A stretch of 64,000 nucleotides of DNA from Malassezia japonica (Eukaryota; Basidiomycota; Malasseziomycetes; Malasseziales; Malasseziaceae). Positions 1 to 64,000 of the stretch are shown piece by piece. The stretch's first letter is position 1; each line of letters starts with the position of its first letter. The translations under genes were made by a program, and so were the position numbers. The notes beneath the pieces are model-generated. The model made no database searches and was not told where the DNA came from. It saw nothing but the letters and a program-made list of their open reading frames with translations. The stretch is taken from NCBI RefSeq assembly GCF_029542785.1, contig NC_083372.1, positions 960,656-1,024,655 on the forward strand. The letters are read 5' to 3'.

Positions 1-740
1 GTGACCGCAACGCGCTGCTGTCGCAGATCCGGGGCGGCCAAGCGCTGCGCAAGTCTGCGACCAACGACCGGTCAGGTGCGTCGAGTGCCGGTGCCGTGCT
101 CGGCTCCGCGTCGCCGCCCAAAGGCTTGTCTACCGCCTCGCTGCCCGAGCCCGATTCGAGCGACGACGAGGTGCCGCCGGAGAGTGCCGAGGCCGCGTAT
201 ACCCACGGCGTGCCTGCAGAAGACGACGCCTATACTGTCCCTGGCGGCTTTGCGGAAGAAGTGCCAGAGGCTCGCGAGGCGCCCGCTGCTGCACTCTCTG
301 ACGCGCCTGCCGATGCGCCAGCCGCCGCCGCGGAGCAGGCCGACGCCGATCTCGGGTTTGACATGACGCGCACGTTCCGTGTGCGCAGTGTGTACCCCTT
401 CGAGGGTGATGGCATCGAGACGCTCACGTTCGATGCAAACCAGGTGCTTGTGGCGCACCCCGCGCTCAACGGTGCCAAGATCGAAGGCGACTGGACGTTT
501 GGCAGCCTGGCCGCGAATCCCCAGCAAAAGGCCCTGATTCCCGTCGCGTACGTCGTCGAGATGGATCAGGCGATCGCTGCCAAGGCCTTGTACGACTACG
601 AAGCTACGTCCGCCGAGGAGGCGACGATCGAGGAAGGCGAAATCCTTCAGATTGTCGACCAGTCCGACCCTGACTGGTGGTTGATCGCGCAAGGAGCGCA
701 CTGCCTGTTGGTTCCGGCCAACTATGTGGAGCTTTGCTAA
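1..740 (+). CDS. Pan1/intersectin-like endocytic actin regulator, C-terminal part (5' end outside window)
   Basis: The frame is open from base 3 to a TAA at 738-740, so this is the last 245 residues of a larger protein. The first residues read as a WH2 actin-binding motif (RNALLSQIRGGQALRK, then TNDRS). A long acidic, Ala/Pro/Glu-rich linker follows, then two SH3-like domains. The first starts near base 370 (VRSVYPFEGDG) and is divergent. The second starts near base 575 (AKALYDYEA, later DPDWWLIA and VPANYVEL) and is canonical. WH2 followed by SH3 fits basidiomycete Pan1 or Cin1/intersectin proteins, which link endocytic coats to Arp2/3 actin assembly. Other WH2/SH3 proteins cannot be excluded because the N-terminus, where EH domains would be, is missing. 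The call to an endocytic SH3/WH2 protein is firm; the exact orthologue is not. Confidence 0.7.
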   Translation, partial: DRNALLSQIRGGQALRKSATNDRSGASSAGAVLGSASPPKGLSTASLPEPDSSDDEVPPESAEAAYTHGVPAEDDAYTVPGGFAEEVPEAREAPAAALSDAPADAPAAAAEQADADLGFDMTRTFRVRSVYPFEGDGIETLTFDANQVLVAHPALNGAKIEGDWTFGSLAANPQQKALIPVAYVVEMDQAIAAKALYDYEATSAEEATIEEGEILQIVDQSDPDWWLIAQGAHCLLVPANYVELC

Positions 741-760
741 ATAGAGGAAAAAGATAAATC

Positions 761-844
761 AGAGCACAATGGGGATCGAACCCATGACCTTCGGGAAACA
801 GCAGAACCGAAAACCGATGCGGTAAACCACTCCGCTATGCGCCC
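761..844 (-). tRNA. tRNA, probably Arg (anticodon TCG), with a short intron
   Basis: Read on the minus strand, this folds as a cloverleaf. The acceptor stem pairs GGGCGCA with TGTGCTC, the D stem GCGG with CCGC, and the T arm is ATGGG-TTCGATC-CCCAT with a 5-base variable loop. The anticodon stem pairs TCGG with CCGA, with one mismatch next to the loop. Taking loop bases 32-37 as TTTCGG gives anticodon TCG and an intron of about 10 nt (797-806). The U discriminator matches the tRNA-Arg(CCG) gene at 38853. The mismatch makes the anticodon call tentative, while the tRNA itself is clear. It lies between the convergent ends of the Pan1-like gene and the WDR48-like gene. Confidence 0.72.
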
Positions 845-875
845 ACGTCCATCACAAATCATGCGGGAATTGGCC

Positions 876-3800
876 TTATGAAACGGAAGGCGGTGATCGG
901 AGACGGTACTGCAGCGCCATGTCTTGGCTCGACTTCCAATAGTGCCGCTGGCACTGCGCGAGCGTCGTGTAGGGGTCAAGGAGCATGCCATTGCACAGCA
1001 GCTCGATGGGCGACTCGTGTGGCGACGACGCGGGGGGGAGCGTCGTACCGACGTGCACCAAGAGCCCTTGGATATATGTCGTCACGCGCCCTGCACGGAC
1101 CATGCGCGCAGACGCCAAGACCCGATCGATGGGGCGCACGGCAGGCAGCTGGCATGCTGCACCTTGGGGATCATTCGGAGGTGCGGTCCACGGATCCAGC
1201 ACCACTTTGAAGCGGTGCGGCTCGCGCTCGGGTGCGCGGCCGTTCAGCAGCAGGTCCATGAGCCAGTACGGCGCCAAGAGCTCCAAGAGAGGGGTATCGC
1301 GGGCCATGTGCTCTACACGCCCACGGTATGCGGTCTGCTGATGCTCTGAGCTGCGTAGATCATGAGAGATTGTGACCAGCGTCGAGGGGGGATAAGGAAT
1401 GTGGGGGGCTCCTTTGGTCGGCGGAGGGGGACGCAGCGCGCCTTGCAGCAGCTGGGTGATTTGCTTTACATGCTGTGCTTCAGGGGCGACGGGGGCCACG
1501 GCCGCCGGTTGTGCCGCGGCGGCCTTGTCGCCTTTGCGTGGTGCATTGGGACGCCACAGGCCGAATAAGCCGGTCGGCGACGCTGCGCCGTCCACAGGAC
1601 TCGTTCCATTGGTGGTCGCCGAAGTAGTGTCTGTACGGGCTTGCTCTTGTGTGGCGTGCAGGATGTGCAAGAGGATGCTCGCAAGCGGTCCTGTATTCGC
1701 ACAGGCAGCCTTGGTTTGCGTCTGCATCGGCACAGCCGGTGCCTGGGTCGCAAACGCCGTCATCCGTGCCAAGAGAGACTCCAAGGTCTCGTTTGGCGCG
1801 GCGCCCTTCCCGAGCTCGGGCGGGAGCACCTCGGTGAGGGGCATCTGCAGCAACGATTCGGGCGTCGCACGGCCCGAGGTAAGCGCACGAACCAAAAGCG
1901 GAACGCCGTCCGAGTGGGCGGAACGCAAAGACGCCTCTGCGGCATTCACCTGAGCAAAGAGGTTACGGAGCACGCACACGCCCAGACTCACGCGCTCTTC
2001 GGTCCAAGGACCCCGTTGTTGGTTCGGAAAAGGGAGGGCAGCGATCTCGTCCAGGTACGCCTCGGCGCCCCATACCTTGTCTTCGTCGAGGTGCACAATA
2101 AGCTCGCCGACGGACGTATCCAGCGAGCACCACGGTGGAACGACACCGTCGCCCTCGATCAAGCTCTGCACGAGCTCGAGGGTATCGCCTGGCGTGTCCT
2201 GGGGCCGCCATGGGTGCTCCGGCGCGCCGACGGTCGGCATCGCCTGCAAAGAAAAGACGGTCCCTGCGTGCCGGACGCGGTCCACGTCAAACGTGCCCAG
2301 GCACGCGGCACGCACGATATTCCACAGTGCGACGACGCCGCCCGTGTCGATCGAGAGAGCGTGGATGCGGTCGTTGAGCACGACCGCGCGCAGCGCGCCG
2401 GGGTGTCCGCCCACTTCGCATTCGGGCTGCGGAAAGAGCGGCTTGGCATCTTCAGCCACGACGCAGCTTGCGTAGGCAATCTGGCGCATGATCTGCACCT
2501 GCTTTTCACGCGGAAGATGCGCAATGTTCTGTTGCACGAGATCCTCGCTCGGCGCAAAGCGTGTGGCCGTCGGCGAATGCGAGACGCCGCCGATTAGCTC
2601 CGCGAGCCCCGAGTCGGACAAGGCCTTCCACGTATCGCCCGGCTTGAGGTTGATGCAGTGATCGAGCGCGACGCCGTGCAAGTGCTCGAATGTGGGCGGG
2701 TGCATCTCCGAGACGCGCATGCGGTTTGTGCGCGAAGGAATGTCGGACCATCGCCGGATCGACGGCGTGAGCACGTTGGAGGTCCATACGTTTTGGCCGT
2801 GGTCAGCGACAATGCTCTGGATGCTGGCAGAACGCATTGTATCTGTGCCTGCGTCTGCACACTGCTCGTGGGCGAGCAGGATGCAGTCGCCCTCGCTGAG
2901 ATCCGTCTTGGCGTCCCAGTCGACCTTGCACAAATACCCATCGCGGTCGCCCGAGTAGAACGTCCCGAGCGTCTCGTCGCTGGTGTACAAGGACCACACA
3001 CTGCTGTTGTGGTGCGTGAAGGTATGTACACAGCGCTGCTGAGCGACGTCCCACAGGCGCAGCGTCGTATCTGCCGAGCCTGACAAGACGTGCCGGCCAT
3101 CCGCGGCCACGGCCAGCGTGCGCACATTGTCCTGGTGCCCGACGAGCTCAAAGGTCGAATCGCGCATGCGTGGATCCCAGCCGCGCACGACCTTGTCGAC
3201 GCCGCCCGTAGTAATGACGCCGCCGCTGCGGCTCGATCCCGCGGCATAGATCGCAGCCGGGGCCGTTGCGCGCCACATCGGTGCCTTTCTCCCCTCGCGC
3301 AAGTCCCAGAGGCAAGTCTGACGGTCGAGTGATGCGCTGACGATCCAGTCGGCAGCCGGCGCAAGTGCAAGTGCCTTGACAAAGTCCTTGTGCGTGCCGA
3401 GTTCACAGAGATCGCCGCCGCCCTCGTCATGTGGCCGCCACGCCTTGATCGTGCAATCGGAGGAGCCTGTTACGATCGTCTGACTCTGGTTGCAGAGGAG
3501 CATCGCGGCGATCCAGTTATTGTGTGCGCGGATGCTCTGGCGAAAGTGGGGTCGTGTCGGCGCGCCGCCGAGGCCCAGCTCCCACACACATACCAGCCCG
3601 TCGCGGCCACCACTGTACAAAAGGCCTGTCGTGGGCGTGCCGTGCGGCGAGCTCCGCACGTTCGTCTGCGTGTCCAGGGCCAAGGCGGTGACCGGGCGCA
3701 TGTGCTGCGGCTGCATCTCGCGTGGGAGCGCGGGACGCACCCCCCCTCCCTCTTCGAGGATGCGCACCTGCGGCGCCGACCCCAGGCATGCGCCGCCGGC

Positions 3801-3986
3801 GCGGGAATGCGGCTCGAGGCCGAGGTCCAGCACGGGCAGCGCGCGGTGGTTGTGGTCGCCGTCCGCGAGGTACCTGTGCCGCGGATCGTCCTGCAGCGAC
3901 ACAAGAGTAGGTAGCGTATAGGATACTCTTCGCAGCGAGCTCCATGGGGTCGCGCTAGGCGGCGCAGCCGGCGCGGCCGTGCTCAT
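876..3986 (-). CDS. WDR48/UAF1 (Bun107/Duf1)-like WD40 protein, deubiquitinase activator
   Basis: An uninterrupted 1036-residue frame starting at the ATG at 3986. The frame stays open to 4259, but that would run into CCT6 and lacks family resemblance. The N-terminus (RRVSYTLPTL) and the first third form a WD40 propeller: GH/WD pairs such as VTGSSDCTIKAWRPH, VSASLDRQTCLWDLREG and LSGSADTTLRLWDVAQ lie between about residues 90 and 430. After a low-complexity middle, the C-terminus (LLCNGMLLDPYTTLAQCQRHYW) resembles the SUMO-like domains at the end of WDR48. Human WDR48 and fission-yeast Bun107 bind and activate USP1/12/46-type ubiquitin proteases; the same role is inferred here. It lies 62 bp downstream of CCT6 on the same strand. 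The C-terminal half has longer insertions than I expect for the family, typical of this GC-rich genome. Confidence 0.8.
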   Translation of the reverse strand: MSTAAPAAPPSATPWSSLRRVSYTLPTLVSLQDDPRHRYLADGDHNHRALPVLDLGLEPHSRAGGACLGSAPQVRILEEGGGVRPALPREMQPQHMRPVTALALDTQTNVRSSPHGTPTTGLLYSGGRDGLVCVWELGLGGAPTRPHFRQSIRAHNNWIAAMLLCNQSQTIVTGSSDCTIKAWRPHDEGGGDLCELGTHKDFVKALALAPAADWIVSASLDRQTCLWDLREGRKAPMWRATAPAAIYAAGSSRSGGVITTGGVDKVVRGWDPRMRDSTFELVGHQDNVRTLAVAADGRHVLSGSADTTLRLWDVAQQRCVHTFTHHNSSVWSLYTSDETLGTFYSGDRDGYLCKVDWDAKTDLSEGDCILLAHEQCADAGTDTMRSASIQSIVADHGQNVWTSNVLTPSIRRWSDIPSRTNRMRVSEMHPPTFEHLHGVALDHCINLKPGDTWKALSDSGLAELIGGVSHSPTATRFAPSEDLVQQNIAHLPREKQVQIMRQIAYASCVVAEDAKPLFPQPECEVGGHPGALRAVVLNDRIHALSIDTGGVVALWNIVRAACLGTFDVDRVRHAGTVFSLQAMPTVGAPEHPWRPQDTPGDTLELVQSLIEGDGVVPPWCSLDTSVGELIVHLDEDKVWGAEAYLDEIAALPFPNQQRGPWTEERVSLGVCVLRNLFAQVNAAEASLRSAHSDGVPLLVRALTSGRATPESLLQMPLTEVLPPELGKGAAPNETLESLLARMTAFATQAPAVPMQTQTKAACANTGPLASILLHILHATQEQARTDTTSATTNGTSPVDGAASPTGLFGLWRPNAPRKGDKAAAAQPAAVAPVAPEAQHVKQITQLLQGALRPPPPTKGAPHIPYPPSTLVTISHDLRSSEHQQTAYRGRVEHMARDTPLLELLAPYWLMDLLLNGRAPEREPHRFKVVLDPWTAPPNDPQGAACQLPAVRPIDRVLASARMVRAGRVTTYIQGLLVHVGTTLPPASSPHESPIELLCNGMLLDPYTTLAQCQRHYWKSSQDMALQYRLRSPPSVS

Positions 3987-4048
3987 TGTGGCAGCCCCAA
4001 GCTTAATTGAGCAGTTGTTGGCTGTGGAGGTGCAGTCATCCGAGGCGT

Positions 4049-5758
4049 CTACATCGGCCCCGGCCCTGGCCCGTCGCCCTTGAGCGAGGAGCGTCCGGCG
4101 CGGAGGATCTCGTCTACGGAAAGGAGATTCGAGGCGATGACCGCGCTGGAGTGGATCATGTGCCGCTTCACGCGGTAGTTGTCCCAGACGCCGTTCACCA
4201 TCGGGTCCATGCATTCGCCCGTCTGCAGGTCGAGGCCGACCGTGTGGCCGTCCGCGCACTCGTCCTGGAGCGCCACGATCGCGTCCTGGATATCGAGACC
4301 TGCGTTGCTTGCGAGGGTCTTGGGCACGATCATGAGCGCGTGCGCGAACGCCTCGACGCCGAGCTTGGCGCGTCCCTTGGCGCTGCGGCGCACCGTGTCC
4401 AGGAGGTAGGCCGAGGCGCTGACCTCGAACGCGCCGCCGCCCGGGATGAGCGCCTTGTCCTCGACCGCGTTCTTGACTGCACGCAGACCGTCGCGCACCG
4501 CGTCCTGGATCTGGTTGATGGTGTGGGCGTTCGGACCCTTGATGAGCAGCGTGACGCTCTTCGGGTCCTTGGTGTCCTCAACAAACGTATACTTTTCCTC
4601 GCCGAGCGTGTGCTCGTACACGAGGCCGGCCCAGCCGAGGATCTCGGGCGAGAGGTCGTCGACGCTGTTCTGCGCGACACCGCCGCAGCAGAGCTGCAGG
4701 CGCTCCATGTTGCGGCGCTTGGCGCGGCGCAGCGCCAGAATGCCGTTCTTGGCGAGGATGTCGAGCGACATGGGATCAATGCCCTTTTGGTTGAAGATGA
4801 CAAACGACTTGCGTTCGTTCTCTGGCGTGCCCGCCGGCGCGTCGCACACCTCGTTCTTCAGCTCGATGATCTTCTTGAGCTTGGCATCGACAAAGCGGCG
4901 CTCGGATTCGACGAGCTTCTCGCGCTGCTCGGCGGACGAGTAAAAGAAGCCGGAGTTGATCTCGGTCTTTTCGTACTCGAGGCTCACGTTGAGGGTGAGC
5001 ACAAACGCGTTCTTGACGCGCTTCGGCATGTCGGCGTGGCGCGCGCCATGGTCCATCACCAGGCCACGCACAAGCTGCGTGTCCGTGTCGGACTTGTGCT
5101 GCATCTTCATGATCTCGACCATGTGCAGGTCAATGGGGTCGCGGATGTTCCACTGGCCCACGTCCTCGGTCGAGCCGTCGGTCGCGGGTGCGGGCGCCTC
5201 TGTCGCGGGGTCGCGCGGTTTGATCGCAAGCACAGCATCCACAATGCTGTCGGCAAGCTGCGTGGCGAGCTTGCCCGAGAGCTTGGTGGCCAGCGCGGTA
5301 TGCGCCACCGAGATCAGCGTCGAGCGGTCCATAGGCAGCGTGCGCTTGAACTCGTCGAGGAACTTGAGCACACCCGCCTTGGCCACGTCAAAGCCCTCCG
5401 AGATGACGCGCGAGTGCACGCCTTCCTGGATGTAGCGCTCGGCCTGCTTGAGGAGCTCGCCGACGAGGATCACGACCGACGTCGTGCCGTCGCCGCACTG
5501 CTCGTCCTGCGCCACCGCCGTGCGGGCAATCATCGCCGCCGTAGGGTTCTGGATCTGCATCTCGGTCAGAAGCACCTTGCCATCCTTGGTCATCTTCAGG
5601 TTGCCCGAGCCATCGACGAGCATCTTGAGCGTGCCGCGCGGCCCGAGGTTCGAGCGCACGACCTGCGCAAGGCCGATGGCGCCGGCGATATTCACCTGCA
5701 GCGCCTGGATCCGCCGTACGGACTCGGCACGGGGGTTGATCAGCTCAATTGCCGACAT
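4049..5758 (-). CDS. CCT6: T-complex protein 1 subunit zeta (CCT6)
   Basis: A single-exon frame of 569 residues, close to the usual length of CCT subunits. This cytosolic chaperonin folds actin, tubulin and WD40 proteins in an ATP-driven double ring. Group II chaperonin signatures are visible: [12 protein letters not shown] and [12 protein letters not shown] near the N-terminus, the ATPase motif [13 protein letters not shown] near residue 90, and [16 protein letters not shown] in the C-terminal equatorial domain. The opening ([23 protein letters not shown]) marks the zeta subunit. The tail ends in a Gly/Pro-rich stretch ([10 protein letters not shown]). The start is the first ATG, with no in-frame alternative upstream. 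Confidence 0.95.
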
Positions 5759-5842
5759 GGTCCTTCGAGAGCACCGCGGGCTGCGGCGAAAAAGGCGACG
5801 CGTCTGTGTAATTCCACACTATTTTCTTACATAGTTCCCATA

Positions 5843-8800
5843 CTACAATTTGAGCTCGTGGAGAATGCGCTTCGCCAGCATCTGGTACTGCCAGGGGTTG
5901 CCCGACATGCGCCGGAACTGCAGACCGTTGATACCGAGGAGAAGTGGAACTTTCACGACAAACACCTCGAAAAAGACCGCAGAAAGGTCCGCCTCGCCGC
6001 CCGGCGCGTCCGCGCGGGGGCCTCGGGCGCCCGCGGCGGCTGCGGCGCCGCGGGCGAACGGTCGATGCCGACCTCGCCAATGCCCGTCGCCACAAGCGAC
6101 ACGTCGCGGGACCCACCGGGGATCGCCATCTCTCCCACATCCACGCTCCCAGTATCGCCACCGGGCGTCGAGACGGTCGAGCGCGTGGCCTCGGCAGTGT
6201 GCGCGAGGGCCGTCGTGGTGCGCGACGTCGTCGCAGAGAGCGACTCGCCTTCGCCGTCGACATTCACGCTCGGCTGATAGACGCACTCAAATCCGCCGCG
6301 GATCTCGCGGTGGGGAATGCCCATCTCCTCGAGCACACGGATCAGGTCGCGCCGGATCACTGCACGCGAACGGCGGCTGGTCGTGTGCACACTAAAGAGA
6401 CCCTTGAGGAAGACGGGCTTGGACATGGCTTCTTCGGGCGACATGGGCATGTCGCCAGACGCGTAGCCGACACCTTCTTCGCCTTGCGCGGCCTCGCTCG
6501 GCGTCGGAGGAAGCGGCGCCTCGTTCTGCGGCGTCCGCGGACTCGGCAGCGACGCCGCATCGGACGGCGCCACGCGCTGCTGCGCGGGGAAGCGCCCAAG
6601 CATCGAGCCAAAGCGGCGGGACAGGCCGGGCTCAGGCATCGACGCGGGCGCTGTGTGTGCAGAGAGCGCCGAGTTAGCCGACGTCGAGTTCGGCGTCATG
6701 CGCCCAGGCGCCGTGCCGTCCTCGGCCGCGATCGTGCTCAGCGACGGGAGCGCACGCTGCATGCCACCGAGGCCAAGGGGCGAGGCGATCGGCGAATGCC
6801 GCCCGGCATAAGCCGACTGCGACGGCGAGTTGCTGCGCACCGATCCGCTCAGGCTCATGCTGCGCCTCGGCACGGCACGCCCGGAGCCGTCGTTGGGCGG
6901 CTGCGGCAGGTGCTTGTTGTGCCACGCAGGCACGTCGCCTTGCGCGAGGTTCGCGCGCAGACTCGACTCGAGCTCGTCGGCGTGCGCGCGGGCCCGGGGC
7001 ATACCGAGCATCACGCCCCGCGGCTGCGACTTTTGGCGCGATTCAAAGACGGGCGTAGGCAGCTCGCTTGTGGTCGCCGACGGGGTCTGCGGCCCGGCGG
7101 CGCGCGGCGGGGGGGCCGGGCCCATGAACGAGCTCGGGAGATCGGTCGTGCGATGCGACGAGTGCGTCATTTCCGGGACCTTGACCGGCTCATGGGGTAT
7201 ATCAGCAGAGGTCGGCATCGGTTGGATCGAAGCGATCGGTGAGGCGGTCTTGGGCGAGGCGCTCGGCGGGGAGACGGCGTTGCCGAGCGCTACGTGTGCC
7301 GTGCTGCTTGTCTCGAGCGCAATGTCGCTCGAGGCAAACGAAATCTGCCCATAGACCTTTTCGCGATGCATCTTCTCTTGGACCAAGAAGTAGATCGAGA
7401 TGAGGGGGTGGAAGCCGAGCGTCGGATCGAGCGGCCCCTTGATCCCGGGCGGCTGGTCGGCGCGCGACGACTCGTCCTCGTCGCGCGACTTGAGCGAGAG
7501 GCGGCGCTTGTAAAAGTTGATGCCGCCCGTCAGCTGGCGCGACAAACGGCTGCGGCTCGAGTCGCTCGACGCACTCTCGTCCGAGTTCTGGCGCATGGGC
7601 AGCTCGAGGCCGAGGCTGCTGCCATGGCCGTGCTGCCGGTCCCAGTTCGCAAGCACCGGGGCGTAGGCGTCGCTGCGCAGCACCTCGTTCAGCCGCGTCT
7701 CGATCTCGAACGCGGAGCCAAACTCGAAGCCCGTCATGCCTTCCACGACTCTCATGTCCAGCATGCCAGGCCGCAGAGGCACGCGCGCAGGAAGGTGCGG
7801 GGACTCGACGTGGTCGTACCCCTTCATCATCCACGGGTGGGTCATGACTTCGCTCAGCGTCGCACGCTGCTGGGGGTTAGTGACCAGCATCCGGGACAGG
7901 AGCTGCTTGCACTCGGCACTGAGCCATACGGGGTATTCGACAATCCCGCGCTTGATCTTGGCATGCAGCGCAGGCATGTTTTGGTCGTCAAACGGCACTT
8001 TGCCACAGACCAGCACGTAGAGCACCACGCCAAAGCTCCATACGTCCACCTCAGGGCCGGTATAGACGCGTGCGTTGAGCAGCTCAGGCGCCGCAAAGTA
8101 CAGCGAGCCACAAAAGGTGTTGAGATGCGAGTTGGGCGAGTACAAATTCGACAGGCCAAAGTCGATGATCTTGATGTTGCCAGACTTGGAGATCAGGATG
8201 TTTTCGATTTTCAGGTCGCGGTGCACCACATTGTTCGCGTGGCAGTACTGCAGCGCACTGCCAATCTGGCGCGCAAAGTTGCGTGCACTGCGCTCACGCA
8301 GGCGGCCATGTGAGATGATATAGTCCAGCATCTGGCCTCCGTTGATGTACTCAAAGACCATGTAGTAGTGGTTGTTGTGCACAATCATCTCCCGCATCCC
8401 GCAGATGTGAGGGTGCCGCAAAAGGAGCTGCAGGCTGCCTTCACGCATAATGCGCACCTCTTTCGACTTGTCCTTGGCCGCAGCACGCTGCAGCGCAGAC
8501 TGCAGCTCGGGGTCGTCGGACAGGTCGCGGGGGAGGGGCGTGCCGTTGCGCTTCGCCTTCTCGCGCGCCTGGTGCTGCACGGCATTCACCGAGGTGTTGC
8601 GGGGGATAATCTTTACAGCAACCTTCTCGCCCGTGGTCTTGTGGCAACCGTACTTGACCTTGCCCATACTGCCCGCACCAATCGTTTTGCCGAGCATGTA
8701 GTCGCCCAGCGACCACCGGAAGCGGTGCTCCTCGCGCGAAGGGGACGCAGAACTCTCTTTGCGCTCCAGCGCCGCGGGGGGGCGGTGCGACGCAGACGCA

Positions 8801-9570
8801 TGCCGCGCCAGGTCAGTATGCTGCGTATTCCGGTCCGCACCAGCAGGCGGCGCGCCATGGTGGGCGTGCACGCTCGGCGGGCGCTGGCTCGGCAGCGTAT
8901 TAGCGCGCGCCAGCGACGAGGGACTCGCGGCACGCTGTGCAGCAGTGACCTGGTCGCGCACCGCACGCGAGGCATGAGGGGTGGTACGGAACTCGGACGG
9001 CGAAGGCGCCATGCCCATGAGCTCAGGGTCGACCAGGCCGCCATCGCGCGCCGGGTCCGGCGCACTCGCAGGCACCGCGACCGGACGCAGGGGAGAGACG
9101 GGGCGCGGCTGCGTGTCAATCGACGAAGGCGCCAGCGGCGGCGTAAAGGGCACAGTACTCGCTGCATCGCCGGGCACGGGGAGGTGCATATCGGTCTGTG
9201 CCTTGTCGTCGCGTGGCGCCATCATGGGCGACAGATAACCGAGGTCCAGCTCCTGTGGCGACAGGGGCGGAATATCGGCTCCCGCGCCAGGCGGGCGCAT
9301 GAGCGCTGCGCGGGGCGGCGCCGCCGAGTTCGAGGCTGTGCCCATCGGTGGCGGGATCTCGGAAATAGGCCGCAGCGACGGGCTCCGTGCCTCGGCACCA
9401 GCGGCAAGTACACCGGTCGAGTGCACGTCGTGGAGAGCGTCGAGAGCGTCGCTCGACAGCGGCATCGCCAAAGTCGGAGGGTTTGTGTGCTCTGCCTGCT
9501 GCGGTGTCGAAAGATGGTTTTGCACTTGTGCGTGCTCGTCACCGGGGACGATGGGTATAGTATCAGCCAT
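5843..9570 (-). CDS. KIN1: Kin1/Kin2 (PAR-1/MARK family) serine/threonine kinase, with an apparent frame break before the KA1 end
   Basis: From the ATG at 9570 one frame runs 1205 residues to 5953. A long disordered N-terminus precedes a kinase domain at about residues 282-583, with [11 protein letters not shown] (P loop), [10 protein letters not shown] (catalytic loop), DFGLSNLY and the APE-type motif. A further disordered region follows. KA1 starts in this frame ([23 protein letters not shown]), but its conserved end ([35 protein letters not shown]) lies in another frame that stops at 5843. One extra base around 6020-6060, in a C/G-rich run, would join them. I see no usable intron there. 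Either the assembly lacks a base or the gene is truly shifted. Kin1/2 kinases act at the plasma membrane in polarity and exocytosis, and KA1 binds acidic lipids. Identity is firm; the last 60 or so residues depend on the break. Confidence 0.88.
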
Positions 9571-10299
9571 GATCTATATTACCGGTCCACTTTGACTCCT
9601 GTTACACAAAGTTAGTATGCCCTCGCACGCAGCAGAGGGCTGAAAGAGAAAAGTGTCGACTGCTTGCTCAAGCGTAGCGCAGGGGGATGCGTCTCGTAGC
9701 CTGTACTACTCTTGACAGCCAAACAGTCACGCAGGCAACAGCACGCCTGCCGCGTTTGCGCAGTTCACCAAAGACTGGTTGGTCTATGCGAAAGTCGCGA
9801 TGAGCCGCCGCGAGCAGAGTTTGCGACAATTAAATTTCTTACACCCTTCCCAAATTACGCCTGGCCACCCACGTTCCCCGGGCCTGCGGGGCTCGCCGGG
9901 CGAAAAAATGCGACTGGGTGCTGACTCATCCGCACCGTGGCACCGGCTCGTGCGGAACTAGGATCGGGCCGGTTCGGACGAACCCCGCAACAGGGTCTGT
10001 GGAGTGCGCAAGGTCCGGTCAGGGTCCTGTTGCAAACGTCGCCGCTACGCACAAGCAGGACAGGGAGGAGCATAGACTGCGGTAGATAGTGCATCACTTT
10101 GCGAATAGCACGCATTTATAATAGGCAGAACACCCCTGGTTGGGACTGTGGTATGCTACGGTGCTGTGCCCTGCACTGGCTTAGGGTTGCCACCCGTCTC
10201 GTGCAGCGAGGCAAGCGATCGGACACGCTATATTTTGCAAAAAGAAATACCGTGCTCGCCATCACCTAACAAGACGGTGTGTGAAGTGCATGGACGACC
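9571..10299. other. Intergenic region between the kinase and cytochrome b5 genes
   Basis: About 730 bp with no convincing gene. Short open frames exist on both strands but match no family and have no splice signals that extend them. The part next to 9571 should hold the kinase promoter. Nothing else is recognised. Confidence 0.5.
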
Positions 10300-10610
10300 T
10301 TAGAGCTTCGCTCCGTCAGCGAGCGAGCCGATCTTGAACTTGGGCGCGACCTCCTTGAGAACGTAGTCAGGGTGGTAGTTCACGAACTTCGAGGTGGCGT
10401 CGGAGCCAATGTTCTTGAGCAGGATCTTGCGACCACCGGGGTGCTCGTCAATGAACTCGGTCACGTCGTAGACGTTGCCCTGGACGGCAACCCAGGCCGA
10501 CTCCTCTGTTTTTTTGTTAGCTTCTTGACTTGGATATAATAGCGCTTTCGGGCGCAATACGTACCGGTGTTGTGCTGCTTCAGTTCGTCAAGAGTAATGG
10601 ACTTCGACAT
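10300..10610 (-). CDS. CYB5: Cytochrome b5-type heme protein (soluble form)
   Basis: Two exons: 10610-10565 and 10505-10300, joined across a 59-nt intron (GTACGT donor, GCTAAC branch site, ACAG acceptor). The product is 83 residues. It carries the b5 core with the first heme-ligand loop [11 protein letters not shown] and the second ligand region VNYHPDYV. Cytochrome b5 passes electrons to desaturases, hydroxylases and P450s. No hydrophobic C-terminal anchor follows the domain, which ends [13 protein letters not shown], so this is a free domain and not the ER-anchored form. A frame running through the intron gives a spurious N-terminus; the spliced one ([14 protein letters not shown], then [10 protein letters not shown]) matches the family. 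Confidence 0.9.
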
Positions 10611-10809
10611 GGCAAGAGGTAACGTTCAGGCTCGCCAAGACGGAACCGCTAATCCCGCCGGGCTGCTCAGACCAATCACGCTTGCTGAATTTGTCATCTG
10701 TACTGACCCTATCTCGCGTGCAAGTGAGGTAATGCTTGGTCATCTTGAGCACGAGTGCGCTTGGCCGCGTGGAGGGCGTGCGAAGGTTGCACAGGACACT
10801 TGGGGCGAT

Positions 10810-11682
10810 ATGGCGTCGGAAAGCGTTCGGCCTGAGCGCGGTACAAAGCGCCAGCTTGAGGTATGGATTTGTGTATATATGTTCTAACTAGCAGGATGAA
10901 GTTTACCCCGAGGACGGCTACGACTCGGACCCTCCGGCAACGGCCGTGCCGCCGGCCATGTCCATGTCGGAATCGCAAGTATCGCTGCACCAGCACGGCG
11001 GCGGACTCGGCACGCCGACCGGCGCAAAGACAAACATCAGCGGATTTTCAGAGCTGTCGGACAAGATCCAGTCGGTCATGAACAAGGATGGTCTGGGCTG
11101 GCCAGGTATGTTTTCAGCGCAAGAAATTAACCTATTAGCCAAGTCGACCCTGAACCGGTTGCGTCAAACGCCCGAAGAGGCGGCCAAAAATGAGGAGCGT
11201 CTTGCGGGCGCCGTCAAGACGATTCTCGAGTGCCTTGGCGAAGACCCGGAGCGCGATGGACTTCGTGATACCCCCAAACGCTACGCACGTGCCTTGCTGT
11301 GGATGACACGGGGCTACGAGGAGCAGCTGTGTGGTATGTATACGATAGGAGGGCCATGCTTACACGCCAGATGTGATCTCCAACGCAATTTTCGACGAGG
11401 ACCACGACGAAATGGTGATTGTGCGCGATATTCCCGTGTACAGCCTCTGTGAGCACCACCTCGTCCCCTTCACAGGCAAGGTACGTTGGCTAGACTAACC
11501 CAAGATCCACATCGGCTACATCCCCAACCGCATGGTCATCGGCCTTTCGAAGCTGGCCCGCATTGCTGAGACGTTTGCTCGGCGGTTGTCTGTGCAGGAG
11601 CGCCTTACGCGCCAGGTCGCCCTCGCTCTGGACGAAGCGCTCAAACCCCGTGGCGTTGCTGTCGTTATGGAGTGCGAGCACA

Positions 11683-11713
<31 letters not shown>

Positions 11714-11804
11714 AGGCGCAAGCACCGTGACGAGTTGCATGCTCGGTGTGTTCCGCAACCGCCAAAAGACGCGTGAAGAATTTTTGAGCCTCATCCGTCA
11801 CTAA
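10810..11804 (+). CDS. FOL2: GTP cyclohydrolase I
   Basis: Five exons: 10810-10860, 10895-11105, 11139-11333, 11371-11480 and 11505-11804, giving 288 residues. The introns are 34, 33, 37 and 24 nt. The enzyme converts GTP to dihydroneopterin triphosphate, the first step of folate and pterin synthesis, as a cytosolic decamer. Family signatures are intact: [24 protein letters not shown], the zinc-binding [13 protein letters not shown] with HIGYIPN after the 24-nt intron, [14 protein letters not shown], and the second metal-site segment [11 protein letters not shown]. The first exon, a short N-terminal extension, is set by a good ATG at 10810 and a CTAAC-GCAG acceptor at 10894. The second intron (11106-11138) is a multiple of three with no in-frame stop, so retention would add 11 residues without breaking the frame. 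Confidence 0.94.
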
Positions 11805-12045
11805 ATCATATCATTTTTAGGACCTTGGCGTCAACCGCCTCGGATCTGCTCATGTAACCCCTATGTATTCATCTACGTTCCTCGCGGTGCGCACGACCCT
11901 CCTCGTATCGGGATAGATGTGGAGGTGTCTGGGTATTATGTCATCATTGATATTAAGTCACGTGTTATATAGTACCAAGAGGGGGGCCACGCCTTGGGTG
12001 AGAAGCCCAGCGGTTTGATCCTCAACCAACCGTTGTGAAGGCACC

Positions 12046-12491
12046 ATGCCGAAGGTTTCTGTGGGTAACAAGTTCCGTATGACGCTCGGTCTCCCGGTCG
12101 GTGCAGTGATCAACTGCGCCGACAACTCGGGTGCGAAGAACCTGTACGTTATTGCCGTCGTCGGTGTGGGTGCCGCTCTCAACCGTCTGCCCGCCGCGGC
12201 TGCCGGTGACATGTTCGTGGCTTCCGTCAAGAAGGGTAAGCCCGAGCTCCGTAAGAAGGTCCTTGCCGCTGTTATTATCCGCCAGCGCAAGCCGTGGCGC
12301 CGTCGTGACGGTGTCTTCCTCTACTTTGAGGACAACGCTGGTGTTATTGTCAACCCCAAGGGTGAGATGAAGGGCTCGGCCATCACTGGCCCTGTTGCCA
12401 AGGAATGCGTATGTATTATTTGCGAGAGACGTGCTAACAACAGGCTGACCTCTGGCCGCGTATTGCCTCCAACGCCGGTACCGTGGTTTAA
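12046..12491 (+). CDS. RPL23: 60S ribosomal protein uL14 (L23)
   Basis: Two exons: 12046-12408 and 12444-12491, with a 35-nt intron near the 3' end (GTATGT, GCTAAC, CAG). The 136-residue product matches uL14 along its length: [64 protein letters not shown], and after splicing [16 protein letters not shown]. uL14 sits at the subunit interface of the large subunit. The pyrimidine-rich tract and dense, C-ending codon use suit a highly expressed gene. It ends tail to tail with NUP85, 178 bp away, and that gap holds no other gene that I can see. Confidence 0.96.
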
Positions 12492-12669
12492 ATTTTCCAT
12501 GGCTGGTGTCCCAAAATATCTTGCGTTTATTTGCTGCGCTTGCACAGCTCGCACTACCTCCTCAGCGCCGCGACGGCGCCTGAGGAGTGTCCAAGAGAGT
12601 AGTTAGACAAGCTGTGCTCATACCATGCAAATGCACATTCTACGACAGGCTTACGTTTGGCAGATAGTA

Positions 12670-14809
12670 TCACCAGCCCTCGCTGCCCTCGACGAGGATG
12701 CGCGAAAGGTACTGGGACAAGGCGAGGCGCACGACCATCATGCGCTCCTGGACGAGCTTGCGGCGCACTGCCGAGCTGCTCGCCTCTGCGCCCGCCTTGC
12801 GGCTGAGCAGCAGCTCGAGCCAGTAAAAGTAGTAGTCAGCCACCTCGTCCGTGCCGTTCGACTCGGCCACGGAGCCGACCTTTTCGACGACGCGCAGCAG
12901 CTCGTACGTTTCCGGCATCGAGAAGTAGAGCTCTGGCGCCTGCACCAGCGGCAGCGCGTCGACGAGCAGCACCGTCAGAAAAGACTCGGGCGTCACGTCG
13001 CTCGTGAGCAGGCCGACGAGGATCTGCGCCGCCTCCGACCAGGTCGCCTTGTTCGCGTACAGCTCGTGGAAGTCGCGGTACTTGACGTGGAACACGAGCG
13101 GGGCAAAGGTCTCGGTCGAAAAGATGCTCGAGGTGGTTGCAAACGGCGTCGCAAGCTGTGCATTCTCGGCGGTAAGCCCCGCCTCGGTCGCGATCGCCTC
13201 GGCATTGTCGAGGAGCATGCGGGGAATCGTGTCGACGCTGCGGATAAACGCCTCGGGGCCGTGCTCGACATAGTCGTGGAGCATCTGGTCGGCGATCATG
13301 CGCACCTGCCGCGCATCGCGCGCACGCACGCTGTAGGCAATGGCGAGGCCGTACTTTTTGTGCTCCATGAGCTCGTGGCCGAGGCGCTTGCAAATGATGC
13401 GGACCTCGTCGTCCATGCCGTACTCGATGCACGCGCCAAGCACCTCTTCGACGCGCTTAAACTGCGCGTCGGCGTCGAGGCCCTCGTCCATGAGCGGCAC
13501 GCTAAAGAGCACGCCCCGCATCTTGGAGCGCGCAGCCGGCGTATGAATCACGGCGAGGTACGAGAGGGCCATGCGCCACAGGCGCTCCTCGTTCAGCAGC
13601 AGATCCGCCCAGGTAAAGAGAATCGAGTCGCAGAGCGGCTCGCCGTCCTCGCCCTTGGCCTCGTTATTATCGAGCAGCTGCGCCTTGTGGCAAAAGTCGC
13701 TCAGGTGCGTCGCGAGCCACTCGTCGTAAGGAATGCACTGCTTGATGGCCTTGGTCACCTCGCCGCGCATGAGCGACACGAGCACCATCTCGCTGCCGAG
13801 CGTGCCGTCGACCGGGAGTTGGTCGGTGATGAGCTGCACGACGTCTCTGAATTAGCAATGGTACGTACGGAAGATCGTCGCGCTTCATGGCGGGCTGCAC
13901 GAGCGTTCCCCACGCACACACGGCCTCGGTCCAGTTCTCGGAAAACTCCAGCACACGGTCCTGCACACCGCACAGGAGCTCGAGGAGGCAGCGGAACTGC
14001 GCCTCGAGCTCGAGGCGCTCTTCCTCGGGGTGCGGTGCGCCGTTCGCCTCGAGCTCTTTCTGCACGCTGTCCATCTTGCGCTGCATGCCCGAGAGAAAGA
14101 CGCGTACCGAGGTGTGCCAATTCCGGTGCGCCGAGAAGAAGGCGTGCTCGGTGGGGTAGCCGGTCGAGCGGGGCAGCGTCTTGAGGATCTGCGCGGTCTC
14201 GCTCGCGATTTCATAGAGCGTGCTGGGCGTGCCGGGCGCGCTATAGCTCTGCAGCACGGTCGCCGCCGTGCCGTAGAATCCACGCAGCACGCAGCGGAAG
14301 AGGTAGTCCCAAAATTCGGGATGGTCGTGCGACGGCGAGGTCTGCGCGATCTGCTGGCCCTGTTCGGTGGTCGGCGCTGCGTAAGAAAGAGTACATACCG
14401 ACGTCGTGCGCGTTCAGCCAGTGCAAGAGCTCCTCGCCAATGACGCCCATCCCACGGCCGTCCTCTGGAAAGTAGAGCACCTGGGCGAGGTGGAAGATGG
14501 TCTGCAGCGACTGGACGTGCGCGAGATACTCGGACTCGTCGAGATGTTCCGCATCCAGGTCGTTCAGATAGGTATGTATCGCGTCACAGTACAGCGTGCC
14601 GATGCGGTGGTAGTACTGCATCGTCTGCACCGACGGGCCGGCGTCCATCCACCCCGCATCGCCACGCTCCTCGCGCTGCTGCGACGCGGCAATGGACTGC
14701 AGGGAGGTGAATATGGTAAATGACTGGGTATAGAACTGGGTAAGCGCTAGATACACGCCTTGGTCCGCGCCGACGCGTCGCCGCCGGCCTCCCCTTCAGA
14801 CTGGGCCAT
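12670..14809 (-). CDS. NUP85: Nucleoporin Nup85 (Y-complex), 5' end uncertain
   Basis: Three exons are clear: from about 14756 down to 14399, then 14376-13869 and 13846-12670. They are joined by two introns of exactly 22 nt (14377-14398 and 13847-13868). The alpha-solenoid sequence carries Nup85 hallmarks: LAQVLYFPEDG, HPEFWDYLFRCVLRG, SVRVFLSGM, AVCAWGTLVQP, a segment DEWLATHLSDFCHKAQLL, and RGVLFSVPLMDEGL. Nup85 is a scaffold of the nuclear-pore outer ring. The best ATG is at 14809 (MAQSEGEAGG), but its frame meets a TAG after 20 codons. The Nup85 frame (GADQGVYLALTQFY) is offset by two bases and has no ATG of its own there. A missing base near 14760-14800 would join them. The first 15-20 residues should be treated as unresolved. 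Confidence 0.85.
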
Positions 14810-14868
14810 GGTCGCAACACGGGGAATTGGGAATTATTTTTTGCACAGGCATACGCCGGGGTATCAAG

Positions 14869-16764
14869 CTATGTGTCGCGCCTGCGCCGCGCCTCGGCAA
14901 AGATGCCGCCGGCACCGTAGTCCTCAACACGCCCGGCATAGCAGCCAGACGACAGGGGGAGCATGCGCGCGCCAGAGCCCGTCCATAGGAACTCGTCACG
15001 CAGCACACGCTGGATGGTATCAAAGGCTTCCTGCGTCGCGTACGCAATGCCAGTGCGGGGATCGCGGTAGCGCGCAGGAAGCCCGGTGATGACGCAGGTG
15101 CTCTGCCGGGGGCGAAAGGGGCGGTTGCGCGAAGGGACGATCGGGAGCCGGTCCCACTCACAGTGGTCGCCCAGCAGCATCCGGAACTCGTCCGCCCATG
15201 TCGCGCTGGGGTCCAGGTTGCAGAGCGAAAGGATCGTGCGGGCAGTGATCGTCGTATCAATCGGCTCGGACGGAGTCTCCGGGGGAGGCTCGGGCGTGTC
15301 GTGCGACTTTTCCGGCTCGTCCTCAGCCTTGATGGGGCCCGCGGGGGGCGGGGCGGTGGGTGGGGAGCGGGCAGGTGCAGAGGGTTGGGCAGGCTGCGAG
15401 GGCTGAGGAGTAGGCGTCGTAGGTGTAGGAGTAGCAGAAGGTGTAGGAGTAGTCGATGGCGCAGGAGCTGCAGAGGGCACCGGGGGCGCCGAGGGCGCCG
15501 AGGGTGCTGAGGATGCAATAGGTGCAGGAGTCGCCGACGGCGCCGAGGTCTGTACAGGCGTGTCGCTGCGCTCAGAAGGCGACAGGGTGTCGGGCGCCGC
15601 ATCCGGGGGCCGTTGCGCAGCTTGCGCAGCAGACGAGCTAGCCTCGCCCTCCGCGCCGTCCTTGGCCTCGGCTTGCTCGGCGCTGGGCACCTGTTCGGCG
15701 CCTCGCCCCGGCTCCTCGGCGCTGGGCGCGTGCTCGTCGTTGCTTGACCGCACTCTATCCTCCTCGCCGTCTCTGGGCGCCTCGGCGTCCTTCTTCTGTG
15801 CCTCTTCTTGCTCGGCGCCTGCGCCAGCATCGCTTTCCTTGGCTTCCTCGACCTCCATCTCTCCGTTTTCGGCGCGGATGCGCGCGCGCTCTTCCTGTGC
15901 CGCGCGCTCCTCTTCTGCCGCGCGTTCCTCGCGCTCGCGCTGCTCCTTTGCCGCGCGTTCCGCGGCGGCCGCGCGCTCTGCGGCAGCCGCCCGTGCCTCG
16001 GCCTCCTTCTGCTCGGCGCGAATCGCAAACACGCTCTGCGAGAGGCCGGTGCTAATCCAGCGCACGTACGGACCCTTGATATCGCGTTTGCCCGATGCCC
16101 GCTGCCGCGCCTTGCGATCTTCTTCCTGCTGCAGGAAGCGCTGGAGGCTCTGAATATTCTCCTCTTCCGTCTCGAGTGCCTCTGAGATGAGCGCGTCCTG
16201 CGTCAGCATCTTGGCGCGCTTGCGGACCGGGCGCGCGCGCACTGATGCGCGGCGCTCCTCGGCCTCCTTGAGCTTGGTCTGTGTCTCGAGCTTGGACTGG
16301 ACCGTCGAGTGGCGCGAGCTGCTGCGCAGCCCCCCCGAGCTCGGCGCAGGAATAGGATGCGAGGGCCGGCGGGGCTTGCGCTCGACAGGCCGCGGCGCCG
16401 CCGCCGTCGCGGGCCCCATCGCCGGGCGCATCGCGTGCAGCGGCACGGCGCGTGGCCGCGCCGCCTTGCGCTCGCGCTTCTCTTCGCGCTCGAGCGTCTG
16501 CTCCGCCTCGACATCCTCCCCGCTCCCCTCTTCCTCGCTGTTTCCGTCAAAGTCAGAGTCGACAATGTCCGGCTCATCTGCGTCAGCACAGCAAACGTAC
16601 CGTCGCCGCCCTCGAACTCGATGTCGTCCTCGACCTCGGCAAACATTTCGTCGCCTTCGACTTCCTGTTGCTCCAGCAGTTCGCGCATGCTACATGAGCT
16701 AGAATACATACCGGTTGCCCGCCGTCGCACGCCGCGCGCGCTGCTGGATCATCATCTCGGCCAT
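14869..16764 (-). CDS. VPS72: SWR1-complex subunit Vps72/Swc2 (YL1 protein)
   Basis: Exons 16764-16712, 16689-16601 and 16577-14869, with introns of 22 and 23 nt, give 616 residues. The N-terminus has the YL1 pattern: RRATGNRMRELLEQQ, an acidic block (EGDEMFAEVEDDIEF, DEPDIVDSDFDG), then a basic RKAAR-type stretch. The YL1-C domain is at the end (STCVITGLPARYRDPRTGIAYATQEAF). Vps72/Swc2 binds the H2A.Z-H2B dimer through the acidic region and helps SWR1 deposit H2A.Z. Between the conserved ends lie a long Glu/Ala-rich charged helix (about residues 210-330) and a Pro/Ser/Ala-rich linker, which make it longer than most orthologues. The small first exon is fixed by the splice signals and by restoration of the YL1 motif. 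Confidence 0.92.
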
Positions 16765-16810
16765 CGTCGCAAGAGGATGTGGAGAAGCACGTGTCAGAGC
16801 GCTAGAAGAT

Positions 16811-17756
16811 CTACAAGTCGACGACGCCGAGGGCGCCCCACGGCGGGAGAATCACGCTATCTTCTTCGCCATCCATGCGCGGAGTGCGCAGGACCGCGTC
16901 TTCGCCGTTGGTGCGCTGCGGACTCGGCGTCGACGTGGCGTCGTCCCACACTTCGTTCCGCGCCTCGGTGTCGGTCAACGCGACGATCGGGTGGGTGCGC
17001 GGCACCTGGACGTTTTCGTCGTGCAGTGCGTCCAGGACGCAGGCAGTGTGCCGCGTAATGTAGGAGAGGACCGAGTCCGGCGGGAGGCCCGCGTGCGCGA
17101 GCATCGCCGAGTTGATCTGCGCCGCGAGCGCCGTGCGCCGCGCGGGGTCGAGTATGGCGGGCGACGGCGTGTCGCTCGCAGTTGTATAGGCCAGTAGCGC
17201 GACCATCGCATCGATCTGGGCGACGTACACGTCGCTCTCCTCCTGCGGCAGCGTGCGGACGCGCGCATTCAAGAGCTGGATCTCGGCGAGGGCCGCCTGG
17301 AGCGTCGCATTGTCCTCGCCTGCGGCCTGTGTCTGCGCCTCATACTCGGCATAGAGCTTACGCACAAGCTCAACAAACTGCTGCATGTGCAGGTTGAGCC
17401 AGAGGTGGAACGGATTCAGCGACACGGGGTGCGGCGGAAACGAGCGCTGCCGCGCAGGGTTGTCCGGCGTCGGGCGGGCCAGGAGCACGCCCGGGAAGTG
17501 CGTGTCGCACAGCGCAAGCGCCGCGTCAATGTGCCCGTCGTGTATCGCGCTGCAGACGCCTAGGTGAGTTGGGGGACGTACGTTGGCGCGCCGCCGCATG
17601 CTCGCGCTGCGCGGTCGACAGCTGCATGTCGCCGTCACAGCCGGCCTCGTTCATAAACGCCACTGCTGCGTTCAGGTGTCCATGGTGCACAAGGTAGTCG
17701 AGCACGACACGCTGCACGACCCTGGGCGGCACCCGCCCCGCATCGGCAGACGCCAT
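16811..17756 (-). CDS. GID8: Gid8-like LisH/CTLH protein of the GID/CTLH ubiquitin ligase
   Basis: Exons 17756-17582 and 17559-16811, joined across a 22-nt intron, give 307 residues. A LisH motif (VVLDYLVHHGHLNAAVAFM) at about residues 15-35 is followed directly by a CTLH segment (VCSAIHDGHIDAALALCDTHFP) that is only continuous after splicing. A CRA-type helical region then extends to the C-terminus. This order defines the Gid8/Gid1-type scaffold proteins of the GID E3 ligase, which degrades gluconeogenic enzymes in yeasts. The lack of a SPRY domain favours Gid8 over Gid1/RanBPM. Extra Thr/Ser-rich inserts lengthen it. It is divergent from the BRCT gene, with 43 bp between the start codons. 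Confidence 0.8.
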
Positions 17757-17799
17757 GGCCTAAGCGTACCCTACACGCCTCCATTCCCTCCACCCCTTC

Positions 17800-19399
17800 A
17801 TGAGCACGAATCGGCTGCAGCGGACGCACCGCTCGACCAAGATCCCCAATGTCAAGCTGCGCCCGGTGCCTGTGTCGACCGCGTCGCGCGAGCGGCAGCG
17901 TGCGGATGCCGAGGACGACGCGCACTTCCAGGCGACACGCGACCACGGCACAACGCGCGGCGCGCATACCGCGCAGGACTTTCTCGCGTCCAAGCCGCTC
18001 CAGGGCGTCGTACTGAGCTTTACCGGGATCACAGACGAAAAGGTACGCGTCATTTCTCATGCAGCGTGAGCTTGTCGACATTGCCGAGCAGCTCGGAGCG
18101 CGCGTGCACAAAAATCTCACGAGCGAAGTCACGCACCTCGTCGCGCGTCAGCCGGGCTCAGAAAAGTACAAGTGCGCGGTGCGCTTTCATATGCACGTTG
18201 TGCGGCCCGAGTGGCTGTACCTCGTTCGCGAGGCATGGCTCGCTGGGGAGGACGCGGTCGATATCGCGCAGCTCGCAGACGAGTCGCGCCTCGGCGCGCT
18301 CGAAGGCATGCACATTGCGCTCAGCGGCGTAGACGGTACGTGGCCAACCTCACCCAGAATCCACACGCGCGCGCCTCGCAGAGCGCATCCACGAGCAGGG
18401 CGGCACGCTCGCGCCGCGCCTCTCGCTCGACGGATCGCTTACCCACCTCGCGTGCGGCCCGGATGACGGCCGCATCCGCAAGAGCTATACACGCGTCGTC
18501 GAGCAGCAGGCGCTCGCGCGGCACTATACCACAGACGCCCTCCCGGCGCCGATCCGCGCCGCAGCCGCTATCAAGCTCGTGCACGTCGAGTGGATCGACG
18601 AGTGCTGCGACACGGGAACGATGCTGCCCGAGGACGAGTACGACGCGCGCGCGCCACTTGCGCCACGGCCGCCACGGCCGCAGCCACCGCCGCGCATCCC
18701 GATGGCCGAGCGGACGATCTCGGCGCCGGCGCCGGCAGCTCCGCCACAAAAGGACCTCGCGCGCCTCGTCCACCGCATCCACAGCCAGACCGAGCCGGGC
18801 CTGGGGCAGGCACCGAAACGCACAGGACTCCTCGCGCTGACGCGTGCGGAGCGCTTTGGCCAGGAGGCGCCGAAACTCTTTGCACAGCGCACCTTTCACG
18901 TCGCGATGGCCGACGACGCCCGCACGCGGCGCGTCGCCAGCGCAATCCGCGGCGCAGGCGGCGTGCTCGTCGCAGAGCAGGACGCCATGTACACCGTGCG
19001 CCCGCTCGTGGGGGGCCGGGGGGCGGGCCAATGCGTCACGCACCACTGGGTCGAGCTGTGCCTGCACTACGACCGCCTCGTCGATCCCAAGGCGTACGTG
19101 GCGAGCGAGCCGACACGGGCGCCGATGCCGGTGCCGGGCGCCGACGCGGTGCGCTTCAGCTTCACTGGCGTCGACCGCGAGGGGCCCGAGTACCACCACG
19201 CGCTCGCGGCGATCCACGCGATCGGCGCCTCGGTCGAAGACGCGATGAGCAGGGCACGTACGACGCACCTCGTCGCAGAAGGCGACGCGAGGCACGGCGT
19301 CAAAGCCCAAAAGGCGGCTGCATGGGGTGTACCGGTCGTGGGGTATGAATTTCTGCAAAAGGTCCTACGTACAGGGCGGCTCCGCGAAACGAGCGACGT

Positions 19400-19431
<32 letters not shown>

Positions 19432-19619
19432 ATGCGAGCGACACGCCGGACGCGGAGCCGACGCCCGAGCCGGAACAAGACGTCCCGTCGTCGCAGTCGT
19501 GGTGGACCGAGCCCAACGAGCAGCCACATGTGATGTACGACGACCCCGCCGCGCGCAAAGAACGGACGCGCCTCTTGGCGCTGGTAGACGGCCATCCCGC
19601 CAAGAAGGCGCGCCGCTAG
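17800..19619 (+). CDS. DPB11: Dpb11/Rad4(Cut5)/TopBP1-like four-BRCT protein
   Basis: Exons 17800-18042, 18065-18335 and 18358-19619 (both introns exactly 22 nt) give 591 residues. Four BRCT-like units can be read. The first is at about residues 67-150 (LQGVVLSFTGIT, TSEVTHLVAR, VVRPEWL). The second is at about 165-285 (LEGMHIALSGVD, HLACG, VHVEWIDECC). The third is near 355-430 (RTFHVAMAD, THHWVELCLHY). The fourth is near 445-530 (VRFSFTGVD, TTHLVAEG). Two BRCT pairs and this length fit Dpb11/Rad4, which loads replication factors and activates the checkpoint kinase by binding phosphoproteins. A run of about ten prolines follows BRCT4, then an acidic tail ending in a basic KKARR. Pair spacing supports the family; another multi-BRCT protein is possible. 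Its TAG overlaps the stop codon of the convergent EFM7. Confidence 0.75.
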
Positions 19620-20446
19620 GCCCACCGGAAGCTCGCGACCGCGATCCACTGCCCCCGCTCCTGGATATCGCCCATGTCCTCCTCGCCGTGCTCATCCCGC
19701 ACGCTGTGCGTGTACGGCTGGATCTGGCCAAAGATGCTGCGCTCGTACACGCCGCCGTGCGGCGCATCCTCGTCGAACGCGAGGCCCCGCGCCTGGGCCG
19801 CGTCCAGGAAGCGCGCAATCGCCGGGCGCCCAGTGTGGAAGCCGGCCGCGAGCAAAAATCGCGCGTCTTTCGTACGTGCAAGCAGCGCACATACCGTGTC
19901 GAGAAGCGCGGCATGCTGCGAAGATACCCATAGCACATCGGCCGCAATGACGCAGTCCATGGTGCCGTACATGTCGAGAAACACGTCGAGGCCCTCGCCC
20001 CACGCGAGGCCGCGCACGTCGAGCGGGAGCGCGTGCGGCGCGCGCCCCTTGAGCCACGCGGCGTTCTGCTCGAGATTCGCGACAATATCCTTGTCGGGGT
20101 AGTCGGTCACCACCGTGCGCTTCGCTCCGATGGCGGCTGCGACGAGCGCAGGAAGCCCGGTGCCCGCACCGAGCTCCACGACGGTTCGCCCGCGCGCATC
20201 CGCCCACGCTGGCGCCTCCGCGAGCAGGTCGGCGAGGTACACGCCCGCGTCCCACTGGTGGTGCGCAAAGAGCTTGGTGTTGGCGCTGCTGAGATCCGCG
20301 ATGCGGTACGCAATGCCTTTTTCACCCACCCATCCCGGGAGCGCCGCGTGGGGATAGTGCGCCACCGAGCCGGGGTCGCCACGTGCGGGCTGGTGATGCG
20401 CAAAGACGGTAAAGAGCGCGTCCTCAAAGATATCGACTTCGTCCAT
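19616..20446 (-). CDS. EFM7: Efm7/Nnt1-type lysine and N-terminal methyltransferase
   Basis: A single-exon, 276-residue protein with a seven-beta-strand methyltransferase core: SAM-binding VVELGAGTGLPALVAA, then VVTDYPDKDIVANLEQNA, a post-I motif, and CVIAADVLWVSSQHAAL. Preceding residues (HHQWDAGVYLADLL) match the family entry motif. In budding yeast Efm7 (formerly Nnt1) methylates the N-terminus and Lys2 of eEF1A; the same substrate is inferred. The C-terminal part (FGQIQPYTHSVRD) is typical of fungal members. The gene ends inside the four bases CTAG shared with the BRCT gene and starts 37 bp from the end of PWP1, on the same strand. Confidence 0.85.
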   Translation of the reverse strand: MDEVDIFEDALFTVFAHHQPARGDPGSVAHYPHAALPGWVGEKGIAYRIADLSSANTKLFAHHQWDAGVYLADLLAEAPAWADARGRTVVELGAGTGLPALVAAAIGAKRTVVTDYPDKDIVANLEQNAAWLKGRAPHALPLDVRGLAWGEGLDVFLDMYGTMDCVIAADVLWVSSQHAALLDTVCALLARTKDARFLLAAGFHTGRPAIARFLDAAQARGLAFDEDAPHGGVYERSIFGQIQPYTHSVRDEHGEEDMGDIQERGQWIAVASFRWA

Positions 20447-20483
20447 AAAATGGGCGGATTGGAAGAATTACGTATGTGGAGGT

Positions 20484-22151
20484 CTATGCATCCATGTCCT
20501 CGTCCTCGTCCTCCGACGCGTCGTCCTCTAGCTGGATCACGTCGGGGCGCTCGCCCTCGTCCAGACGCGCCGGAGCGGCCTGCGCAGGGTGACGGTCGGC
20601 ATACTGGTCCATGCGGCGCAGACGGTCGCCAAAGGTACGGCGCATACCGGGGTTCGAGAGCGTGTCCCAAATCTGGAGCTTGCCGTTAGAGCCCGCGACG
20701 GCGACCGTGAGGGGGTCGTTCGGCGAGAAGCTCGCGGTGAAGACCTTACCGACGTCCATGTCGCGCGAGGTGACCAGGTTGATGCTACGCGGCTTGTCCG
20801 CGTCCTCGTCGTCGATGCTCCAGAGCTTCACCTGGCGGTCGGTGCCACCAGTGAGGATACAGCCGGGGATATGCGGCGAAACGTCGAGCGTCGTGCACGC
20901 CGCATCGTGCGCCACGAGCGTAAACTGCGCACTGTCCGACGTGAGCGTCGACGAAAGCTTGCGTGCGTCAAATCCTTGCACAATGCCCGTCTCGAGCGCG
21001 ACCAAAAAGCTCTGGTCCTTCCAGCCGTTCCAGCGCACCGCCTCGACGTCCGCAGGGATACCGGCGACGAGCGCCTGGTCGGGCATGCGCGTGTCGAACA
21101 CACGCACCGTCTTGTCATAGCCAGCACTCAGCAGCACAGCAGGGTTCTCGCTGCCGGTCGCCAGACCGGGCGCCGTGACCTGCCACGCGACGCTCTGCAC
21201 CTTGTCGGTATGGCCGTCGAAGGAGCGCAGCGCCGCAGACGACTCGCCCACCATCGGGCGCGAGAGATCCCAAATCTTGACCGTGGTATCTGCCGAGGCC
21301 GACGCAAGCAAGTTGCGCGCACGCTTATTCCACGACAGACTCAGCACAGCGTCGACGTGGTGCGTCGGGTTCGGCACGCGCGCCTTGGGCGCACGGCGCT
21401 TCTTCTTGCCAGTGCCAGCGGGGGCATTGAGCTGTTCGGTGAGGTCCTTGCGGCCCAGCACCGCATCGGGATACACGCCTTCGATCGTGTCCATGTCCCA
21501 GATCTCAATCTCGGGGTCCATCGTGCCGACCGCGACAAAGTTGCCCATCGTACCAGCGGGGCGGCGCTCGGCGCTAGCCTCCAGCACAGGCGCAGGCGCA
21601 TAATCAAGCCACTCGAGGTGCAAGGGGAAGGCAGGGAGCAGCAGGTCGTGGTGCACGTAGAGATTCTGGTCGTCGGCATTGTACAGGTACGCCTCAATCA
21701 TCGACACATCGTCCTCCGTCTTGGCGGCGTACACAAGGTTATCCGTCGGGAGGACCTCGAGCTGCTCGCGCTCTTCCTCCTCGTCCGCAGGGTCGTCTTT
21801 CAGGGTGATGTAGGGATCGTCGTCGTTGCTGCGAAAGGCCTGCACGCCACGGATGTTGCTCAACGCACCCATGGCAATGCTCTGGCTCGGCTCCTCGTCG
21901 TACTCGTCCAGGCGGTACCGACTCAGGTCTTCAGGGTCGTCATTCTGGTCCTCTTCCATCTCCTCGTCGCTGCCGACATCTTCCCAGCCATCGCCATCAG
22001 CTTTTTTCGCAGCAGCAAGTTGCTGGTTCGCATCGTTCAGCTCAATATTCGTGAGACGGCTGACGCGCTCCAGCTCTGCTTCGTCTAGCTCATGTTTCTG
22101 AGGGTGCCGCGCGGCAAAACCGCGCGCAACCCACGCCGCCGACGAAATCAT
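20484..22151 (-). CDS. PWP1: Pwp1, WD40 ribosome-biogenesis factor
   Basis: One exon, 555 residues. The start (MISSAAWVARGFAARHP) is the standard Pwp1 opening. An acidic region (DDPEDLSRYRLDEYDEE) and the segment MGALSNIRGVQAFRSNDDDPYI follow, then WD40 repeats to near the end (AVLSLSWNKRARNLLASAS, VKIWDLSRP, LSAGYDKTVRVFDTRMP, LTGGTDRQVKLWSID, VAGSNGKLQIWDT). The C-terminus is a short acidic tail. Pwp1 acts in the nucleolus in early 60S assembly. Codons around the start agree with the family and no upstream in-frame ATG exists. It is divergent from RPF2, another 60S factor, across an 86-bp gap. Confidence 0.93.
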   Translation of the reverse strand: MISSAAWVARGFAARHPQKHELDEAELERVSRLTNIELNDANQQLAAAKKADGDGWEDVGSDEEMEEDQNDDPEDLSRYRLDEYDEEPSQSIAMGALSNIRGVQAFRSNDDDPYITLKDDPADEEEEREQLEVLPTDNLVYAAKTEDDVSMIEAYLYNADDQNLYVHHDLLLPAFPLHLEWLDYAPAPVLEASAERRPAGTMGNFVAVGTMDPEIEIWDMDTIEGVYPDAVLGRKDLTEQLNAPAGTGKKKRRAPKARVPNPTHHVDAVLSLSWNKRARNLLASASADTTVKIWDLSRPMVGESSAALRSFDGHTDKVQSVAWQVTAPGLATGSENPAVLLSAGYDKTVRVFDTRMPDQALVAGIPADVEAVRWNGWKDQSFLVALETGIVQGFDARKLSSTLTSDSAQFTLVAHDAACTTLDVSPHIPGCILTGGTDRQVKLWSIDDEDADKPRSINLVTSRDMDVGKVFTASFSPNDPLTVAVAGSNGKLQIWDTLSNPGMRRTFGDRLRRMDQYADRHPAQAAPARLDEGERPDVIQLEDDASEDEDEDMDA

Positions 22152-22237
22152 CGCGTTTCGACAAGTGGAGAGCGCCCCGCTTTTTTTTGCCGGCCGAGAA
22201 AAAATCTTCCAGCGGCGTTGCTTCTTTGCCGATTGCC
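22152..22237. promoter_or_regulatory. Divergent promoter shared by PWP1 and RPF2
   Basis: Only 86 bp separate the start codons of two divergently transcribed 60S-assembly genes. The stretch is T-rich on one side (eight Ts near 22180) and holds GAGAAAAAATC, loosely like an RRPE element. I do not claim a defined site. Co-expression through one small nucleosome-free region is inferred from the geometry. Confidence 0.5.
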
Positions 22238-23377
22238 ATGCTGCGTACTGTCAAGCCGAAAAACGCGCGCTCGAAGCGCGCGCTCGCCCAGCGTGAATCG
22301 AAGGACTACGAGAATGCGAAAACGGCTGTCTTTGTCAAGGGCCACCGCACGTCGGAAAAGGTGAACCTCGCGCTCGCCGAGCTGAGCTCGCTCAAGAAAC
22401 CTGATGCGATTCCGTTCAACAAGCACAACGACGTGCTTCCGTTCGAGGACGCATCGAGCATCGAGTTCTGGGGACAGAAGAACGATGCAAGCCTGTTTGT
22501 CGTCGGCAGCAGCCAAAAGAAGCGCCCGGATAACCTGTGCTGGATCCGCCTGTTTGAAGGCGAGGTGCTCGACATTCTCGAGATGGGTATTCTGGATTCC
22601 AAGAGCATGAAGGAGTTCAAGACGTCGAAGCCGAGCGTCGGAATGCGCCCGCTCTTCCACTTCTCTGGTCCGGAGTTTGCGGCGGATGCCGAGGGCGACC
22701 GCCTGACGGCGGCAGGCGCGGGCCTTGCGCCGTCGGGTGCGTTCCTTCACCTCAAGTCGCTCCTCCTCGACTTTTACCGCGGCGAGGAGCTGAACCCGAA
22801 CAACATTGCGCTCAGCGGTCTGGAATACGTGATCTCGGTGAGCGTCGCTCCATCTTCGACCAAGCCATCGGAGGAAAAGAACGAGAACGACCTCGCCAGT
22901 CTCTACCGTGCCGCTGGAATTTCGGAAAAAATCACGGGTGGCAGTGCCGTGCATCGCTGCCCTCCGTGCGTGATCAACTTCCGTGTGTACACGGCCAAGA
23001 TGATTGCTTCGGGCACCAAGACGCCGCGCATGGAGCTGGAGCTGAGCGGACCGTCGTTCGATTTTGAGCTCCGCCGCAGGCTGCCGGCTAACGACCGCAT
23101 GACCCAGGCGCTGCGCAGGCCCAAGACCGTCGCGCAGAAGAACACCCAGGGCAAGGGCAAGCGCAAGAACATCGACACGGACGAGATGGGTGACATGGTT
23201 GGCCGTGTGCACCTTGGCAAGCAGGATCTGTCCCAGCTCAACGTCAAGAAGGTCAAGGGTCTTCGTGGTCCCCAGTTTGACGCGGAGGACGACAACCCTG
23301 CGTTCGACGACGAGGTGGAGTTTGACGACGACGACGAGGAGGACCTCGAGGAGTTCGACGAGGATGACGAAGAGTAG
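22238..23377 (+). CDS. RPF2: Rpf2, Brix-domain factor for 5S RNP incorporation
   Basis: The ATG at 22238 opens MLRTVKPKNARSKRAL, the invariant Rpf2 start. The frame extends 17 codons upstream without an ATG, so this start is chosen. The product has 379 residues. The Brix domain covers about residues 30-245, with AVFVKGHRTSEKV, NDASLFVVGSSQKKRPDNL and GLEYVISVSV. The C-terminus is basic (KGKRKNID) and then strongly acidic (about 25 Asp/Glu). Rpf2, with Rrs1, brings 5S rRNA, uL18 and uL5 into the pre-60S particle. An insert carrying CPPCVINFRVYTAKM is part of the normal fold. Confidence 0.94.
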   Translation: MLRTVKPKNARSKRALAQRESKDYENAKTAVFVKGHRTSEKVNLALAELSSLKKPDAIPFNKHNDVLPFEDASSIEFWGQKNDASLFVVGSSQKKRPDNLCWIRLFEGEVLDILEMGILDSKSMKEFKTSKPSVGMRPLFHFSGPEFAADAEGDRLTAAGAGLAPSGAFLHLKSLLLDFYRGEELNPNNIALSGLEYVISVSVAPSSTKPSEEKNENDLASLYRAAGISEKITGGSAVHRCPPCVINFRVYTAKMIASGTKTPRMELELSGPSFDFELRRRLPANDRMTQALRRPKTVAQKNTQGKGKRKNIDTDEMGDMVGRVHLGKQDLSQLNVKKVKGLRGPQFDAEDDNPAFDDEVEFDDDDEEDLEEFDEDDEE

Positions 23378-23533
23378 TCCTTTTCTACACATCTATACCC
23401 GCTTGTCCCATAGCAACAAGGCACATTGCTCGAACTACCATGTGTGGGGTACCAAGGACCCTCTACGCGTCTTTGTCCATTCCGATTCTCCACACAATCA
23501 AGTAAGAATATGGGGCGTCCTTTTCATCAGGAT

Positions 23534-23637
23534 GACTTTATAACTCAGTTGGTTAGAGTACCACGTTAACAATCGTTAACAAATCGTGGAAACGGATAAT
23601 ACCGTGGAAGTCCCCGGTTCGAGCCCGGGTAAAGTCA
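23534..23637 (+). tRNA. tRNA, probably Val (anticodon AAC), with 30-nt intron
   Basis: The acceptor stem pairs GACTTTA with TAAAGTC, the D stem ACTC with GAGT, the anticodon stem CCACG with CGTGG, and the T arm CCCGG-TTCGAGC-CCGGG. The anticodon loop starts TTAACA, giving AAC. The intron spans about 23572-23601. It begins with a near copy of the anticodon loop: CGTTAACAA occurs at 23564 and again at 23574. The intron also offers a second CGTGG that could compete for the anticodon stem. A TTTT run at 23641 would stop Pol III. Confidence 0.75.
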
Positions 23638-23647
23638 CTCTTTTGCT

Positions 23648-23692
23648 GCGCGCCCCTGTCACGACAGGGACTGTCGGCGCGCTGCTTTTTTT
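23648..23692 (+). terminator. GC-rich hairpin followed by a T run, just after the tRNA
   Basis: GCGCGCC (23648-23654) pairs with GGCGCGC (23676-23682). Inside it, CCTGTC pairs with GACAGG. Seven Ts follow at 23686-23692. A TTTT at 23641-23644 already ends the tRNA transcript, so this could be a back-up terminator or the end of a separate small Pol III transcript. The structure is visible; the role is a guess. Confidence 0.35.
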
Positions 23693-24186
23693 ACTGCCGG
23701 ATCGATAAAAATAATTCCACCTATCTCCTAAACTGAGCTCCCGTCGCAGGGTGCCCGAAATACCCTATATGCAGTATTGCCGTAGAATTCTGCGTATGCA
23801 GCTCGCGTGCATATATTTTGCGCGAAAGCCCACGCGCACTTACTTGTTTTGGAAAGAACACGCGTATTGCACGGTGCAACTCAGAAGTGTGCGGGAAAGC
23901 TGGGTGGCCGGCGTTAGCGGTCAACATGCCGTATGCGGCGTAAACAACACATTGGACGGAACAGGTCATAGTTGCGCATTGGGTCATTGGGGGTATGAAT
24001 CCGGTGGGAGCGATGTATCTGGCCAGGGCTACATTCCCGGAAACGTATCGGGTACTTGTTTGTTTCTGACTACTTGCCACTGTGCAGCTGGACAAGAAGT
24101 GATTTTCCTACTTCAAGACACGTATCTGTCCACCACCACCGTATCTACCACCACCGTTACTCAAGTAACCTTTGCATACCTATACC
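23693..24186. other. Intergenic region upstream of the MARVEL gene
   Basis: About 490 bp of lower GC than its flanks. Open frames on both strands have no family resemblance. The last 60 bp hold repeated ACCACCACCGT units just before the ATG. Nothing else is recognised. Confidence 0.45.
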
Positions 24187-24774
24187 ATGGTCGATCTTAG
24201 CTCTACAGTCCGCCGCGGTCACCCGATCGCCTTCGGTATCTTCGCCCTCCTGGCCTTCATCGTTGCCGTGATCTCCTCGGCCGTTGTCGCCAGCTTCAAC
24301 TCGAACGAGCAGCCCAAGGACAACCTTGTCCGCGACAGCACCCGTTTCCTCATCTTCGCCGGCTGGTGGGGCTTCCTCTTCTCGATTGTCTACGTACGTA
24401 TTTCCGTGTTTTGGGAGCAGTATACTAACTTGTTTAGATCGGTCTTTTCCTGTCCGGTATTGGTGGTTTCCTCTCGTCTATTGCTTCGCACGCCGTCTTT
24501 ATCATCCTCACCTGGATCTTCTGGCTCGCTGGTTCCGCTGCTCTCTCGTCTGCCGTTGGCAACGCCGACTGCAGCAACCCCGCCTCGGGCATTCCCCAGT
24601 GCTCGGCTCTCCGTGCCATTTGCGCCTTTGGCTGGATTGGCTGGTACGTATTTTACGCAATGTGCAGCAAGCTAACACTTTAGGCTTGAGCTCACCTTCA
24701 TGCTTGCCGTCATTGGCTACCTGGCCTTCAAGGCCTTCAACGGTGGCCGTGGCATGAACGACGGTTTCGCGTAA
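24187..24774 (+). CDS. MARVEL-domain four-pass membrane protein
   Basis: Exons 24187-24393, 24438-24643 and 24684-24774 (introns 44 and 40 nt, both with CTAAC branch sites) give 167 residues. Four hydrophobic segments are visible: GIFALLAFIVAVISSAVVA; FLIFAGWWGFLFSIVY running on after the splice into IGLFLSGIGG; HAVFIILTWIFWLAGSAAL; and LTFMLAVIGYLAFKAF. A CSNPASGIPQC loop lies before the last one. This spacing and the Arg-rich N-terminal tag match fungal MARVEL proteins such as Nce102 relatives, which organise plasma-membrane microdomains. The frame is certain because both splices restore hydrophobic helices. A specific orthologue is not assigned. Confidence 0.8.
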
Positions 24775-25740
24775 ATGTTCTGTGGCACTTTTGTACTACT
24801 CGTTGATGTCTAGCCTGCAACACGGTTTCGACACCTATGAGCCTTGCTAATTGATTAATTTCCCCACCCCCTGCCTGCCCACTCCTTTTCTCCCCATACG
24901 ACTGTGCCCGCACATCCTTTGGGTCCAACGTTGAAACATACCCTCGAGACCCAAGGTGATTTCTTCATACGGGCCTCTCTCTGGGGTGGCAAGGTCTTCT
25001 TGCACTCGTTTCCTTGCGCATAGCACCACGCGTAGTGGCAATGGGAGCTAGTCCGGTCTTTGTCACGCTAGGGAGTCATAAAGGGTTCTATTTAGACGTC
25101 ATTTGGCGAGCTCATCGTAGTTCTAAAGTTTCCTGGTAGCCCCACAGTCTTTTCCTATCCGCTGACTTTGCGCAATGTAAACTACGCCCTGCGAGACACG
25201 CGGATCGCCCCGCTCGGCCCATCGCACGTCCCGCGCCGTGTTTGGACGTGTCTCGCGTGACTTGGGAGCAGACGCGTCGCTCATCGCGTCGCGTACCGGA
25301 TCACGGGCCCGCATCACGGCTTTACGGAAGCGTCCGATTGGACCGCAAGGGAATGCAGGATTTGCGCGGGGTGGGTACCCACAGTAGAGATATCCCATCG
25401 GATGGATCGCCTCCGGCTGCAGCTGGGTCCGCGTCTTTGGAATCGGTACGCAATACATTATTGCCCCTCTACCCCCTCGACGCGGTTTCGTTTGTTGGAC
25501 GCGCAGCGGCCAAGTCGGCCGAGAGCCTACTCGCAGCTGAGTAGGGCCGACGCGCCAGGAGATCAACGCGCCACTTAAGTCCGCGCAGGTAGACGCGTAG
25601 GACGCGCTGTTTGTGACGCGCACCGCGACTGATCGATCTCCTTGGGCGCGTTTCTTGGATAGGTTTTTAAACGCGCGCCTCTTTTCCTTCGTACCGTGTC
25701 CTCTACCCTCCTCTGTTGGTTTGGGTATTGATTCACTACA
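24775..25740. promoter_or_regulatory. RNR1 upstream region rich in MCB (ACGCG) motifs
   Basis: About 970 bp without a supported gene. Full MCB hexamers ACGCGT lie at 25028, 25272 and 25593. ACGCG cores recur at about 25197, 25479, 25499, 25545, 25566, 25602, 25616 and 25668. MBF (Mbp1/Swi6 in budding yeast, DSC1 in fission yeast) binds this motif and drives G1/S genes, including ribonucleotide reductase. The density just ahead of RNR1 supports cell-cycle control. The high GC of the region makes some chance hits expected. The longer open frames here look like chance. Confidence 0.55.
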
Positions 25741-28491
25741 ATGATTTTCGTCTACAAACGAGGTACGTACACCTTCTATGCTCATAATAGACGGACGTAA
25801 AGAGGAGGTCCGCTTCGACAAGGTCACGGCCCGTGTCTCGAAGCTTTGCTATGGCCTGGACATGAACTATGTGGACCCGATCGAGATCACCCGCAAGGTA
25901 TGTCGTGTGGCGTAACACTAATACAGGTTATCGACGGTATCTACGAGGGTGTGACTACGGTTGAGCTCGACAACCTCGCCGCCGAGACGGCCGCGTACAA
26001 GACGACGACGCACCCTGACTACGCTGTGCTCGCTGCGCGCATTGCGATCAGCAACCTGCACAAGGAGACCAAGAAGTCGTTCAGCCAGGTCGTTCAGGAC
26101 CTTTACGAGTATGGTATGTTGCCAAGTTTAACATGTAGTCAACCCCCGCACCAGCAAGCACAGCCCCATGATCTCGGATGAGACCTACAAGGCGGTGATG
26201 GACAATAAGACGACGCTCGATTCGGCGATCATCTACGAGCGCGACTTCCACTATGTACGTTTTTGCTACTTACCCAGAACTTCTTCGGTTTCAAGACGCT
26301 GGAGCGTTCGTACCTGCTGCGCATCAACGGCAAGGTGGCGGAGCGCCCCCAGCACATGCTCATGCGTGTTGCTGTCGGTATCCACGGCACCGACGTTGCG
26401 AGCGCGATCGAGACCTACAACATGATGTCGGAGAAGGCCTTTACGCACGCCTCGCCGACTCTCTTCAACGCCGGTACACCGAACCCCCAGATGTCGTCGT
26501 GCTTCCTGGTGTGCATGAAGGACGACTCGATTGAGGGCATTTACGACACGCTCAAGTCGTGCGCGATGATTAGCAAGACGGCCGGTGGTATCGGTCTCAA
26601 CATCCACTGCATCCGTGGTACCGGTTCGTACATTGCCGGCACGAACGGTGTTAGCAACGGTATCATTCCCATGCTCCGTGTGTACAACAACACGGCCCGC
26701 TATGTCGACCAGGGTGGCAACAAGCGCCCTGGTGCGTTTGCCATTTACCTTGAGCCGTGGCACTCGGACGTCTTTGAGTTCATTGACCTCCGCAAGAACC
26801 ACGGTAAGGAGGAGGTTCGTGCGCGCGACCTTTTCTACGCCCTATGGGTCCCTGATCTGTTCATGAAGCGTGTCGAGCAGGGTGGTGACTGGACGCTGAT
26901 GTGCCCTGCCGAGTGCCCTGGCCTCGCGGACTGCTACGGCGAGGAGTTCGAGGAGCTCTACGAGCGCTACGAGCGCGAGGGCCGCGGCCGTCGTACGGTC
27001 AAGGCGCAGAAGCTCTGGTACGCGGTCCTTGAGGCGCAGATCGAGACGGGTACCCCCTTTATTCTCTACAAGGATGCTGCCAACCGCAAGAGCAACCAGA
27101 AGAACGTGGGTGTGATCAAGTCGTCGAACCTGTGCACGGAGATTATCGAGTACAGCTCGCCGGATGAGACCGCCGTGTGCAACCTGGCCTCGATTGCCCT
27201 GCCTACCTTTATTGAGGGCACTGGCTCGTCGAAGAAGTACAACTTTGCCCGCCTGCACGAGACGGCCAAGGTGGTGTGCAAGAACCTGAACCGCATTATT
27301 GACATCAACTACTACCCCGTCGAGAGCGCGCGCCGTTCCAACATGCGCCACCGCCCGATTGGTATCGGTGTTCAGGGCCTGGCGGACGCCTTTATGATTA
27401 TGGGCTATCCCTTTGACAGCTCCGAGGCGCGCATGCTCAACCTGCAGATCTTCGAGACGATCTACCACGCTGCCCTGGAGCGCTCGTGCGAGCTTGCCAA
27501 GGAGCAGGGTGTGTACGAGACCTACGAGGGCAGCCCTGCCTCGCAGGGCATCCTGCAGTACGACCTGTGGAACAAGACCCCCACGGACCTCTGGGACTGG
27601 GCTGAGCTCAAGGCCAAGATTGCCCAGCACGGTCTGCGCAACTCGCTGCTCCTCGCGCCGATGCCGACTGCGTCGACGAGTCAGATCCTCGGCTTCAACG
27701 AGTGCTTCGAGCCTTACACGAACAACATTTACATGCGCCGCGTGCTTGCCGGTGAGTTCCAGGTGGTGAACCCCTGGCTGCTCCGCGAGCTTGTCGAGCA
27801 GGGCCTCTGGAACGAGGCGATGAAGCAGCGCATCATTGCCCACGGTGGTTCGATCCAGAACGTCCCCGGTATCCCCGACCGTATCAAGGCGCTCTACAAG
27901 ACGGTGTGGGAGATTAGCCAAAAGGTGATTATCGACATGGCTGCGGACCGTGGCGCGTTCATCTGTCAGAGCCAGAGTCTCAACATTCACCTCAGTGCGC
28001 CGACCTTTGGCCAGCTTACTTCGATGCACTTCTACGGCTGGAAGAAGGGTCTCAAGACCGGCACGTACTACCTGCGCACTCGCCCTGCTGCCAACGCCAT
28101 TCAGTTCACGGTGAGCAAGGAGGACATTGTCGCTGCCAAGGAGTCCAAGAAGAACGCCTCGGCTGCTGCCGCGCAGGCCAAGGCCGCACCGCAGCCCAAG
28201 GTGCACGCTGCTACGGACGCCAAGGCTGCTCCCCCGGCGCCGGCGCCGGCGCCGGAGCAGGAGGGCAAAGCATACAACGAGGTCGTGAACGGCGTCGGCC
28301 GTCTGGGCGTCGACGGCACCATCACCCAGGATGGCCCCGGCTCGCAGCGCCCAGAGGAGGGCGCGCCGGAGGACTCGGAAGACGCCGGTTTCCAGGCGGC
28401 CCTCGAGCGCCAGCGGCGCCGTCAAGAGGAGGCCGACAGGCTTGCGTGCTCTTTGGAGAACAAGGAGGCGTGCCTGATGTGCTCTGGATAG
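25741..28491 (+). CDS. RNR1: Ribonucleotide reductase large subunit
   Basis: Five exons: 25741-25762, 25791-25897, 25927-26113, 26139-26254 and 26278-28491. The introns are 28, 29, 25 and 23 nt, all in the first 540 bp. The product has 881 residues. It reduces ribonucleoside diphosphates to deoxy forms with a radical supplied by Rnr2. The N-terminal ATP-cone reads [19 protein letters not shown]. The catalytic barrel has [32 protein letters not shown], and [19 protein letters not shown]. The C-terminal redox pair is CLMCSG. A lysine/alanine-rich linker of about 100 residues precedes the tail. The tiny first exon is secured by the ATP-cone sequence it completes. Confidence 0.97.
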
Positions 28492-28645
28492 TTGCCTGCT
28501 CGTAGCCTGTATTCCCGTTTGAGTTGTGCCCCTGTGTCCCTGGCGCCCTGTCATTGGCCGATTGCGGCTGTGCCAAGTGGAGTGCATCGGGGATACGTCG
28601 CGCTTTAGCTCCCAAGGGCCTCTGTACTGCGACGACTGTTGGATC

Positions 28646-31115
28646 ATGTCCCCACCTAAACTGTGCGTATTTTATGCTCACATAGCGTCCTGCGCCCCCC
28701 ACCAAATCGGGACTTTTTGCAGGGCTATCCCGGCATCCCTTCGTCCGAGACGCGGCCGCCCGCGCACTTATCCGGCACCATCGAAATTCAGGGGTCCTCC
28801 AAGCCCCTCGAGGCTGCCTGGCTGCGCGTCGAGATGGCCAAGACGGAGACCTTGCCATCCGGAGAGTCATGGACTGAGCTAATCGGACAGGGCCCCATCG
28901 ACGTGTGGGTGGCTCCTCAGGGTGTGCGCACGGATGGCGAGTCATGGGCGCAGCTGCCATCGGTACGTGCGCATTACTCACCCAGCGGAGTTTTCCGTTT
29001 CGCGTGAATATCCCGGAGAAACTTCCGGCTACGCTGCGCTTGGAGAAGAATGGCGGGATCAGCTATGCGCTCATCGCGACGCTTTGTGCTCGAGTGAAGC
29101 GGTACGTTGTGTGCGTGTCTAATACAGTGGCCTGCTGAAGCGTTCTTCGATCAAGACTGTTGTGCACGATCGCCGCACGATTGTCCTCGAGAAACACGAG
29201 CTGCACTCGACGTGGCCGGCGTACAAGTATGTATCGATGCTGACGCAGTGTCCCGGAAGAGCACGAAGACACTGTGGGTCCGTTCCGTGTGCGTTTGTAC
29301 AGGAACAAACAGGCATACGCTGCGCTGGATACCTTGGACGTACGAGTGGTGGTGTATAGCAAGTCACCCGAGACGGTCAAGCTCAAGACGGTCGGCGCAT
29401 CTGTGCGCCAAACCGTAACCTATCTTCCGTTCGCGAAAGGCGACACGGCAGCCGATGGCACACCGAGCACGGCACAGCAGCGCTCCGAGATTCTCGTCCA
29501 CAAGAACCGCAACGTCCGGAAGAAGATCCACAAGGACGAGTTCTTGATGTACGACCTTTCGATGACGATCCCCAAGTCGCGCACGCTCATGTCGGTGCAC
29601 ACGGCCAAACATATCGAAATCTCGCACCAGCTGCGCGTCGGTGTCGAAGTCGGCAAGGAGCGCATCGTGTTTGAGCATCTGAAGCTCCAGATTTCGGCCT
29701 TCCCATCGAGTGTGAGCACGGCAACGATGGCACGTATCGGTAAGGTGCCCTCGCTCTGTCTCGAGGAGGGAGCGGAGCAAGCCGCACCGGTACAGCAACA
29801 GCAGCAAGTGTATGCGGAGAACGAGCCGCTGGAGTATCCCCAGCCGGGCCGCTTTGATCAGTACGAGCGCATGCTCTCCGACGAGACGTCCTCGATCCCT
29901 GCTCTGGAGAACGACGCGGCGTTCCTTGGCACGGCTACGCCACGGGGGCCGCTGGTGTTCCAATCCGATCCCAACTCTCCGACGCAGAACTCGTTCGACG
30001 CGGATGCACGCCGCCCAGTCTCTGCAGCGAACCACACTGCGCTGATGCAGATGCCCAGCAACGCGCTACGCCCGGGTGACGTCCTCCCTTTCCAGGGCGG
30101 ATCGCCTCTGGATAGTCCCCGCCGCGTGACACAGGCCTACCCGAGCTCGCCGCTGGCCACTCGGCACAACTATGGCGCAGAGTCGCCGACGTTTGCCGAG
30201 CCGGTGCGGCAGAGCCGAGTGCCGACGACGGCCCAGCTCATTGCAGAGGACTACAACCGGAGATATTCGCAGATGCCTCCGGCGGCTTCGTCGGCCGCCC
30301 AGCCGGTCGCTTCGTCTACCGCGGAGCCTTCTACCCACCCGGCTGCTCAGAAGGGATTCATGTCGGCAGAGAGCGAAAAGGTGCGCCTCTTTGAGCGCGC
30401 CCGTGCCGAAGCCCAAAATTTCCAGAGCGGCTATCAGAATGGCGTCGAGTTCCCTGAGCAACGAGGCGCAGACGAAGAGAGCGCTGCACCCGCTGCGGCG
30501 CCGATTACCGCAGCCGCAACTGCTCCGGTGGCCGCGTCTGGCGCTTCCAATGCACCTCGCGCCTCCTTCAACTACCCTTCTGCCGCGGACGAGAAGGCGG
30601 CTCTGTACGAGCGCGCACGCAACGAGGTTGCCGATTTCCACAAGGATGATCCCACTATTGTGCTACAGGACGAGGCGCCTGCACCTTCGCTGATTGCCCA
30701 GTCGGTTCCGTCCGCCAAAGCTGCCGCGCCGATCGCGATGCCGTCGGCAGAGGACGAGAAACAGCAGATGCGTCGGTATTACGAGGCACAGGACGCTGTT
30801 GCTCAACACCATGCCGAGCCCGCACCCACGGTCGCACCGCCTGTGGTCACGACGCCGACTGCAGAAGCGACCTCGCCGCCTGCTACCTCGCCGTACCTGA
30901 CCAAGTCGGAGGCGCGCGCCGTGGAGGAAAAGACCAAGTTGAATAACCACTATGCACAGCAGGAGTCGGGCTCGTCTGCTGCATCCGCATCCAGTACGCA
31001 GCAGTTCGGGCTCAAGATGCTCGGCAACGCGGCATCGGCCACCACCGACTCCAGCCTGTCGCAGCGTCTCTCCACAGCGCCGCCCCCCCGCCCGCCGAAA
31101 TTGCCGCTTTCGTAG
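28646..31115 (+). CDS. Arrestin-domain protein (alpha-arrestin type)
   Basis: Exons 28646-28662, 28686-28962, 28986-29101, 29128-29226 and 29249-31115 give 791 residues; the introns are 23, 23, 26 and 22 nt. The arrestin N domain is at about residues 6-165 (VLRPPPNRDFLQGYPG, GTIEIQGSS, GGISYALIATLCARV). The arrestin C domain runs to about residue 325 (LDTLDVRVVVYSKSPETVKL, IKTVVHDRRTIVLEKHEL). The long C-terminal tail is Ser/Pro/Ala-rich and carries a repeated motif: SEKVRLFERARAEA, DEKAALYERARNEV, DEKQQMRRYYEAQDAV, then EEKTKLNNHYAQQ. Fungal alpha-arrestins recruit the Rsp5 ubiquitin ligase to membrane transporters, usually through PPxY motifs. I find none here, so the repeats may serve another contact. 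The family is secure; the cargo is unknown. Confidence 0.82.
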
Positions 31116-31156
31116 TTTGTCGCGCTTGGACCACCCCACGTGCCAAAACCATAACA

Positions 31157-32044
31157 ATGCGACTGAGATGGATCGTGTGGTTGAGTAGCGCGCTCGCGGT
31201 TAGCGCACACGTCTCGAGTCCCGACATACCAAAGGTTCATGCTGGCGAGGCCCACCGTATTGCGAAGGACGACCCTTCCAAGGTGACCAAGTACGAGCCT
31301 GATCAAGTATACCACAAGGTATCGCTCGATCCCAAGCCTCGGCCCGGCGATAACACGTCGCTGGGCTGGGCCAACCCAAGTGACAGGAACGGAAGCATGT
31401 TGGATGTATGTAACCTATTCTCACACAGCTCGTTGGCAATGGGTATCGTGAACCTATTAATGCCATCATTTCGGGTCAATCCGACCCAAGCGTTTTGAGC
31501 GAGCAGGGTCTTTTGGACTATGTGCGGTACGCAGCGAGTCTTACGCAGTTCAATTGGGTTCTCGTTTGAATGCCTACACATCCATCTTGGTGGTCTGCAA
31601 CATGCGAACTTGGGCGACGGCAATGGTTGGGTGCCGCAACTGTTTGAGTACCGCAGCTTGCTCTTCCCTGGCTCGCCGGGTGTGTGGGTGGGCTCGTGCT
31701 GGGAGAGCTTGGCTGGAGGCAACCACTTTCGCGTATGGAAGCAGAATGGCACGGAGGCGAACACAGGTGCCTGGTTCCTGGCCGTGTCGAAGGAGGAATC
31801 GGTGGCCGAGCAGCACACCATCATCCCGAATGGATACGACGTGGGACGCGATTTGCTCGCCGAAGCGGCCACGCGGGGAGGGTCGTTTGGTGGGCACGCT
31901 TGGCGTGCCACCGTCGAATGGAAGACGGGGCTGTTGCCAGAGGGCAAACGCAGTACGTATTCCCAACTTATGCCAGGTATCAACCACAACATTTCCATCG
32001 ATGGCCGCGTCGCTGTTCTTACTGTTAAACGTACTTCTATCTAG
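31157..32044 (+). CDS. Secreted protein of unknown function
   Basis: Exons 31157-31405, 31429-31526, 31549-31952 and 31977-32044 (introns 23, 22 and 24 nt) give 272 residues. The start MRLRWIVWLSSALAVSAH is a clear signal peptide. Potential N-glycosylation sites NTS, NGS, NGT and NIS follow. The body includes FECLHIHLGGLQHANLG, WVPQLFEYRSLLFPG, VWVGSCWESLAGGNHFRVW and GHAWRATVEW. It is rich in Trp and Gly and resembles no family I can name. The last intron is a multiple of three with no stop, so both spliced and retained forms would be in frame. It lies 41 bp after the arrestin gene and ends 4 bp from the convergent TANGO2 gene. Confidence 0.7.
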
Positions 32045-32048
32045 CTTC

Positions 32049-33070
32049 CTATAATGTCCATTCATATCGCCGCTGGAACTGCTTGCATGCCATTTCCCCT
32101 TCTTGCGGATGGGTAAAATCAATGCGCGTCGGAGGTGCATCACCTTGCAGACGGTATACATCGCGCTCCACATAAATTGCGCGTCGCGGTGAGGAACGTG
32201 TAATGAGCAGAACAGTCGAAGTACGCGTGCCGTACCACCCAACAGGGGTGGGTTGTTTGTTTGCCTTGTTCTCTTCTTGCTCTTTCAGCGTCGCAAATTG
32301 CGACCGATCAGCGCTGCTGGGCATCGGAACGGGGTCGACACAGATGGTATTGCGCATATCTTCTTGAACGCGGGGCACCCCCGCAGAATAACTCAATATA
32401 CCAAAGGTCTCCTCAATCAGATTCTCCATAGACGGTCGTTTCTGGAGAACGTCGTGCAGCATGGCCTGTGCGCGATGGACCTTTGGCCATGGCGTAGAGA
32501 GCGTGCTGTTACTCAAGGCATTTACATGTGGGCCGGCGCCCTGTGAGGGGGTGAGGATCTTTCCGCTGTACTTGTCGTCGCCCCGGTTCGTGACGTACCC
32601 AATGTGCGCACGGCCATCACTGATCGAGCCCAACATCAGGTTGAAGCCACCAAACTGTGACTTGTTCTCAGAGACATAATCAAGGTATCTTTGGATATCA
32701 GACGTCTTTGCAGCTGTTTTAGCATGCTCGCGGAGCCAGGAAAAGACCAATTCACCCCGCGAATGCAATGGGCCCTTTTGCGCAGCTTTGACCGCGGCAG
32801 GCTCGGTAAAATTGGTCAGGATCGCGACAGAACCAGAGCGCGTCATTCCGAACCAGGTACCCCCTGCTTTGGAATCTAATCCGCACATAATATCGCCCGG
32901 TTGTTCTGCGGCACTCGGCTCACCATTCGCGTCACGCCATTGCGCAGGTGAAGCAGGTCGGGCCAAGAACTCGTCACGATTGTCGGCTAGAATCCTAGCA
33001 TTAGAAGATCCACCTTGCATACATACAAGCTATAATCTGGGTCATCTGTAGCCCAAATCAAAATGCACAT
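32049..33070 (-). CDS. TANGO2 homologue (NRDE domain)
   Basis: Exons 33070-33027 and 32994-32049, joined across a 32-nt intron, give 329 residues. Splicing restores the family opening MCILIWATDDPDYSLILADNRDEF, with the NRDE-type motif and a Cys at position 2 that could act as an N-terminal nucleophile. Later motifs are GLDSKAGGTWFGMTRSGSVAILTN, SRGELVFSWL, FGGFNLMLGSI and NALSNSTLSTPWPKV. TANGO2 proteins occur in mitochondria and the cytosol and have been tied to Golgi organisation, heme trafficking and acyl-CoA handling; the biochemical role is unsettled. The gene lies between the secreted orphan and a tRNA-Phe pair. Confidence 0.88.
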
Positions 33071-33121
33071 CGTCCCAGACGATGGCCAAAAAGTTATTCA
33101 GAGCACGAAGAAATAAAAAAA

Positions 33122-33230
33122 TGCTCCCAACCTGGTTCGAACAGGTGACCTCAAGAAGGACTGAGGAATCCTATTGAAGGCAATTTTTGCTTACTTCAGT
33201 CTTGCGCTCTGCCAGCTGAGCTATAGGAGC
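33122..33230 (-). tRNA. tRNA-Phe (GAA), intron-containing, copy 1
   Basis: On the minus strand the acceptor stem is GCTCCTA/TGGGAGC, the D stem GCTC/GAGC, the anticodon stem CAAGA/TCTTG with loop CTGAAG (anticodon GAA), and the T arm ACCTG-TTCGAAC-CAGGT. The intron is about 36 nt (33158-33193), placed after base 37 as in other eukaryotic nuclear tRNAs. The discriminator is A. A near-identical copy lies 81 bp away. Confidence 0.92.
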
Positions 33231-33311
33231 GCACTTGTGCAATTGGCTGTGCCTTATACGTATACAAATGAGTCAACCTATCACGTGGCTCGTATTAACG
33301 ATGCAAAAAAG

Positions 33312-33416
33312 TGCTCCCAACCTGGTTCGAACAGGTGACCTCAAGAAGGACTGTTGAATCCTAGTGAAGGCGAATTAGGCTTCAGTCTTGCGCTCTGCCA
33401 GCTGAGCTATAGGAGC
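33312..33416 (-). tRNA. tRNA-Phe (GAA), intron-containing, copy 2
   Basis: The mature part is the same as that of the copy at 33122-33230: same stems, anticodon GAA and T arm. The intron is shorter (about 32 nt, 33348-33379) and differs in sequence. The pair is a tandem duplication in which exons stayed fixed while introns drifted. Confidence 0.92.
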
Positions 33417-33520
33417 AATACACGTACTAGGAAAGCCAAAGTAAGCGTACATAAGTGCTTCAGAGAGGAAAAAAGTACGCACGCGACGGTTTTGCGCTGC
33501 TTTCCTGCGCACCGAGCGGT

Positions 33521-33912
33521 ATGCTTTTTTGCCCTAACTGCGCCAATGTGGTGACGGTCCTACCGTCATCCAGCACTGGCGAGAATAAATGGACATGCCC
33601 AACATGTCCATTTGAATTCCCTATGGACCGCCAAGTGACCTCGCGCATACGTCTCGAGCGCAAGCAGGTCGACGACGTGATGGGCGGTGAGGACAGTTGG
33701 AAAAACGTCGACAGCACAGATGGTATGTTTATCACATTTGACCGAAGCTGTGTGCCCCAAGTGCGACAACAGCCGTGCCTACTATATGCAGCTCCAGATT
33801 CGGTCTGCTGACGAACCGAGTACGTATTTACGATCTTGCGTGCTAATTCACAGTGACGACCTTCTTTAAGTGCACCAAGTCGCAGTGCGGCTTTCAGTGG
33901 CGCGAAAACTAG
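33521..33912 (+). CDS. RPC11: RNA polymerase III subunit C11 (Rpc11)
   Basis: Exons 33521-33722, 33748-33819 and 33854-33912 (introns 25 and 34 nt) give 110 residues, the usual family length. An N-terminal zinc ribbon (MLFCPNCANVV, then WTCPTCPFEF) is followed by RKQVDDVMGGEDSWKNVDSTD. A TFIIS-like C-terminal ribbon follows: AVCPKCDNSRAYYMQLQIRSADEPM, then FFKCTKSQCGFQWREN. The hairpin RSADEP contains the acidic residues that drive transcript cleavage. Rpc11 provides RNA cleavage and termination-reinitiation for Pol III. Its neighbours include four tRNA genes within 6 kb, probably by chance. Confidence 0.95.
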
Positions 33913-34050
33913 CGATGGCCTCTATACCCCTCCATAGCCGCTCAGCCTGTCCACGCGCTTGTGAAAACGGCCTTCCCCGGAGTTGCCACCTCCACACTGA
34001 GACGTTGCGCTCTTACCCCTTGCGAATGGGCCAGTGAGGGGATCGACGCC

Positions 34051-36065
34051 ATGTCCGATCTGATGCAATCTGGCGGAGCCATATCACAGGACTCTTCGTC
34101 CGATTCATATGGACTCTTTGCCGATAGCCCAATTCAGTTTTTCTTTTCGCGATATGCCGTTGCAATGGTGGTCATGGTAGGTGGCTGCGCTTATCCAGGT
34201 TATCGTCACGAATCGCATCCAGCATGTGTGCACTCCATATGGGCGTCCTGCACGCATATCATCATTGGAGAGGGTGCTGTTACGGCTCCCTGCGATCGTT
34301 ATGCTCTCCTACTCTCTCTGGGGTTTGGTGAAAGCCATGGTCCAAGATACGTCTACCGCCTCTGCCCAAAATTGGTTGGCCTACATCCGCCCCCTGATCC
34401 CCACCTCTGCGCAACCAGCTAAAAATGAGTCGCTGCTTTGGTTTGCATTCCTTGGTGCTTGTGTAGCGCAGTGCATTAGTACTGCGATTCGCTCCCTGGA
34501 GCTTGCGTACGTCGCCGTTCTAACGCAGGACTTCCCACGAGGATCCCTCGACATTCAACCTTGTCGGGTTTGGGTTCATTTTGTATATTCACGCGAATGC
34601 CCGCGAATTCAAGCCCAATGCTCATGTGTTCCTGATTCTCATTGGCAAGGTGGTGGAGTTACTTGGAATGAACATTTTCCTATGCCGCAACCCCCCCATT
34701 CTGTCTCGCCTGTTCTTTACCATGGCGCTGAGCGTGGTAATGTCAATTCATTACCTGTATACCGCTATGTGCACTGATGAATATCCGATCATCCACAGCG
34801 GCGGCCGTCTCATGGAAGTGTGCATATCTGCCGTGATTCTCTTGACGCTCTTCCTGCACGCCATGACAATGTACTTTGTCGATGGTTCTGTTGATTTCCG
34901 TCGTTTGGTATTCCATCGCAGCAACATGCCGCGGCGAACTGACGATTTTTCGCTTGCTGTATTGAAACTCGGCTCTGCTTGCTTGCATGCAACGCAGCTC
35001 ACAGGTCTTTCTTGTGAGTTGAAAGCACTTGATGCACCGATGCATACCTATGTGGAACTTTATCCTGATGGCCGCACCGTGATTGAGCACAGCATCGAAG
35101 ACTATGAAAAGATGGAGTGCGATGGCATCAATGCCTTCGAAAAAGAGATCAAAGACGTACGCGTGGAAATGGAACAGAGTCGCGTGGAAATGGGCGGCGT
35201 GGTACGTGGCGTGGACAAGATGCGTGCGATGTGGAACTTTTTCGGAACGTTATTTGAAATCTTGTGGCACATGGTTAGCGAAGTGGGGCTATACTTTGCG
35301 CACTATTTGCCGGAGCCTCCTGACTTTGTTCGCAACATCCCACGGAATGTTCGCCTCATCTGGCATGGGACCACTGGCGAAGCTCAGCGTATGGCACGTC
35401 TCGAGCACGAGTCCTTGCAGCGCACACAGGCGATCCGGGCTCATGAGCGGATGGAGCATCTGCGGCGGCGGCGCGATCTGCAGATCCTTCGGCAACGCTC
35501 GCCCTCGACCTGGAGTCGAGATGACGACTTGAATGCCGCGGAACTGGTCGCTTTGGCGGAAAATTCACAGTCCAACAGCACGTCACTTGTCGCTTTCCAA
35601 GATGTGCTTGTGAAGCATATGCTGCGCCCAGATCACGCACCTCCGTTGACGCGCAGCGAGTACCGTCAGATGGCTACGCCTCCGGAAACGCCGCCCAACT
35701 CCGATTCGTGGATGTCGTTTCTATCCGCACGTGCCGAACTGTCCAACACACGCACCGACTCGGATCGCCATACACAGCTCACGCTGGTGCGTCTTCTGCA
35801 GGAGCGACGCGATGCGCTATGGGCCCAATCGCCTGATACTTTTGATCGGGAACGGGCGCGGCTGTGTGTCGTCTGCTGTTCTGAGGATCGTACAATCATC
35901 TGCTGGCCGTGTCGCTGTCTTGCTTTATGTGATAGCTGTCGCGGCACACTGGCAAACCAGCAGCACGCGCTCCTCGCGCTGCATGCTTCGCAGGCGCGCG
36001 CCATGCAGCTATGCCCGACCTGTCGCGCCCCGATCGCCGCCTTCTCGCGCCTGTACTTGCCATAG
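34051..36065 (+). CDS. Asi1/Asi3-like multi-pass membrane RING ubiquitin ligase
   Basis: Exons 34051-34176, 34199-34506 and 34529-36065, with two 22-nt introns, give 656 residues. The N-terminal half has about five hydrophobic segments (RYAVAMVVM; VLLRLPAIVMLSYSLWGLV; LLWFAFLGACVAQCIS; a segment with EDPSTFNLVGFGFILYI just after the second splice; VCISAVILLTLFLHAMTMYFV). A coiled, charged middle follows. The C-terminus is a RING of the type CVVCCSEDRTIICWPCRCLALCDSC, then a spacer and CPTCRAPI. Membrane segments plus a C-terminal RING resemble budding-yeast Asi1/Asi3, inner-nuclear-membrane ligases that degrade misplaced membrane proteins and latent Stp1/2. The resemblance is by layout and a few motifs, so the nuclear role is inferred. 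Confidence 0.72.
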
Positions 36066-36118
36066 ATGACTAAGCATATGGAAACGCGCGACGCGTCGGG
36101 CTTTACCTTTGCGCGGCG

Positions 36119-37839
36119 ATGACGACGCAGTTCGACAACGTCTATCACGGCGCGGGTACCTCTCTCGGCAAGATCCGCTTCTCGAATGCGGGTCTGGGAT
36201 GGAAACCGTTGGACGAAGGTTCCACGGTGACGATTCCCGCTGACCAAATTGTAGGATTTTCGTGGTGCCGGTACGTTTTCCTACTCACGCAGTGTGGCGC
36301 GCAACTTCCAGCTGCGCATTGAGTTGAAGGGTGATGACAAGGATGAGGAGAGCCACTTTGCCTCGTTCGAAAACTTTCAGCGCGATGATCAAGAGCGCCT
36401 TGCCGAGGTCTTGCAGGAGTGCTACGACAAGAAGCTAGAGGTCGTCGAGGTGTCTGTCCGTGGCTGGAACTGGGGCTCGGCAGAGGTGGATGACAGGGAT
36501 ATGAAGTTCCTGGTGCGGAATAAGCTTGCGTTCTCGCTTCCGCTGTCCAACATTGCCAACAGCAACATTGCGGGTCGCACCGAGGTCTCCATGGAATTCC
36601 TCAACCCAAAGGAACAGCAGCCTGAGCAGAACACCGGTGCGTCATCCAACGCAGGCGGTCTTCCGTTCAATGGGCCCAAGAAAAACCGTCCGGACCAGCT
36701 GGTTGAGATGCGGCTTTACATTCCGGGCCAGATCGAGAAGGAGGAGGAAGAGAAGGGATCTGGCGACGAAGAGGAGGAGGAAGAGGAGGAGGAAGAAGAG
36801 AGCGCAGCTGCTGCATTCCACAATGCGATCAAGGCCAAGGCCGATATTGGTCAGGTGGCTGGCGACGGTATTCTTGTCCTCAAGGAGGTCCTGGTGCTTA
36901 CGCCCCGTGGCCGCTACGATATCGACCTCTTCCCTCAGTTCTTGCGGTTGCGCGGTAAGACGTACGACTATAAGATTCTCTACTCGTCCATCACGCAACT
37001 CTTCTTGCTGCCGAAGCCTGACGATATCCATGTGCTATTTGTCATCGCACTGGAGCCGCCGATCCGCCAAGGTCAGACGCGCTACCCTTACCTCGTCTTG
37101 CAATTCCCTCGTGAGGAAGAGATGGATGCTGAGCTCAACCTTGATGAGGAAACGATCCAGACCAAGTACGAAGGCAAACTGAAAAAGCGCTACGAAGAGC
37201 CAACCTTCCGCATCGTCACCAACCTCTTCCGTGTGCTCTCGCAGCAGAAGGTCAACGTTCCCACTGGTTTCACCAGCAGCACTGGCCAAGAGAGCGTGCG
37301 TTGTAATGTCAAGGCCAACGATGGTACTCTCTACCCGTTGAACAAGAGCCTGATTTGGGTGTCGAAGCAGACGATTCTTGTGCCCTACAGCGATATCCAC
37401 CAGCTTGTATTTAGCCGTGTGGGTGGTGCTGTGGCATCGGCCAAGACATTTGATTTGCGTGTGGCTACGCGCCACGGAGGCGACCACACTTTCCAGTCCA
37501 TCAGCCGCGAGGAGTTCGACTCTCTGAACAATTTCTTTGCAGAGCGCAAGATCCGCATCAAGAACGAGCTCGCAGACGAGGCAAGCGGTATGGGTACCGC
37601 TGTAGACGAGCTTCTGGGCGATGATGACGACGCCAAGCCACTTCCGGGCGATGACGATGACGACGACGAAGAAGGTAAGTTTCCCCGTTCAACACTGACA
37701 CACAGACGACGAAGACTTCGAGGAGGAGTCCGACGACGATGGCGGAAGTCCTTCGGAGGCATCCAGTGGCGAGGACGACGAAGAGTTTGCGGCACCGTCC
37801 GAGGACGAGAAGCCCAAGGTCAAGAAGCAAAAGACATAG
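36119..37839 (+). CDS. POB3: FACT complex subunit Pob3 (SSRP1)
   Basis: Exons 36119-36270, 36293-37674 and 37706-37839 (introns 22 and 31 nt) give 555 residues, the standard fungal Pob3 length. Signatures: FDNVYHGAGTSLGKIRFSNAGLGWK, then the paired PH-like domains with LRGKTYDYKILYSSITQLFLLPKPDD, YPYLVLQFPREEEM and QESVRCNVKANDGTLYPL. An acidic loop (about 12 Glu) sits in the middle and an acidic tail at the end. There is no HMG box, as expected in fungi, where Nhp6-type proteins supply it. With Spt16 it reorganises nucleosomes during transcription and replication. The second intron interrupts the acidic tail. Confidence 0.95.
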
Positions 37840-37903
37840 ACACCATAGCGTCTCAAGAGATCGGGCATGGATCGGGCCTCTGGGGATTTCGCCCTTATCG
37901 ACG

Positions 37904-38795
37904 ATGTCTCAAGACGGCGTGCTGGTGATCGGCGTTGGGTATGTCTCGCGCTTTGCGCTGCTAATACACAGGGGTCCCACAAGCTCGGGCAAGACGACGG
38001 TAGTGCAAAATTTACTTGCACTTTTGCGACCTGCGCAAGATGCACCTGAACCGGATCCCATCCGCTCGGTCCACATTCTGCACCAGGACGACTTTTGTCC
38101 GCCAAAAGACCAGATGCCATGGAATGAAAAGTGGAAGGTCACCGACTGGGATACACCTCATGGATCGGTACGTACCACGCGTCAGCACGCTTATCGATCA
38201 GTCTGATTACCGACGTTTGGAAGGCGTCATTGAATATTTCCGTCAACACGCTCGTCTTCCTAGTGATTTTGAAAGCCACGAGTACCGAAGGAGTGACTAT
38301 GACTGCACACTCTCTCCTGCTGTGCTGAAGCAATGGCGTGACAAATTCCACGCTCCACGCACTTCGCCCTTGCTCGTCACGCGTGATGGCCAACTCGCTT
38401 CGCACGTCCATATCCTTATTGTTGAAGGGTTCTTGACCTTTTTCGACACTCGCGTATCCAATCTTTTGCAAGTACGCCTATTCTTGCGAGTCTCGAAGCA
38501 TCTAATCAAAAAACGCCGTGACGAACGTGCAAACTATGTTCTCGAAGACGGCGAAGTCTGGGTTGACCCTCCTTTTTACTTTGACGAGATCGTTTGGCCG
38601 GCCTACTTGGAAGCACACGCACGCATGTTTGCAAACGGAGACGTCGAAAAAGGTGCCCCGATCGAAACTACTTCGCGCGATTCGGATGGTGGCCCTGTAC
38701 CCCACTTGACTTTGATCGAAGCAGAAGATCGGGGTACTGAAGCTGTTGTACAAGACGCATGCAACGCTATCTACACATTTGCCTGGAAGCAATAA
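37904..38795 (+). CDS. NRK1: Nicotinamide riboside kinase-like P-loop kinase
   Basis: Exons 37904-37938, 37972-38167 and 38202-38795 (introns 33 and 34 nt) give 274 residues. Splicing builds the Walker A loop IGVGGPTSSGKTTV. The substrate segment HQDDFCPPKDQMPW and then VTDWDTPHGS match nicotinamide riboside kinases more than uridine kinases. LIVEGFLTFFD and the LID-like KKRRDERANYV complete the fold. The enzyme phosphorylates nicotinamide riboside to NMN in NAD salvage. The tail after VDPPFYFDEIVWPAYLEAH is longer than in the human enzyme. The second acceptor is inferred from the frame and family spacing, with no independent evidence. Confidence 0.83.
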
Positions 38796-38852
38796 TGCAC
38801 TGTAGCAAAAGAAGCAACCCACTGTGTACTTTACAGAACCGCAGCAAAAAAG

Positions 38853-38951
38853 AGACCCGACCGGGGGTCGAACCCGGGACCTGCGCCAGCCAGTTTACTA
38901 GACAACCGTGCCTACCGGAAAGCGCCACTCGTTCCTCTGAGCTATCAGGCC
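38853..38951 (-). tRNA. tRNA-Arg (CCG), intron-containing
   Basis: The acceptor stem is GGCCTGA/TCGGGTC, the D stem GCTC/GAGT, the anticodon stem GCGCT/GGCGC with loop TTCCGG (anticodon CCG), and the T arm CCGGG-TTCGACC-CCCGG. A 26-nt intron occupies about 38889-38914. The discriminator is U, as in the tentative Arg tRNA at 761. Confidence 0.85.
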
Positions 38952-39195
38952 ATTCTTTCAGAAAGGATAGCAGTCAAGAATATTTAAACACATAGACGCT
39001 ACGAAGCAAGAGGGCGATGCTTTTTACGTCAGTTCTTCTTGAATGCTCTCTTGGGGCGCCTTTACTTCATTTGCACCAAAGCGTAGATCCCAAAGCCGGA
39101 ATTAGCGCACAAATGAAAAGTTCAGTGCACACATGTACCTCCTTTTCGCAGCTTCTGCCACGCAAGCAACCTCAATAAGGTATGGTATCGTGAGA

Positions 39196-39600
39196 TTACT
39201 TGTTCTTGGTCAAGCTGAGTGTTAGAAATATCATGTCGCAGCACATACCGGTAGCTGAAGCGCTTGCGTGTGGATGCAAACTCGCCAAGCTTATGACCAA
39301 CCATCTCTTCCGTGACCGACACAGGGATGTGGTGCTTGCCGTTGTGAACAAGGAACTTGAGCCTACTGTTAGTACATCCTTAGCTCGTACCCAACAAAGT
39401 TTGGCAGGATCGTGCAACTCCGCGCGTTGGTACGGATAGGGGTATTGTTTTTCAGCGCCTGCTGCAGGTTCGGGAAAGGCACAAAGAAAGGGCCTGAGGT
39501 GTTAGTACATGACCATAAAATACATTGACACCAAGTAGATATGCGCCATCTACATACCTTTCCACGCAGACCGCGAGAGGAGCACCGCAGAGTTCAACAT
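39196..39600 (-). CDS. RSM19: Mitochondrial small-subunit ribosomal protein uS19m
   Basis: Four exons: 39600-39558, 39493-39391, 39365-39249 and 39214-39196. The introns are 64, 25 and 34 nt. The product has 93 residues and reads SRSAWKGPFFVPF at the start, then [45 protein letters not shown], which is the uS19 core ([18 protein letters not shown]). The last exon codes only for the final six residues and the stop. uS19m sits in the head of the mitochondrial small subunit. The product has no cleavable presequence, as is usual for this protein. The start lies 57 bp downstream of the NPY1 stop, same strand. Confidence 0.92.
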
Positions 39601-39657
39601 GGTGCGACGAAAAGCGACGTTTGCCGCGTGCTTCTAAAATCGAGGATTTATGTACCA

Positions 39658-41096
39658 CTACAATTTCGCCCTGGCCGGCGCGTTTCCGCGCGCCCAAGCG
39701 GCAAGCAGTACATGGGCCATGGCCGTAGGCGGGGGCACGCTGCGTGAGTCAATAGAACGTACAAATAGCGTTCGCCCTTATGCGTAGGAGCATCTTTGCT
39801 CTTCAAGCCAAGCTTCTGCTCAGAAGCGGTGACGGCTGCCAAAACGTCCTTCTTTGATGCAAAGAAAGCCTCCTCGAGCTCGATATCCTGGTCTAGATGC
39901 ACATTTGTGCTGGTATCTTTCGCATAGGCGTATGCACCAAAGAACAGACTCGCTGGAAAAGGCCAGGGTTGCGAGCTGCGTAAGACGATACACGTACCGG
40001 TAGTAGGAGACTTGGTCGGTCTCGATACCAGTCTCTTCCATCGCCTCGCGACGGACCGACTCCTCGATGGATTCACCGGGTTCCACAAAGCCGCTGGGTG
40101 AGCAAGCATCACGTACGCAATACAGGAGTACAGACCCTTCGGCCACATCTTTTGGCGGCCAAGCAGGATGTGCTCATCATCGGCACTGACGATTCCGACA
40201 ATCACGACAGGGTCGGAACGAGGGTAACTGTAGTTCTGCACCGATTCCACAGAAGGGCATGTCGACTTGAGAGGGGAGGCACTGTGCACTGCCTTGACAA
40301 AGGCTGGCTTTCCTTCGGTGACCTTGGAGAGCACAGACGAACACGCACGTTTGTGCCCACCCCAAACCGAGTAGTTCTGGCTTCCGCATGCCGAGCAAAA
40401 TGCGTAGCGCTCGCTCCAGTCCAAAATTGCACGACCGTAAGCAGCGAGGGCAGCGTCTTCCTTTTCCAACTCTCCTGTCAAGATCACCGTACGCATTTGG
40501 AAAACTTTGTATGGCGCATCCTCGGCAGTAAGTGCATCCAACAGTTTGCTGCCAGGAAGTGCATCTTGCTCGGGGACGTTGGGAGGGCGGTAGGAAAGCG
40601 ACACGGCAAAGTACGCCGGGCCACTAGGAACAACATAATCTTGTTCTTTCGCATCGTCCGTGTACTTGAGCGTCTTTGAAGGTGAGCCATCTTCATATAC
40701 ACCAAGGTACATGAGAGAGAGAGCCGGGGCAATGATATTTTGTGTCACACGACTCCAGTGACCATTGTCAGCATCGCTGCGCTTCGTTAGGCCGTAGGTC
40801 TTGGGTCCAAACACCTGGGTCGCGTTCGGTGCGAATGGACGCACGGTGTGCATTATAGTCTCTTCAATGTCTTTCCATCCAAAGAGAGCAAGATTATTAG
40901 GTGCATCGCGACGAACGAGGGGATCACCATGGCTGAACAACACAAATTTTGTATCGGGTTTAACCAGCGCCTGGTTCAGGTACGAGGTGGACTCACGCAG
41001 CCACGACGCACGATTCAGATTTCCGCCGGCGAAATAATTGACTTAGATCAGTATGGTCGACAAACCTGTCTTGAACGAGGGGTAGCGGCTGGCCAT
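39658..41096 (-). CDS. NPY1: NADH pyrophosphatase (Nudix hydrolase)
   Basis: Five exons: 41096-41066, 41041-40117, 40093-39998, 39975-39763 and 39739-39658. The introns are 24, 23, 22 and 23 nt. The product has 448 residues. The NudC-type zinc ribbon is CSACGSQNYSVWGGHKRAC, where the second pair is CX14C-like and incomplete. The Nudix box GFVEPGESIEESVRREAMEETGIE becomes contiguous only after splicing, which supports the exon model. The downstream family motif SQPWPFPASLFFGAYA is present. The enzyme hydrolyses NADH to NMNH and AMP and in yeasts is often peroxisomal; the C-terminus (ARAKL) resembles a PTS1 signal, with AKL as last residues. A 5' exon carrying MASRYPSFKTVNYFAGG is added here from splice signals. 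Confidence 0.92.
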
Positions 41097-41252
41097 CGTG
41101 TCGGAAATACAGCCCGATCTGTAGCATGGGCCACCCTTAACTCCTCCGCGGAGTTAAGGAAACGGAGTTCGAAAGCTAGCTCCGTGGCCAGTGCGTGGAG
41201 AAGCAGTATATAATGCCGCCTTGTTTTCCGTTGTCCAACACATACTAATACC

Positions 41253-41639
41253 ATGAGTAGCAACGTTGAAGCAAACAAGGCTCTTATCAAGGCTTTCTAT
41301 GAGCGCGTGATGAACGGCCACGACTTTACCAACCATAGCGAGTTTATCACTGACGACTTCAAGTCGCATCGTGCCGAGCGTTCGCTTGAAGGCGGTGAGA
41401 ACTGGATAAACACCTTTGGTCACATTGTCAAGTCGTACATGCCGAATTTCAAGTCGGAAATTAAGCATATCCTGGCCGAGGGCGACGAGGTATGGGTCTA
41501 CAGCGAGATCCTCAACTCGGGCGAGTGTGTCCAAGGCAAGCGCCGTGTGAGTGTGGACCGCTTCCATTTCAAGAACGGAAAGGTTGCCGAACACTGGGAT
41601 ATTCAGCAGAACGTTGACCCAGCCACGTATACCATCTAA
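41253..41639 (+). CDS. SnoaL-like (NTF2-fold) small protein
   Basis: A single exon of 128 residues. The pattern (VEANKALIKAFYERVMNGHDF, then a predicted beta sandwich ending VDRFHFKNGKVAEHWDIQQNVDP) is that of the SnoaL-like or NTF2-like fold, in which KVAEHWD is a common closing motif. These proteins include ester cyclases, isomerases and many of unknown role; no reaction can be assigned. The ATG at 41253 has the context ACCATGAG. It is divergent from NPY1, and the 156-bp gap carries TATAATG-like sequence near 41209. An inverted repeat, ACTCCTCCGCGGAGT (41140-41154), lies in the same gap. Confidence 0.75.
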   Translation: MSSNVEANKALIKAFYERVMNGHDFTNHSEFITDDFKSHRAERSLEGGENWINTFGHIVKSYMPNFKSEIKHILAEGDEVWVYSEILNSGECVQGKRRVSVDRFHFKNGKVAEHWDIQQNVDPATYTI

Positions 41640-41662
41640 TATATAGGCATCATTTAAGGTAT

Positions 41663-43695
41663 TTACAGTGTCACATCGAGCTCGGTTCTGTGTGCCAATG
41701 CACGGGCCATGGCCTTGGAAGCGTCTGGGAGGCGGTGGTAGGGGCCGGGTATCATGCCACGTGTAGGGTGCTGTATCGAAAAGAAGGGACGCAAGGGAGA
41801 AGTCAATCCATCAAGCGTTGCACGCTCAAAAAGAACTCCGTCCGACTGGACCAGCACAGCTTGCAACAACTGCAAAATGTTGGTGGCCAATGCGTGGTTC
41901 TGTGTTTTGACCTCGGCACTTTTGGAACGCGATATGGAATGCGTCGCTGCTTCCCAAAGCGTGCGGGGGAGTGAAATCAGCCACTCTTGCCATACGTCCC
42001 GCGCGGCATGCACGGCATCCAGCGACACACGGAGGGACACATAAGTGTGCAGCAGCGCAAGGCGCGCCAAAAACTCAAATGCAATTGGTTTTAGAGGGGA
42101 GCTGGTAGGCAGGTCCATGTAGTGGCGCAGCAATGGTTCAATCATGGTCTTAGCATGAGGGGAAGAGAGCAAGAGCCACAGTGTCGGGATAAGCGACAGA
42201 TATAGCTCAGGCGTCAATGCCTCGCCTCCTTCAGCAAGCAGAGCTGCGAGGTATTCGAGTGTGCGATCCATATGTTGAGCGAGCTGCATGCCCTGTTTCT
42301 TCTTTGACTCCTCTTCCGTATGCGCAATTGCACTTAGGGCCACTAGTTCGCAATACACTGCATTCAGACGCAAGAGGCTCGTATTGTCTCCACTGAACGT
42401 AACGGGGAAATACGGCGCCAGATGGCTTAGCAACTGCTGCAGCTGCGGCAGTGCATGAATCGGCGTGCGCACTCCTCGTGCAGCACATGCTGCAATGTGT
42501 TGTGTCACGATCTCGCGCCAGAGTGCAGCAGAAATAGACAGGATCTCTGCGACCAAGTCTAAGTGGACATTGTTCGATGGCCCTTCGGGCGAAAGTGCTG
42601 CAGGCATCGAATCAAGGAGAGTGGCAAGGAGAGATGCATGGAGAAGCTGAGAAAGTCGTTCGTGCGCTGATATTTGAGCGCAGGCCTCGCCTCGGACAGA
42701 AGCGCCCTCTATCAAGGCATCCGTGACACTCATTAGTGGCAATGCACCGAATTCGACCATGGACGACTCAATCCACGGCATATCAGGCACAAGGGCAGTG
42801 GCAATTTGCTCGACAAACAAACGCTCAAAATGTTCCCGATCACTGGCGGAAGTAAAAGCGGCTTGAAAACACCATAGGGGCAAGACAGTGCCAGTATCCG
42901 TGTGCGTCGCCACCGCCATGAAGCGCGACAAGGCACGTAACACACGAAGACGATCGTTTGGCTGTAACTCCACGGACGCTGTACTACCCATCTTGGCTGT
43001 TGGTGCTCCTTGGCGCGCTGCGGCTGCGTCTCCAGCAACGCCGATCATTGCGAAAAAAGCTTGCAGAACACGCTGACCATGCGCATCGCCGATCTGCGTT
43101 TCTTTGTTCACTGCACCTTCCCAGCCGTGTGTCACAGCTGCGCCTGCCTTCTTGAGCAGCAGGTCGAGAATCCGAAGAGCATCGAGTCGAACAGGCATCG
43201 TTATATGGGACATTGCCGATGTCACAAAGAGGAGAATCGACGCGATATAGGGACTGAACTGTGATAGTGACAAGGATTCGGAGAGTGCACCAAAATATGT
43301 GGCCACGGCTGAACGAACTTGAGGGTCATCGTCGCCAATGATTGGGAGGACAGTATTGAGTAGCGTTGGGGTTTCTTGCTCTACCAGAACGGGGTATGTG
43401 CTGATCAACTCTAGCATTCCATTCACTGCATCTTTACGCATACCAGGTGAATGATGCCGCGAGTTTTGCACAAGATCAGCAAGCGTTTGGTTTCGTCGCG
43501 TTGTGAGACTTTGCGAGCGATCGACACTGACGGACTGCTGCGGCAGTGCGATAGTCTTCGCTTTGAAGGATGTATCAGTCGCATTGGATTGCAGTTGTTT
43601 GCCCTTTCCAAGCTTCTGCTTTGTTTTCTGTGTGAGATGCGCGTACACACTTTAAAATCAGTCGCTTGGGCGGCTTTTCGTTTAGTCCCAGCCAT
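41663..43695 (-). CDS. IPI1: Ipi1 (TEX10-like) pre-60S processing factor
   Basis: Exons 43695-43651 and 43627-41663, joined across a 23-nt intron with a GTGTGT donor, give 669 residues. The spliced start (MAGTKRKAAQATDFKKTKQKLGKGKQ, then NATDTSFKAKTIALPQQSV) is the conserved N-terminal region of Ipi1. Helical repeats follow (ADLVQNSRHHSPGMRKDAVNGMLELI, LPIIGDDDPQVRSAVATYFGAL), as in the HEAT-like fold. With Rix1 and Ipi3 it forms the Rix1 complex, needed for ITS2 removal and late 60S maturation. It ends 23 bp from the convergent SnoaL-like gene. Confidence 0.9.
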
Positions 43696-44588
43696 GACGA
43701 GCGAAACAAAAAAAAGTGATGACTAAACATCCGCGTACTTGGTCTGAGCGTCAAGATGCGCAAGCGAAAATAAAAAGTGGGATAGTAGAGAATGTAGGAA
43801 GAAGATATCCATTTCCTCGGCTGTGTATACACGGTTTTGAATCATCCAATACTATAGCGAACAAAATGGCGCAAAGAGAATGACGGGACGAATTGTAATG
43901 CAGGGGGAGGCATTGGCCCGCCAAATCGTTTCCCACATCGGCGCTCTATCTATTTCCATAGTGAGATCGAACAAGTCATGTATGCTAAGATCGAATGCCA
44001 AGGCGAAAAAAGTGTAATACTGCGAAACTGTGCATATTCCAGAGATGGCTATTGCATTTACGCCAATACCCCGCCAAGAATCTGCAGAAATAAGTTGACT
44101 GGTGCAGGCGTATTGGGGGGCGCACGTTCACATTAACATCGCGTGCGCAAAAGCATGGCTGAGTTGGGCGTCACGTTGCGACTAAGCTATCTGAACCTTA
44201 CACCGAAGCAACAAGTGATCCTCCAATGTCTTGGCATTCGTTAGCCAACCACAATCTACGTTGGGCGCCTTTTGGCTCGGCAACCATATGAATTGCATTT
44301 AATGCTGAGCCCAAACAAAAGTCAACTACACACGTGCGTGATTGATTGGACGTGTGTCAATAAAATAATTGCGTCGCTTGATACCCAAACCGCATGGATG
44401 CTTGGCACGTGTGGAGTACCCTCATCGTTTGGCGGTAATGCAATTGTGCTAACGGGGTTTTGAGCATGCCTCGCATCGTGTTCCGCAGGGGTTTGAAAAA
44501 TTGCTTGGCAATGCACCGCATCTTACCAGATTTGAAAAGTATGTAAAGGAGCCATTTTTGCTCGTCTTTAGCCCCTACCGAAATCACA
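43696..44588. promoter_or_regulatory. Intergenic region with two CACGTG sites upstream of PHO89
   Basis: About 890 bp, AT-richer than the coding DNA on either side, without a supported gene. CACGTG occurs at 44331 and 44406, and the weaker CACGTT near 44171. Pho4-type bHLH regulators bind CACGTG/CACGTT upstream of phosphate-starvation genes. Position 180-260 bp ahead of a phosphate transporter fits that role. Other bHLH factors use the same core. Confidence 0.5.
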
Positions 44589-46253
44589 ATGGCGCTCAAC
44601 AAATACGACTGGATTCTTGGTCTTATCACTATCTCCTTCTGTGTTTCGGCCTTCAGCAACGGTGCCAACGATGTGGCCAATTCGTACGCCACATCAGTTG
44701 CCGCGCGCACTCTGACCATGCCACAAGTCGGTGTGCTTGCTGCAATCACCGAGTTTGTTGGTGCTGTGGCTTTGGGTTCGCGTGTTACCAAGACCATCAA
44801 GAGCGGTATCATCGACATCAAGCGCTTCAACGGCAGGCCCGGCGTCCTTATGCTGGCGATGGCCTGCGCCGAGACTGGCTCGGCCATCTGGCTTGCTATT
44901 GCTACTCGCTTGGGTTTCCCCGTTTCGACTACTCAAACGATCATCGGTGCTCTCGTTGGTGTTGGTTTTGCTTCGCAGGCCAGCATCTCCTGGAGCTGGA
45001 AGAAGGGTTCCGTGTCTCAGACCGCCGCATCGTGGGGTATTGCTCCTGCGATTGCTGCTGGTTTCTCTGCCATTATCTTCGCCACCCTTAAGTGGGGTAT
45101 TCTTGAACGCCAGAACTCTATGGCTTGGGCTATGCGCTTGATCCCGCTCTACCTTTCTATGACCTGTGCGATTCTGGCCCTGTTCATTGTCGTCCAGACC
45201 CCTACGTCCCCTTCGCTTGAAGCGTTTGGTGCTGGTAAGGCCGTTGGTATCATCTTGGGTGTGCTCTTCGGCTGCCTCCTCGTTTCATATGTGTTCTTTG
45301 TGCCCTACTTCCATCGCCGTCTGGTCCAGGGCGACAAGCGTATTCGTGCCCACCACATTATTCTTGGCCCTCTTCTCCTGCGTGATGACCCGCCTCTGTT
45401 CTGGACCAACACCAAGGCTTCGGGTACCATTGCGGACGACGACAGTGCCATGACCCACACTGTGAGCGAGTCTGAGACGATCCATGGCCAGGATGTGAAG
45501 AACATTGACGGTGATCTTGAGAACAATGCCACTGTTGTTGCGCCCAAGCCCCTGGGCAAGAGAAAGATCACGCCCGAGGAGCGTTTCCTTGCGCCGAACA
45601 GGCACCTGCCCAGGTACCACCCCCGCCGCCTGACGGGCTACTTGCTCTTCGGCTTGCTCCACGGTGTCACGGTTGACTGTGTTGACTTTAGCAAGGATCA
45701 GCTCGCGGAGATCCACTCCAAGGCGCGTACTTACGATGCCAAGGTCGAGCACTTGTGGACCTACCCCCAGATGCTCAGTGCCATTATCATGTCTATCGCG
45801 CACGGTTCCAACGATGTCTCGAACGCAATTGGCCCCTGGGCTGCTGCGTACGATGCGTGGAAGACGATGACGGTGCGCGCGGACTCGGCCACTCCCGTGT
45901 GGATGCTTGTCGTTGCCGGTCTTCTGCTCGGTATCGGTTTCTGGTTCTTTGGCTACCACATTATCCGTCAGCTGGGCAACAAGCTGACCAAGATGTCGCC
46001 TACTCGTGGTTTCTCTATTGAGCTTGGTGCTGCCATCACCGTACTGCTTGCTTCGCGTCTGTCGCTGCCTGTCTCGACGACGCAGTGTCTGACCGGTGCT
46101 GCTATGGGTGTTGCTCTTATGAACCTTGACGCCGGTGCGCTGAACTGGAAGGCTATGGCCTGGATCTTTGGTGGTTGGGTGTTTACTCTTCCGTGCGCTG
46201 GTCTCATTGCGGGACTGCTCATGCTTATGAGCCTCAACACCCCGCACTTCTAA
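44589..46253 (+). CDS. PHO89: Na+/phosphate symporter of the PiT family (Pho89)
   Basis: A single exon of 554 residues. The two PiT signature repeats are present: AFSNGANDVANSYATSV near residue 20 and AHGSNDVSNAIGPWA near residue 405. Each is followed by PVSTTQ (GFPVSTTQTIIGA, LPVSTTQCLTGA). About 10-12 membrane helices surround a hydrophilic central loop (about 240-370). It imports phosphate with sodium at the plasma membrane. Codon use is strongly C-ending, as in highly expressed genes. It is the last clearly GC-rich housekeeping gene before the AT-richer subtelomeric part. Confidence 0.95.
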   Translation: MALNKYDWILGLITISFCVSAFSNGANDVANSYATSVAARTLTMPQVGVLAAITEFVGAVALGSRVTKTIKSGIIDIKRFNGRPGVLMLAMACAETGSAIWLAIATRLGFPVSTTQTIIGALVGVGFASQASISWSWKKGSVSQTAASWGIAPAIAAGFSAIIFATLKWGILERQNSMAWAMRLIPLYLSMTCAILALFIVVQTPTSPSLEAFGAGKAVGIILGVLFGCLLVSYVFFVPYFHRRLVQGDKRIRAHHIILGPLLLRDDPPLFWTNTKASGTIADDDSAMTHTVSESETIHGQDVKNIDGDLENNATVVAPKPLGKRKITPEERFLAPNRHLPRYHPRRLTGYLLFGLLHGVTVDCVDFSKDQLAEIHSKARTYDAKVEHLWTYPQMLSAIIMSIAHGSNDVSNAIGPWAAAYDAWKTMTVRADSATPVWMLVVAGLLLGIGFWFFGYHIIRQLGNKLTKMSPTRGFSIELGAAITVLLASRLSLPVSTTQCLTGAAMGVALMNLDAGALNWKAMAWIFGGWVFTLPCAGLIAGLLMLMSLNTPHF

Positions 46254-46350
46254 TAATGGATGTACAGTTGGATAGGAGGTAAAATTTGATTGGGATTTAT
46301 GTACACGGTAATCGACTCCACTTAGCGCCACCTTTTCCGGCGCAACAGCG

Positions 46351-48627
46351 ATGTCGTCCGACACGTCTCCGCAAAACGGTGGGGAACCTCCCACCAAGGC
46401 GCGGCGCATGCGAAAGCATGTGAGCTGTTTGGAATGCCGTAATCGTAAGATTCGGTGCGACCGGAACGTGCCTAATTGTTCCTCGTGCGTCCAGCGTGGA
46501 ATCCAGCACCAGTGTCGATGGGGCGACGAGCGAGACTCGGAAGTGTCGCTTGAAAGTCCCGTACTTGCACAGTCGCCCCAGCAAACATCTGAATTCAAGC
46601 AGAGAAACAATATGTGGAAATCTGCATGGAGCGAAACTGAAACGCAGTGTCTGGTTCAACGGATGGACAGTACCGTCTCAGGGCCGCGTATTGCAGGCCT
46701 ACCTACCTTTCCGGATGCCCACAATTGGCGAGGGGAGTCTCTCGCACATATGTATGCTGATGCTCCGGACGCTTGGTTGGATACCATGGAATCCCACCTG
46801 CGAAATCTCCCGGACAGCCTGAGTCTAAATGAGCTAGTCTGTTTCTATTTACGCGTACTTGAACCATTGATCTCGTGTATGAACAGCGTTATATTCAATG
46901 AAGAATATTCGCTTGTTAAGAACAATATTTCTCTCGTGCGCGCTTCTTACGAAGCACAGTACGAGCCGCCACGCCGAGGGGATATTGCGGAGAGCATTCT
47001 CGGCTCCCTCAGTGGCCAAGTACGCCGTCGGAGTGAGGGTCTAACATCTTCTCTTTTCTGGACTGATCCAAAGAACTACGGATTATTAGCACTGCTTTTC
47101 GTTGTGGTTCATACTGCGTGCGACTCCAAACGCAAAGAGGACGTGATTGGACGTCGCCTGCTTCCCAACTGCGACAATGAAGAGCAACTGCAACAGACGC
47201 TAGAAAAACTTTACGACTCGTCTACCTTTTTTTTGCATGCCTCCGACTGTCAAGAGAATCCCACCTTATGGACTTTGCAGTCCATTATCCTTTTGCAGCG
47301 GAAACCTTTGTTTACGTTACGAGTCCCTATTGGATGCCTGTGGAACTCAACGGCTCTTCGATTGGCACAACTCATGGGACTCAGTCGACTTGGAAGTGCT
47401 TTGGACGATGTTGAGAGACTTCAACGTAAGGAGCGTACGATCCGTTCCCAAGACGAAGACATTCTTCAGCGCATGCCTTGGTTGAAAGAGTTTGCGGAAA
47501 ACGACCTCCCAAAACGCGAGCTGGGCCGAAAGATCTGGTCAACCTTGGTCATGGTAGATTGGCTCAAGTCCACGATGATCGACTTTACATACGTCGTATC
47601 CGATGAAGTGAACTGCACTGCACCTCCATGCGCGCTGGGGGACGCGGAGGTGGTCCGCATTGCGTCACTTCCCAAGTCCATGCTGAAGGACAGAAACAGG
47701 GTCTCTCCCAACGTGTTTGGACGTGTCATGTTTGAACTTGCTCGATGTATTCGCCAATCAGCTGCTATTCTTGCTAAAAAGATGAGCAGACATGAAGCTT
47801 TAACATTGGATTACGCGGATATTATGACGATCGATGCACAAATGATTCACCTTTTGGATTCACTTCCCAATTACTTTCGCTTTGATGGTGTTTCAGAACT
47901 GTCGGAAGAAGTGCAGACTATCCACACGCAACATCCCTATCTTTCCTTACAGCGACTCTTTTTGCAAGAACAAATCCACTTCCGCATGCTTCGACTTCAC
48001 AGTCCTTACTTGATGCTTGCACTGCGCGATTTAAAGTATCGCCGCTCTCTTATGGCATGCATTGAAGGTGCTCGCGTTACCGTTGCGGTATGGGAAGAGC
48101 TGGAGCGGACTGAGAATCCGAACCAGCAGATGCACTACATGAAATGGCACTTGCTTTCGGCGGCCATTGTTCTTGACCGTATTATTGGATCGATGGATAC
48201 TGGAGAGTCCCAAGCGACCGCTCCAACCCATGATTATTCACGCCTGAAGAGCACGCTGCGCAAAGCGGTCCGGTTTCTCGAAGAGCGGCAGGCGCTCGTG
48301 TCGTTTGAACGGTTCTGCGGCCAAAACTTGCTTGAATCACTGCGCCGTTTCTGTGCTTCCCCTCAAGAAAGCTTTTCATCGGAAGCTCATACACGAGTAA
48401 CGATTCCAAATCTCGTACTAGAATCTTCGCAAGATTCAGCTACGCAACTTTTGGATGAATTCTCCAAGCTCAGTGACGCTTTGCCACTAGCAACTACCGC
48501 ACCAGATTGGGGCACAGAGGACCCGAATCTGATGGCTGGTCTTGAATTTTTGTTGATGACAGGGGATGGCTTCTCTATGCATGGCGACCAAACGCAGATT
48601 CCGATGCCCCCGCCTCCCACAATGTAG
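46351..48627 (+). CDS. Zn2Cys6 transcription factor, tandem paralogue 1
   Basis: A single exon of 758 residues. The zinc cluster at residues 26-54 reads CLECRNRKIRCDRNVPNC, then SSC and QHQC, preceded by a basic RRMRKH. The middle and C-terminal parts resemble the fungal-specific regulatory domain (ESLAHMYADAPDAWL, LWNSTALRLAQLMGLSRLGSAL, LPNYFRFDGVSELSEEVQ, HPYLSLQRLFLQEQIHFRM). These factors are nuclear and usually bind CGG triplets. It is closely related to the next gene, so a local duplication is evident. The target is unknown; nearby nutrient genes are candidates. Confidence 0.9.
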   Translation: MSSDTSPQNGGEPPTKARRMRKHVSCLECRNRKIRCDRNVPNCSSCVQRGIQHQCRWGDERDSEVSLESPVLAQSPQQTSEFKQRNNMWKSAWSETETQCLVQRMDSTVSGPRIAGLPTFPDAHNWRGESLAHMYADAPDAWLDTMESHLRNLPDSLSLNELVCFYLRVLEPLISCMNSVIFNEEYSLVKNNISLVRASYEAQYEPPRRGDIAESILGSLSGQVRRRSEGLTSSLFWTDPKNYGLLALLFVVVHTACDSKRKEDVIGRRLLPNCDNEEQLQQTLEKLYDSSTFFLHASDCQENPTLWTLQSIILLQRKPLFTLRVPIGCLWNSTALRLAQLMGLSRLGSALDDVERLQRKERTIRSQDEDILQRMPWLKEFAENDLPKRELGRKIWSTLVMVDWLKSTMIDFTYVVSDEVNCTAPPCALGDAEVVRIASLPKSMLKDRNRVSPNVFGRVMFELARCIRQSAAILAKKMSRHEALTLDYADIMTIDAQMIHLLDSLPNYFRFDGVSELSEEVQTIHTQHPYLSLQRLFLQEQIHFRMLRLHSPYLMLALRDLKYRRSLMACIEGARVTVAVWEELERTENPNQQMHYMKWHLLSAAIVLDRIIGSMDTGESQATAPTHDYSRLKSTLRKAVRFLEERQALVSFERFCGQNLLESLRRFCASPQESFSSEAHTRVTIPNLVLESSQDSATQLLDEFSKLSDALPLATTAPDWGTEDPNLMAGLEFLLMTGDGFSMHGDQTQIPMPPPPTM

Positions 48628-48642
48628 CATAATTATCTCATA

Positions 48643-48724
48643 CCCGATCTCAATTTTATTCCCCATCCCGATCCCGTATTGCTGCAATGCCCGATCTTCT
48701 GCCCGATCGGCGCAGACCCCGATC
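48643..48724. promoter_or_regulatory. Array of five CCCGATC heptamers between the two regulator genes
   Basis: CCCGATC starts at 48643, 48667, 48690, 48702 and 48718, all on the same strand, within the 121 bp between the paralogues. The copy at 48702 extends to CCGATCGG, a perfect palindrome (CCG, two bases, CGG). Zn2Cys6 dimers commonly bind paired CCG/CGG triplets. Auto- or cross-regulation by the flanking factors is inferred. Confidence 0.5.
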
Positions 48725-48748
48725 TACCACGATCTCGTGCATTCCGCT

Positions 48749-50971
48749 ATGGCTGCACCCCGCGAAAGGGAGGTAAGCCAGGAGCGAGTCACAAAGGTCC
48801 GTCGGACGCGCAAACATGCAAGTTGCATTGAATGTCGTGTCCGTAAAATCCGCTGCGATAAAAATGTACCCAACTGCTCGTCCTGTGTCCAGCGTGGCCT
48901 TCAGCACCAATGCCGGTGGGGCGATGAACGTGATGCGCTCATCTCGCCAGCGGCCAGTCCGAGCAATGATTGTAATACAGGAAAAAGGAAAACAGTAGAG
49001 AATCTCAAGTCTCAAATACCCGAAACTCATCGCCCGGTAGAGGGCCTTGCTCACCCGGGCTCCCCGTCACTGCTCGTCTCGAGCTCCCAACAGCACCTTG
49101 CAGAACTGTCCATGTCAAACCCAGACGAATGGAGGACAATGATTTCCTCACATCTTGAGCTAATGCCGGAGGGATACCACATGGATGAAATTGTATTGTT
49201 CTATCTACGTGAGCTGGAGCCTCTATTCTGTTGCATGAACAGCGTCATCTTCCAAGATGAATATGCAACGTTGAAGACCAACATCGCTCTTTCACGTTGG
49301 AATAAACAAAATTCTGATCATGAAGACACACCCAACTTCATTGTTGGGTCGCTTACAGGACAGGTACATCAACCGAGTGGGTCGTTGCCTCTGTCGAAGT
49401 TCTGGGCTGATCCAAAGAGTTACGGTTTACTTGCTTTAGTATTTGCTGTCGTCAACGTTGTTTTGAATACAATGCATAAAGGTGAAGTACTTTCCAGACA
49501 TTTCCTTCCCAATTGTGACAGTGAAGAACGTTTCGACCAGGTATCGGAGCAGCTGTACTCGTCATCTATCTTCTTCCTTCACGAGTCTACCTACCAGTTG
49601 ACTCCTACACTTTGGACCCTTCAGACAATCATAATCCTCAAGCGCAAGCCACTAGACTCATTACATGTTACACTCGGGTTGATATGGAACGCAACTGCCA
49701 CGCGCCTTGCGCAACTAATGGGATTGAACCGGCTCGGAAGTGCGATTGAGGACATTAAGCACAAGAATGATAAATCTCCTCTTTATATTGAAGAAGATCC
49801 TGTCAGTCGTATGCCATGGCTGTCTATATTTGCAGAAGATGACCTTCCGAAGAGGGAATTAGGCCGAAAAGTATGGGCTACTCTTTTGACCTTTGACTGG
49901 TTTGCGTCTGGGCATGTTGATTTCGCTTACCTTGTCCCTGATGACATTAATTGTTCGTCAACACCGGCGGCACTATTGGATGACGAAGTGGTCCGACTAG
50001 AAGCGATCCCAGAAGCCGTCTTGGCGAATCCCAACCGACCATCACCAAACGCTTTCGTGCGTCTTTCTTTGGAGCTGTCTTACATTGTTCGGCAAACCTC
50101 TGTGATCTTAACCAAGAGAATAAGCAGGCATGAACCGCTTCATGTGGCTTATGAGGATGTGGCGCTCATCGATCGTCAATTATGCGCACTAGTGGAGAAC
50201 TTACCCAATTACTTGCGTTTTGATGGTCTCTCCGAACTCTCAGATGAAGTACAGGCAATACATGCTCAACATCCCTTTCTGTCTTTGCAGCGCCTGTTCT
50301 TACAGGAACAGATTCATTTTCGAATGCTTCGTCTCCACAGTCCTTATCTTCCGTCGGCACTTCGTGATCCTGCCCGTCGGCGTTCGCTGAAAGCCTGTAT
50401 CGAAGGTGCTCGTGTCACGGTTGCTGTTTGGGAAGAACTGCAACGTGCCGAAAATCCAAATCAGCACATGCACTACATGAAATGGCATTTACTTTCTGCC
50501 GCTTTTGTTCTTAATCGCGTGTTGGCGTTAGTGGGCGACAGCTGGACACAAGATGCTGCAACTGCTTCTGAATATTCACGCTTGAAGAAAACCTTGCGCA
50601 AGGCGCTGGAATTTCTCGAAAAACGGCATGCCCGAGCCCTAGAGACATTTGTCTCTATTCACGGTTCTAAATTACTGGAGTCTATTCGGCGCTTCTGTGC
50701 GTCACAAGACCCTAAATTATCTGTGCTAGAGGGTTCCACTATTGATTCCGCAATCGATGCTCAGTTCGAGCCACCGTCTTCTAATGCACCTCTATCGTTT
50801 TTGGATGAGTTCACCAAGCTTATGGATGCTGTACCTCCTCCTATCGAGGTTCCGAGTTGGAACACAGATGATACATCGCTTCTGGCCGGGCTAGATTTTT
50901 TCCTTGGCGATGGCGATAGGCTTCCCATTGCAAACGATCTATCCATAAACCCATATCAAGACGTGCCCTAA
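48749..50971 (+). CDS. Zn2Cys6 transcription factor, tandem paralogue 2
   Basis: The frame is open upstream into paralogue 1, but the first sensible ATG is at 48749 (MAAPREREVSQ), giving 740 residues. The zinc cluster at about residues 25-53 is CIECRVRKIRCDKNVPNC, then SSC and QHQC. It is nearly identical to that of paralogue 1, so DNA recognition is probably shared. The segments NLPNYLRFDGLSELSDEVQ, FLSLQRLFLQEQIHFRMLRLHSPYL and NPNQHMHYMKWHLLSA are also shared, while the linker after the zinc cluster and the C-terminal 100 residues differ. Codon use is more AT-ending than in paralogue 1, which suggests divergence after duplication. Confidence 0.9.
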   Translation: MAAPREREVSQERVTKVRRTRKHASCIECRVRKIRCDKNVPNCSSCVQRGLQHQCRWGDERDALISPAASPSNDCNTGKRKTVENLKSQIPETHRPVEGLAHPGSPSLLVSSSQQHLAELSMSNPDEWRTMISSHLELMPEGYHMDEIVLFYLRELEPLFCCMNSVIFQDEYATLKTNIALSRWNKQNSDHEDTPNFIVGSLTGQVHQPSGSLPLSKFWADPKSYGLLALVFAVVNVVLNTMHKGEVLSRHFLPNCDSEERFDQVSEQLYSSSIFFLHESTYQLTPTLWTLQTIIILKRKPLDSLHVTLGLIWNATATRLAQLMGLNRLGSAIEDIKHKNDKSPLYIEEDPVSRMPWLSIFAEDDLPKRELGRKVWATLLTFDWFASGHVDFAYLVPDDINCSSTPAALLDDEVVRLEAIPEAVLANPNRPSPNAFVRLSLELSYIVRQTSVILTKRISRHEPLHVAYEDVALIDRQLCALVENLPNYLRFDGLSELSDEVQAIHAQHPFLSLQRLFLQEQIHFRMLRLHSPYLPSALRDPARRRSLKACIEGARVTVAVWEELQRAENPNQHMHYMKWHLLSAAFVLNRVLALVGDSWTQDAATASEYSRLKKTLRKALEFLEKRHARALETFVSIHGSKLLESIRRFCASQDPKLSVLEGSTIDSAIDAQFEPPSSNAPLSFLDEFTKLMDAVPPPIEVPSWNTDDTSLLAGLDFFLGDGDRLPIANDLSINPYQDVP

Positions 50972-52449
50972 GTGTCGCAATTCGATACAAAGAATTGCTT
51001 CAAGACTCTGTCTACGTGCTTCATCAGTGAGGTACTACGAAACAATTTTTGTATTACTTTCGAAGTAGAAAGTGTAGCTAAATGTGAATTCAACAGTAAT
51101 TTACCTGGGTACGTTTTAGAGATGTAGCAAAAGTAATCTTCCAACTAAATAGGTATACAAAAGGGAATATCTGGGCGAGTAACTTTAACAGAATTCTAAA
51201 TACAGAGAGAAACCAAACTATCTGAAAGCACTTTGGATAACTTTGGACCTAGAAGTTTTCTAAAAGAGCACGGTTAGAGGAGTGTCAATGATGCACTGAT
51301 TTTGATCCGTAGGGATACTATTCCTCATTTTCGTTAACGGTTGGGCAAGGTGTGACCCCGAATTAGTTATACTCGTTATACTTCGGAGTATTCAGGCTTG
51401 GTCAAATAATGTGTTACTTTAGAGGGCTAAAACAAGTCCACTATAGGTCAAATACACCCTTCGTGAGTAAATTGAACTTGTTAAAGTTAACCACATATAT
51501 ATCAATCATGCATTCTTCCAGTTTTCAAAAGGGTTTCATTTGAAGTTGTTACACAGCCTTTTGGAAGCTAGGACTTTCGCCTCTGGATCAGTGTGATGAC
51601 CTGAAATTCGGTTCTGTGCGTCAAAAGTAGTCCAAATACATTGACTGGTTTCATTTTCACGTTTTGAAGAGCGTAGATGCAAACACAAACAATAGTGAAT
51701 GCGATTCCAGACATCATTAATGAAGGAGTATTGTTTGCGTTTATTTTGAATGTGCCAATATCAAACTTGACTAGTTTCAATGGCTTACTCAACAGAGGTC
51801 TAAGTACCAGCGCAATACTAGCAAAAGTCCGATATGGCGACATTGCAGACAGGCGTTCTTCAGCATTTAAAGTAAACACAATGTACGACAATGCCAATGA
51901 AGCAGAAGCACTTGTTAGTCTGGCAAACATTCTACCCCTCACAAGAGCCCACAAGCTACCAAGGGCATGCGGCCCGGCAGCAGCATAAAAAAGTTCCCGA
52001 TGAAAGAAAACAACAAAAAAAAAAAGAATATAACAGACCATTTCAATGATGTTCTAAAATAAGAAACAAAAGGACCGACCAACTAATAAAGAAACGAAAA
52101 ACTAGATCAAGGAAGGGAAGAGTTGTACGTAAGTCACATACATCGAAACTTGGTGGGGCCTCTATTCGTGTTGGAAAAGACTGTCGGGAACCACAAGGTA
52201 GAATCAAGACCATATTGTAGTCCTACTAAGTTGATGATTGGATGTTGACGAAGAAGGCCGAAATACATTGCGAATATTGATCGTTTCGTACTGCATCGGA
52301 TTTTTTACGCCTTCCATGGTCCGTTCGAACAGCTCAATAGCCACTCTCCAACGATTATAAGGTGCAAGCCAACGAAAATAAATTCCGCGGATTTAGTGTA
52401 ATGACAGGCTGGATTAACTTTCAAAGTGACCGAGTTGAGCATCAGATAT
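50972..52449. other. AT-rich intergenic stretch, 1.5 kb
   Basis: The largest non-coding gap apart from the telomere. A 157-codon minus-strand frame (52041-51568) with several hydrophobic stretches exists, as does an overlapping plus-strand frame. Neither has family resemblance, splice support or good codon use, so no gene is called. A degraded gene or a spacer between regulators and lipase are both possible. Confidence 0.4.
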
Positions 52450-53925
52450 TCAATTACTGTTAATAACGAGCGTCTTGCTGCGCTTGGCCATATGGCGTTC
52501 CAACGCAATGTTCTGCTCCGAGGCTTGATATTCCGTAACAGTGTTGTCGTTGCCTCTCTTGATGATCGTCTTCTTGGCAGCCAGGACATTCGCTTCAGGG
52601 CCAATGTGATGGCCAAATACAGAAAGAATGGCATCGATTATCTCTTCTGCATTTCCTCCAAGGGTTTCTGGTTTGAATACAAGCGTGTCGCTAGTCTTGA
52701 AATGACAGCCTGAAGGCAGCTCCTTATTGTTGAAGCGGTCGCGGATGAAATGGAACGCTGGCACACTACCAGTGATCTCAGTAACGAAGTGACCCATTTC
52801 AGGATGAGAATAGCTCATGAACTGTATTTGAGCTCCGTTTCGACACCATGCCTTGGCGGTCTTCATTGCATCACCATAGGGGATAATTTCATCTTGTTGG
52901 CCGTGATACATGTATACTGGGGCATCAGGTGTTTCATGAGATTTCAACCCCATGGTGAGCTCTGTAAACATTTTTTGGACTGCTGCGTTTTTAAACACAT
53001 CCGGGCCCCGGTTTTGGTACTTGGTGGTTTTGAAAGACTCGAACGGAAATTTCAAGATAATGTCAGCCAGGCAGTGCTCACGGCAGAACTGAAGCGCTTT
53101 CTTTCCAGTCGGCGTCAAAACTTTCTTCAAATAGGATTGAACTTCCGGGTACACATCAGATACTCCGGCAATACCTGCTGCGACAAGTCCTGCGAAAATC
53201 GTGTCATCCAGCTTTTCAACAGTTCCCGATAGATTAGAAGGTGTTCCACCATATGCCCATCCAATAACGTTGAGCTCAGGGGCATAGGCAGGCTTCAATG
53301 CCGATGCCCATCCGAGAGTAATTGAACCACCCGAATAGCCATAGCCTGCCACCTTAGTGTTTTTGCTTAGGCCCAGTTTGCTGAAAGCAAGGGTAGCGCG
53401 GATCGCATCAAGGGTCATGTAGCCCTCCATACGACCAGCAGCAAAGGCATTCTTAGGACCCTCCTTGTCCGGAATAGTCATAGTGTAACCTTCTTGAAGG
53501 TATTGGAGAAAGAATGTTTCGTCCAACATAAATACAACATTCGTTTGCGAATTGTACGTGTAACCAGCGCTGGGTGTACATTGCTTCCCGTTAGCATCTT
53601 GAGCGACAGAACCAACAACGAGAGAATTTTTCTTTGCATTATGAGGGACGAGGATTGTAGTGACTGTGTGGTCGGGCTGATCAGGGGTATTTTGGCTTGT
53701 GCGATAAAGAAGTTGGTATGCCGAAGCGACATTAAAGTTGCCTCCGATGAACTTGGGGTGGATCTCGCGCCAACGCAGGATGTCACCCGGCTCCTTATTT
53801 TTCCAGCCATCTTCTGGTTGATAGAAGGGGTCATTCACTCCTCTGTTCAGGATCAGGGCATTGACCAGCACGGGGAGGCACAAAGCCAGCCAGAGGCTCC
53901 CGAACAAGCCTTTGTGAGAGAACAT
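52450..53925 (-). CDS. Secreted triacylglycerol lipase, LIP family (Candida antarctica lipase A type)
   Basis: The ATG at 53925 gives 491 residues starting with a signal peptide (MFSHKGLFGSLWLALCLPVLVNA). The frame stays open 75 codons further upstream without family support. The alpha/beta-hydrolase fold shows the nucleophile elbow GYGYSGGS, an acid-bearing turn YHGQQDEIIP and a catalytic His in SHPEMGHFVTE. NDPFYQPEDGWKNKEPGDILRWREI and LNVIGWAYGGTPSNL are typical of the secretory LIP family. Such lipases feed lipid-dependent yeasts such as Malassezia, which cannot make fatty acids. The C-terminal 70 residues are basic, Lys/Asn-rich and extend past the catalytic fold. It is divergent from the dioxygenase gene. 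Confidence 0.92.
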   Translation of the reverse strand: MFSHKGLFGSLWLALCLPVLVNALILNRGVNDPFYQPEDGWKNKEPGDILRWREIHPKFIGGNFNVASAYQLLYRTSQNTPDQPDHTVTTILVPHNAKKNSLVVGSVAQDANGKQCTPSAGYTYNSQTNVVFMLDETFFLQYLQEGYTMTIPDKEGPKNAFAAGRMEGYMTLDAIRATLAFSKLGLSKNTKVAGYGYSGGSITLGWASALKPAYAPELNVIGWAYGGTPSNLSGTVEKLDDTIFAGLVAAGIAGVSDVYPEVQSYLKKVLTPTGKKALQFCREHCLADIILKFPFESFKTTKYQNRGPDVFKNAAVQKMFTELTMGLKSHETPDAPVYMYHGQQDEIIPYGDAMKTAKAWCRNGAQIQFMSYSHPEMGHFVTEITGSVPAFHFIRDRFNNKELPSGCHFKTSDTLVFKPETLGGNAEEIIDAILSVFGHHIGPEANVLAAKKTIIKRGNDNTVTEYQASEQNIALERHMAKRSKTLVINSN

Positions 53926-54836
53926 GTTAAGGCAACCAAGTTCGAGTAATCCGTTCCAGTTATATATCGCGAGCAATTGTGAGTGGATTTGATCTACGGC
54001 GCTGAGTTCCTTACTGCCTGCAAGGGCTACTAGTATAAAATTGTGGGGGATTAGCTCATCTCGAAGTATGGAAATGTGTGCTGCAGGGTCAGATGATTCT
54101 AAGTGCATGCGGGGTATGTATATTAAAAAATTGCACTGCTTAGTCATCACACATAACCATGCTAGAATTTGTGGGTTTTCCTTCCGCTTCAGCGAATGGC
54201 ATCTATTTCTTTCTTACCTAGTCATTTCTGAGTCAACGTGGTTCCTGCACTCATGAATCACGGATAATTGACTCGTACTCCAGTCATAGACAGTTTTGTA
54301 AGAGTGTATAAGTACAGCCTAGATTGTGACCACACCACCAATATCGCACCCAATGCACATTCACTGAAGCGAAACACTAATGCACTATTGCTCAAGCGTA
54401 ATTGACCCGATATCACGAACGATACTCTTTCCGAAATCCTAAAAAGATGAAGCTACAATAGGCAGCCGGTTGCCTTCACTAGCGTGCACACTTTGCCGCA
54501 ATATGCGGCAAACATTATGGTGGCTACTTGGGGAAAAGTATTGAGCAGTTCAATTCTGCTAACAGAGCATCCCATCATTGTGACAAGAGCACTGTGTACA
54601 TGTTACGGCTTACTACCACGTGCAGGAGTGAGACAACCGCGAGGGTGGGACAGTGGGTTTATTTGTATGACTTCATTTGTATTATAGCTCGTATAGGTTT
54701 TCTATACGAAATTATATTAAACAAAGTACCAAAGATTGCAGGTCTCAATGCTTGTCAGGTCTGTGCGCGGTGTGCAGGCTTGGGCCCGGACCAGTATATG
54801 TTGAAATGTGTGGAGGCTTATTTCCTTGCTACGACC
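53926..54836. other. Intergenic region between the lipase and the dioxygenase
   Basis: About 910 bp shared by two divergent genes. AT-rich, with no supported gene. A CCCGAT followed by ATC lies near 54404, similar to the heptamer array at 48643, but it is single. Both start regions have in-frame open upstream extensions that look like chance. Confidence 0.45.
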
Positions 54837-55772
54837 ATGCCACAAATTCCAACGTTGAATATCCGTCGCTATGATACAGACCGCGATGCGTTTGTACAAG
54901 AAATCGGCTCTGCGTATCGAGAGTTTGGTTTCTGCTGTATAAGTGGACATGGTATCCCTGCGGAGCACATTGATCAAGCGTATGAGTCTTTTCAGGTATT
55001 CTTTAGTCTGCCAGAAGATGTCAAACGCAAGTACCACATCCCAGGCTCAGGAGGTGCCCGAGGATACACTCCGCTCAAAGTCGAAACGGCCAAAAATTCT
55101 AAATATGCAGACTTGAAAGAATTTTGGCACATTGGCCGTGAGATTCCTAGGGAATCCAAGTACGCTGATGTGATGGCACCAAACGTGTGGCCTGAAGAGG
55201 CTCCTGAATTCAAAGCACATGCGTATCGTATTTATGAAGAGCTTGATCATCTTGGTGCACGGATCCTTCGTGCATTGGCGCTCCACATTAACCTGCCCGA
55301 GGAGTTCTTTGAAAACATGATTGACTCAGGCAATTCCATTCTGCGGCCTATTCACTACCCACCTATCGAGGACGACAATGTACCAAACGTCAGGGCAGGT
55401 GCACATGAAGACATCAACTTTATTACGCTTTTGGTGGGGGCTAGCGCCGAGGGCCTTGAAGTGCTCACGAAGGATGGACAATGGCTTCCGGTGACGACCG
55501 AGGGTGATGCTATTGTTGTAAATATTGGAGACATGTTGGAGCGCTTGACTAATTGTGTTTACCCGTCTACGACGCACCGTGTGGTGAATCCAAAGAACGA
55601 AAATTCGCGCAAGCCTCGGTACTCGGTACCCTACTTTTTGCACCCAAACCCTGATGTACTACTCAATCCTTTGGACTGTTGTATTACTCCTGAAAATCCA
55701 AGTCGTTTTACCACGTCAATGACTTCTCATGAGTTCTTGATGCAGCGCTTGAGGGAGATTAAGCTCATTTAA
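54837..55772 (+). CDS. 2-oxoglutarate/Fe(II) oxygenase of the isopenicillin-N-synthase family
   Basis: The ATG at 54837 (ACCATGCC context, MPQIPTLNIRRYD) gives 311 residues. The N-terminal DIOX_N region (AYREFGFCCISGHGIPAEHIDQAYE, FFSLPEDVKRKYH) is followed by the jelly-roll core. Iron ligands are the H and D of GAHEDINF and the H of TTHRVVNP; the RxS for 2-oxoglutarate is in PRYSVPYFLH. The whole family core is intact. Substrate is unknown: relatives include thymine hydroxylase, gibberellin and flavonoid oxidases and many bacterial enzymes of unknown role. It neighbours 5-hydroxyisourate hydrolase on the same strand (195 bp), which suggests a role with nucleobase-related compounds. Confidence 0.85.
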   Translation: MPQIPTLNIRRYDTDRDAFVQEIGSAYREFGFCCISGHGIPAEHIDQAYESFQVFFSLPEDVKRKYHIPGSGGARGYTPLKVETAKNSKYADLKEFWHIGREIPRESKYADVMAPNVWPEEAPEFKAHAYRIYEELDHLGARILRALALHINLPEEFFENMIDSGNSILRPIHYPPIEDDNVPNVRAGAHEDINFITLLVGASAEGLEVLTKDGQWLPVTTEGDAIVVNIGDMLERLTNCVYPSTTHRVVNPKNENSRKPRYSVPYFLHPNPDVLLNPLDCCITPENPSRFTTSMTSHEFLMQRLREIKLI

Positions 55773-55967
55773 GCCCTGGCTTCTGCCAGCTACCAGTCTT
55801 CCGAAGCGAGCGCAACCTGGCGCCCATTGCTCCATATAGATCCATGCACGTGGAATTAATCTCACCTATCACTGCTGCATATTTGTCCGACGTGCATATT
55901 GGACATAGATAACAACGACTGCCCCTCCAGTGTGCTTCCCACACACCCATCAAAACGTGCCGTTAAC

Positions 55968-56294
55968 ATGACAATCTCCACACATGTGCTGGACACTAGG
56001 ATAGGGATGCCTGCAGCAGGAATCCCATTCGTTCTTTCTTCAGCAGAGAACGCTGAGATTGCTTCTGGCACCACCAATAACGATGGCCGCACTAATGATC
56101 TTAAGGGCGTGCATCTAGAGAAAGGCTTATACAAGATGATGTTTGATACCACAAAGTACTTTGCTTCTCAAGGTGTAGAAGATTACTTCTACCCTAAAGT
56201 CGAACTGAACTTTTTGGTTGTGGATCCCAGCTCGCACTACCATGTACCACTAATCTTGTCTCCGTTCGGTTTTAGCACCTATCGTGGCTCATAA
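55968..56294 (+). CDS. 5-Hydroxyisourate hydrolase (transthyretin-like)
   Basis: The ATG at 55968 gives 108 residues, typical for the family; an open upstream extension begins with TTG and is ignored. The start MTISTHVLDTRIGMPAAGIPFVL carries the conserved N-terminal His region. The middle has NNDGRTNDL and GLYKMMFDT. The end HVPLILSPFGFSTYRGS is the diagnostic C-terminal tetrapeptide YRGS with its preceding SP.G.STY. The enzyme hydrolyses 5-hydroxyisourate, the product of urate oxidation, to OHCU. No PTS1 can be present because the C-terminus is fixed as YRGS. It converges on the flavoprotein gene with 18 bp between stop codons. Confidence 0.93.
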   Translation: MTISTHVLDTRIGMPAAGIPFVLSSAENAEIASGTTNNDGRTNDLKGVHLEKGLYKMMFDTTKYFASQGVEDYFYPKVELNFLVVDPSSHYHVPLILSPFGFSTYRGS

Positions 56295-56312
56295 CAGACT
56301 AATCATTACAGG

Positions 56313-57893
56313 CTACATAACCGTTTTCTCACCACGAAAACGAGGACCACTTGCATATGGCCGGTCTCTGGGCTGGTGTTGTCCAACATTAGCGATTTCA
56401 ATGTGTTTGAAGACACGGAAATCATCCATGAGTGTAGGCCAGTTTTCCCGAGTGATCGAGGTGGAAATGGACCAAGCCATACGCTTCAGGCCACCATAGA
56501 TACCAGAAAGTTGGTTTCCTGTTACGCCCATGGAAGTGCGAGCGCCAGTGGAAAAGTGGTGTAGTCGATGGATCCAAGGTTTGGATTCATCGCGTGGAGT
56601 AAACTCAAAGCCAGAACCCAAGTATGGGTTTTGTCCAGCAGATGTATCCGCAGAAGCAGGGTACGCTTCAGACCAAACCTTGATGTCTTGTACAAACTCT
56701 TGAAGCTCTGGGCGTAACGCAAGGTTAACAGTGTATCCTGTCGCCGAAATAATAAGATCAGCGTGGTACGTATGCAGTTCGCCCTTGTCATCCATAGTTT
56801 GAATGACCAGCTCGTCTCTCTCTTCTTCGACCTTGGTGAAATGCTCTCCCATGCGAAGCTCAAAGTTTTCTTGGGCAAAGCAGCGCCAAATTGTATGTTG
56901 GGTTGGTGGCTGAGGAAGGCCGCCATTGAATAGCGTGAACTCAAGCTTTTGAGCATCACTCAAGTCATAGTAATGCTCTTGCATGCCCGGGAACTCCATC
57001 CATCGGAGTGGGTTGCTGTTTGGTACTTCATTTCGGCGCATAAAGACAATGGCTTTCGATGCACCCGCTTCCAGCGCTGCGCCGGCATTGTCAAAACCAG
57101 AAGCTCCACCACCAAGCACAGCTACACGTTTACCTTCGAGAGATTCAAGTTCAAACTCCTCTTCTGTGTGAAGCCATCGTGACCGAGGAAGACTCTTGAT
57201 CATAGGAGGCACATTTGTCCCACCACCTCCAATAAGTCCCAGCGCAAACACAATGCGGCGAGCATACAAAGTCACTGACGGCGAAGCTGGATTGCCAGCT
57301 TCAACCACCTCCACAGCGAACGGACCATCCTCGCTTGTGGGTTTGTGCACTGCGTGAACAAAGGATCGGTGGCGAACTTGGCTCCCAGTGACCCAGCGGA
57401 AGAAAACAAGATAGTCGTTCCAGTCTAAGCGAGGAATGAGATCCGTTTCTTCCCAAGCCTTTTGACCATAACATGCTTCAAACCAGCGTTGAATGTGGAG
57501 ACTCGGCACGTCAAGTTCAATCCCTTTCATACGCTTAGGGCTGCGCAGGGTATGCATTCGTGCGTATCGATCCCAGGGTCCCACGCGGGACGGATCGTCT
57601 CCAGCATCGATAACAAGTACTCGTTCAATACGCTCTCGTTTCAAAGCAAATGCGACGCCAAGCCCAGCCTGACCACCACCGATCACAATGACATCTTGCA
57701 CAGGAGTTTCTGTCTTATTATCATTACGAGGGATCCAATCTGAATGATGACTTGTCGTGTTGATATCTTCGGCGATGCGTGTTGCAAGTGCGCATAGCCT
57801 CTGTTTCGCGTCAGGAAGCAGGGCATCCGATTGAGGGATAGGAATTTCGGCCTGTTCGGAGACATCGCTCCAGGGAAAAGTGATGGTCGACAT
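56313..57893 (-). CDS. FAD/NAD(P)-binding monooxygenase (flavoprotein, two Rossmann motifs)
   Basis: The first ATG is at 57893 (MSTITFPWSDV), giving 526 residues; the frame extends to 57932 only from a GTG. The FAD motif is VIVIGGGQAGLGVAFALKRERIERVLVID. The NAD(P) motif is RVAVLGGGASGFDNAGAALEAGA, and the late ATG-type motif is LIISATGYTVN. This places it among class B-like flavin monooxygenases and related oxidoreductases, not the UbiH-like HpxO urate hydroxylase. The substrate is not recognisable. Gene order suggests purine use: tail to tail with 5-hydroxyisourate hydrolase and head to head with an NCS1 permease. Acting on urate in place of uricase is an inference. Confidence 0.85.
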   Translation of the reverse strand: MSTITFPWSDVSEQAEIPIPQSDALLPDAKQRLCALATRIAEDINTTSHHSDWIPRNDNKTETPVQDVIVIGGGQAGLGVAFALKRERIERVLVIDAGDDPSRVGPWDRYARMHTLRSPKRMKGIELDVPSLHIQRWFEACYGQKAWEETDLIPRLDWNDYLVFFRWVTGSQVRHRSFVHAVHKPTSEDGPFAVEVVEAGNPASPSVTLYARRIVFALGLIGGGGTNVPPMIKSLPRSRWLHTEEEFELESLEGKRVAVLGGGASGFDNAGAALEAGASKAIVFMRRNEVPNSNPLRWMEFPGMQEHYYDLSDAQKLEFTLFNGGLPQPPTQHTIWRCFAQENFELRMGEHFTKVEEERDELVIQTMDDKGELHTYHADLIISATGYTVNLALRPELQEFVQDIKVWSEAYPASADTSAGQNPYLGSGFEFTPRDESKPWIHRLHHFSTGARTSMGVTGNQLSGIYGGLKRMAWSISTSITRENWPTLMDDFRVFKHIEIANVGQHQPRDRPYASGPRFRGEKTVM

Positions 57894-57974
57894 GACTCCT
57901 GCTCTGGTGGTTCGAACCGAGACAAGAAACACTGTGGGTGCGGGGCGCCAATGTCTTCCTTTGAATTAGGCGTT

Positions 57975-58086
57975 TATCGGACTGATAGGAAGGGTTTGAC
58001 TCAGCAAATTCCAAGATAAGCATTCAAATTTAGCGATCCTTATCTCCACATTTATAGATGCCACTGCTAAGCGCCAAGAGTGATAG
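57975..58086. promoter_or_regulatory. Cluster of five GATA-factor sites in the divergent monooxygenase/permease promoter
   Basis: HGATAR matches: CGATAA (minus strand, 57975-57980), TGATAG (57984-57989), AGATAA (58015-58020), AGATAA (minus strand, 58041-58046) and TGATAG (58081-58086). GATA factors of the AreA/Nit2/Gat1 type bind paired HGATAR sites and activate nitrogen-source genes when ammonium is scarce. The intergenic region is only 246 bp, so five matches in 112 bp is dense. Confidence 0.6.
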
Positions 58087-58139
58087 ATGTATTTCTAGGC
58101 GCGGTTCGTCATCACAGCTCATTCTCTTCTTCTACCAGT

Positions 58140-59852
58140 ATGGATCTGAAGAAAATTGTGCAAAAGTTGGAAACAGACCATCCTGATGGCCTCTCAACGG
58201 CCGAGATGCAAGTTGCGAACGAAGACCTATTGCCAGTCGCACCTGAAAAACGGACATGGGGCCACTTGAATTTCGCCAACTTCTGGATTGCCGATGGCTT
58301 CAATTTGAATACATTCACAATGTCATCTGCATTAGTTGCCAATGGACTCTCATGGTGGCAAGCTTTTGTCTGCGTGGTGATCGGGTATATCCTTGTTGCA
58401 CCTTATGTCGTGCTCAACGCTCGTCCGGGAGCCAAATTCAACATCAAGTTTCCCGCTGTCTGTCGCACATCGTTTGGTATATTTGGTAGCTACTGGCCCA
58501 TTATCAATCGCGCAGGAATGGCTTGTATTTGGTCAGGCGTACAAGCATGGATGGGCGGTGAATGCGTACATGTGTTCTTGCGAGCCATCTGGCCGTCCAT
58601 TGACAGCATTCCAAACATCATGTCACCGGAGTCGCAAACAACATCGGCCTTTATCTTATGCTATGTTATCTACTGGATTTTGATGCTTCCTACTATCTGG
58701 GTTCCTCTGCACCAGCTTCGACACATGTTTACTGTAAAGGCTATTGTCGGACCAGCAGTTGGATTTGCCTTGATGGGCTGGTCAATCCAACGCGGTGGGA
58801 CTGGAACCATGTTCCAAAGACCCTCGCAGATGTCTGGATCTGAACTTGGCTGGACTATGATGAAAGGTATTGCTGTGTCCTTCAACAACTTATTCCCTTT
58901 GATCATTAATGCGCCAGACTTTGCTTCTCCTGCAAAGCGTCCCAGTGCAGCCCTTTGGCCACAACTCATTACCCTTCCTCTCGTATTTGCTGTGACCTCT
59001 CTTATTGGCATTGTGATTGCCGCATCTGCTGAAGTTCAATTCAACGAACAAATCTGGGATGTCGTGGAAATTATGAACCGTATGCTTGATGGAAGTCCTA
59101 GCCATTCCACTCGGGCAGGACTAGCAATTATTTCAGCTGGCTTGACCTACGTTCAACTTCTTACCAACGTCGCTGCAAACTCTGTGTCGGCCGGCTGCGA
59201 CCTTACAGCTCTTTGTCCTCGGTTCATCAATATCCGAAGGGGAGGTTACATTTCAGCTCTTGTCGCCATTTGCATGAACCCTTGGCTACTCTATACCTCA
59301 TCATCTTCTTTCCTCAATTATCTGAGTGCCTTTAGTGTACTTCTTTCTTGCATCGCTGGTCCTATGATGGCTGACTATTTCCTTGTGCGCCGTGGCCACA
59401 TGAATATTGCCGACATTTACTCTTTGAAAAAGGATGGTTGGTATTGGTACACATTAGGTGTCAACTGGAGGGCTTACGCTGGTTACATTACTGGGTTTGC
59501 CATCAATGCGCCAGGTTTTATCAGCACAGTGAACACGAAAGTTATTGTCCCTGTTGGATTAATGCACGTGTATGAACTAGCATGGATTACAGGAACAGGT
59601 GTTTCTGCACTGGTCTATGTCATCTGCTGTTACATTTCGCCTCCTCCTGGAATGAACAGACACTTTAAGGAGGTCGATGAATCTGACTTTAAGCGCGAAT
59701 TTATTGGCGCGTTTAACTATGGAGCGCAAGGAGATGCATATGAATCTATGCTTGATCCCAAGCCTGAGAATTCTGAAGCGAAAGATTTATCTCCTACAGC
59801 GACCCCCAAGCCAGAAATCTTCACAGAAGACTTCAAACAGGAGGACCTTTGA
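58140..59852 (+). CDS. NCS1-family nucleobase/allantoin permease
   Basis: The ATG at 58140 (MDLKKIVQKLETDHPDG) gives 570 residues. NCS1 Fur-type signatures: TWGHLNFANFWIADGFNLNTF, ARPGAKFNIKFPAVCRTSFG, GMACIWSGVQAWMGGECVHVFL, SFNNLFPLIINAPDFAS, and GPMMADYFLVRRGH. About 12 membrane helices are visible, with soluble charged tails. Fungal relatives carry uracil, uridine, allantoin, and in the FurE type also urate. The neighbouring genes favour urate, xanthine or allantoin. It shares a GATA-rich promoter with the flavoprotein gene. Confidence 0.9.
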   Translation: MDLKKIVQKLETDHPDGLSTAEMQVANEDLLPVAPEKRTWGHLNFANFWIADGFNLNTFTMSSALVANGLSWWQAFVCVVIGYILVAPYVVLNARPGAKFNIKFPAVCRTSFGIFGSYWPIINRAGMACIWSGVQAWMGGECVHVFLRAIWPSIDSIPNIMSPESQTTSAFILCYVIYWILMLPTIWVPLHQLRHMFTVKAIVGPAVGFALMGWSIQRGGTGTMFQRPSQMSGSELGWTMMKGIAVSFNNLFPLIINAPDFASPAKRPSAALWPQLITLPLVFAVTSLIGIVIAASAEVQFNEQIWDVVEIMNRMLDGSPSHSTRAGLAIISAGLTYVQLLTNVAANSVSAGCDLTALCPRFINIRRGGYISALVAICMNPWLLYTSSSSFLNYLSAFSVLLSCIAGPMMADYFLVRRGHMNIADIYSLKKDGWYWYTLGVNWRAYAGYITGFAINAPGFISTVNTKVIVPVGLMHVYELAWITGTGVSALVYVICCYISPPPGMNRHFKEVDESDFKREFIGAFNYGAQGDAYESMLDPKPENSEAKDLSPTATPKPEIFTEDFKQEDL

Positions 59853-59863
59853 ATAAAGAGTTA

Positions 59864-59990
59864 CGATAGAATAGATTATGTGAATATGGGCATTGGAATT
59901 ATTCGAACATACGTCCTATGGCGTAGATGCACGAGGGCTGAACGATTACTAAGTTGATAATGGTACGTTATCTGTGCTTGCTGCTGATAA
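59864..59990 (+). promoter_or_regulatory. Four GATA-factor sites upstream of the xanthine dioxygenase gene
   Basis: CGATAG at 59864-59869, TGATAA at 59955-59960, AGATAA on the minus strand at 59968-59973, and TGATAA at 59985-59990, all within the 198 bp between the permease stop and the xanthine dioxygenase start. The three proximal sites lie within 36 bp. They match the sites in the 57894-58139 promoter, which suggests common nitrogen control. Confidence 0.55.
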
Positions 59991-60050
59991 CTAGCCGAAT
60001 TATAGTCTATATTTAATCGGTGGTTAGACAAGGACTAACATCCTCTAACC

Positions 60051-61148
60051 ATGCCTGCTCTTATCAAACCATTCTATCCTCAAAAGGGTAGCAAGATCAA
60101 TTTTGGTGCCAAAGTAGAGGGCGTAGACATTGAGCATCTTTCCGAAGAGGACTTCAAGACAATTCACGACGCCTTGTATGAGCACCAGGTATTGTTGTTT
60201 AAGGGTCAAGGCCATGTAACTCCAAAAGCTCAGTATTTACTTACAAGCCATTTTGATCCGGCTTCCGATACATATGGCCATGGGACCGACGTCCCAAATT
60301 CGGCTAAAAGTATCCTTCATCCCGATCTCAAGACAATCCCCCATCAGCCACAAGTGCAGGTAATCGGTAACGGATTTGTAAAAGAGTTCGAGGGACTTCA
60401 GGATATTCAACTCAGGCATCCTCACCATAAGACCTTTCACAAAGACCATATTCCTGAGGACAAGGATCTTGATTTCACTCGATTTTACCGTTGGCATATC
60501 GATGCTGCGCTGTATGGTCACAACCCTCCTAAAGTAACTACATTGTTGGCTGTATCTGTGCCAAAGGGTCGCCGCCAAACCCTACTATATGACGATGACA
60601 CCGGTGATGAGCTCCAGGTCCCATTGGGCACTACCGCTTTTGTCAGCGGCGAGACAATGTACGAGATGCTCTCCGATGAAGACAAGGAATTTGTCAACAC
60701 TGGAAAGATTGAATATGCGCCTCATCCTTATATCTGGATGGGAAAGTGTCGGTCTCGTCCTACAGGGCTTGGCCTTTATTCTGAGGGTCGGGAACTCTCT
60801 CTAGACGAGCTCCCTCCCGTTGAGAAGGAGAAGATTCAAGTCTTACCGATGGTATGGAAAAACCCATCTACAGGCAGACCTGCCCTGCAAATTCACCCCT
60901 CTGCTGTTTGTAAGATCCATCTTGCTGATGGCACTGTCATTGATGATCTGGAGAAGGTCCGTGACATTGTCTATAAACTACAACGGCCGGCCATTGGCCC
61001 GGAATACGTCTACCCTCATGATTGGGAAGAAGGCGACTTGGTTCTATTCCACAATCGGGGAGTCTTACACTCTGTCGTGGGTGCTTTCAAGGATGACGAA
61101 GTACGAATCTTCCGTCAGTGCAACCTGGCAGCCTCAGTAGGCGTCTAA
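60051..61148 (+). CDS. xan1: Xanthine/2-oxoglutarate dioxygenase (XanA/Xan1, TauD-like)
   Basis: A single exon of 365 residues from a good ATG. The TauD-like core has the iron-binding H and D in FYRWHIDAALYG, the 2-oxoglutarate region VPLGTTAFVSGETMYEML, and the distal His in LVLFHNRGVLHSV, with the late Arg in EVRIFRQCNLA. Length and the WHIDAALY and GHGTDVPNSAKS-type segments match fungal XanA (Aspergillus) and Xan1 (fission yeast). These oxidise xanthine to urate without a molybdenum enzyme. It supplies the substrate that a urate oxidase and the nearby 5-hydroxyisourate hydrolase would consume. Another TauD family role such as taurine use is less likely given the match in length and core motifs. 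Confidence 0.8.
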   Translation: MPALIKPFYPQKGSKINFGAKVEGVDIEHLSEEDFKTIHDALYEHQVLLFKGQGHVTPKAQYLLTSHFDPASDTYGHGTDVPNSAKSILHPDLKTIPHQPQVQVIGNGFVKEFEGLQDIQLRHPHHKTFHKDHIPEDKDLDFTRFYRWHIDAALYGHNPPKVTTLLAVSVPKGRRQTLLYDDDTGDELQVPLGTTAFVSGETMYEMLSDEDKEFVNTGKIEYAPHPYIWMGKCRSRPTGLGLYSEGRELSLDELPPVEKEKIQVLPMVWKNPSTGRPALQIHPSAVCKIHLADGTVIDDLEKVRDIVYKLQRPAIGPEYVYPHDWEEGDLVLFHNRGVLHSVVGAFKDDEVRIFRQCNLAASVGV

Positions 61149-61733
61149 ATGACCTAATCAGTATCTTAATTGTGGATCAAGTTAGGCACGCACGGCATTT
61201 TTTTGCTGCACGTGTTGATGGCTTTCAAAGTACTGATATGGACTTCAGCCCCAGGGGTATTGGAAGCGAAGAGGTGTTGCCAAGAACAATCTGGGGAGTT
61301 GTGACAAAACCTGATTCAGGAAGTGTACCCCAATTCACTGCTTGCAAGTTCCGGAAGAAGCTCCTGTAGGCCACGTTTTACCGTGCATGTGGCGTTGCAC
61401 CCTTAATCCGCAATTGTCAGTTGCAATAATAACATTTGACCATTACAAGCTGTGAAACCCAAGGGGCCCGTGCGACTTTTTTGCTTCGCACGGTCCCAGG
61501 GAACTCCGCCGACCATACGCCACCTCCACTTATTAGGTCTCGTGCAAGGGCGTTAAACGCCCACTACCCCGTTGTCATGCGGGGCTGACAGCCATTGCTC
61601 ATGGGAAGAACGCCTGACTATGGAGTTCCGGGGTAATGGTTCCAAGACAGAACCTTCCTGAGATGGTGGAAGCAGAAAGTATAAATGCGGCCCAACCTAT
61701 CCCCTCGAGACTCGTTATCTACCTCAATCAAAG
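61149..61733. promoter_or_regulatory. Intergenic region with four consecutive inverted repeats and a TATA box
   Basis: Perfect short inverted repeats: CCGTGCGA/TCGCACGG (61468-61493, T-rich loop), GGGCGTT-A-AACGCCC (61548-61562), CCCCG/CGGGG (61567-61584) and GGTTC/GAACC (61638-61654). They sit in a locally GC-rich island. TATAAAT at 61680 lies 54 bp before the ATG of the secreted-protein gene. They may be binding sites or part of a structured RNA. Confidence 0.45.
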
Positions 61734-62457
61734 ATGAAGTACACTGCAATCCTGCTTGCTCTTGTCGCTACTGTGATGCTCGTTGAAGCAGCCCCAACCT
61801 CGTCTGGCTCGGCTAGCTCGTCCGCAGCCAAGACTGGCTCTGCCAAGTCGAGCGCCAGCGACTCCTCTGCTGAGGCGGCTCCCGTTGCTAAGAGTGCCCA
61901 GAGCAACGTTCAGTGCCACAAGGTTATTGAAGGCCCTGTTATTCTTGGTAACTACGGCGATGCCGACCCCCAGAACGTGCACACGCACAGCAGCGCACCT
62001 GCAGACAACGGAAATGCTGTATGTATTAATAAATTAAGGAACATGGGGCTAACACAATAATCAGCTGCTCTCTGCTGCTGACAAGCAAACCTGGGCTGCA
62101 TTCTGGTCCTGCACCGGCTTTGATGGTCACAGCAACACGGACACTTCGAAGAACGCTTACTTTGGCCAGCTTCGTGTGTCTGACAACTGGTGCTATTCGC
62201 TTGAGCAGTGGCAGGATGGATCTACCAAGGGTCTAGTCCTTGAAGACTGTGCCTGGAGCGGCAGTAACGCGCTTTCCAGCCAGTGGCTCAAGGGTTCGTG
62301 GCAGGACGACTACTTTGCTCTGGCCCCTACTGTCACCAACGGCAAGGGTGTTAGTAAGCCTCAGGCCCATGTGACTGTCCACACCGACAACCACGGTGCC
62401 ATTGCTTTCTCGGGTGGCAAGGCCACGAAGGTTTCGCTGGCTGTCCAGTACCAGTGA
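61734..62457 (+). CDS. Small secreted protein, Ser/Ala-rich N-terminus, unknown domain
   Basis: Exons 61734-62018 and 62065-62457, joined across a 46-nt intron (GTATGT, CTAAC, CAG), give 225 residues. MKYTAILLALVATVMLVEAAPT is a signal peptide. A Ser/Ala/Lys-rich linker of about 35 residues follows, then a compact domain with Cys residues in NVQCHKVIEG, FWSCTGFDG, NWCYSLEQW and VLEDCAWSG, enough for two disulphides. Repeated Trp and Gln-Trp pairs faintly recall beta-trefoil lectins, but I do not assign a family. The codons are C-ending, unlike its AT-rich surroundings, which suggests high expression. It is the gene nearest the telomere. Confidence 0.75.
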
Positions 62458-63316
62458 AGGAGAGAGTATCCGGGGATGAAGACAAGGGACAGGGTTCAGA
62501 TTCATTGAATGAAACAAATTGTGATATACTTCACTATTGTTTGCATTCCAAGGCTTTCTGAAAGGGAATTCTACCAACGAGTGGTCATGGTGCACATTAC
62601 ACACCATTACCACACATCGTAGAACAAACTACAGTAGCTCTTACATCGGTTGATATTTCTACGCTGGTCTGAGTAACATGACTTTCCATGCTGGCACTTT
62701 TGGACTTAGACCACCGAACGACAATCAGGGAGAAGAACTGGTAGACTTGAATCACTGACACCAACCGGAAGCATTTTACGACTGTATTACAGCAGGTACA
62801 AATTATGTAATCAACCAAAATAGTGCCAATTTTAGTATATAGAAAGCCATCAAATCAGGTGGGTCTGACAGGTTCAGTGATTAGGACAATATCTGTAAGT
62901 TGGAACAACATAGCCAAAAGCGAACATATACTGTACCTGAGAACTTCTAAATATCAATATCACCTAGTTTCTCATTTGCAAAATAAACAAACAAATAACT
63001 TGGATATGCACAAAACACACCAACGGAAGGCTCGAATAAGTTAGAGTCAGAACGAAGTAGCAAAGGACGAATATAAGCGCATGTATCCATTATACCCAGG
63101 TAGTTGCAGACGATTGTTATTGAAGTGAATTACCGCTCCAGAAAACCAGTGACAATAGCAGTGTAGAGAAGCAGAACCATAACTATCTATTAAAGGCGGA
63201 ATCGAAATGTTAAGCAATAGCCAGGAAATCACTACATATATTCAACATCGAGCCCGATGGGTATTGATAGTATTATGAGTGCAGCGGTTTAAAACTTGAA
63301 AGGTTGCCCTGATGAG
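62458..63316. other. Subtelomeric spacer without genes
   Basis: About 860 bp of AT-rich sequence between the last gene and the telomere. No helicase gene, transposon or long repeat is visible, and the open frames are short with no family match. It lacks interspersed TTAGGA copies up to the sharp boundary at 63317. Confidence 0.5.
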
Positions 63317-64000
63317 TTAGGATTAGGATTAGGATTAGGATTAGGATTAGGATTAGGATTAGGATTAGGATTAGGATTAGGATTAGGATTAGGATTAGGA
63401 TTAGGATTAGGATTAGGATTAGGATTAGGATTAGGATTAGGATTAGGATTAGGATTAGGATTAGGATTAGGATTAGGATTAGGATTAGGATTAGGATTAG
63501 GATTAGGATTAGGATTAGGATTAGGATTAGGATTAGGATTAGGATTAGGATTAGGATTAGGATTAGGATTAGGATTAGGATTAGGATTAGGATTAGGATT
63601 AGGATTAGGATTAGGATTAGGATTAGGATTAGGATTAGGATTAGGATTAGGATTAGGATTAGGATTAGGATTAGGATTAGGATTAGGATTAGGATTAGGA
63701 TTAGGATTAGGATTAGGATTAGGATTAGGATTAGGATTAGGATTAGGATTAGGATTAGGATTAGGATTAGGATTAGGATTAGGATTAGGATTAGGATTAG
63801 GATTAGGATTAGGATTAGGATTAGGATTAGGATTAGGATTAGGATTAGGATTAGGATTAGGATTAGGATTAGGATTAGGATTAGGATTAGGATTAGGATT
63901 AGGATTAGGATTAGGATTAGGATTAGGATTAGGATTAGGATTAGGATTAGGATTAGGATTAGGATTAGGATTAGGATTAGGATTAGGATTAGGATTAGGA
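63317..64000 (+). repeat. Telomere: 114 perfect TTAGGA repeats
   Basis: From 63317 to the last base the sequence is an uninterrupted hexamer TTAGGA, 684 bp or 114 units, with no variant unit seen. The G-rich strand runs 5' to 3' toward the end of the window, as expected for a right chromosome end. The hexamer differs from the common TTAGGG by one base. The array is cut by the window edge, so its true length is unknown. Confidence 0.97.

What the first reader, a model, noticed from the sequence alone, without database searches (positions are those of the whole stretch)
13847..40116. Twelve introns of exactly 22 nt with one rigid layout
Of 44 introns assembled here, 12 are 22 nt and 8 are 23 nt, and none is shorter. 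All twelve 22-nt introns follow GTANGY, seven bases, CTNAY at positions 14-18, then NNAG. The branch A is always base 17, five bases from the last G. Positions: 13847, 14377, 16690, 17560, 18043, 18336, 29227, 31527, 34177, 34507, 36271 and 39976 (first base in window coordinates). These are near the smallest spliceosomal introns known, and the sharp floor suggests a physical limit on donor-to-branch distance.
Basis: seen in the sequence. Interest (0 to 1): 0.85.

Follow-up and report, generated by a model that had tools for sequence, protein, structure and literature searches.

The report
Thousands of 22-base introns, one layout
A skin yeast, Malassezia japonica, carries thousands of apparent introns of exactly 22 bases that share one fixed spacing between the intron start and the branch point, with a sharp limit below it, which makes this yeast a natural test of how short an intron can get before splicing fails.

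Summary
All twelve 22-nt segments exist as described. Keeping any one of them puts a premature stop in its gene (12 of 12), and eight lie inside conserved protein domains. The source is Malassezia japonica. Genome-wide, the strict layout occurs 3,114 times at 22 nt, 364 times at 23 nt, and at chance level (10, control 12) when the donor-branch spacer is one base shorter. 'None shorter' holds in the window but not in the genome: 48 hits (control 6) show introns of 21 nt. These keep the seven-base donor-branch spacer and lose a base after the branch point. It is not universal: Stentor introns use base 10. U2AF65, U2AF35, SF1, Prp8, U2 and U6 were found. Longer introns extend pairing to U6 (or U1) with A-T at +7/+8; introns at the limit lack this and favour G-pyrimidine at +8/+9. 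I read them as old spliceosomal introns shrunk to a lineage-specific geometric wall. RNA evidence and branch mapping were not available. My searches found no report of such a class in a fungus. One public gene model mis-splices its 22-nt intron.

The parts
13847..13868 (-). 22-nt intron in a Nup85 nucleoporin gene (12670-14648)
   Evidence: motif; kept alone gives a stop at codon 320; inside Pfam PF07575 match 11-574; junction continuous in 7 of the 10 relatives covering it that were aligned
14377..14398 (-). 22-nt intron in the same Nup85 gene
   Evidence: stop at codon 136 if kept; junction continuous in 8 of 10 relatives
16690..16711 (-). 22-nt intron in a YL1/Swc2-type gene (14869-16764)
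   Evidence: inside PF05764 match 9-223; not called by my gene finder
17560..17581 (-). 22-nt intron in a LisH-CTLH gene (16811-17756)
   Evidence: just inside PF10607 match 56-235 (junction at residue 58)
18043..18064 (+). 22-nt intron in a Dpb11-like BRCT gene (17800-19619)
   Evidence: inside BRCT match 64-133; three relatives have a 7- or 8-residue insertion here that fits a read-through 21- or 24-nt intron
18336..18357 (+). 22-nt intron in the same BRCT gene
   Evidence: inside PF16589 match 161-267; junction continuous with relatives
29227..29248 (+). 22-nt intron in an arrestin-domain gene (28834-31115)
   Evidence: outside the Pfam match (which starts at residue 125; junction at 115)
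31527..31548 (+). 22-nt intron in a gene of unknown function with an apparent signal peptide (31157-32044)
   Evidence: no Pfam match; gene not called by my finder
34177..34198 (+). 22-nt intron in a RING-finger gene (34051-36065)
   Evidence: gene not called by my finder; RING match is just below its curated cut-off
34507..34528 (+). 22-nt intron in the same RING-finger gene
36271..36292 (+). 22-nt intron in the FACT subunit Pob3 gene (36119-37839)
   Evidence: inside PF17292 match 3-100; no gap at the junction against Pob3 chains 7xsx_k and 7nky_O
39976..39997 (-). 22-nt intron in a NUDT12/NPY1-type gene (39658-40853); mis-spliced in the public M. japonica model
   Evidence: no gap at the junction against NUDT12 6o3p_A; public protein P0001 lacks 9 residues here
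16578..16600 (-). 23-nt intron (spacer 8), YL1-type gene
26255..26277 (+). 23-nt intron (spacer 8)
28963..28985 (+). 23-nt intron (spacer 8), arrestin-domain gene
31406..31428 (+). 23-nt intron (spacer 8), gene 31157-32044
31953..31976 (+). 24-nt intron (spacer 8, gap 3), gene 31157-32044
39740..39762 (-). 23-nt intron (spacer 8), NUDT12-type gene
40094..40116 (-). 23-nt intron (spacer 8), NUDT12-type gene; one relative's peptide here fits a read-through 22-nt intron

Best explanation
These are ordinary U2-type spliceosomal introns of Malassezia japonica that have shrunk onto a geometric wall set by this spliceosome. At least seven bases must lie between the donor GTANGY and the U2-type branch motif CTNAY, so the branch A cannot come closer than base 17 and the lariat loop is 17 nt. 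The branch-to-AG side is usually 5 nt and can shrink to 4. SHOWN here: the segments, their frame and domain effects, the wall in whole-genome counts, the fact that the wall sits on the donor-branch side, and the presence of the six components I looked for and found. INFERRED: that the branch A is base 17; that the linker must stay single-stranded to bridge the U6/5'SS and U2/branch helices, which would explain why introns at the wall lack the extra U6/U1 pairing seen in longer introns; and that deletion pressure against the wall, plus some advantage at exactly spacer 7, makes the spike.
For: Whole-genome counts against the reversed-pattern control: spacer 6, 10 vs 12; spacer 7, 3,114 vs 13; spacer 8, 364 vs 10; spacer 7 with a one-base gap (21 nt), 48 vs 6; GTACGT with spacer 0-6, 14 vs 12. 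A self-trained gene finder with a flat length prior (10-160) on 264 kb called 122 introns in its last of three rounds: 55 of 22 nt, 2 of 21 nt, none shorter, and no spacer below 7. Frames fit splicing for 54 of 58 decidable 22-mers out of 60 tested with 120-base flanks. All 12 window introns give a premature stop if kept alone. Eight of 12 lie inside Pfam matches, with residue-level support for Pob3 and NUDT12. Two or more further pairs to U6 past +6: d>=20 10/20, d13-19 5/12, d9-12 4/15, d8 3/16, d7 8/59; d7 vs d>=13, Fisher p 0.0008. U6 and U2 keep the ACAGAGA and GUAGUA boxes. Prp8, SF1, U2AF65 and U2AF35 are present.
Against: No RNA evidence could be used. The branch A is read from a motif, not mapped. 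Counts fall from 3,114 to 364 and then flatten in the sample, which a plain deletion-against-wall walk with constant rates would not give. Spacer-7 introns are not poorer in extra U6 pairs than their own base composition predicts (8/59 = 14% against 9% expected), so loss of the long-intron signal is seen but active avoidance of pairing is not shown, and +8 G is not explained. The pairing trend was found after looking and rests on 122 introns. The frame test uses a coding model trained on my own gene calls. U1 was not found with RF00003.
Confidence: 0.8

Rival explanations
1. 22 nt is a selected optimum, not only a wall: the donor-linker-branch-AG block is recognised as one rigid unit, and spacer 7 with G-pyrimidine at +8/+9 makes a specific contact that favours exactly this length.
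For: The spike is 8.6 times the 23-nt class, followed by a flat tail in the sample. +8G is common at spacer 7 in both the 22- and the 21-nt class (51/81 and 56% of 48) and less so in 23-nt introns (21/78). GY at +8/+9 in 30/59 spacer-7 vs 10/63 other introns, p 4.5e-5. The branch motif is weaker in 21-22-nt introns (CTAAY 19/57) than in introns of 30 nt or more (20/32).
Against: No contact partner identified; by recalled numbering U6 A39 would face +8 and does not pair with G (sequence). Homologous introns in relatives seem to vary by up to 4 nt (inferred from peptides).
Confidence: 0.4
2. The class arose by recent spread of a 22-nt intron element (introner-like gain).
For: A single length with a shared internal +8/+9 bias. 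Slight excess of similar pairs: 65 at Hamming <=3, reached by 1 of 100 column shuffles.
Against: All 61 sampled 22-mers are distinct. Relatives' peptides fit introns of 21, 22, 23, 24 or 27 nt at the same positions. No strong motif in the exon flanks (-1 G 46%); target-site duplications were not tested in any other way.
Confidence: 0.05
3. The absence below 22 nt reflects selection against introns divisible by three, not geometry.
For: 22 nt always shifts the frame if retained; multiples of three are fewer among called introns other than the 22-mers (15 of 67).
Against: 21-nt introns with spacer 7 exist (48 vs 6), while 21-nt introns with spacer 6 do not, although both are multiples of three. 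Spacer 5 is also empty in the 264-kb sample.
Confidence: 0.03
4. The segments are not introns (chance, sequencing errors or programmed frameshifts).
For: No transcript data were used here.
Against: Chance is excluded. Longer introns in the same genes share the same donor, branch and acceptor motifs. Junctions match homologous proteins.
Confidence: 0.02

Closest known systems
Stentor coeruleus 15-16-nt introns (PMC9505925: abstract and outline, sections 3 and 9 and passages read)
   Same: One dominant length and a fixed branch A followed by about 5 nt; U2AF1 and U2AF2 homologues listed.
   Different: Branch A at position 10, so a much smaller loop; AU-rich with weak branch consensus; 90.9% are 15-nt introns with the branch A at that position, against 45% of called introns at 22 nt here.
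Mikrocytos mackini 16-17-nt introns (PMC10245619: section 7 and passages read)
   Same: Very uniform length and highly conserved sequence; its authors propose deletion bias against a functional minimum.
   Different: 224 introns and only 17-19 spliceosomal proteins identified; here thousands of introns, U2AF and SF1 present, and longer introns in the same genome.
Chlorarachniophyte nucleomorph introns, 18-23 nt (PMC6461891: passages read)
   Same: Hundreds of introns in a narrow short range.
   Different: A relic endosymbiont nucleus with shrunken U1 and U5 and no identifiable donor motif; here a fungal nucleus with strong donor and branch motifs.
Paramecium and Trichomonas short introns (PMC3213138: one passage; PMC12316389: passages)
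   Same: Paramecium has cDNA-supported introns of 22, 23, 25, 26 and 28 bp; T. vaginalis has type B introns of about 25 nt, shortest 23. So 22 nt as such is not a record.
   Different: In the passages read, lengths spread over several bases and no donor-branch wall is described.
Short introns of other fungi (PMC9241646, PMC6473144, PMC7426719, PMC2219887, PMC11913375: passages only)
   Same: Malassezia are said to have very short introns; M. restricta median 30 nt, with gene prediction run at a 15-nt minimum; EST-supported Ustilago maydis introns start at 24 nt; Cryptococcus neoformans has some below 40 nt.
   Different: No 22-nt spike, donor-branch floor or spacer-specific motif appears in the passages that I read.

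Membership tests
U2-type spliceosomal introns | GT-AG ends with a donor that can pair with U6 ACAGAGA and a branch motif that can pair with U2 GUAGUA | tested here: met
   12 of 12 fit the motifs; snRNA boxes present; the pairing itself is inferred
U2-type spliceosomal introns | Removal restores the reading frame and the conserved protein | tested here: met
   12 of 12 by frame; 8 of 12 inside Pfam matches
U2-type spliceosomal introns | Excision as a lariat, seen in RNA | not testable with these tools
   no transcript data available
Single-length mini-introns (Stentor, mikrocytids, nucleomorph) | Fixed branch-A position in the dominant class, with a sharp lower limit | tested here: met
   spacer 7: 3,114; spacer 6: chance; branch A read from the motif
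Single-length mini-introns (Stentor, mikrocytids, nucleomorph) | Nearly all introns of the genome fall in a range of a few bases | tested here: not met
   55 of 122 called introns are 22 nt; lengths run from 21 to 131
Single-length mini-introns with reduced spliceosome (mikrocytid type) | A strongly reduced set of spliceosomal proteins | tested here: inconclusive
   U2AF65, U2AF35, SF1 and Prp8 found, but only these proteins were looked for
Introner-type propagated introns | Near-identical copies at positions not shared with relatives | tested here: not met
   61 of 61 sampled are distinct; relatives' peptides fit introns at three of the seven positions tested in three genes (inferred from peptides)

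The most novel reading that the evidence does not exclude
Introns at the donor-branch limit form a distinct splicing mode in an otherwise ordinary-looking fungal spliceosome: the 5' splice-site helix is kept from extending past +6, a dedicated +8G/+9Y linker spans to the branch helix, and proximity replaces strong branch pairing. This would make a 17-nt lariat loop the true geometric limit of this enzyme, readable from one genome.
Probability: 0.35. Interest if true: 0.85.

Novelty: new variant of a known kind. Interest (0 to 1): 0.7.

Why it matters
How close the 5' splice site can lie to the branch point is an old open question, and the extreme cases that I found in print come from ciliates, relic nuclei and parasites. 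Here one fungal nucleus that keeps U2AF, SF1 and Prp8 holds thousands of introns at a sharp limit beside longer ones, so the limit, its linker motif and its snRNA pairing can be compared within one genome and tested with short constructs. It also has a practical side: gene finders or read mappers with a minimum intron above 22 nt would mis-annotate thousands of junctions, and one public M. japonica model already mis-splices such an intron.

Tried and rejected
Total length as the constrained quantity: rejected, because 21-nt introns exist but by losing a base after the branch (one sampled 21-nt intron has spacer 8 and gap 0). Loss of U2AF or SF1 as the cause of short branch-AG gaps: rejected, because all are present. 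Multiples-of-three avoidance: rejected (same 21-nt comparison). Intron gain by copying: no support. A simple U6-pairing explanation of +8G/+9Y: fails, since +8 G would face U6 A39; recorded as unexplained (note). That note also lists a purine at +13 as special to spacer 7; the same place before CTNAY is purine in 71% of 23-nt introns, so I dropped it. Apparent spacer-4 hits in the 264-kb sample (8 vs 0 in the control for gaps 3-12): two are in called introns that have a second branch motif downstream at spacer 8 or 10, and the other six are outside called introns. A first, stricter frame test could decide only 11 of 59 cases, all consistent. A longer start for the Nup85 gene was out of frame (12 internal stops). 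Coding score per base as an expression proxy against intron length: no correlation in 69 genes. U1 snRNA with RF00003: not found, and nothing rang in the controls either, so this says nothing. Ten answered literature searches gave listings in which I saw no report of this class in a fungus. Two of the 15 papers were opened: Xanthophyllomyces introns of 227 bp and Paramecium introns of 22 bp; the other 13 were judged by title and start of abstract. The M. sympodialis proteogenomics paper that I recall is not held, so prior mention there cannot be excluded.
Full report
Where it is. The window is the last 64 kb of contig 3 (1,024,655 bp) of an 8.43-Mb, nine-contig genome. A protein of the window matches 'NAD(+) diphosphatase [Malassezia japonica]' on a contig of the same length, so the organism is Malassezia japonica, a basidiomycete skin yeast.

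The observation. All twelve segments are present at the stated places and follow GTANGY, seven bases, CTNAY, two bases, AG. Twelve hits of this spacing stand against a mean of 0.0 in 20 first-order Markov simulations of the window. Spliced models of the nine genes holding them have no internal stop. If any one 22-nt segment is kept and the other introns are removed, a premature stop appears, in 12 of 12 cases. With all introns kept, eight genes stop by codon 136; the ninth (NUDT12-type) runs on without a stop to the end of the segment, out of frame. The genes are Nup85, a YL1-type protein, a LisH-CTLH protein, a Dpb11-like BRCT protein, an arrestin-domain protein, an unknown protein with an apparent signal peptide, a RING protein (match just below its cut-off), Pob3 and a NUDT12-type hydrolase.

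Homology at the junctions. Eight of the twelve junctions lie inside Pfam matches. Pob3 and NUDT12 align with solved-structure sequences with no gap at the 22-nt junctions. I aligned 11 of the 22 Nup85 hits, 11 of the 19 BRCT hits and 8 of the 120 listed NUDT12 hits. Of ten Nup85 relatives (one further hit, P0131, covers only the last exon), 8 and 7 run through the two 22-nt junctions without a gap; the others, public models, drop sequence there. At the first BRCT junction six relatives fit without an insertion, three carry an insertion that reads like an unspliced intron, and two do not cover it. At the second, nine fit and two start there.

How strong the pattern is. The tool counts a pattern over the whole genome and the same pattern reversed as a control. 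Spacer 7 with gap 2 (22 nt): 3,114 vs 13. Spacer 8 with gap 2 (23 nt): 364 vs 10. Spacer 6 with gap 2 (21 nt): 10 vs 12. GTACGT with spacers 0-6 and gaps 1-3: 14 vs 12. Spacer 7 with gap 1 (21 nt): 48 vs 6. So about 42 introns of 21 nt with spacer 7 are real, and they shorten only the branch-AG side. Within the 264-kb sample, gaps of 3-12 give 17 vs 3 at spacer 7 and 3 vs 5 at spacer 6; spacer 4 gave 8 vs 0, but only two of those are in called introns, and both have a second branch motif further downstream. The limit is therefore the donor-branch spacer, whatever the total length.

An unbiased check. I wrote a self-trained gene finder with a flat intron-length prior from 10 to 160 and ran it on the window plus 20 stretches of 10 kb (3% of the genome). 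In the last of three rounds it called 152 genes and 122 introns: 55 of 22 nt, 11 of 23, 2 of 21, none shorter, longest 131. The earlier rounds gave 53 of 115 and 59 of 123 at 22 nt. Spacers: 59 at seven, 16 at eight, none below seven. It missed four of the twelve window introns, because two genes were not called and one gene start was misplaced. Coding frames on either side fit removal of 22 nt in 54 of 58 decidable cases of 60 tested with 120-base flanks, 53 of 55 (of 61) with 90-base flanks, and 45 of 54 (of 59) with 180-base flanks, perhaps because other introns lie close by. The coding model was trained on the finder's own genes. The sample has fewer 22-mers per kb than the genome as a whole (61 in 264 kb).

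Relatives. In 89 tests of junction positions in public proteins of relatives (seven junctions, three genes), 12 peptides can be back-translated into an intron of this type starting at the M. japonica junction; the background is 0.00003-0.00024 per spacing cell, 30 cells. By spacer: four at 7 (P0144, P0006, P0003, P0005), four at 8, two at 9, one at 11, and one at 10 that aligns as exon and is probably chance. None is below 7. Two of the spacer-8 cases (P0002) may be the same species. The four spacer-7 proteins have no species name and are 49-63% identical to the M. japonica proteins. So the introns seem old, their lengths differ by up to 4 bases between species, and relatives also reach spacer 7. 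This is inference from protein letters: fitting the pattern is necessary for an intron but does not prove one.

Machinery. U6 has GAUACAGAGA and U2 the GUAGUA box. Prp8 has an open frame of 2,485 aa around its PROCN domain. The U2AF65 candidate scores 224 bits in its main open piece, below that family's cut-off of 310 for the whole protein, but its best solved-structure matches are U2AF65 chains and it keeps the tryptophan ligand motif (motif recalled). U2AF35 has two zinc fingers and matches fission yeast U2AF23. SF1 is present in two pieces over the cut-off. The short branch-AG gap is thus not due to U2AF loss. Other spliceosomal proteins were not looked for.

A signature of the limit. Spacer-7 introns carry G at +8 (51 of 81) and mostly a pyrimidine at +9, in the 22- and 21-nt classes alike; 23-nt introns show this less (G at +8 in 21 of 78; Fisher p 7e-6). 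Longer introns instead tend to carry A at +7 and T at +8, which could extend pairing to U6 (and, from recalled U1 sequence, to U1). The share with two or more further pairs past +6 falls from 10/20 (spacer 20 or more) through 5/12, 4/15 and 3/16 to 8/59 at spacer 7; base composition alone predicts 13% in the longest class and 9% at spacer 7. So the signal is strong in long introns and absent at the limit, but spacer-7 introns do not fall below their own expectation. The branch motif also weakens: CTAAC/T in 20 of 32 introns of 30 nt or more, 11 of 33 at 23-29 nt and 19 of 57 at 21-22 nt. My reading is that a seven-base linker must remain single-stranded to reach the branch helix, and that closeness of the sites replaces pairing strength. 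The +8 G itself remains unexplained. The trend was noticed after the fact.

Mechanism and rivals. I favour shrinkage of old introns under deletion pressure until a geometric wall, as the Mikrocytos authors proposed for their 16-nt introns (PMC10245619, section 7 read), with some added advantage at exactly spacer 7, because the drop from 3,114 to 364 is followed by a flat tail in the sample. A pure wall would give a smoother decline. Copy-and-paste gain is not supported. Avoidance of multiples of three cannot explain why one 21-nt design exists and the other does not.

Known and new. Single-length mini-introns are known in Stentor, mikrocytids and nucleomorphs; introns of 22-28 bp in Paramecium and of 23-25 nt in Trichomonas are in print; and Malassezia introns are known to be very short. 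I saw no report of a 22-nt class or of a donor-branch floor in a fungus in the listings of the ten searches named under Tried and rejected; subscription papers are mostly not covered. The limit is not universal, because Stentor has its branch A at position 10. What is new here is the sharp spacer-specific wall beside longer introns in one genome that keeps the main branch- and acceptor-recognition factors, and the linker and pairing signature. The public NUDT12-type model of M. japonica has both 23-nt introns of the gene right but replaces the 22-nt one with a longer intron, losing nine residues that most relatives shown conserve.

Corrections made on checking. I added a test of each 22-nt intron on its own and opened two papers. 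I removed a purine at +13 from the signature because 23-nt introns share it, and marked the U2AF65 family score as below its cut-off.

Noticed in passing
window 39976-39997 (public protein P0001): The public M. japonica NUDT12-type model skips nine residues (SQPWPFPAS) right after the 22-nt intron, as if it used an acceptor 27 nt downstream, while both 23-nt introns of the gene are right.
   Followed up: yes
window 12670-14648 (entry P0131, 389 aa): No full-length M. japonica Nup85 was among the 22 hits at E<=1e-150 (7,994 candidates scored); the only 100% match covers the last exon alone. Its sources are hidden, so whether it is the public gene model is unknown.
   Followed up: partly
public proteins P0148 and P0149 (M. 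psittaci, M. yamatoensis), P0144: Introns of 24 or 21 nt appear translated as 8- or 7-residue insertions in relatives' Dpb11 proteins; these lengths are multiples of three, so the frame stays open.
   Followed up: partly
window 10810-12491 and 24187-24774: Some genes keep introns of 34-44 nt, several with a CTAAC branch motif; the gene at 12046 looks like ribosomal protein uL14 (recalled, not searched). Possibly a different intron-length regime in such genes.
   Followed up: no
spacer-7 introns genome-wide: G at +8 with a pyrimidine at +9 marks introns at the spacing limit; the contact behind +8 G is unknown.
   Followed up: partly
21-nt introns genome-wide: The base before the branch A is C in 39 of 48 hits (mostly CTCACCAG), whereas it is nearly free in 81 of the 22-nt introns: one base less on the AG side goes with a much stricter branch motif.
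   Followed up: no
window 33122-33230, 33312-33416, 23534-23637: Three of four tRNA matches span over 100 bases, so these genes probably contain introns.
   Followed up: no
window end, 64000: The window ends exactly at the end of contig 3, so it may be subtelomeric; GC is 56% there against 62% for the sample, and 22-nt introns are sparser (12 in 64 kb) than the genome average.
   Followed up: no
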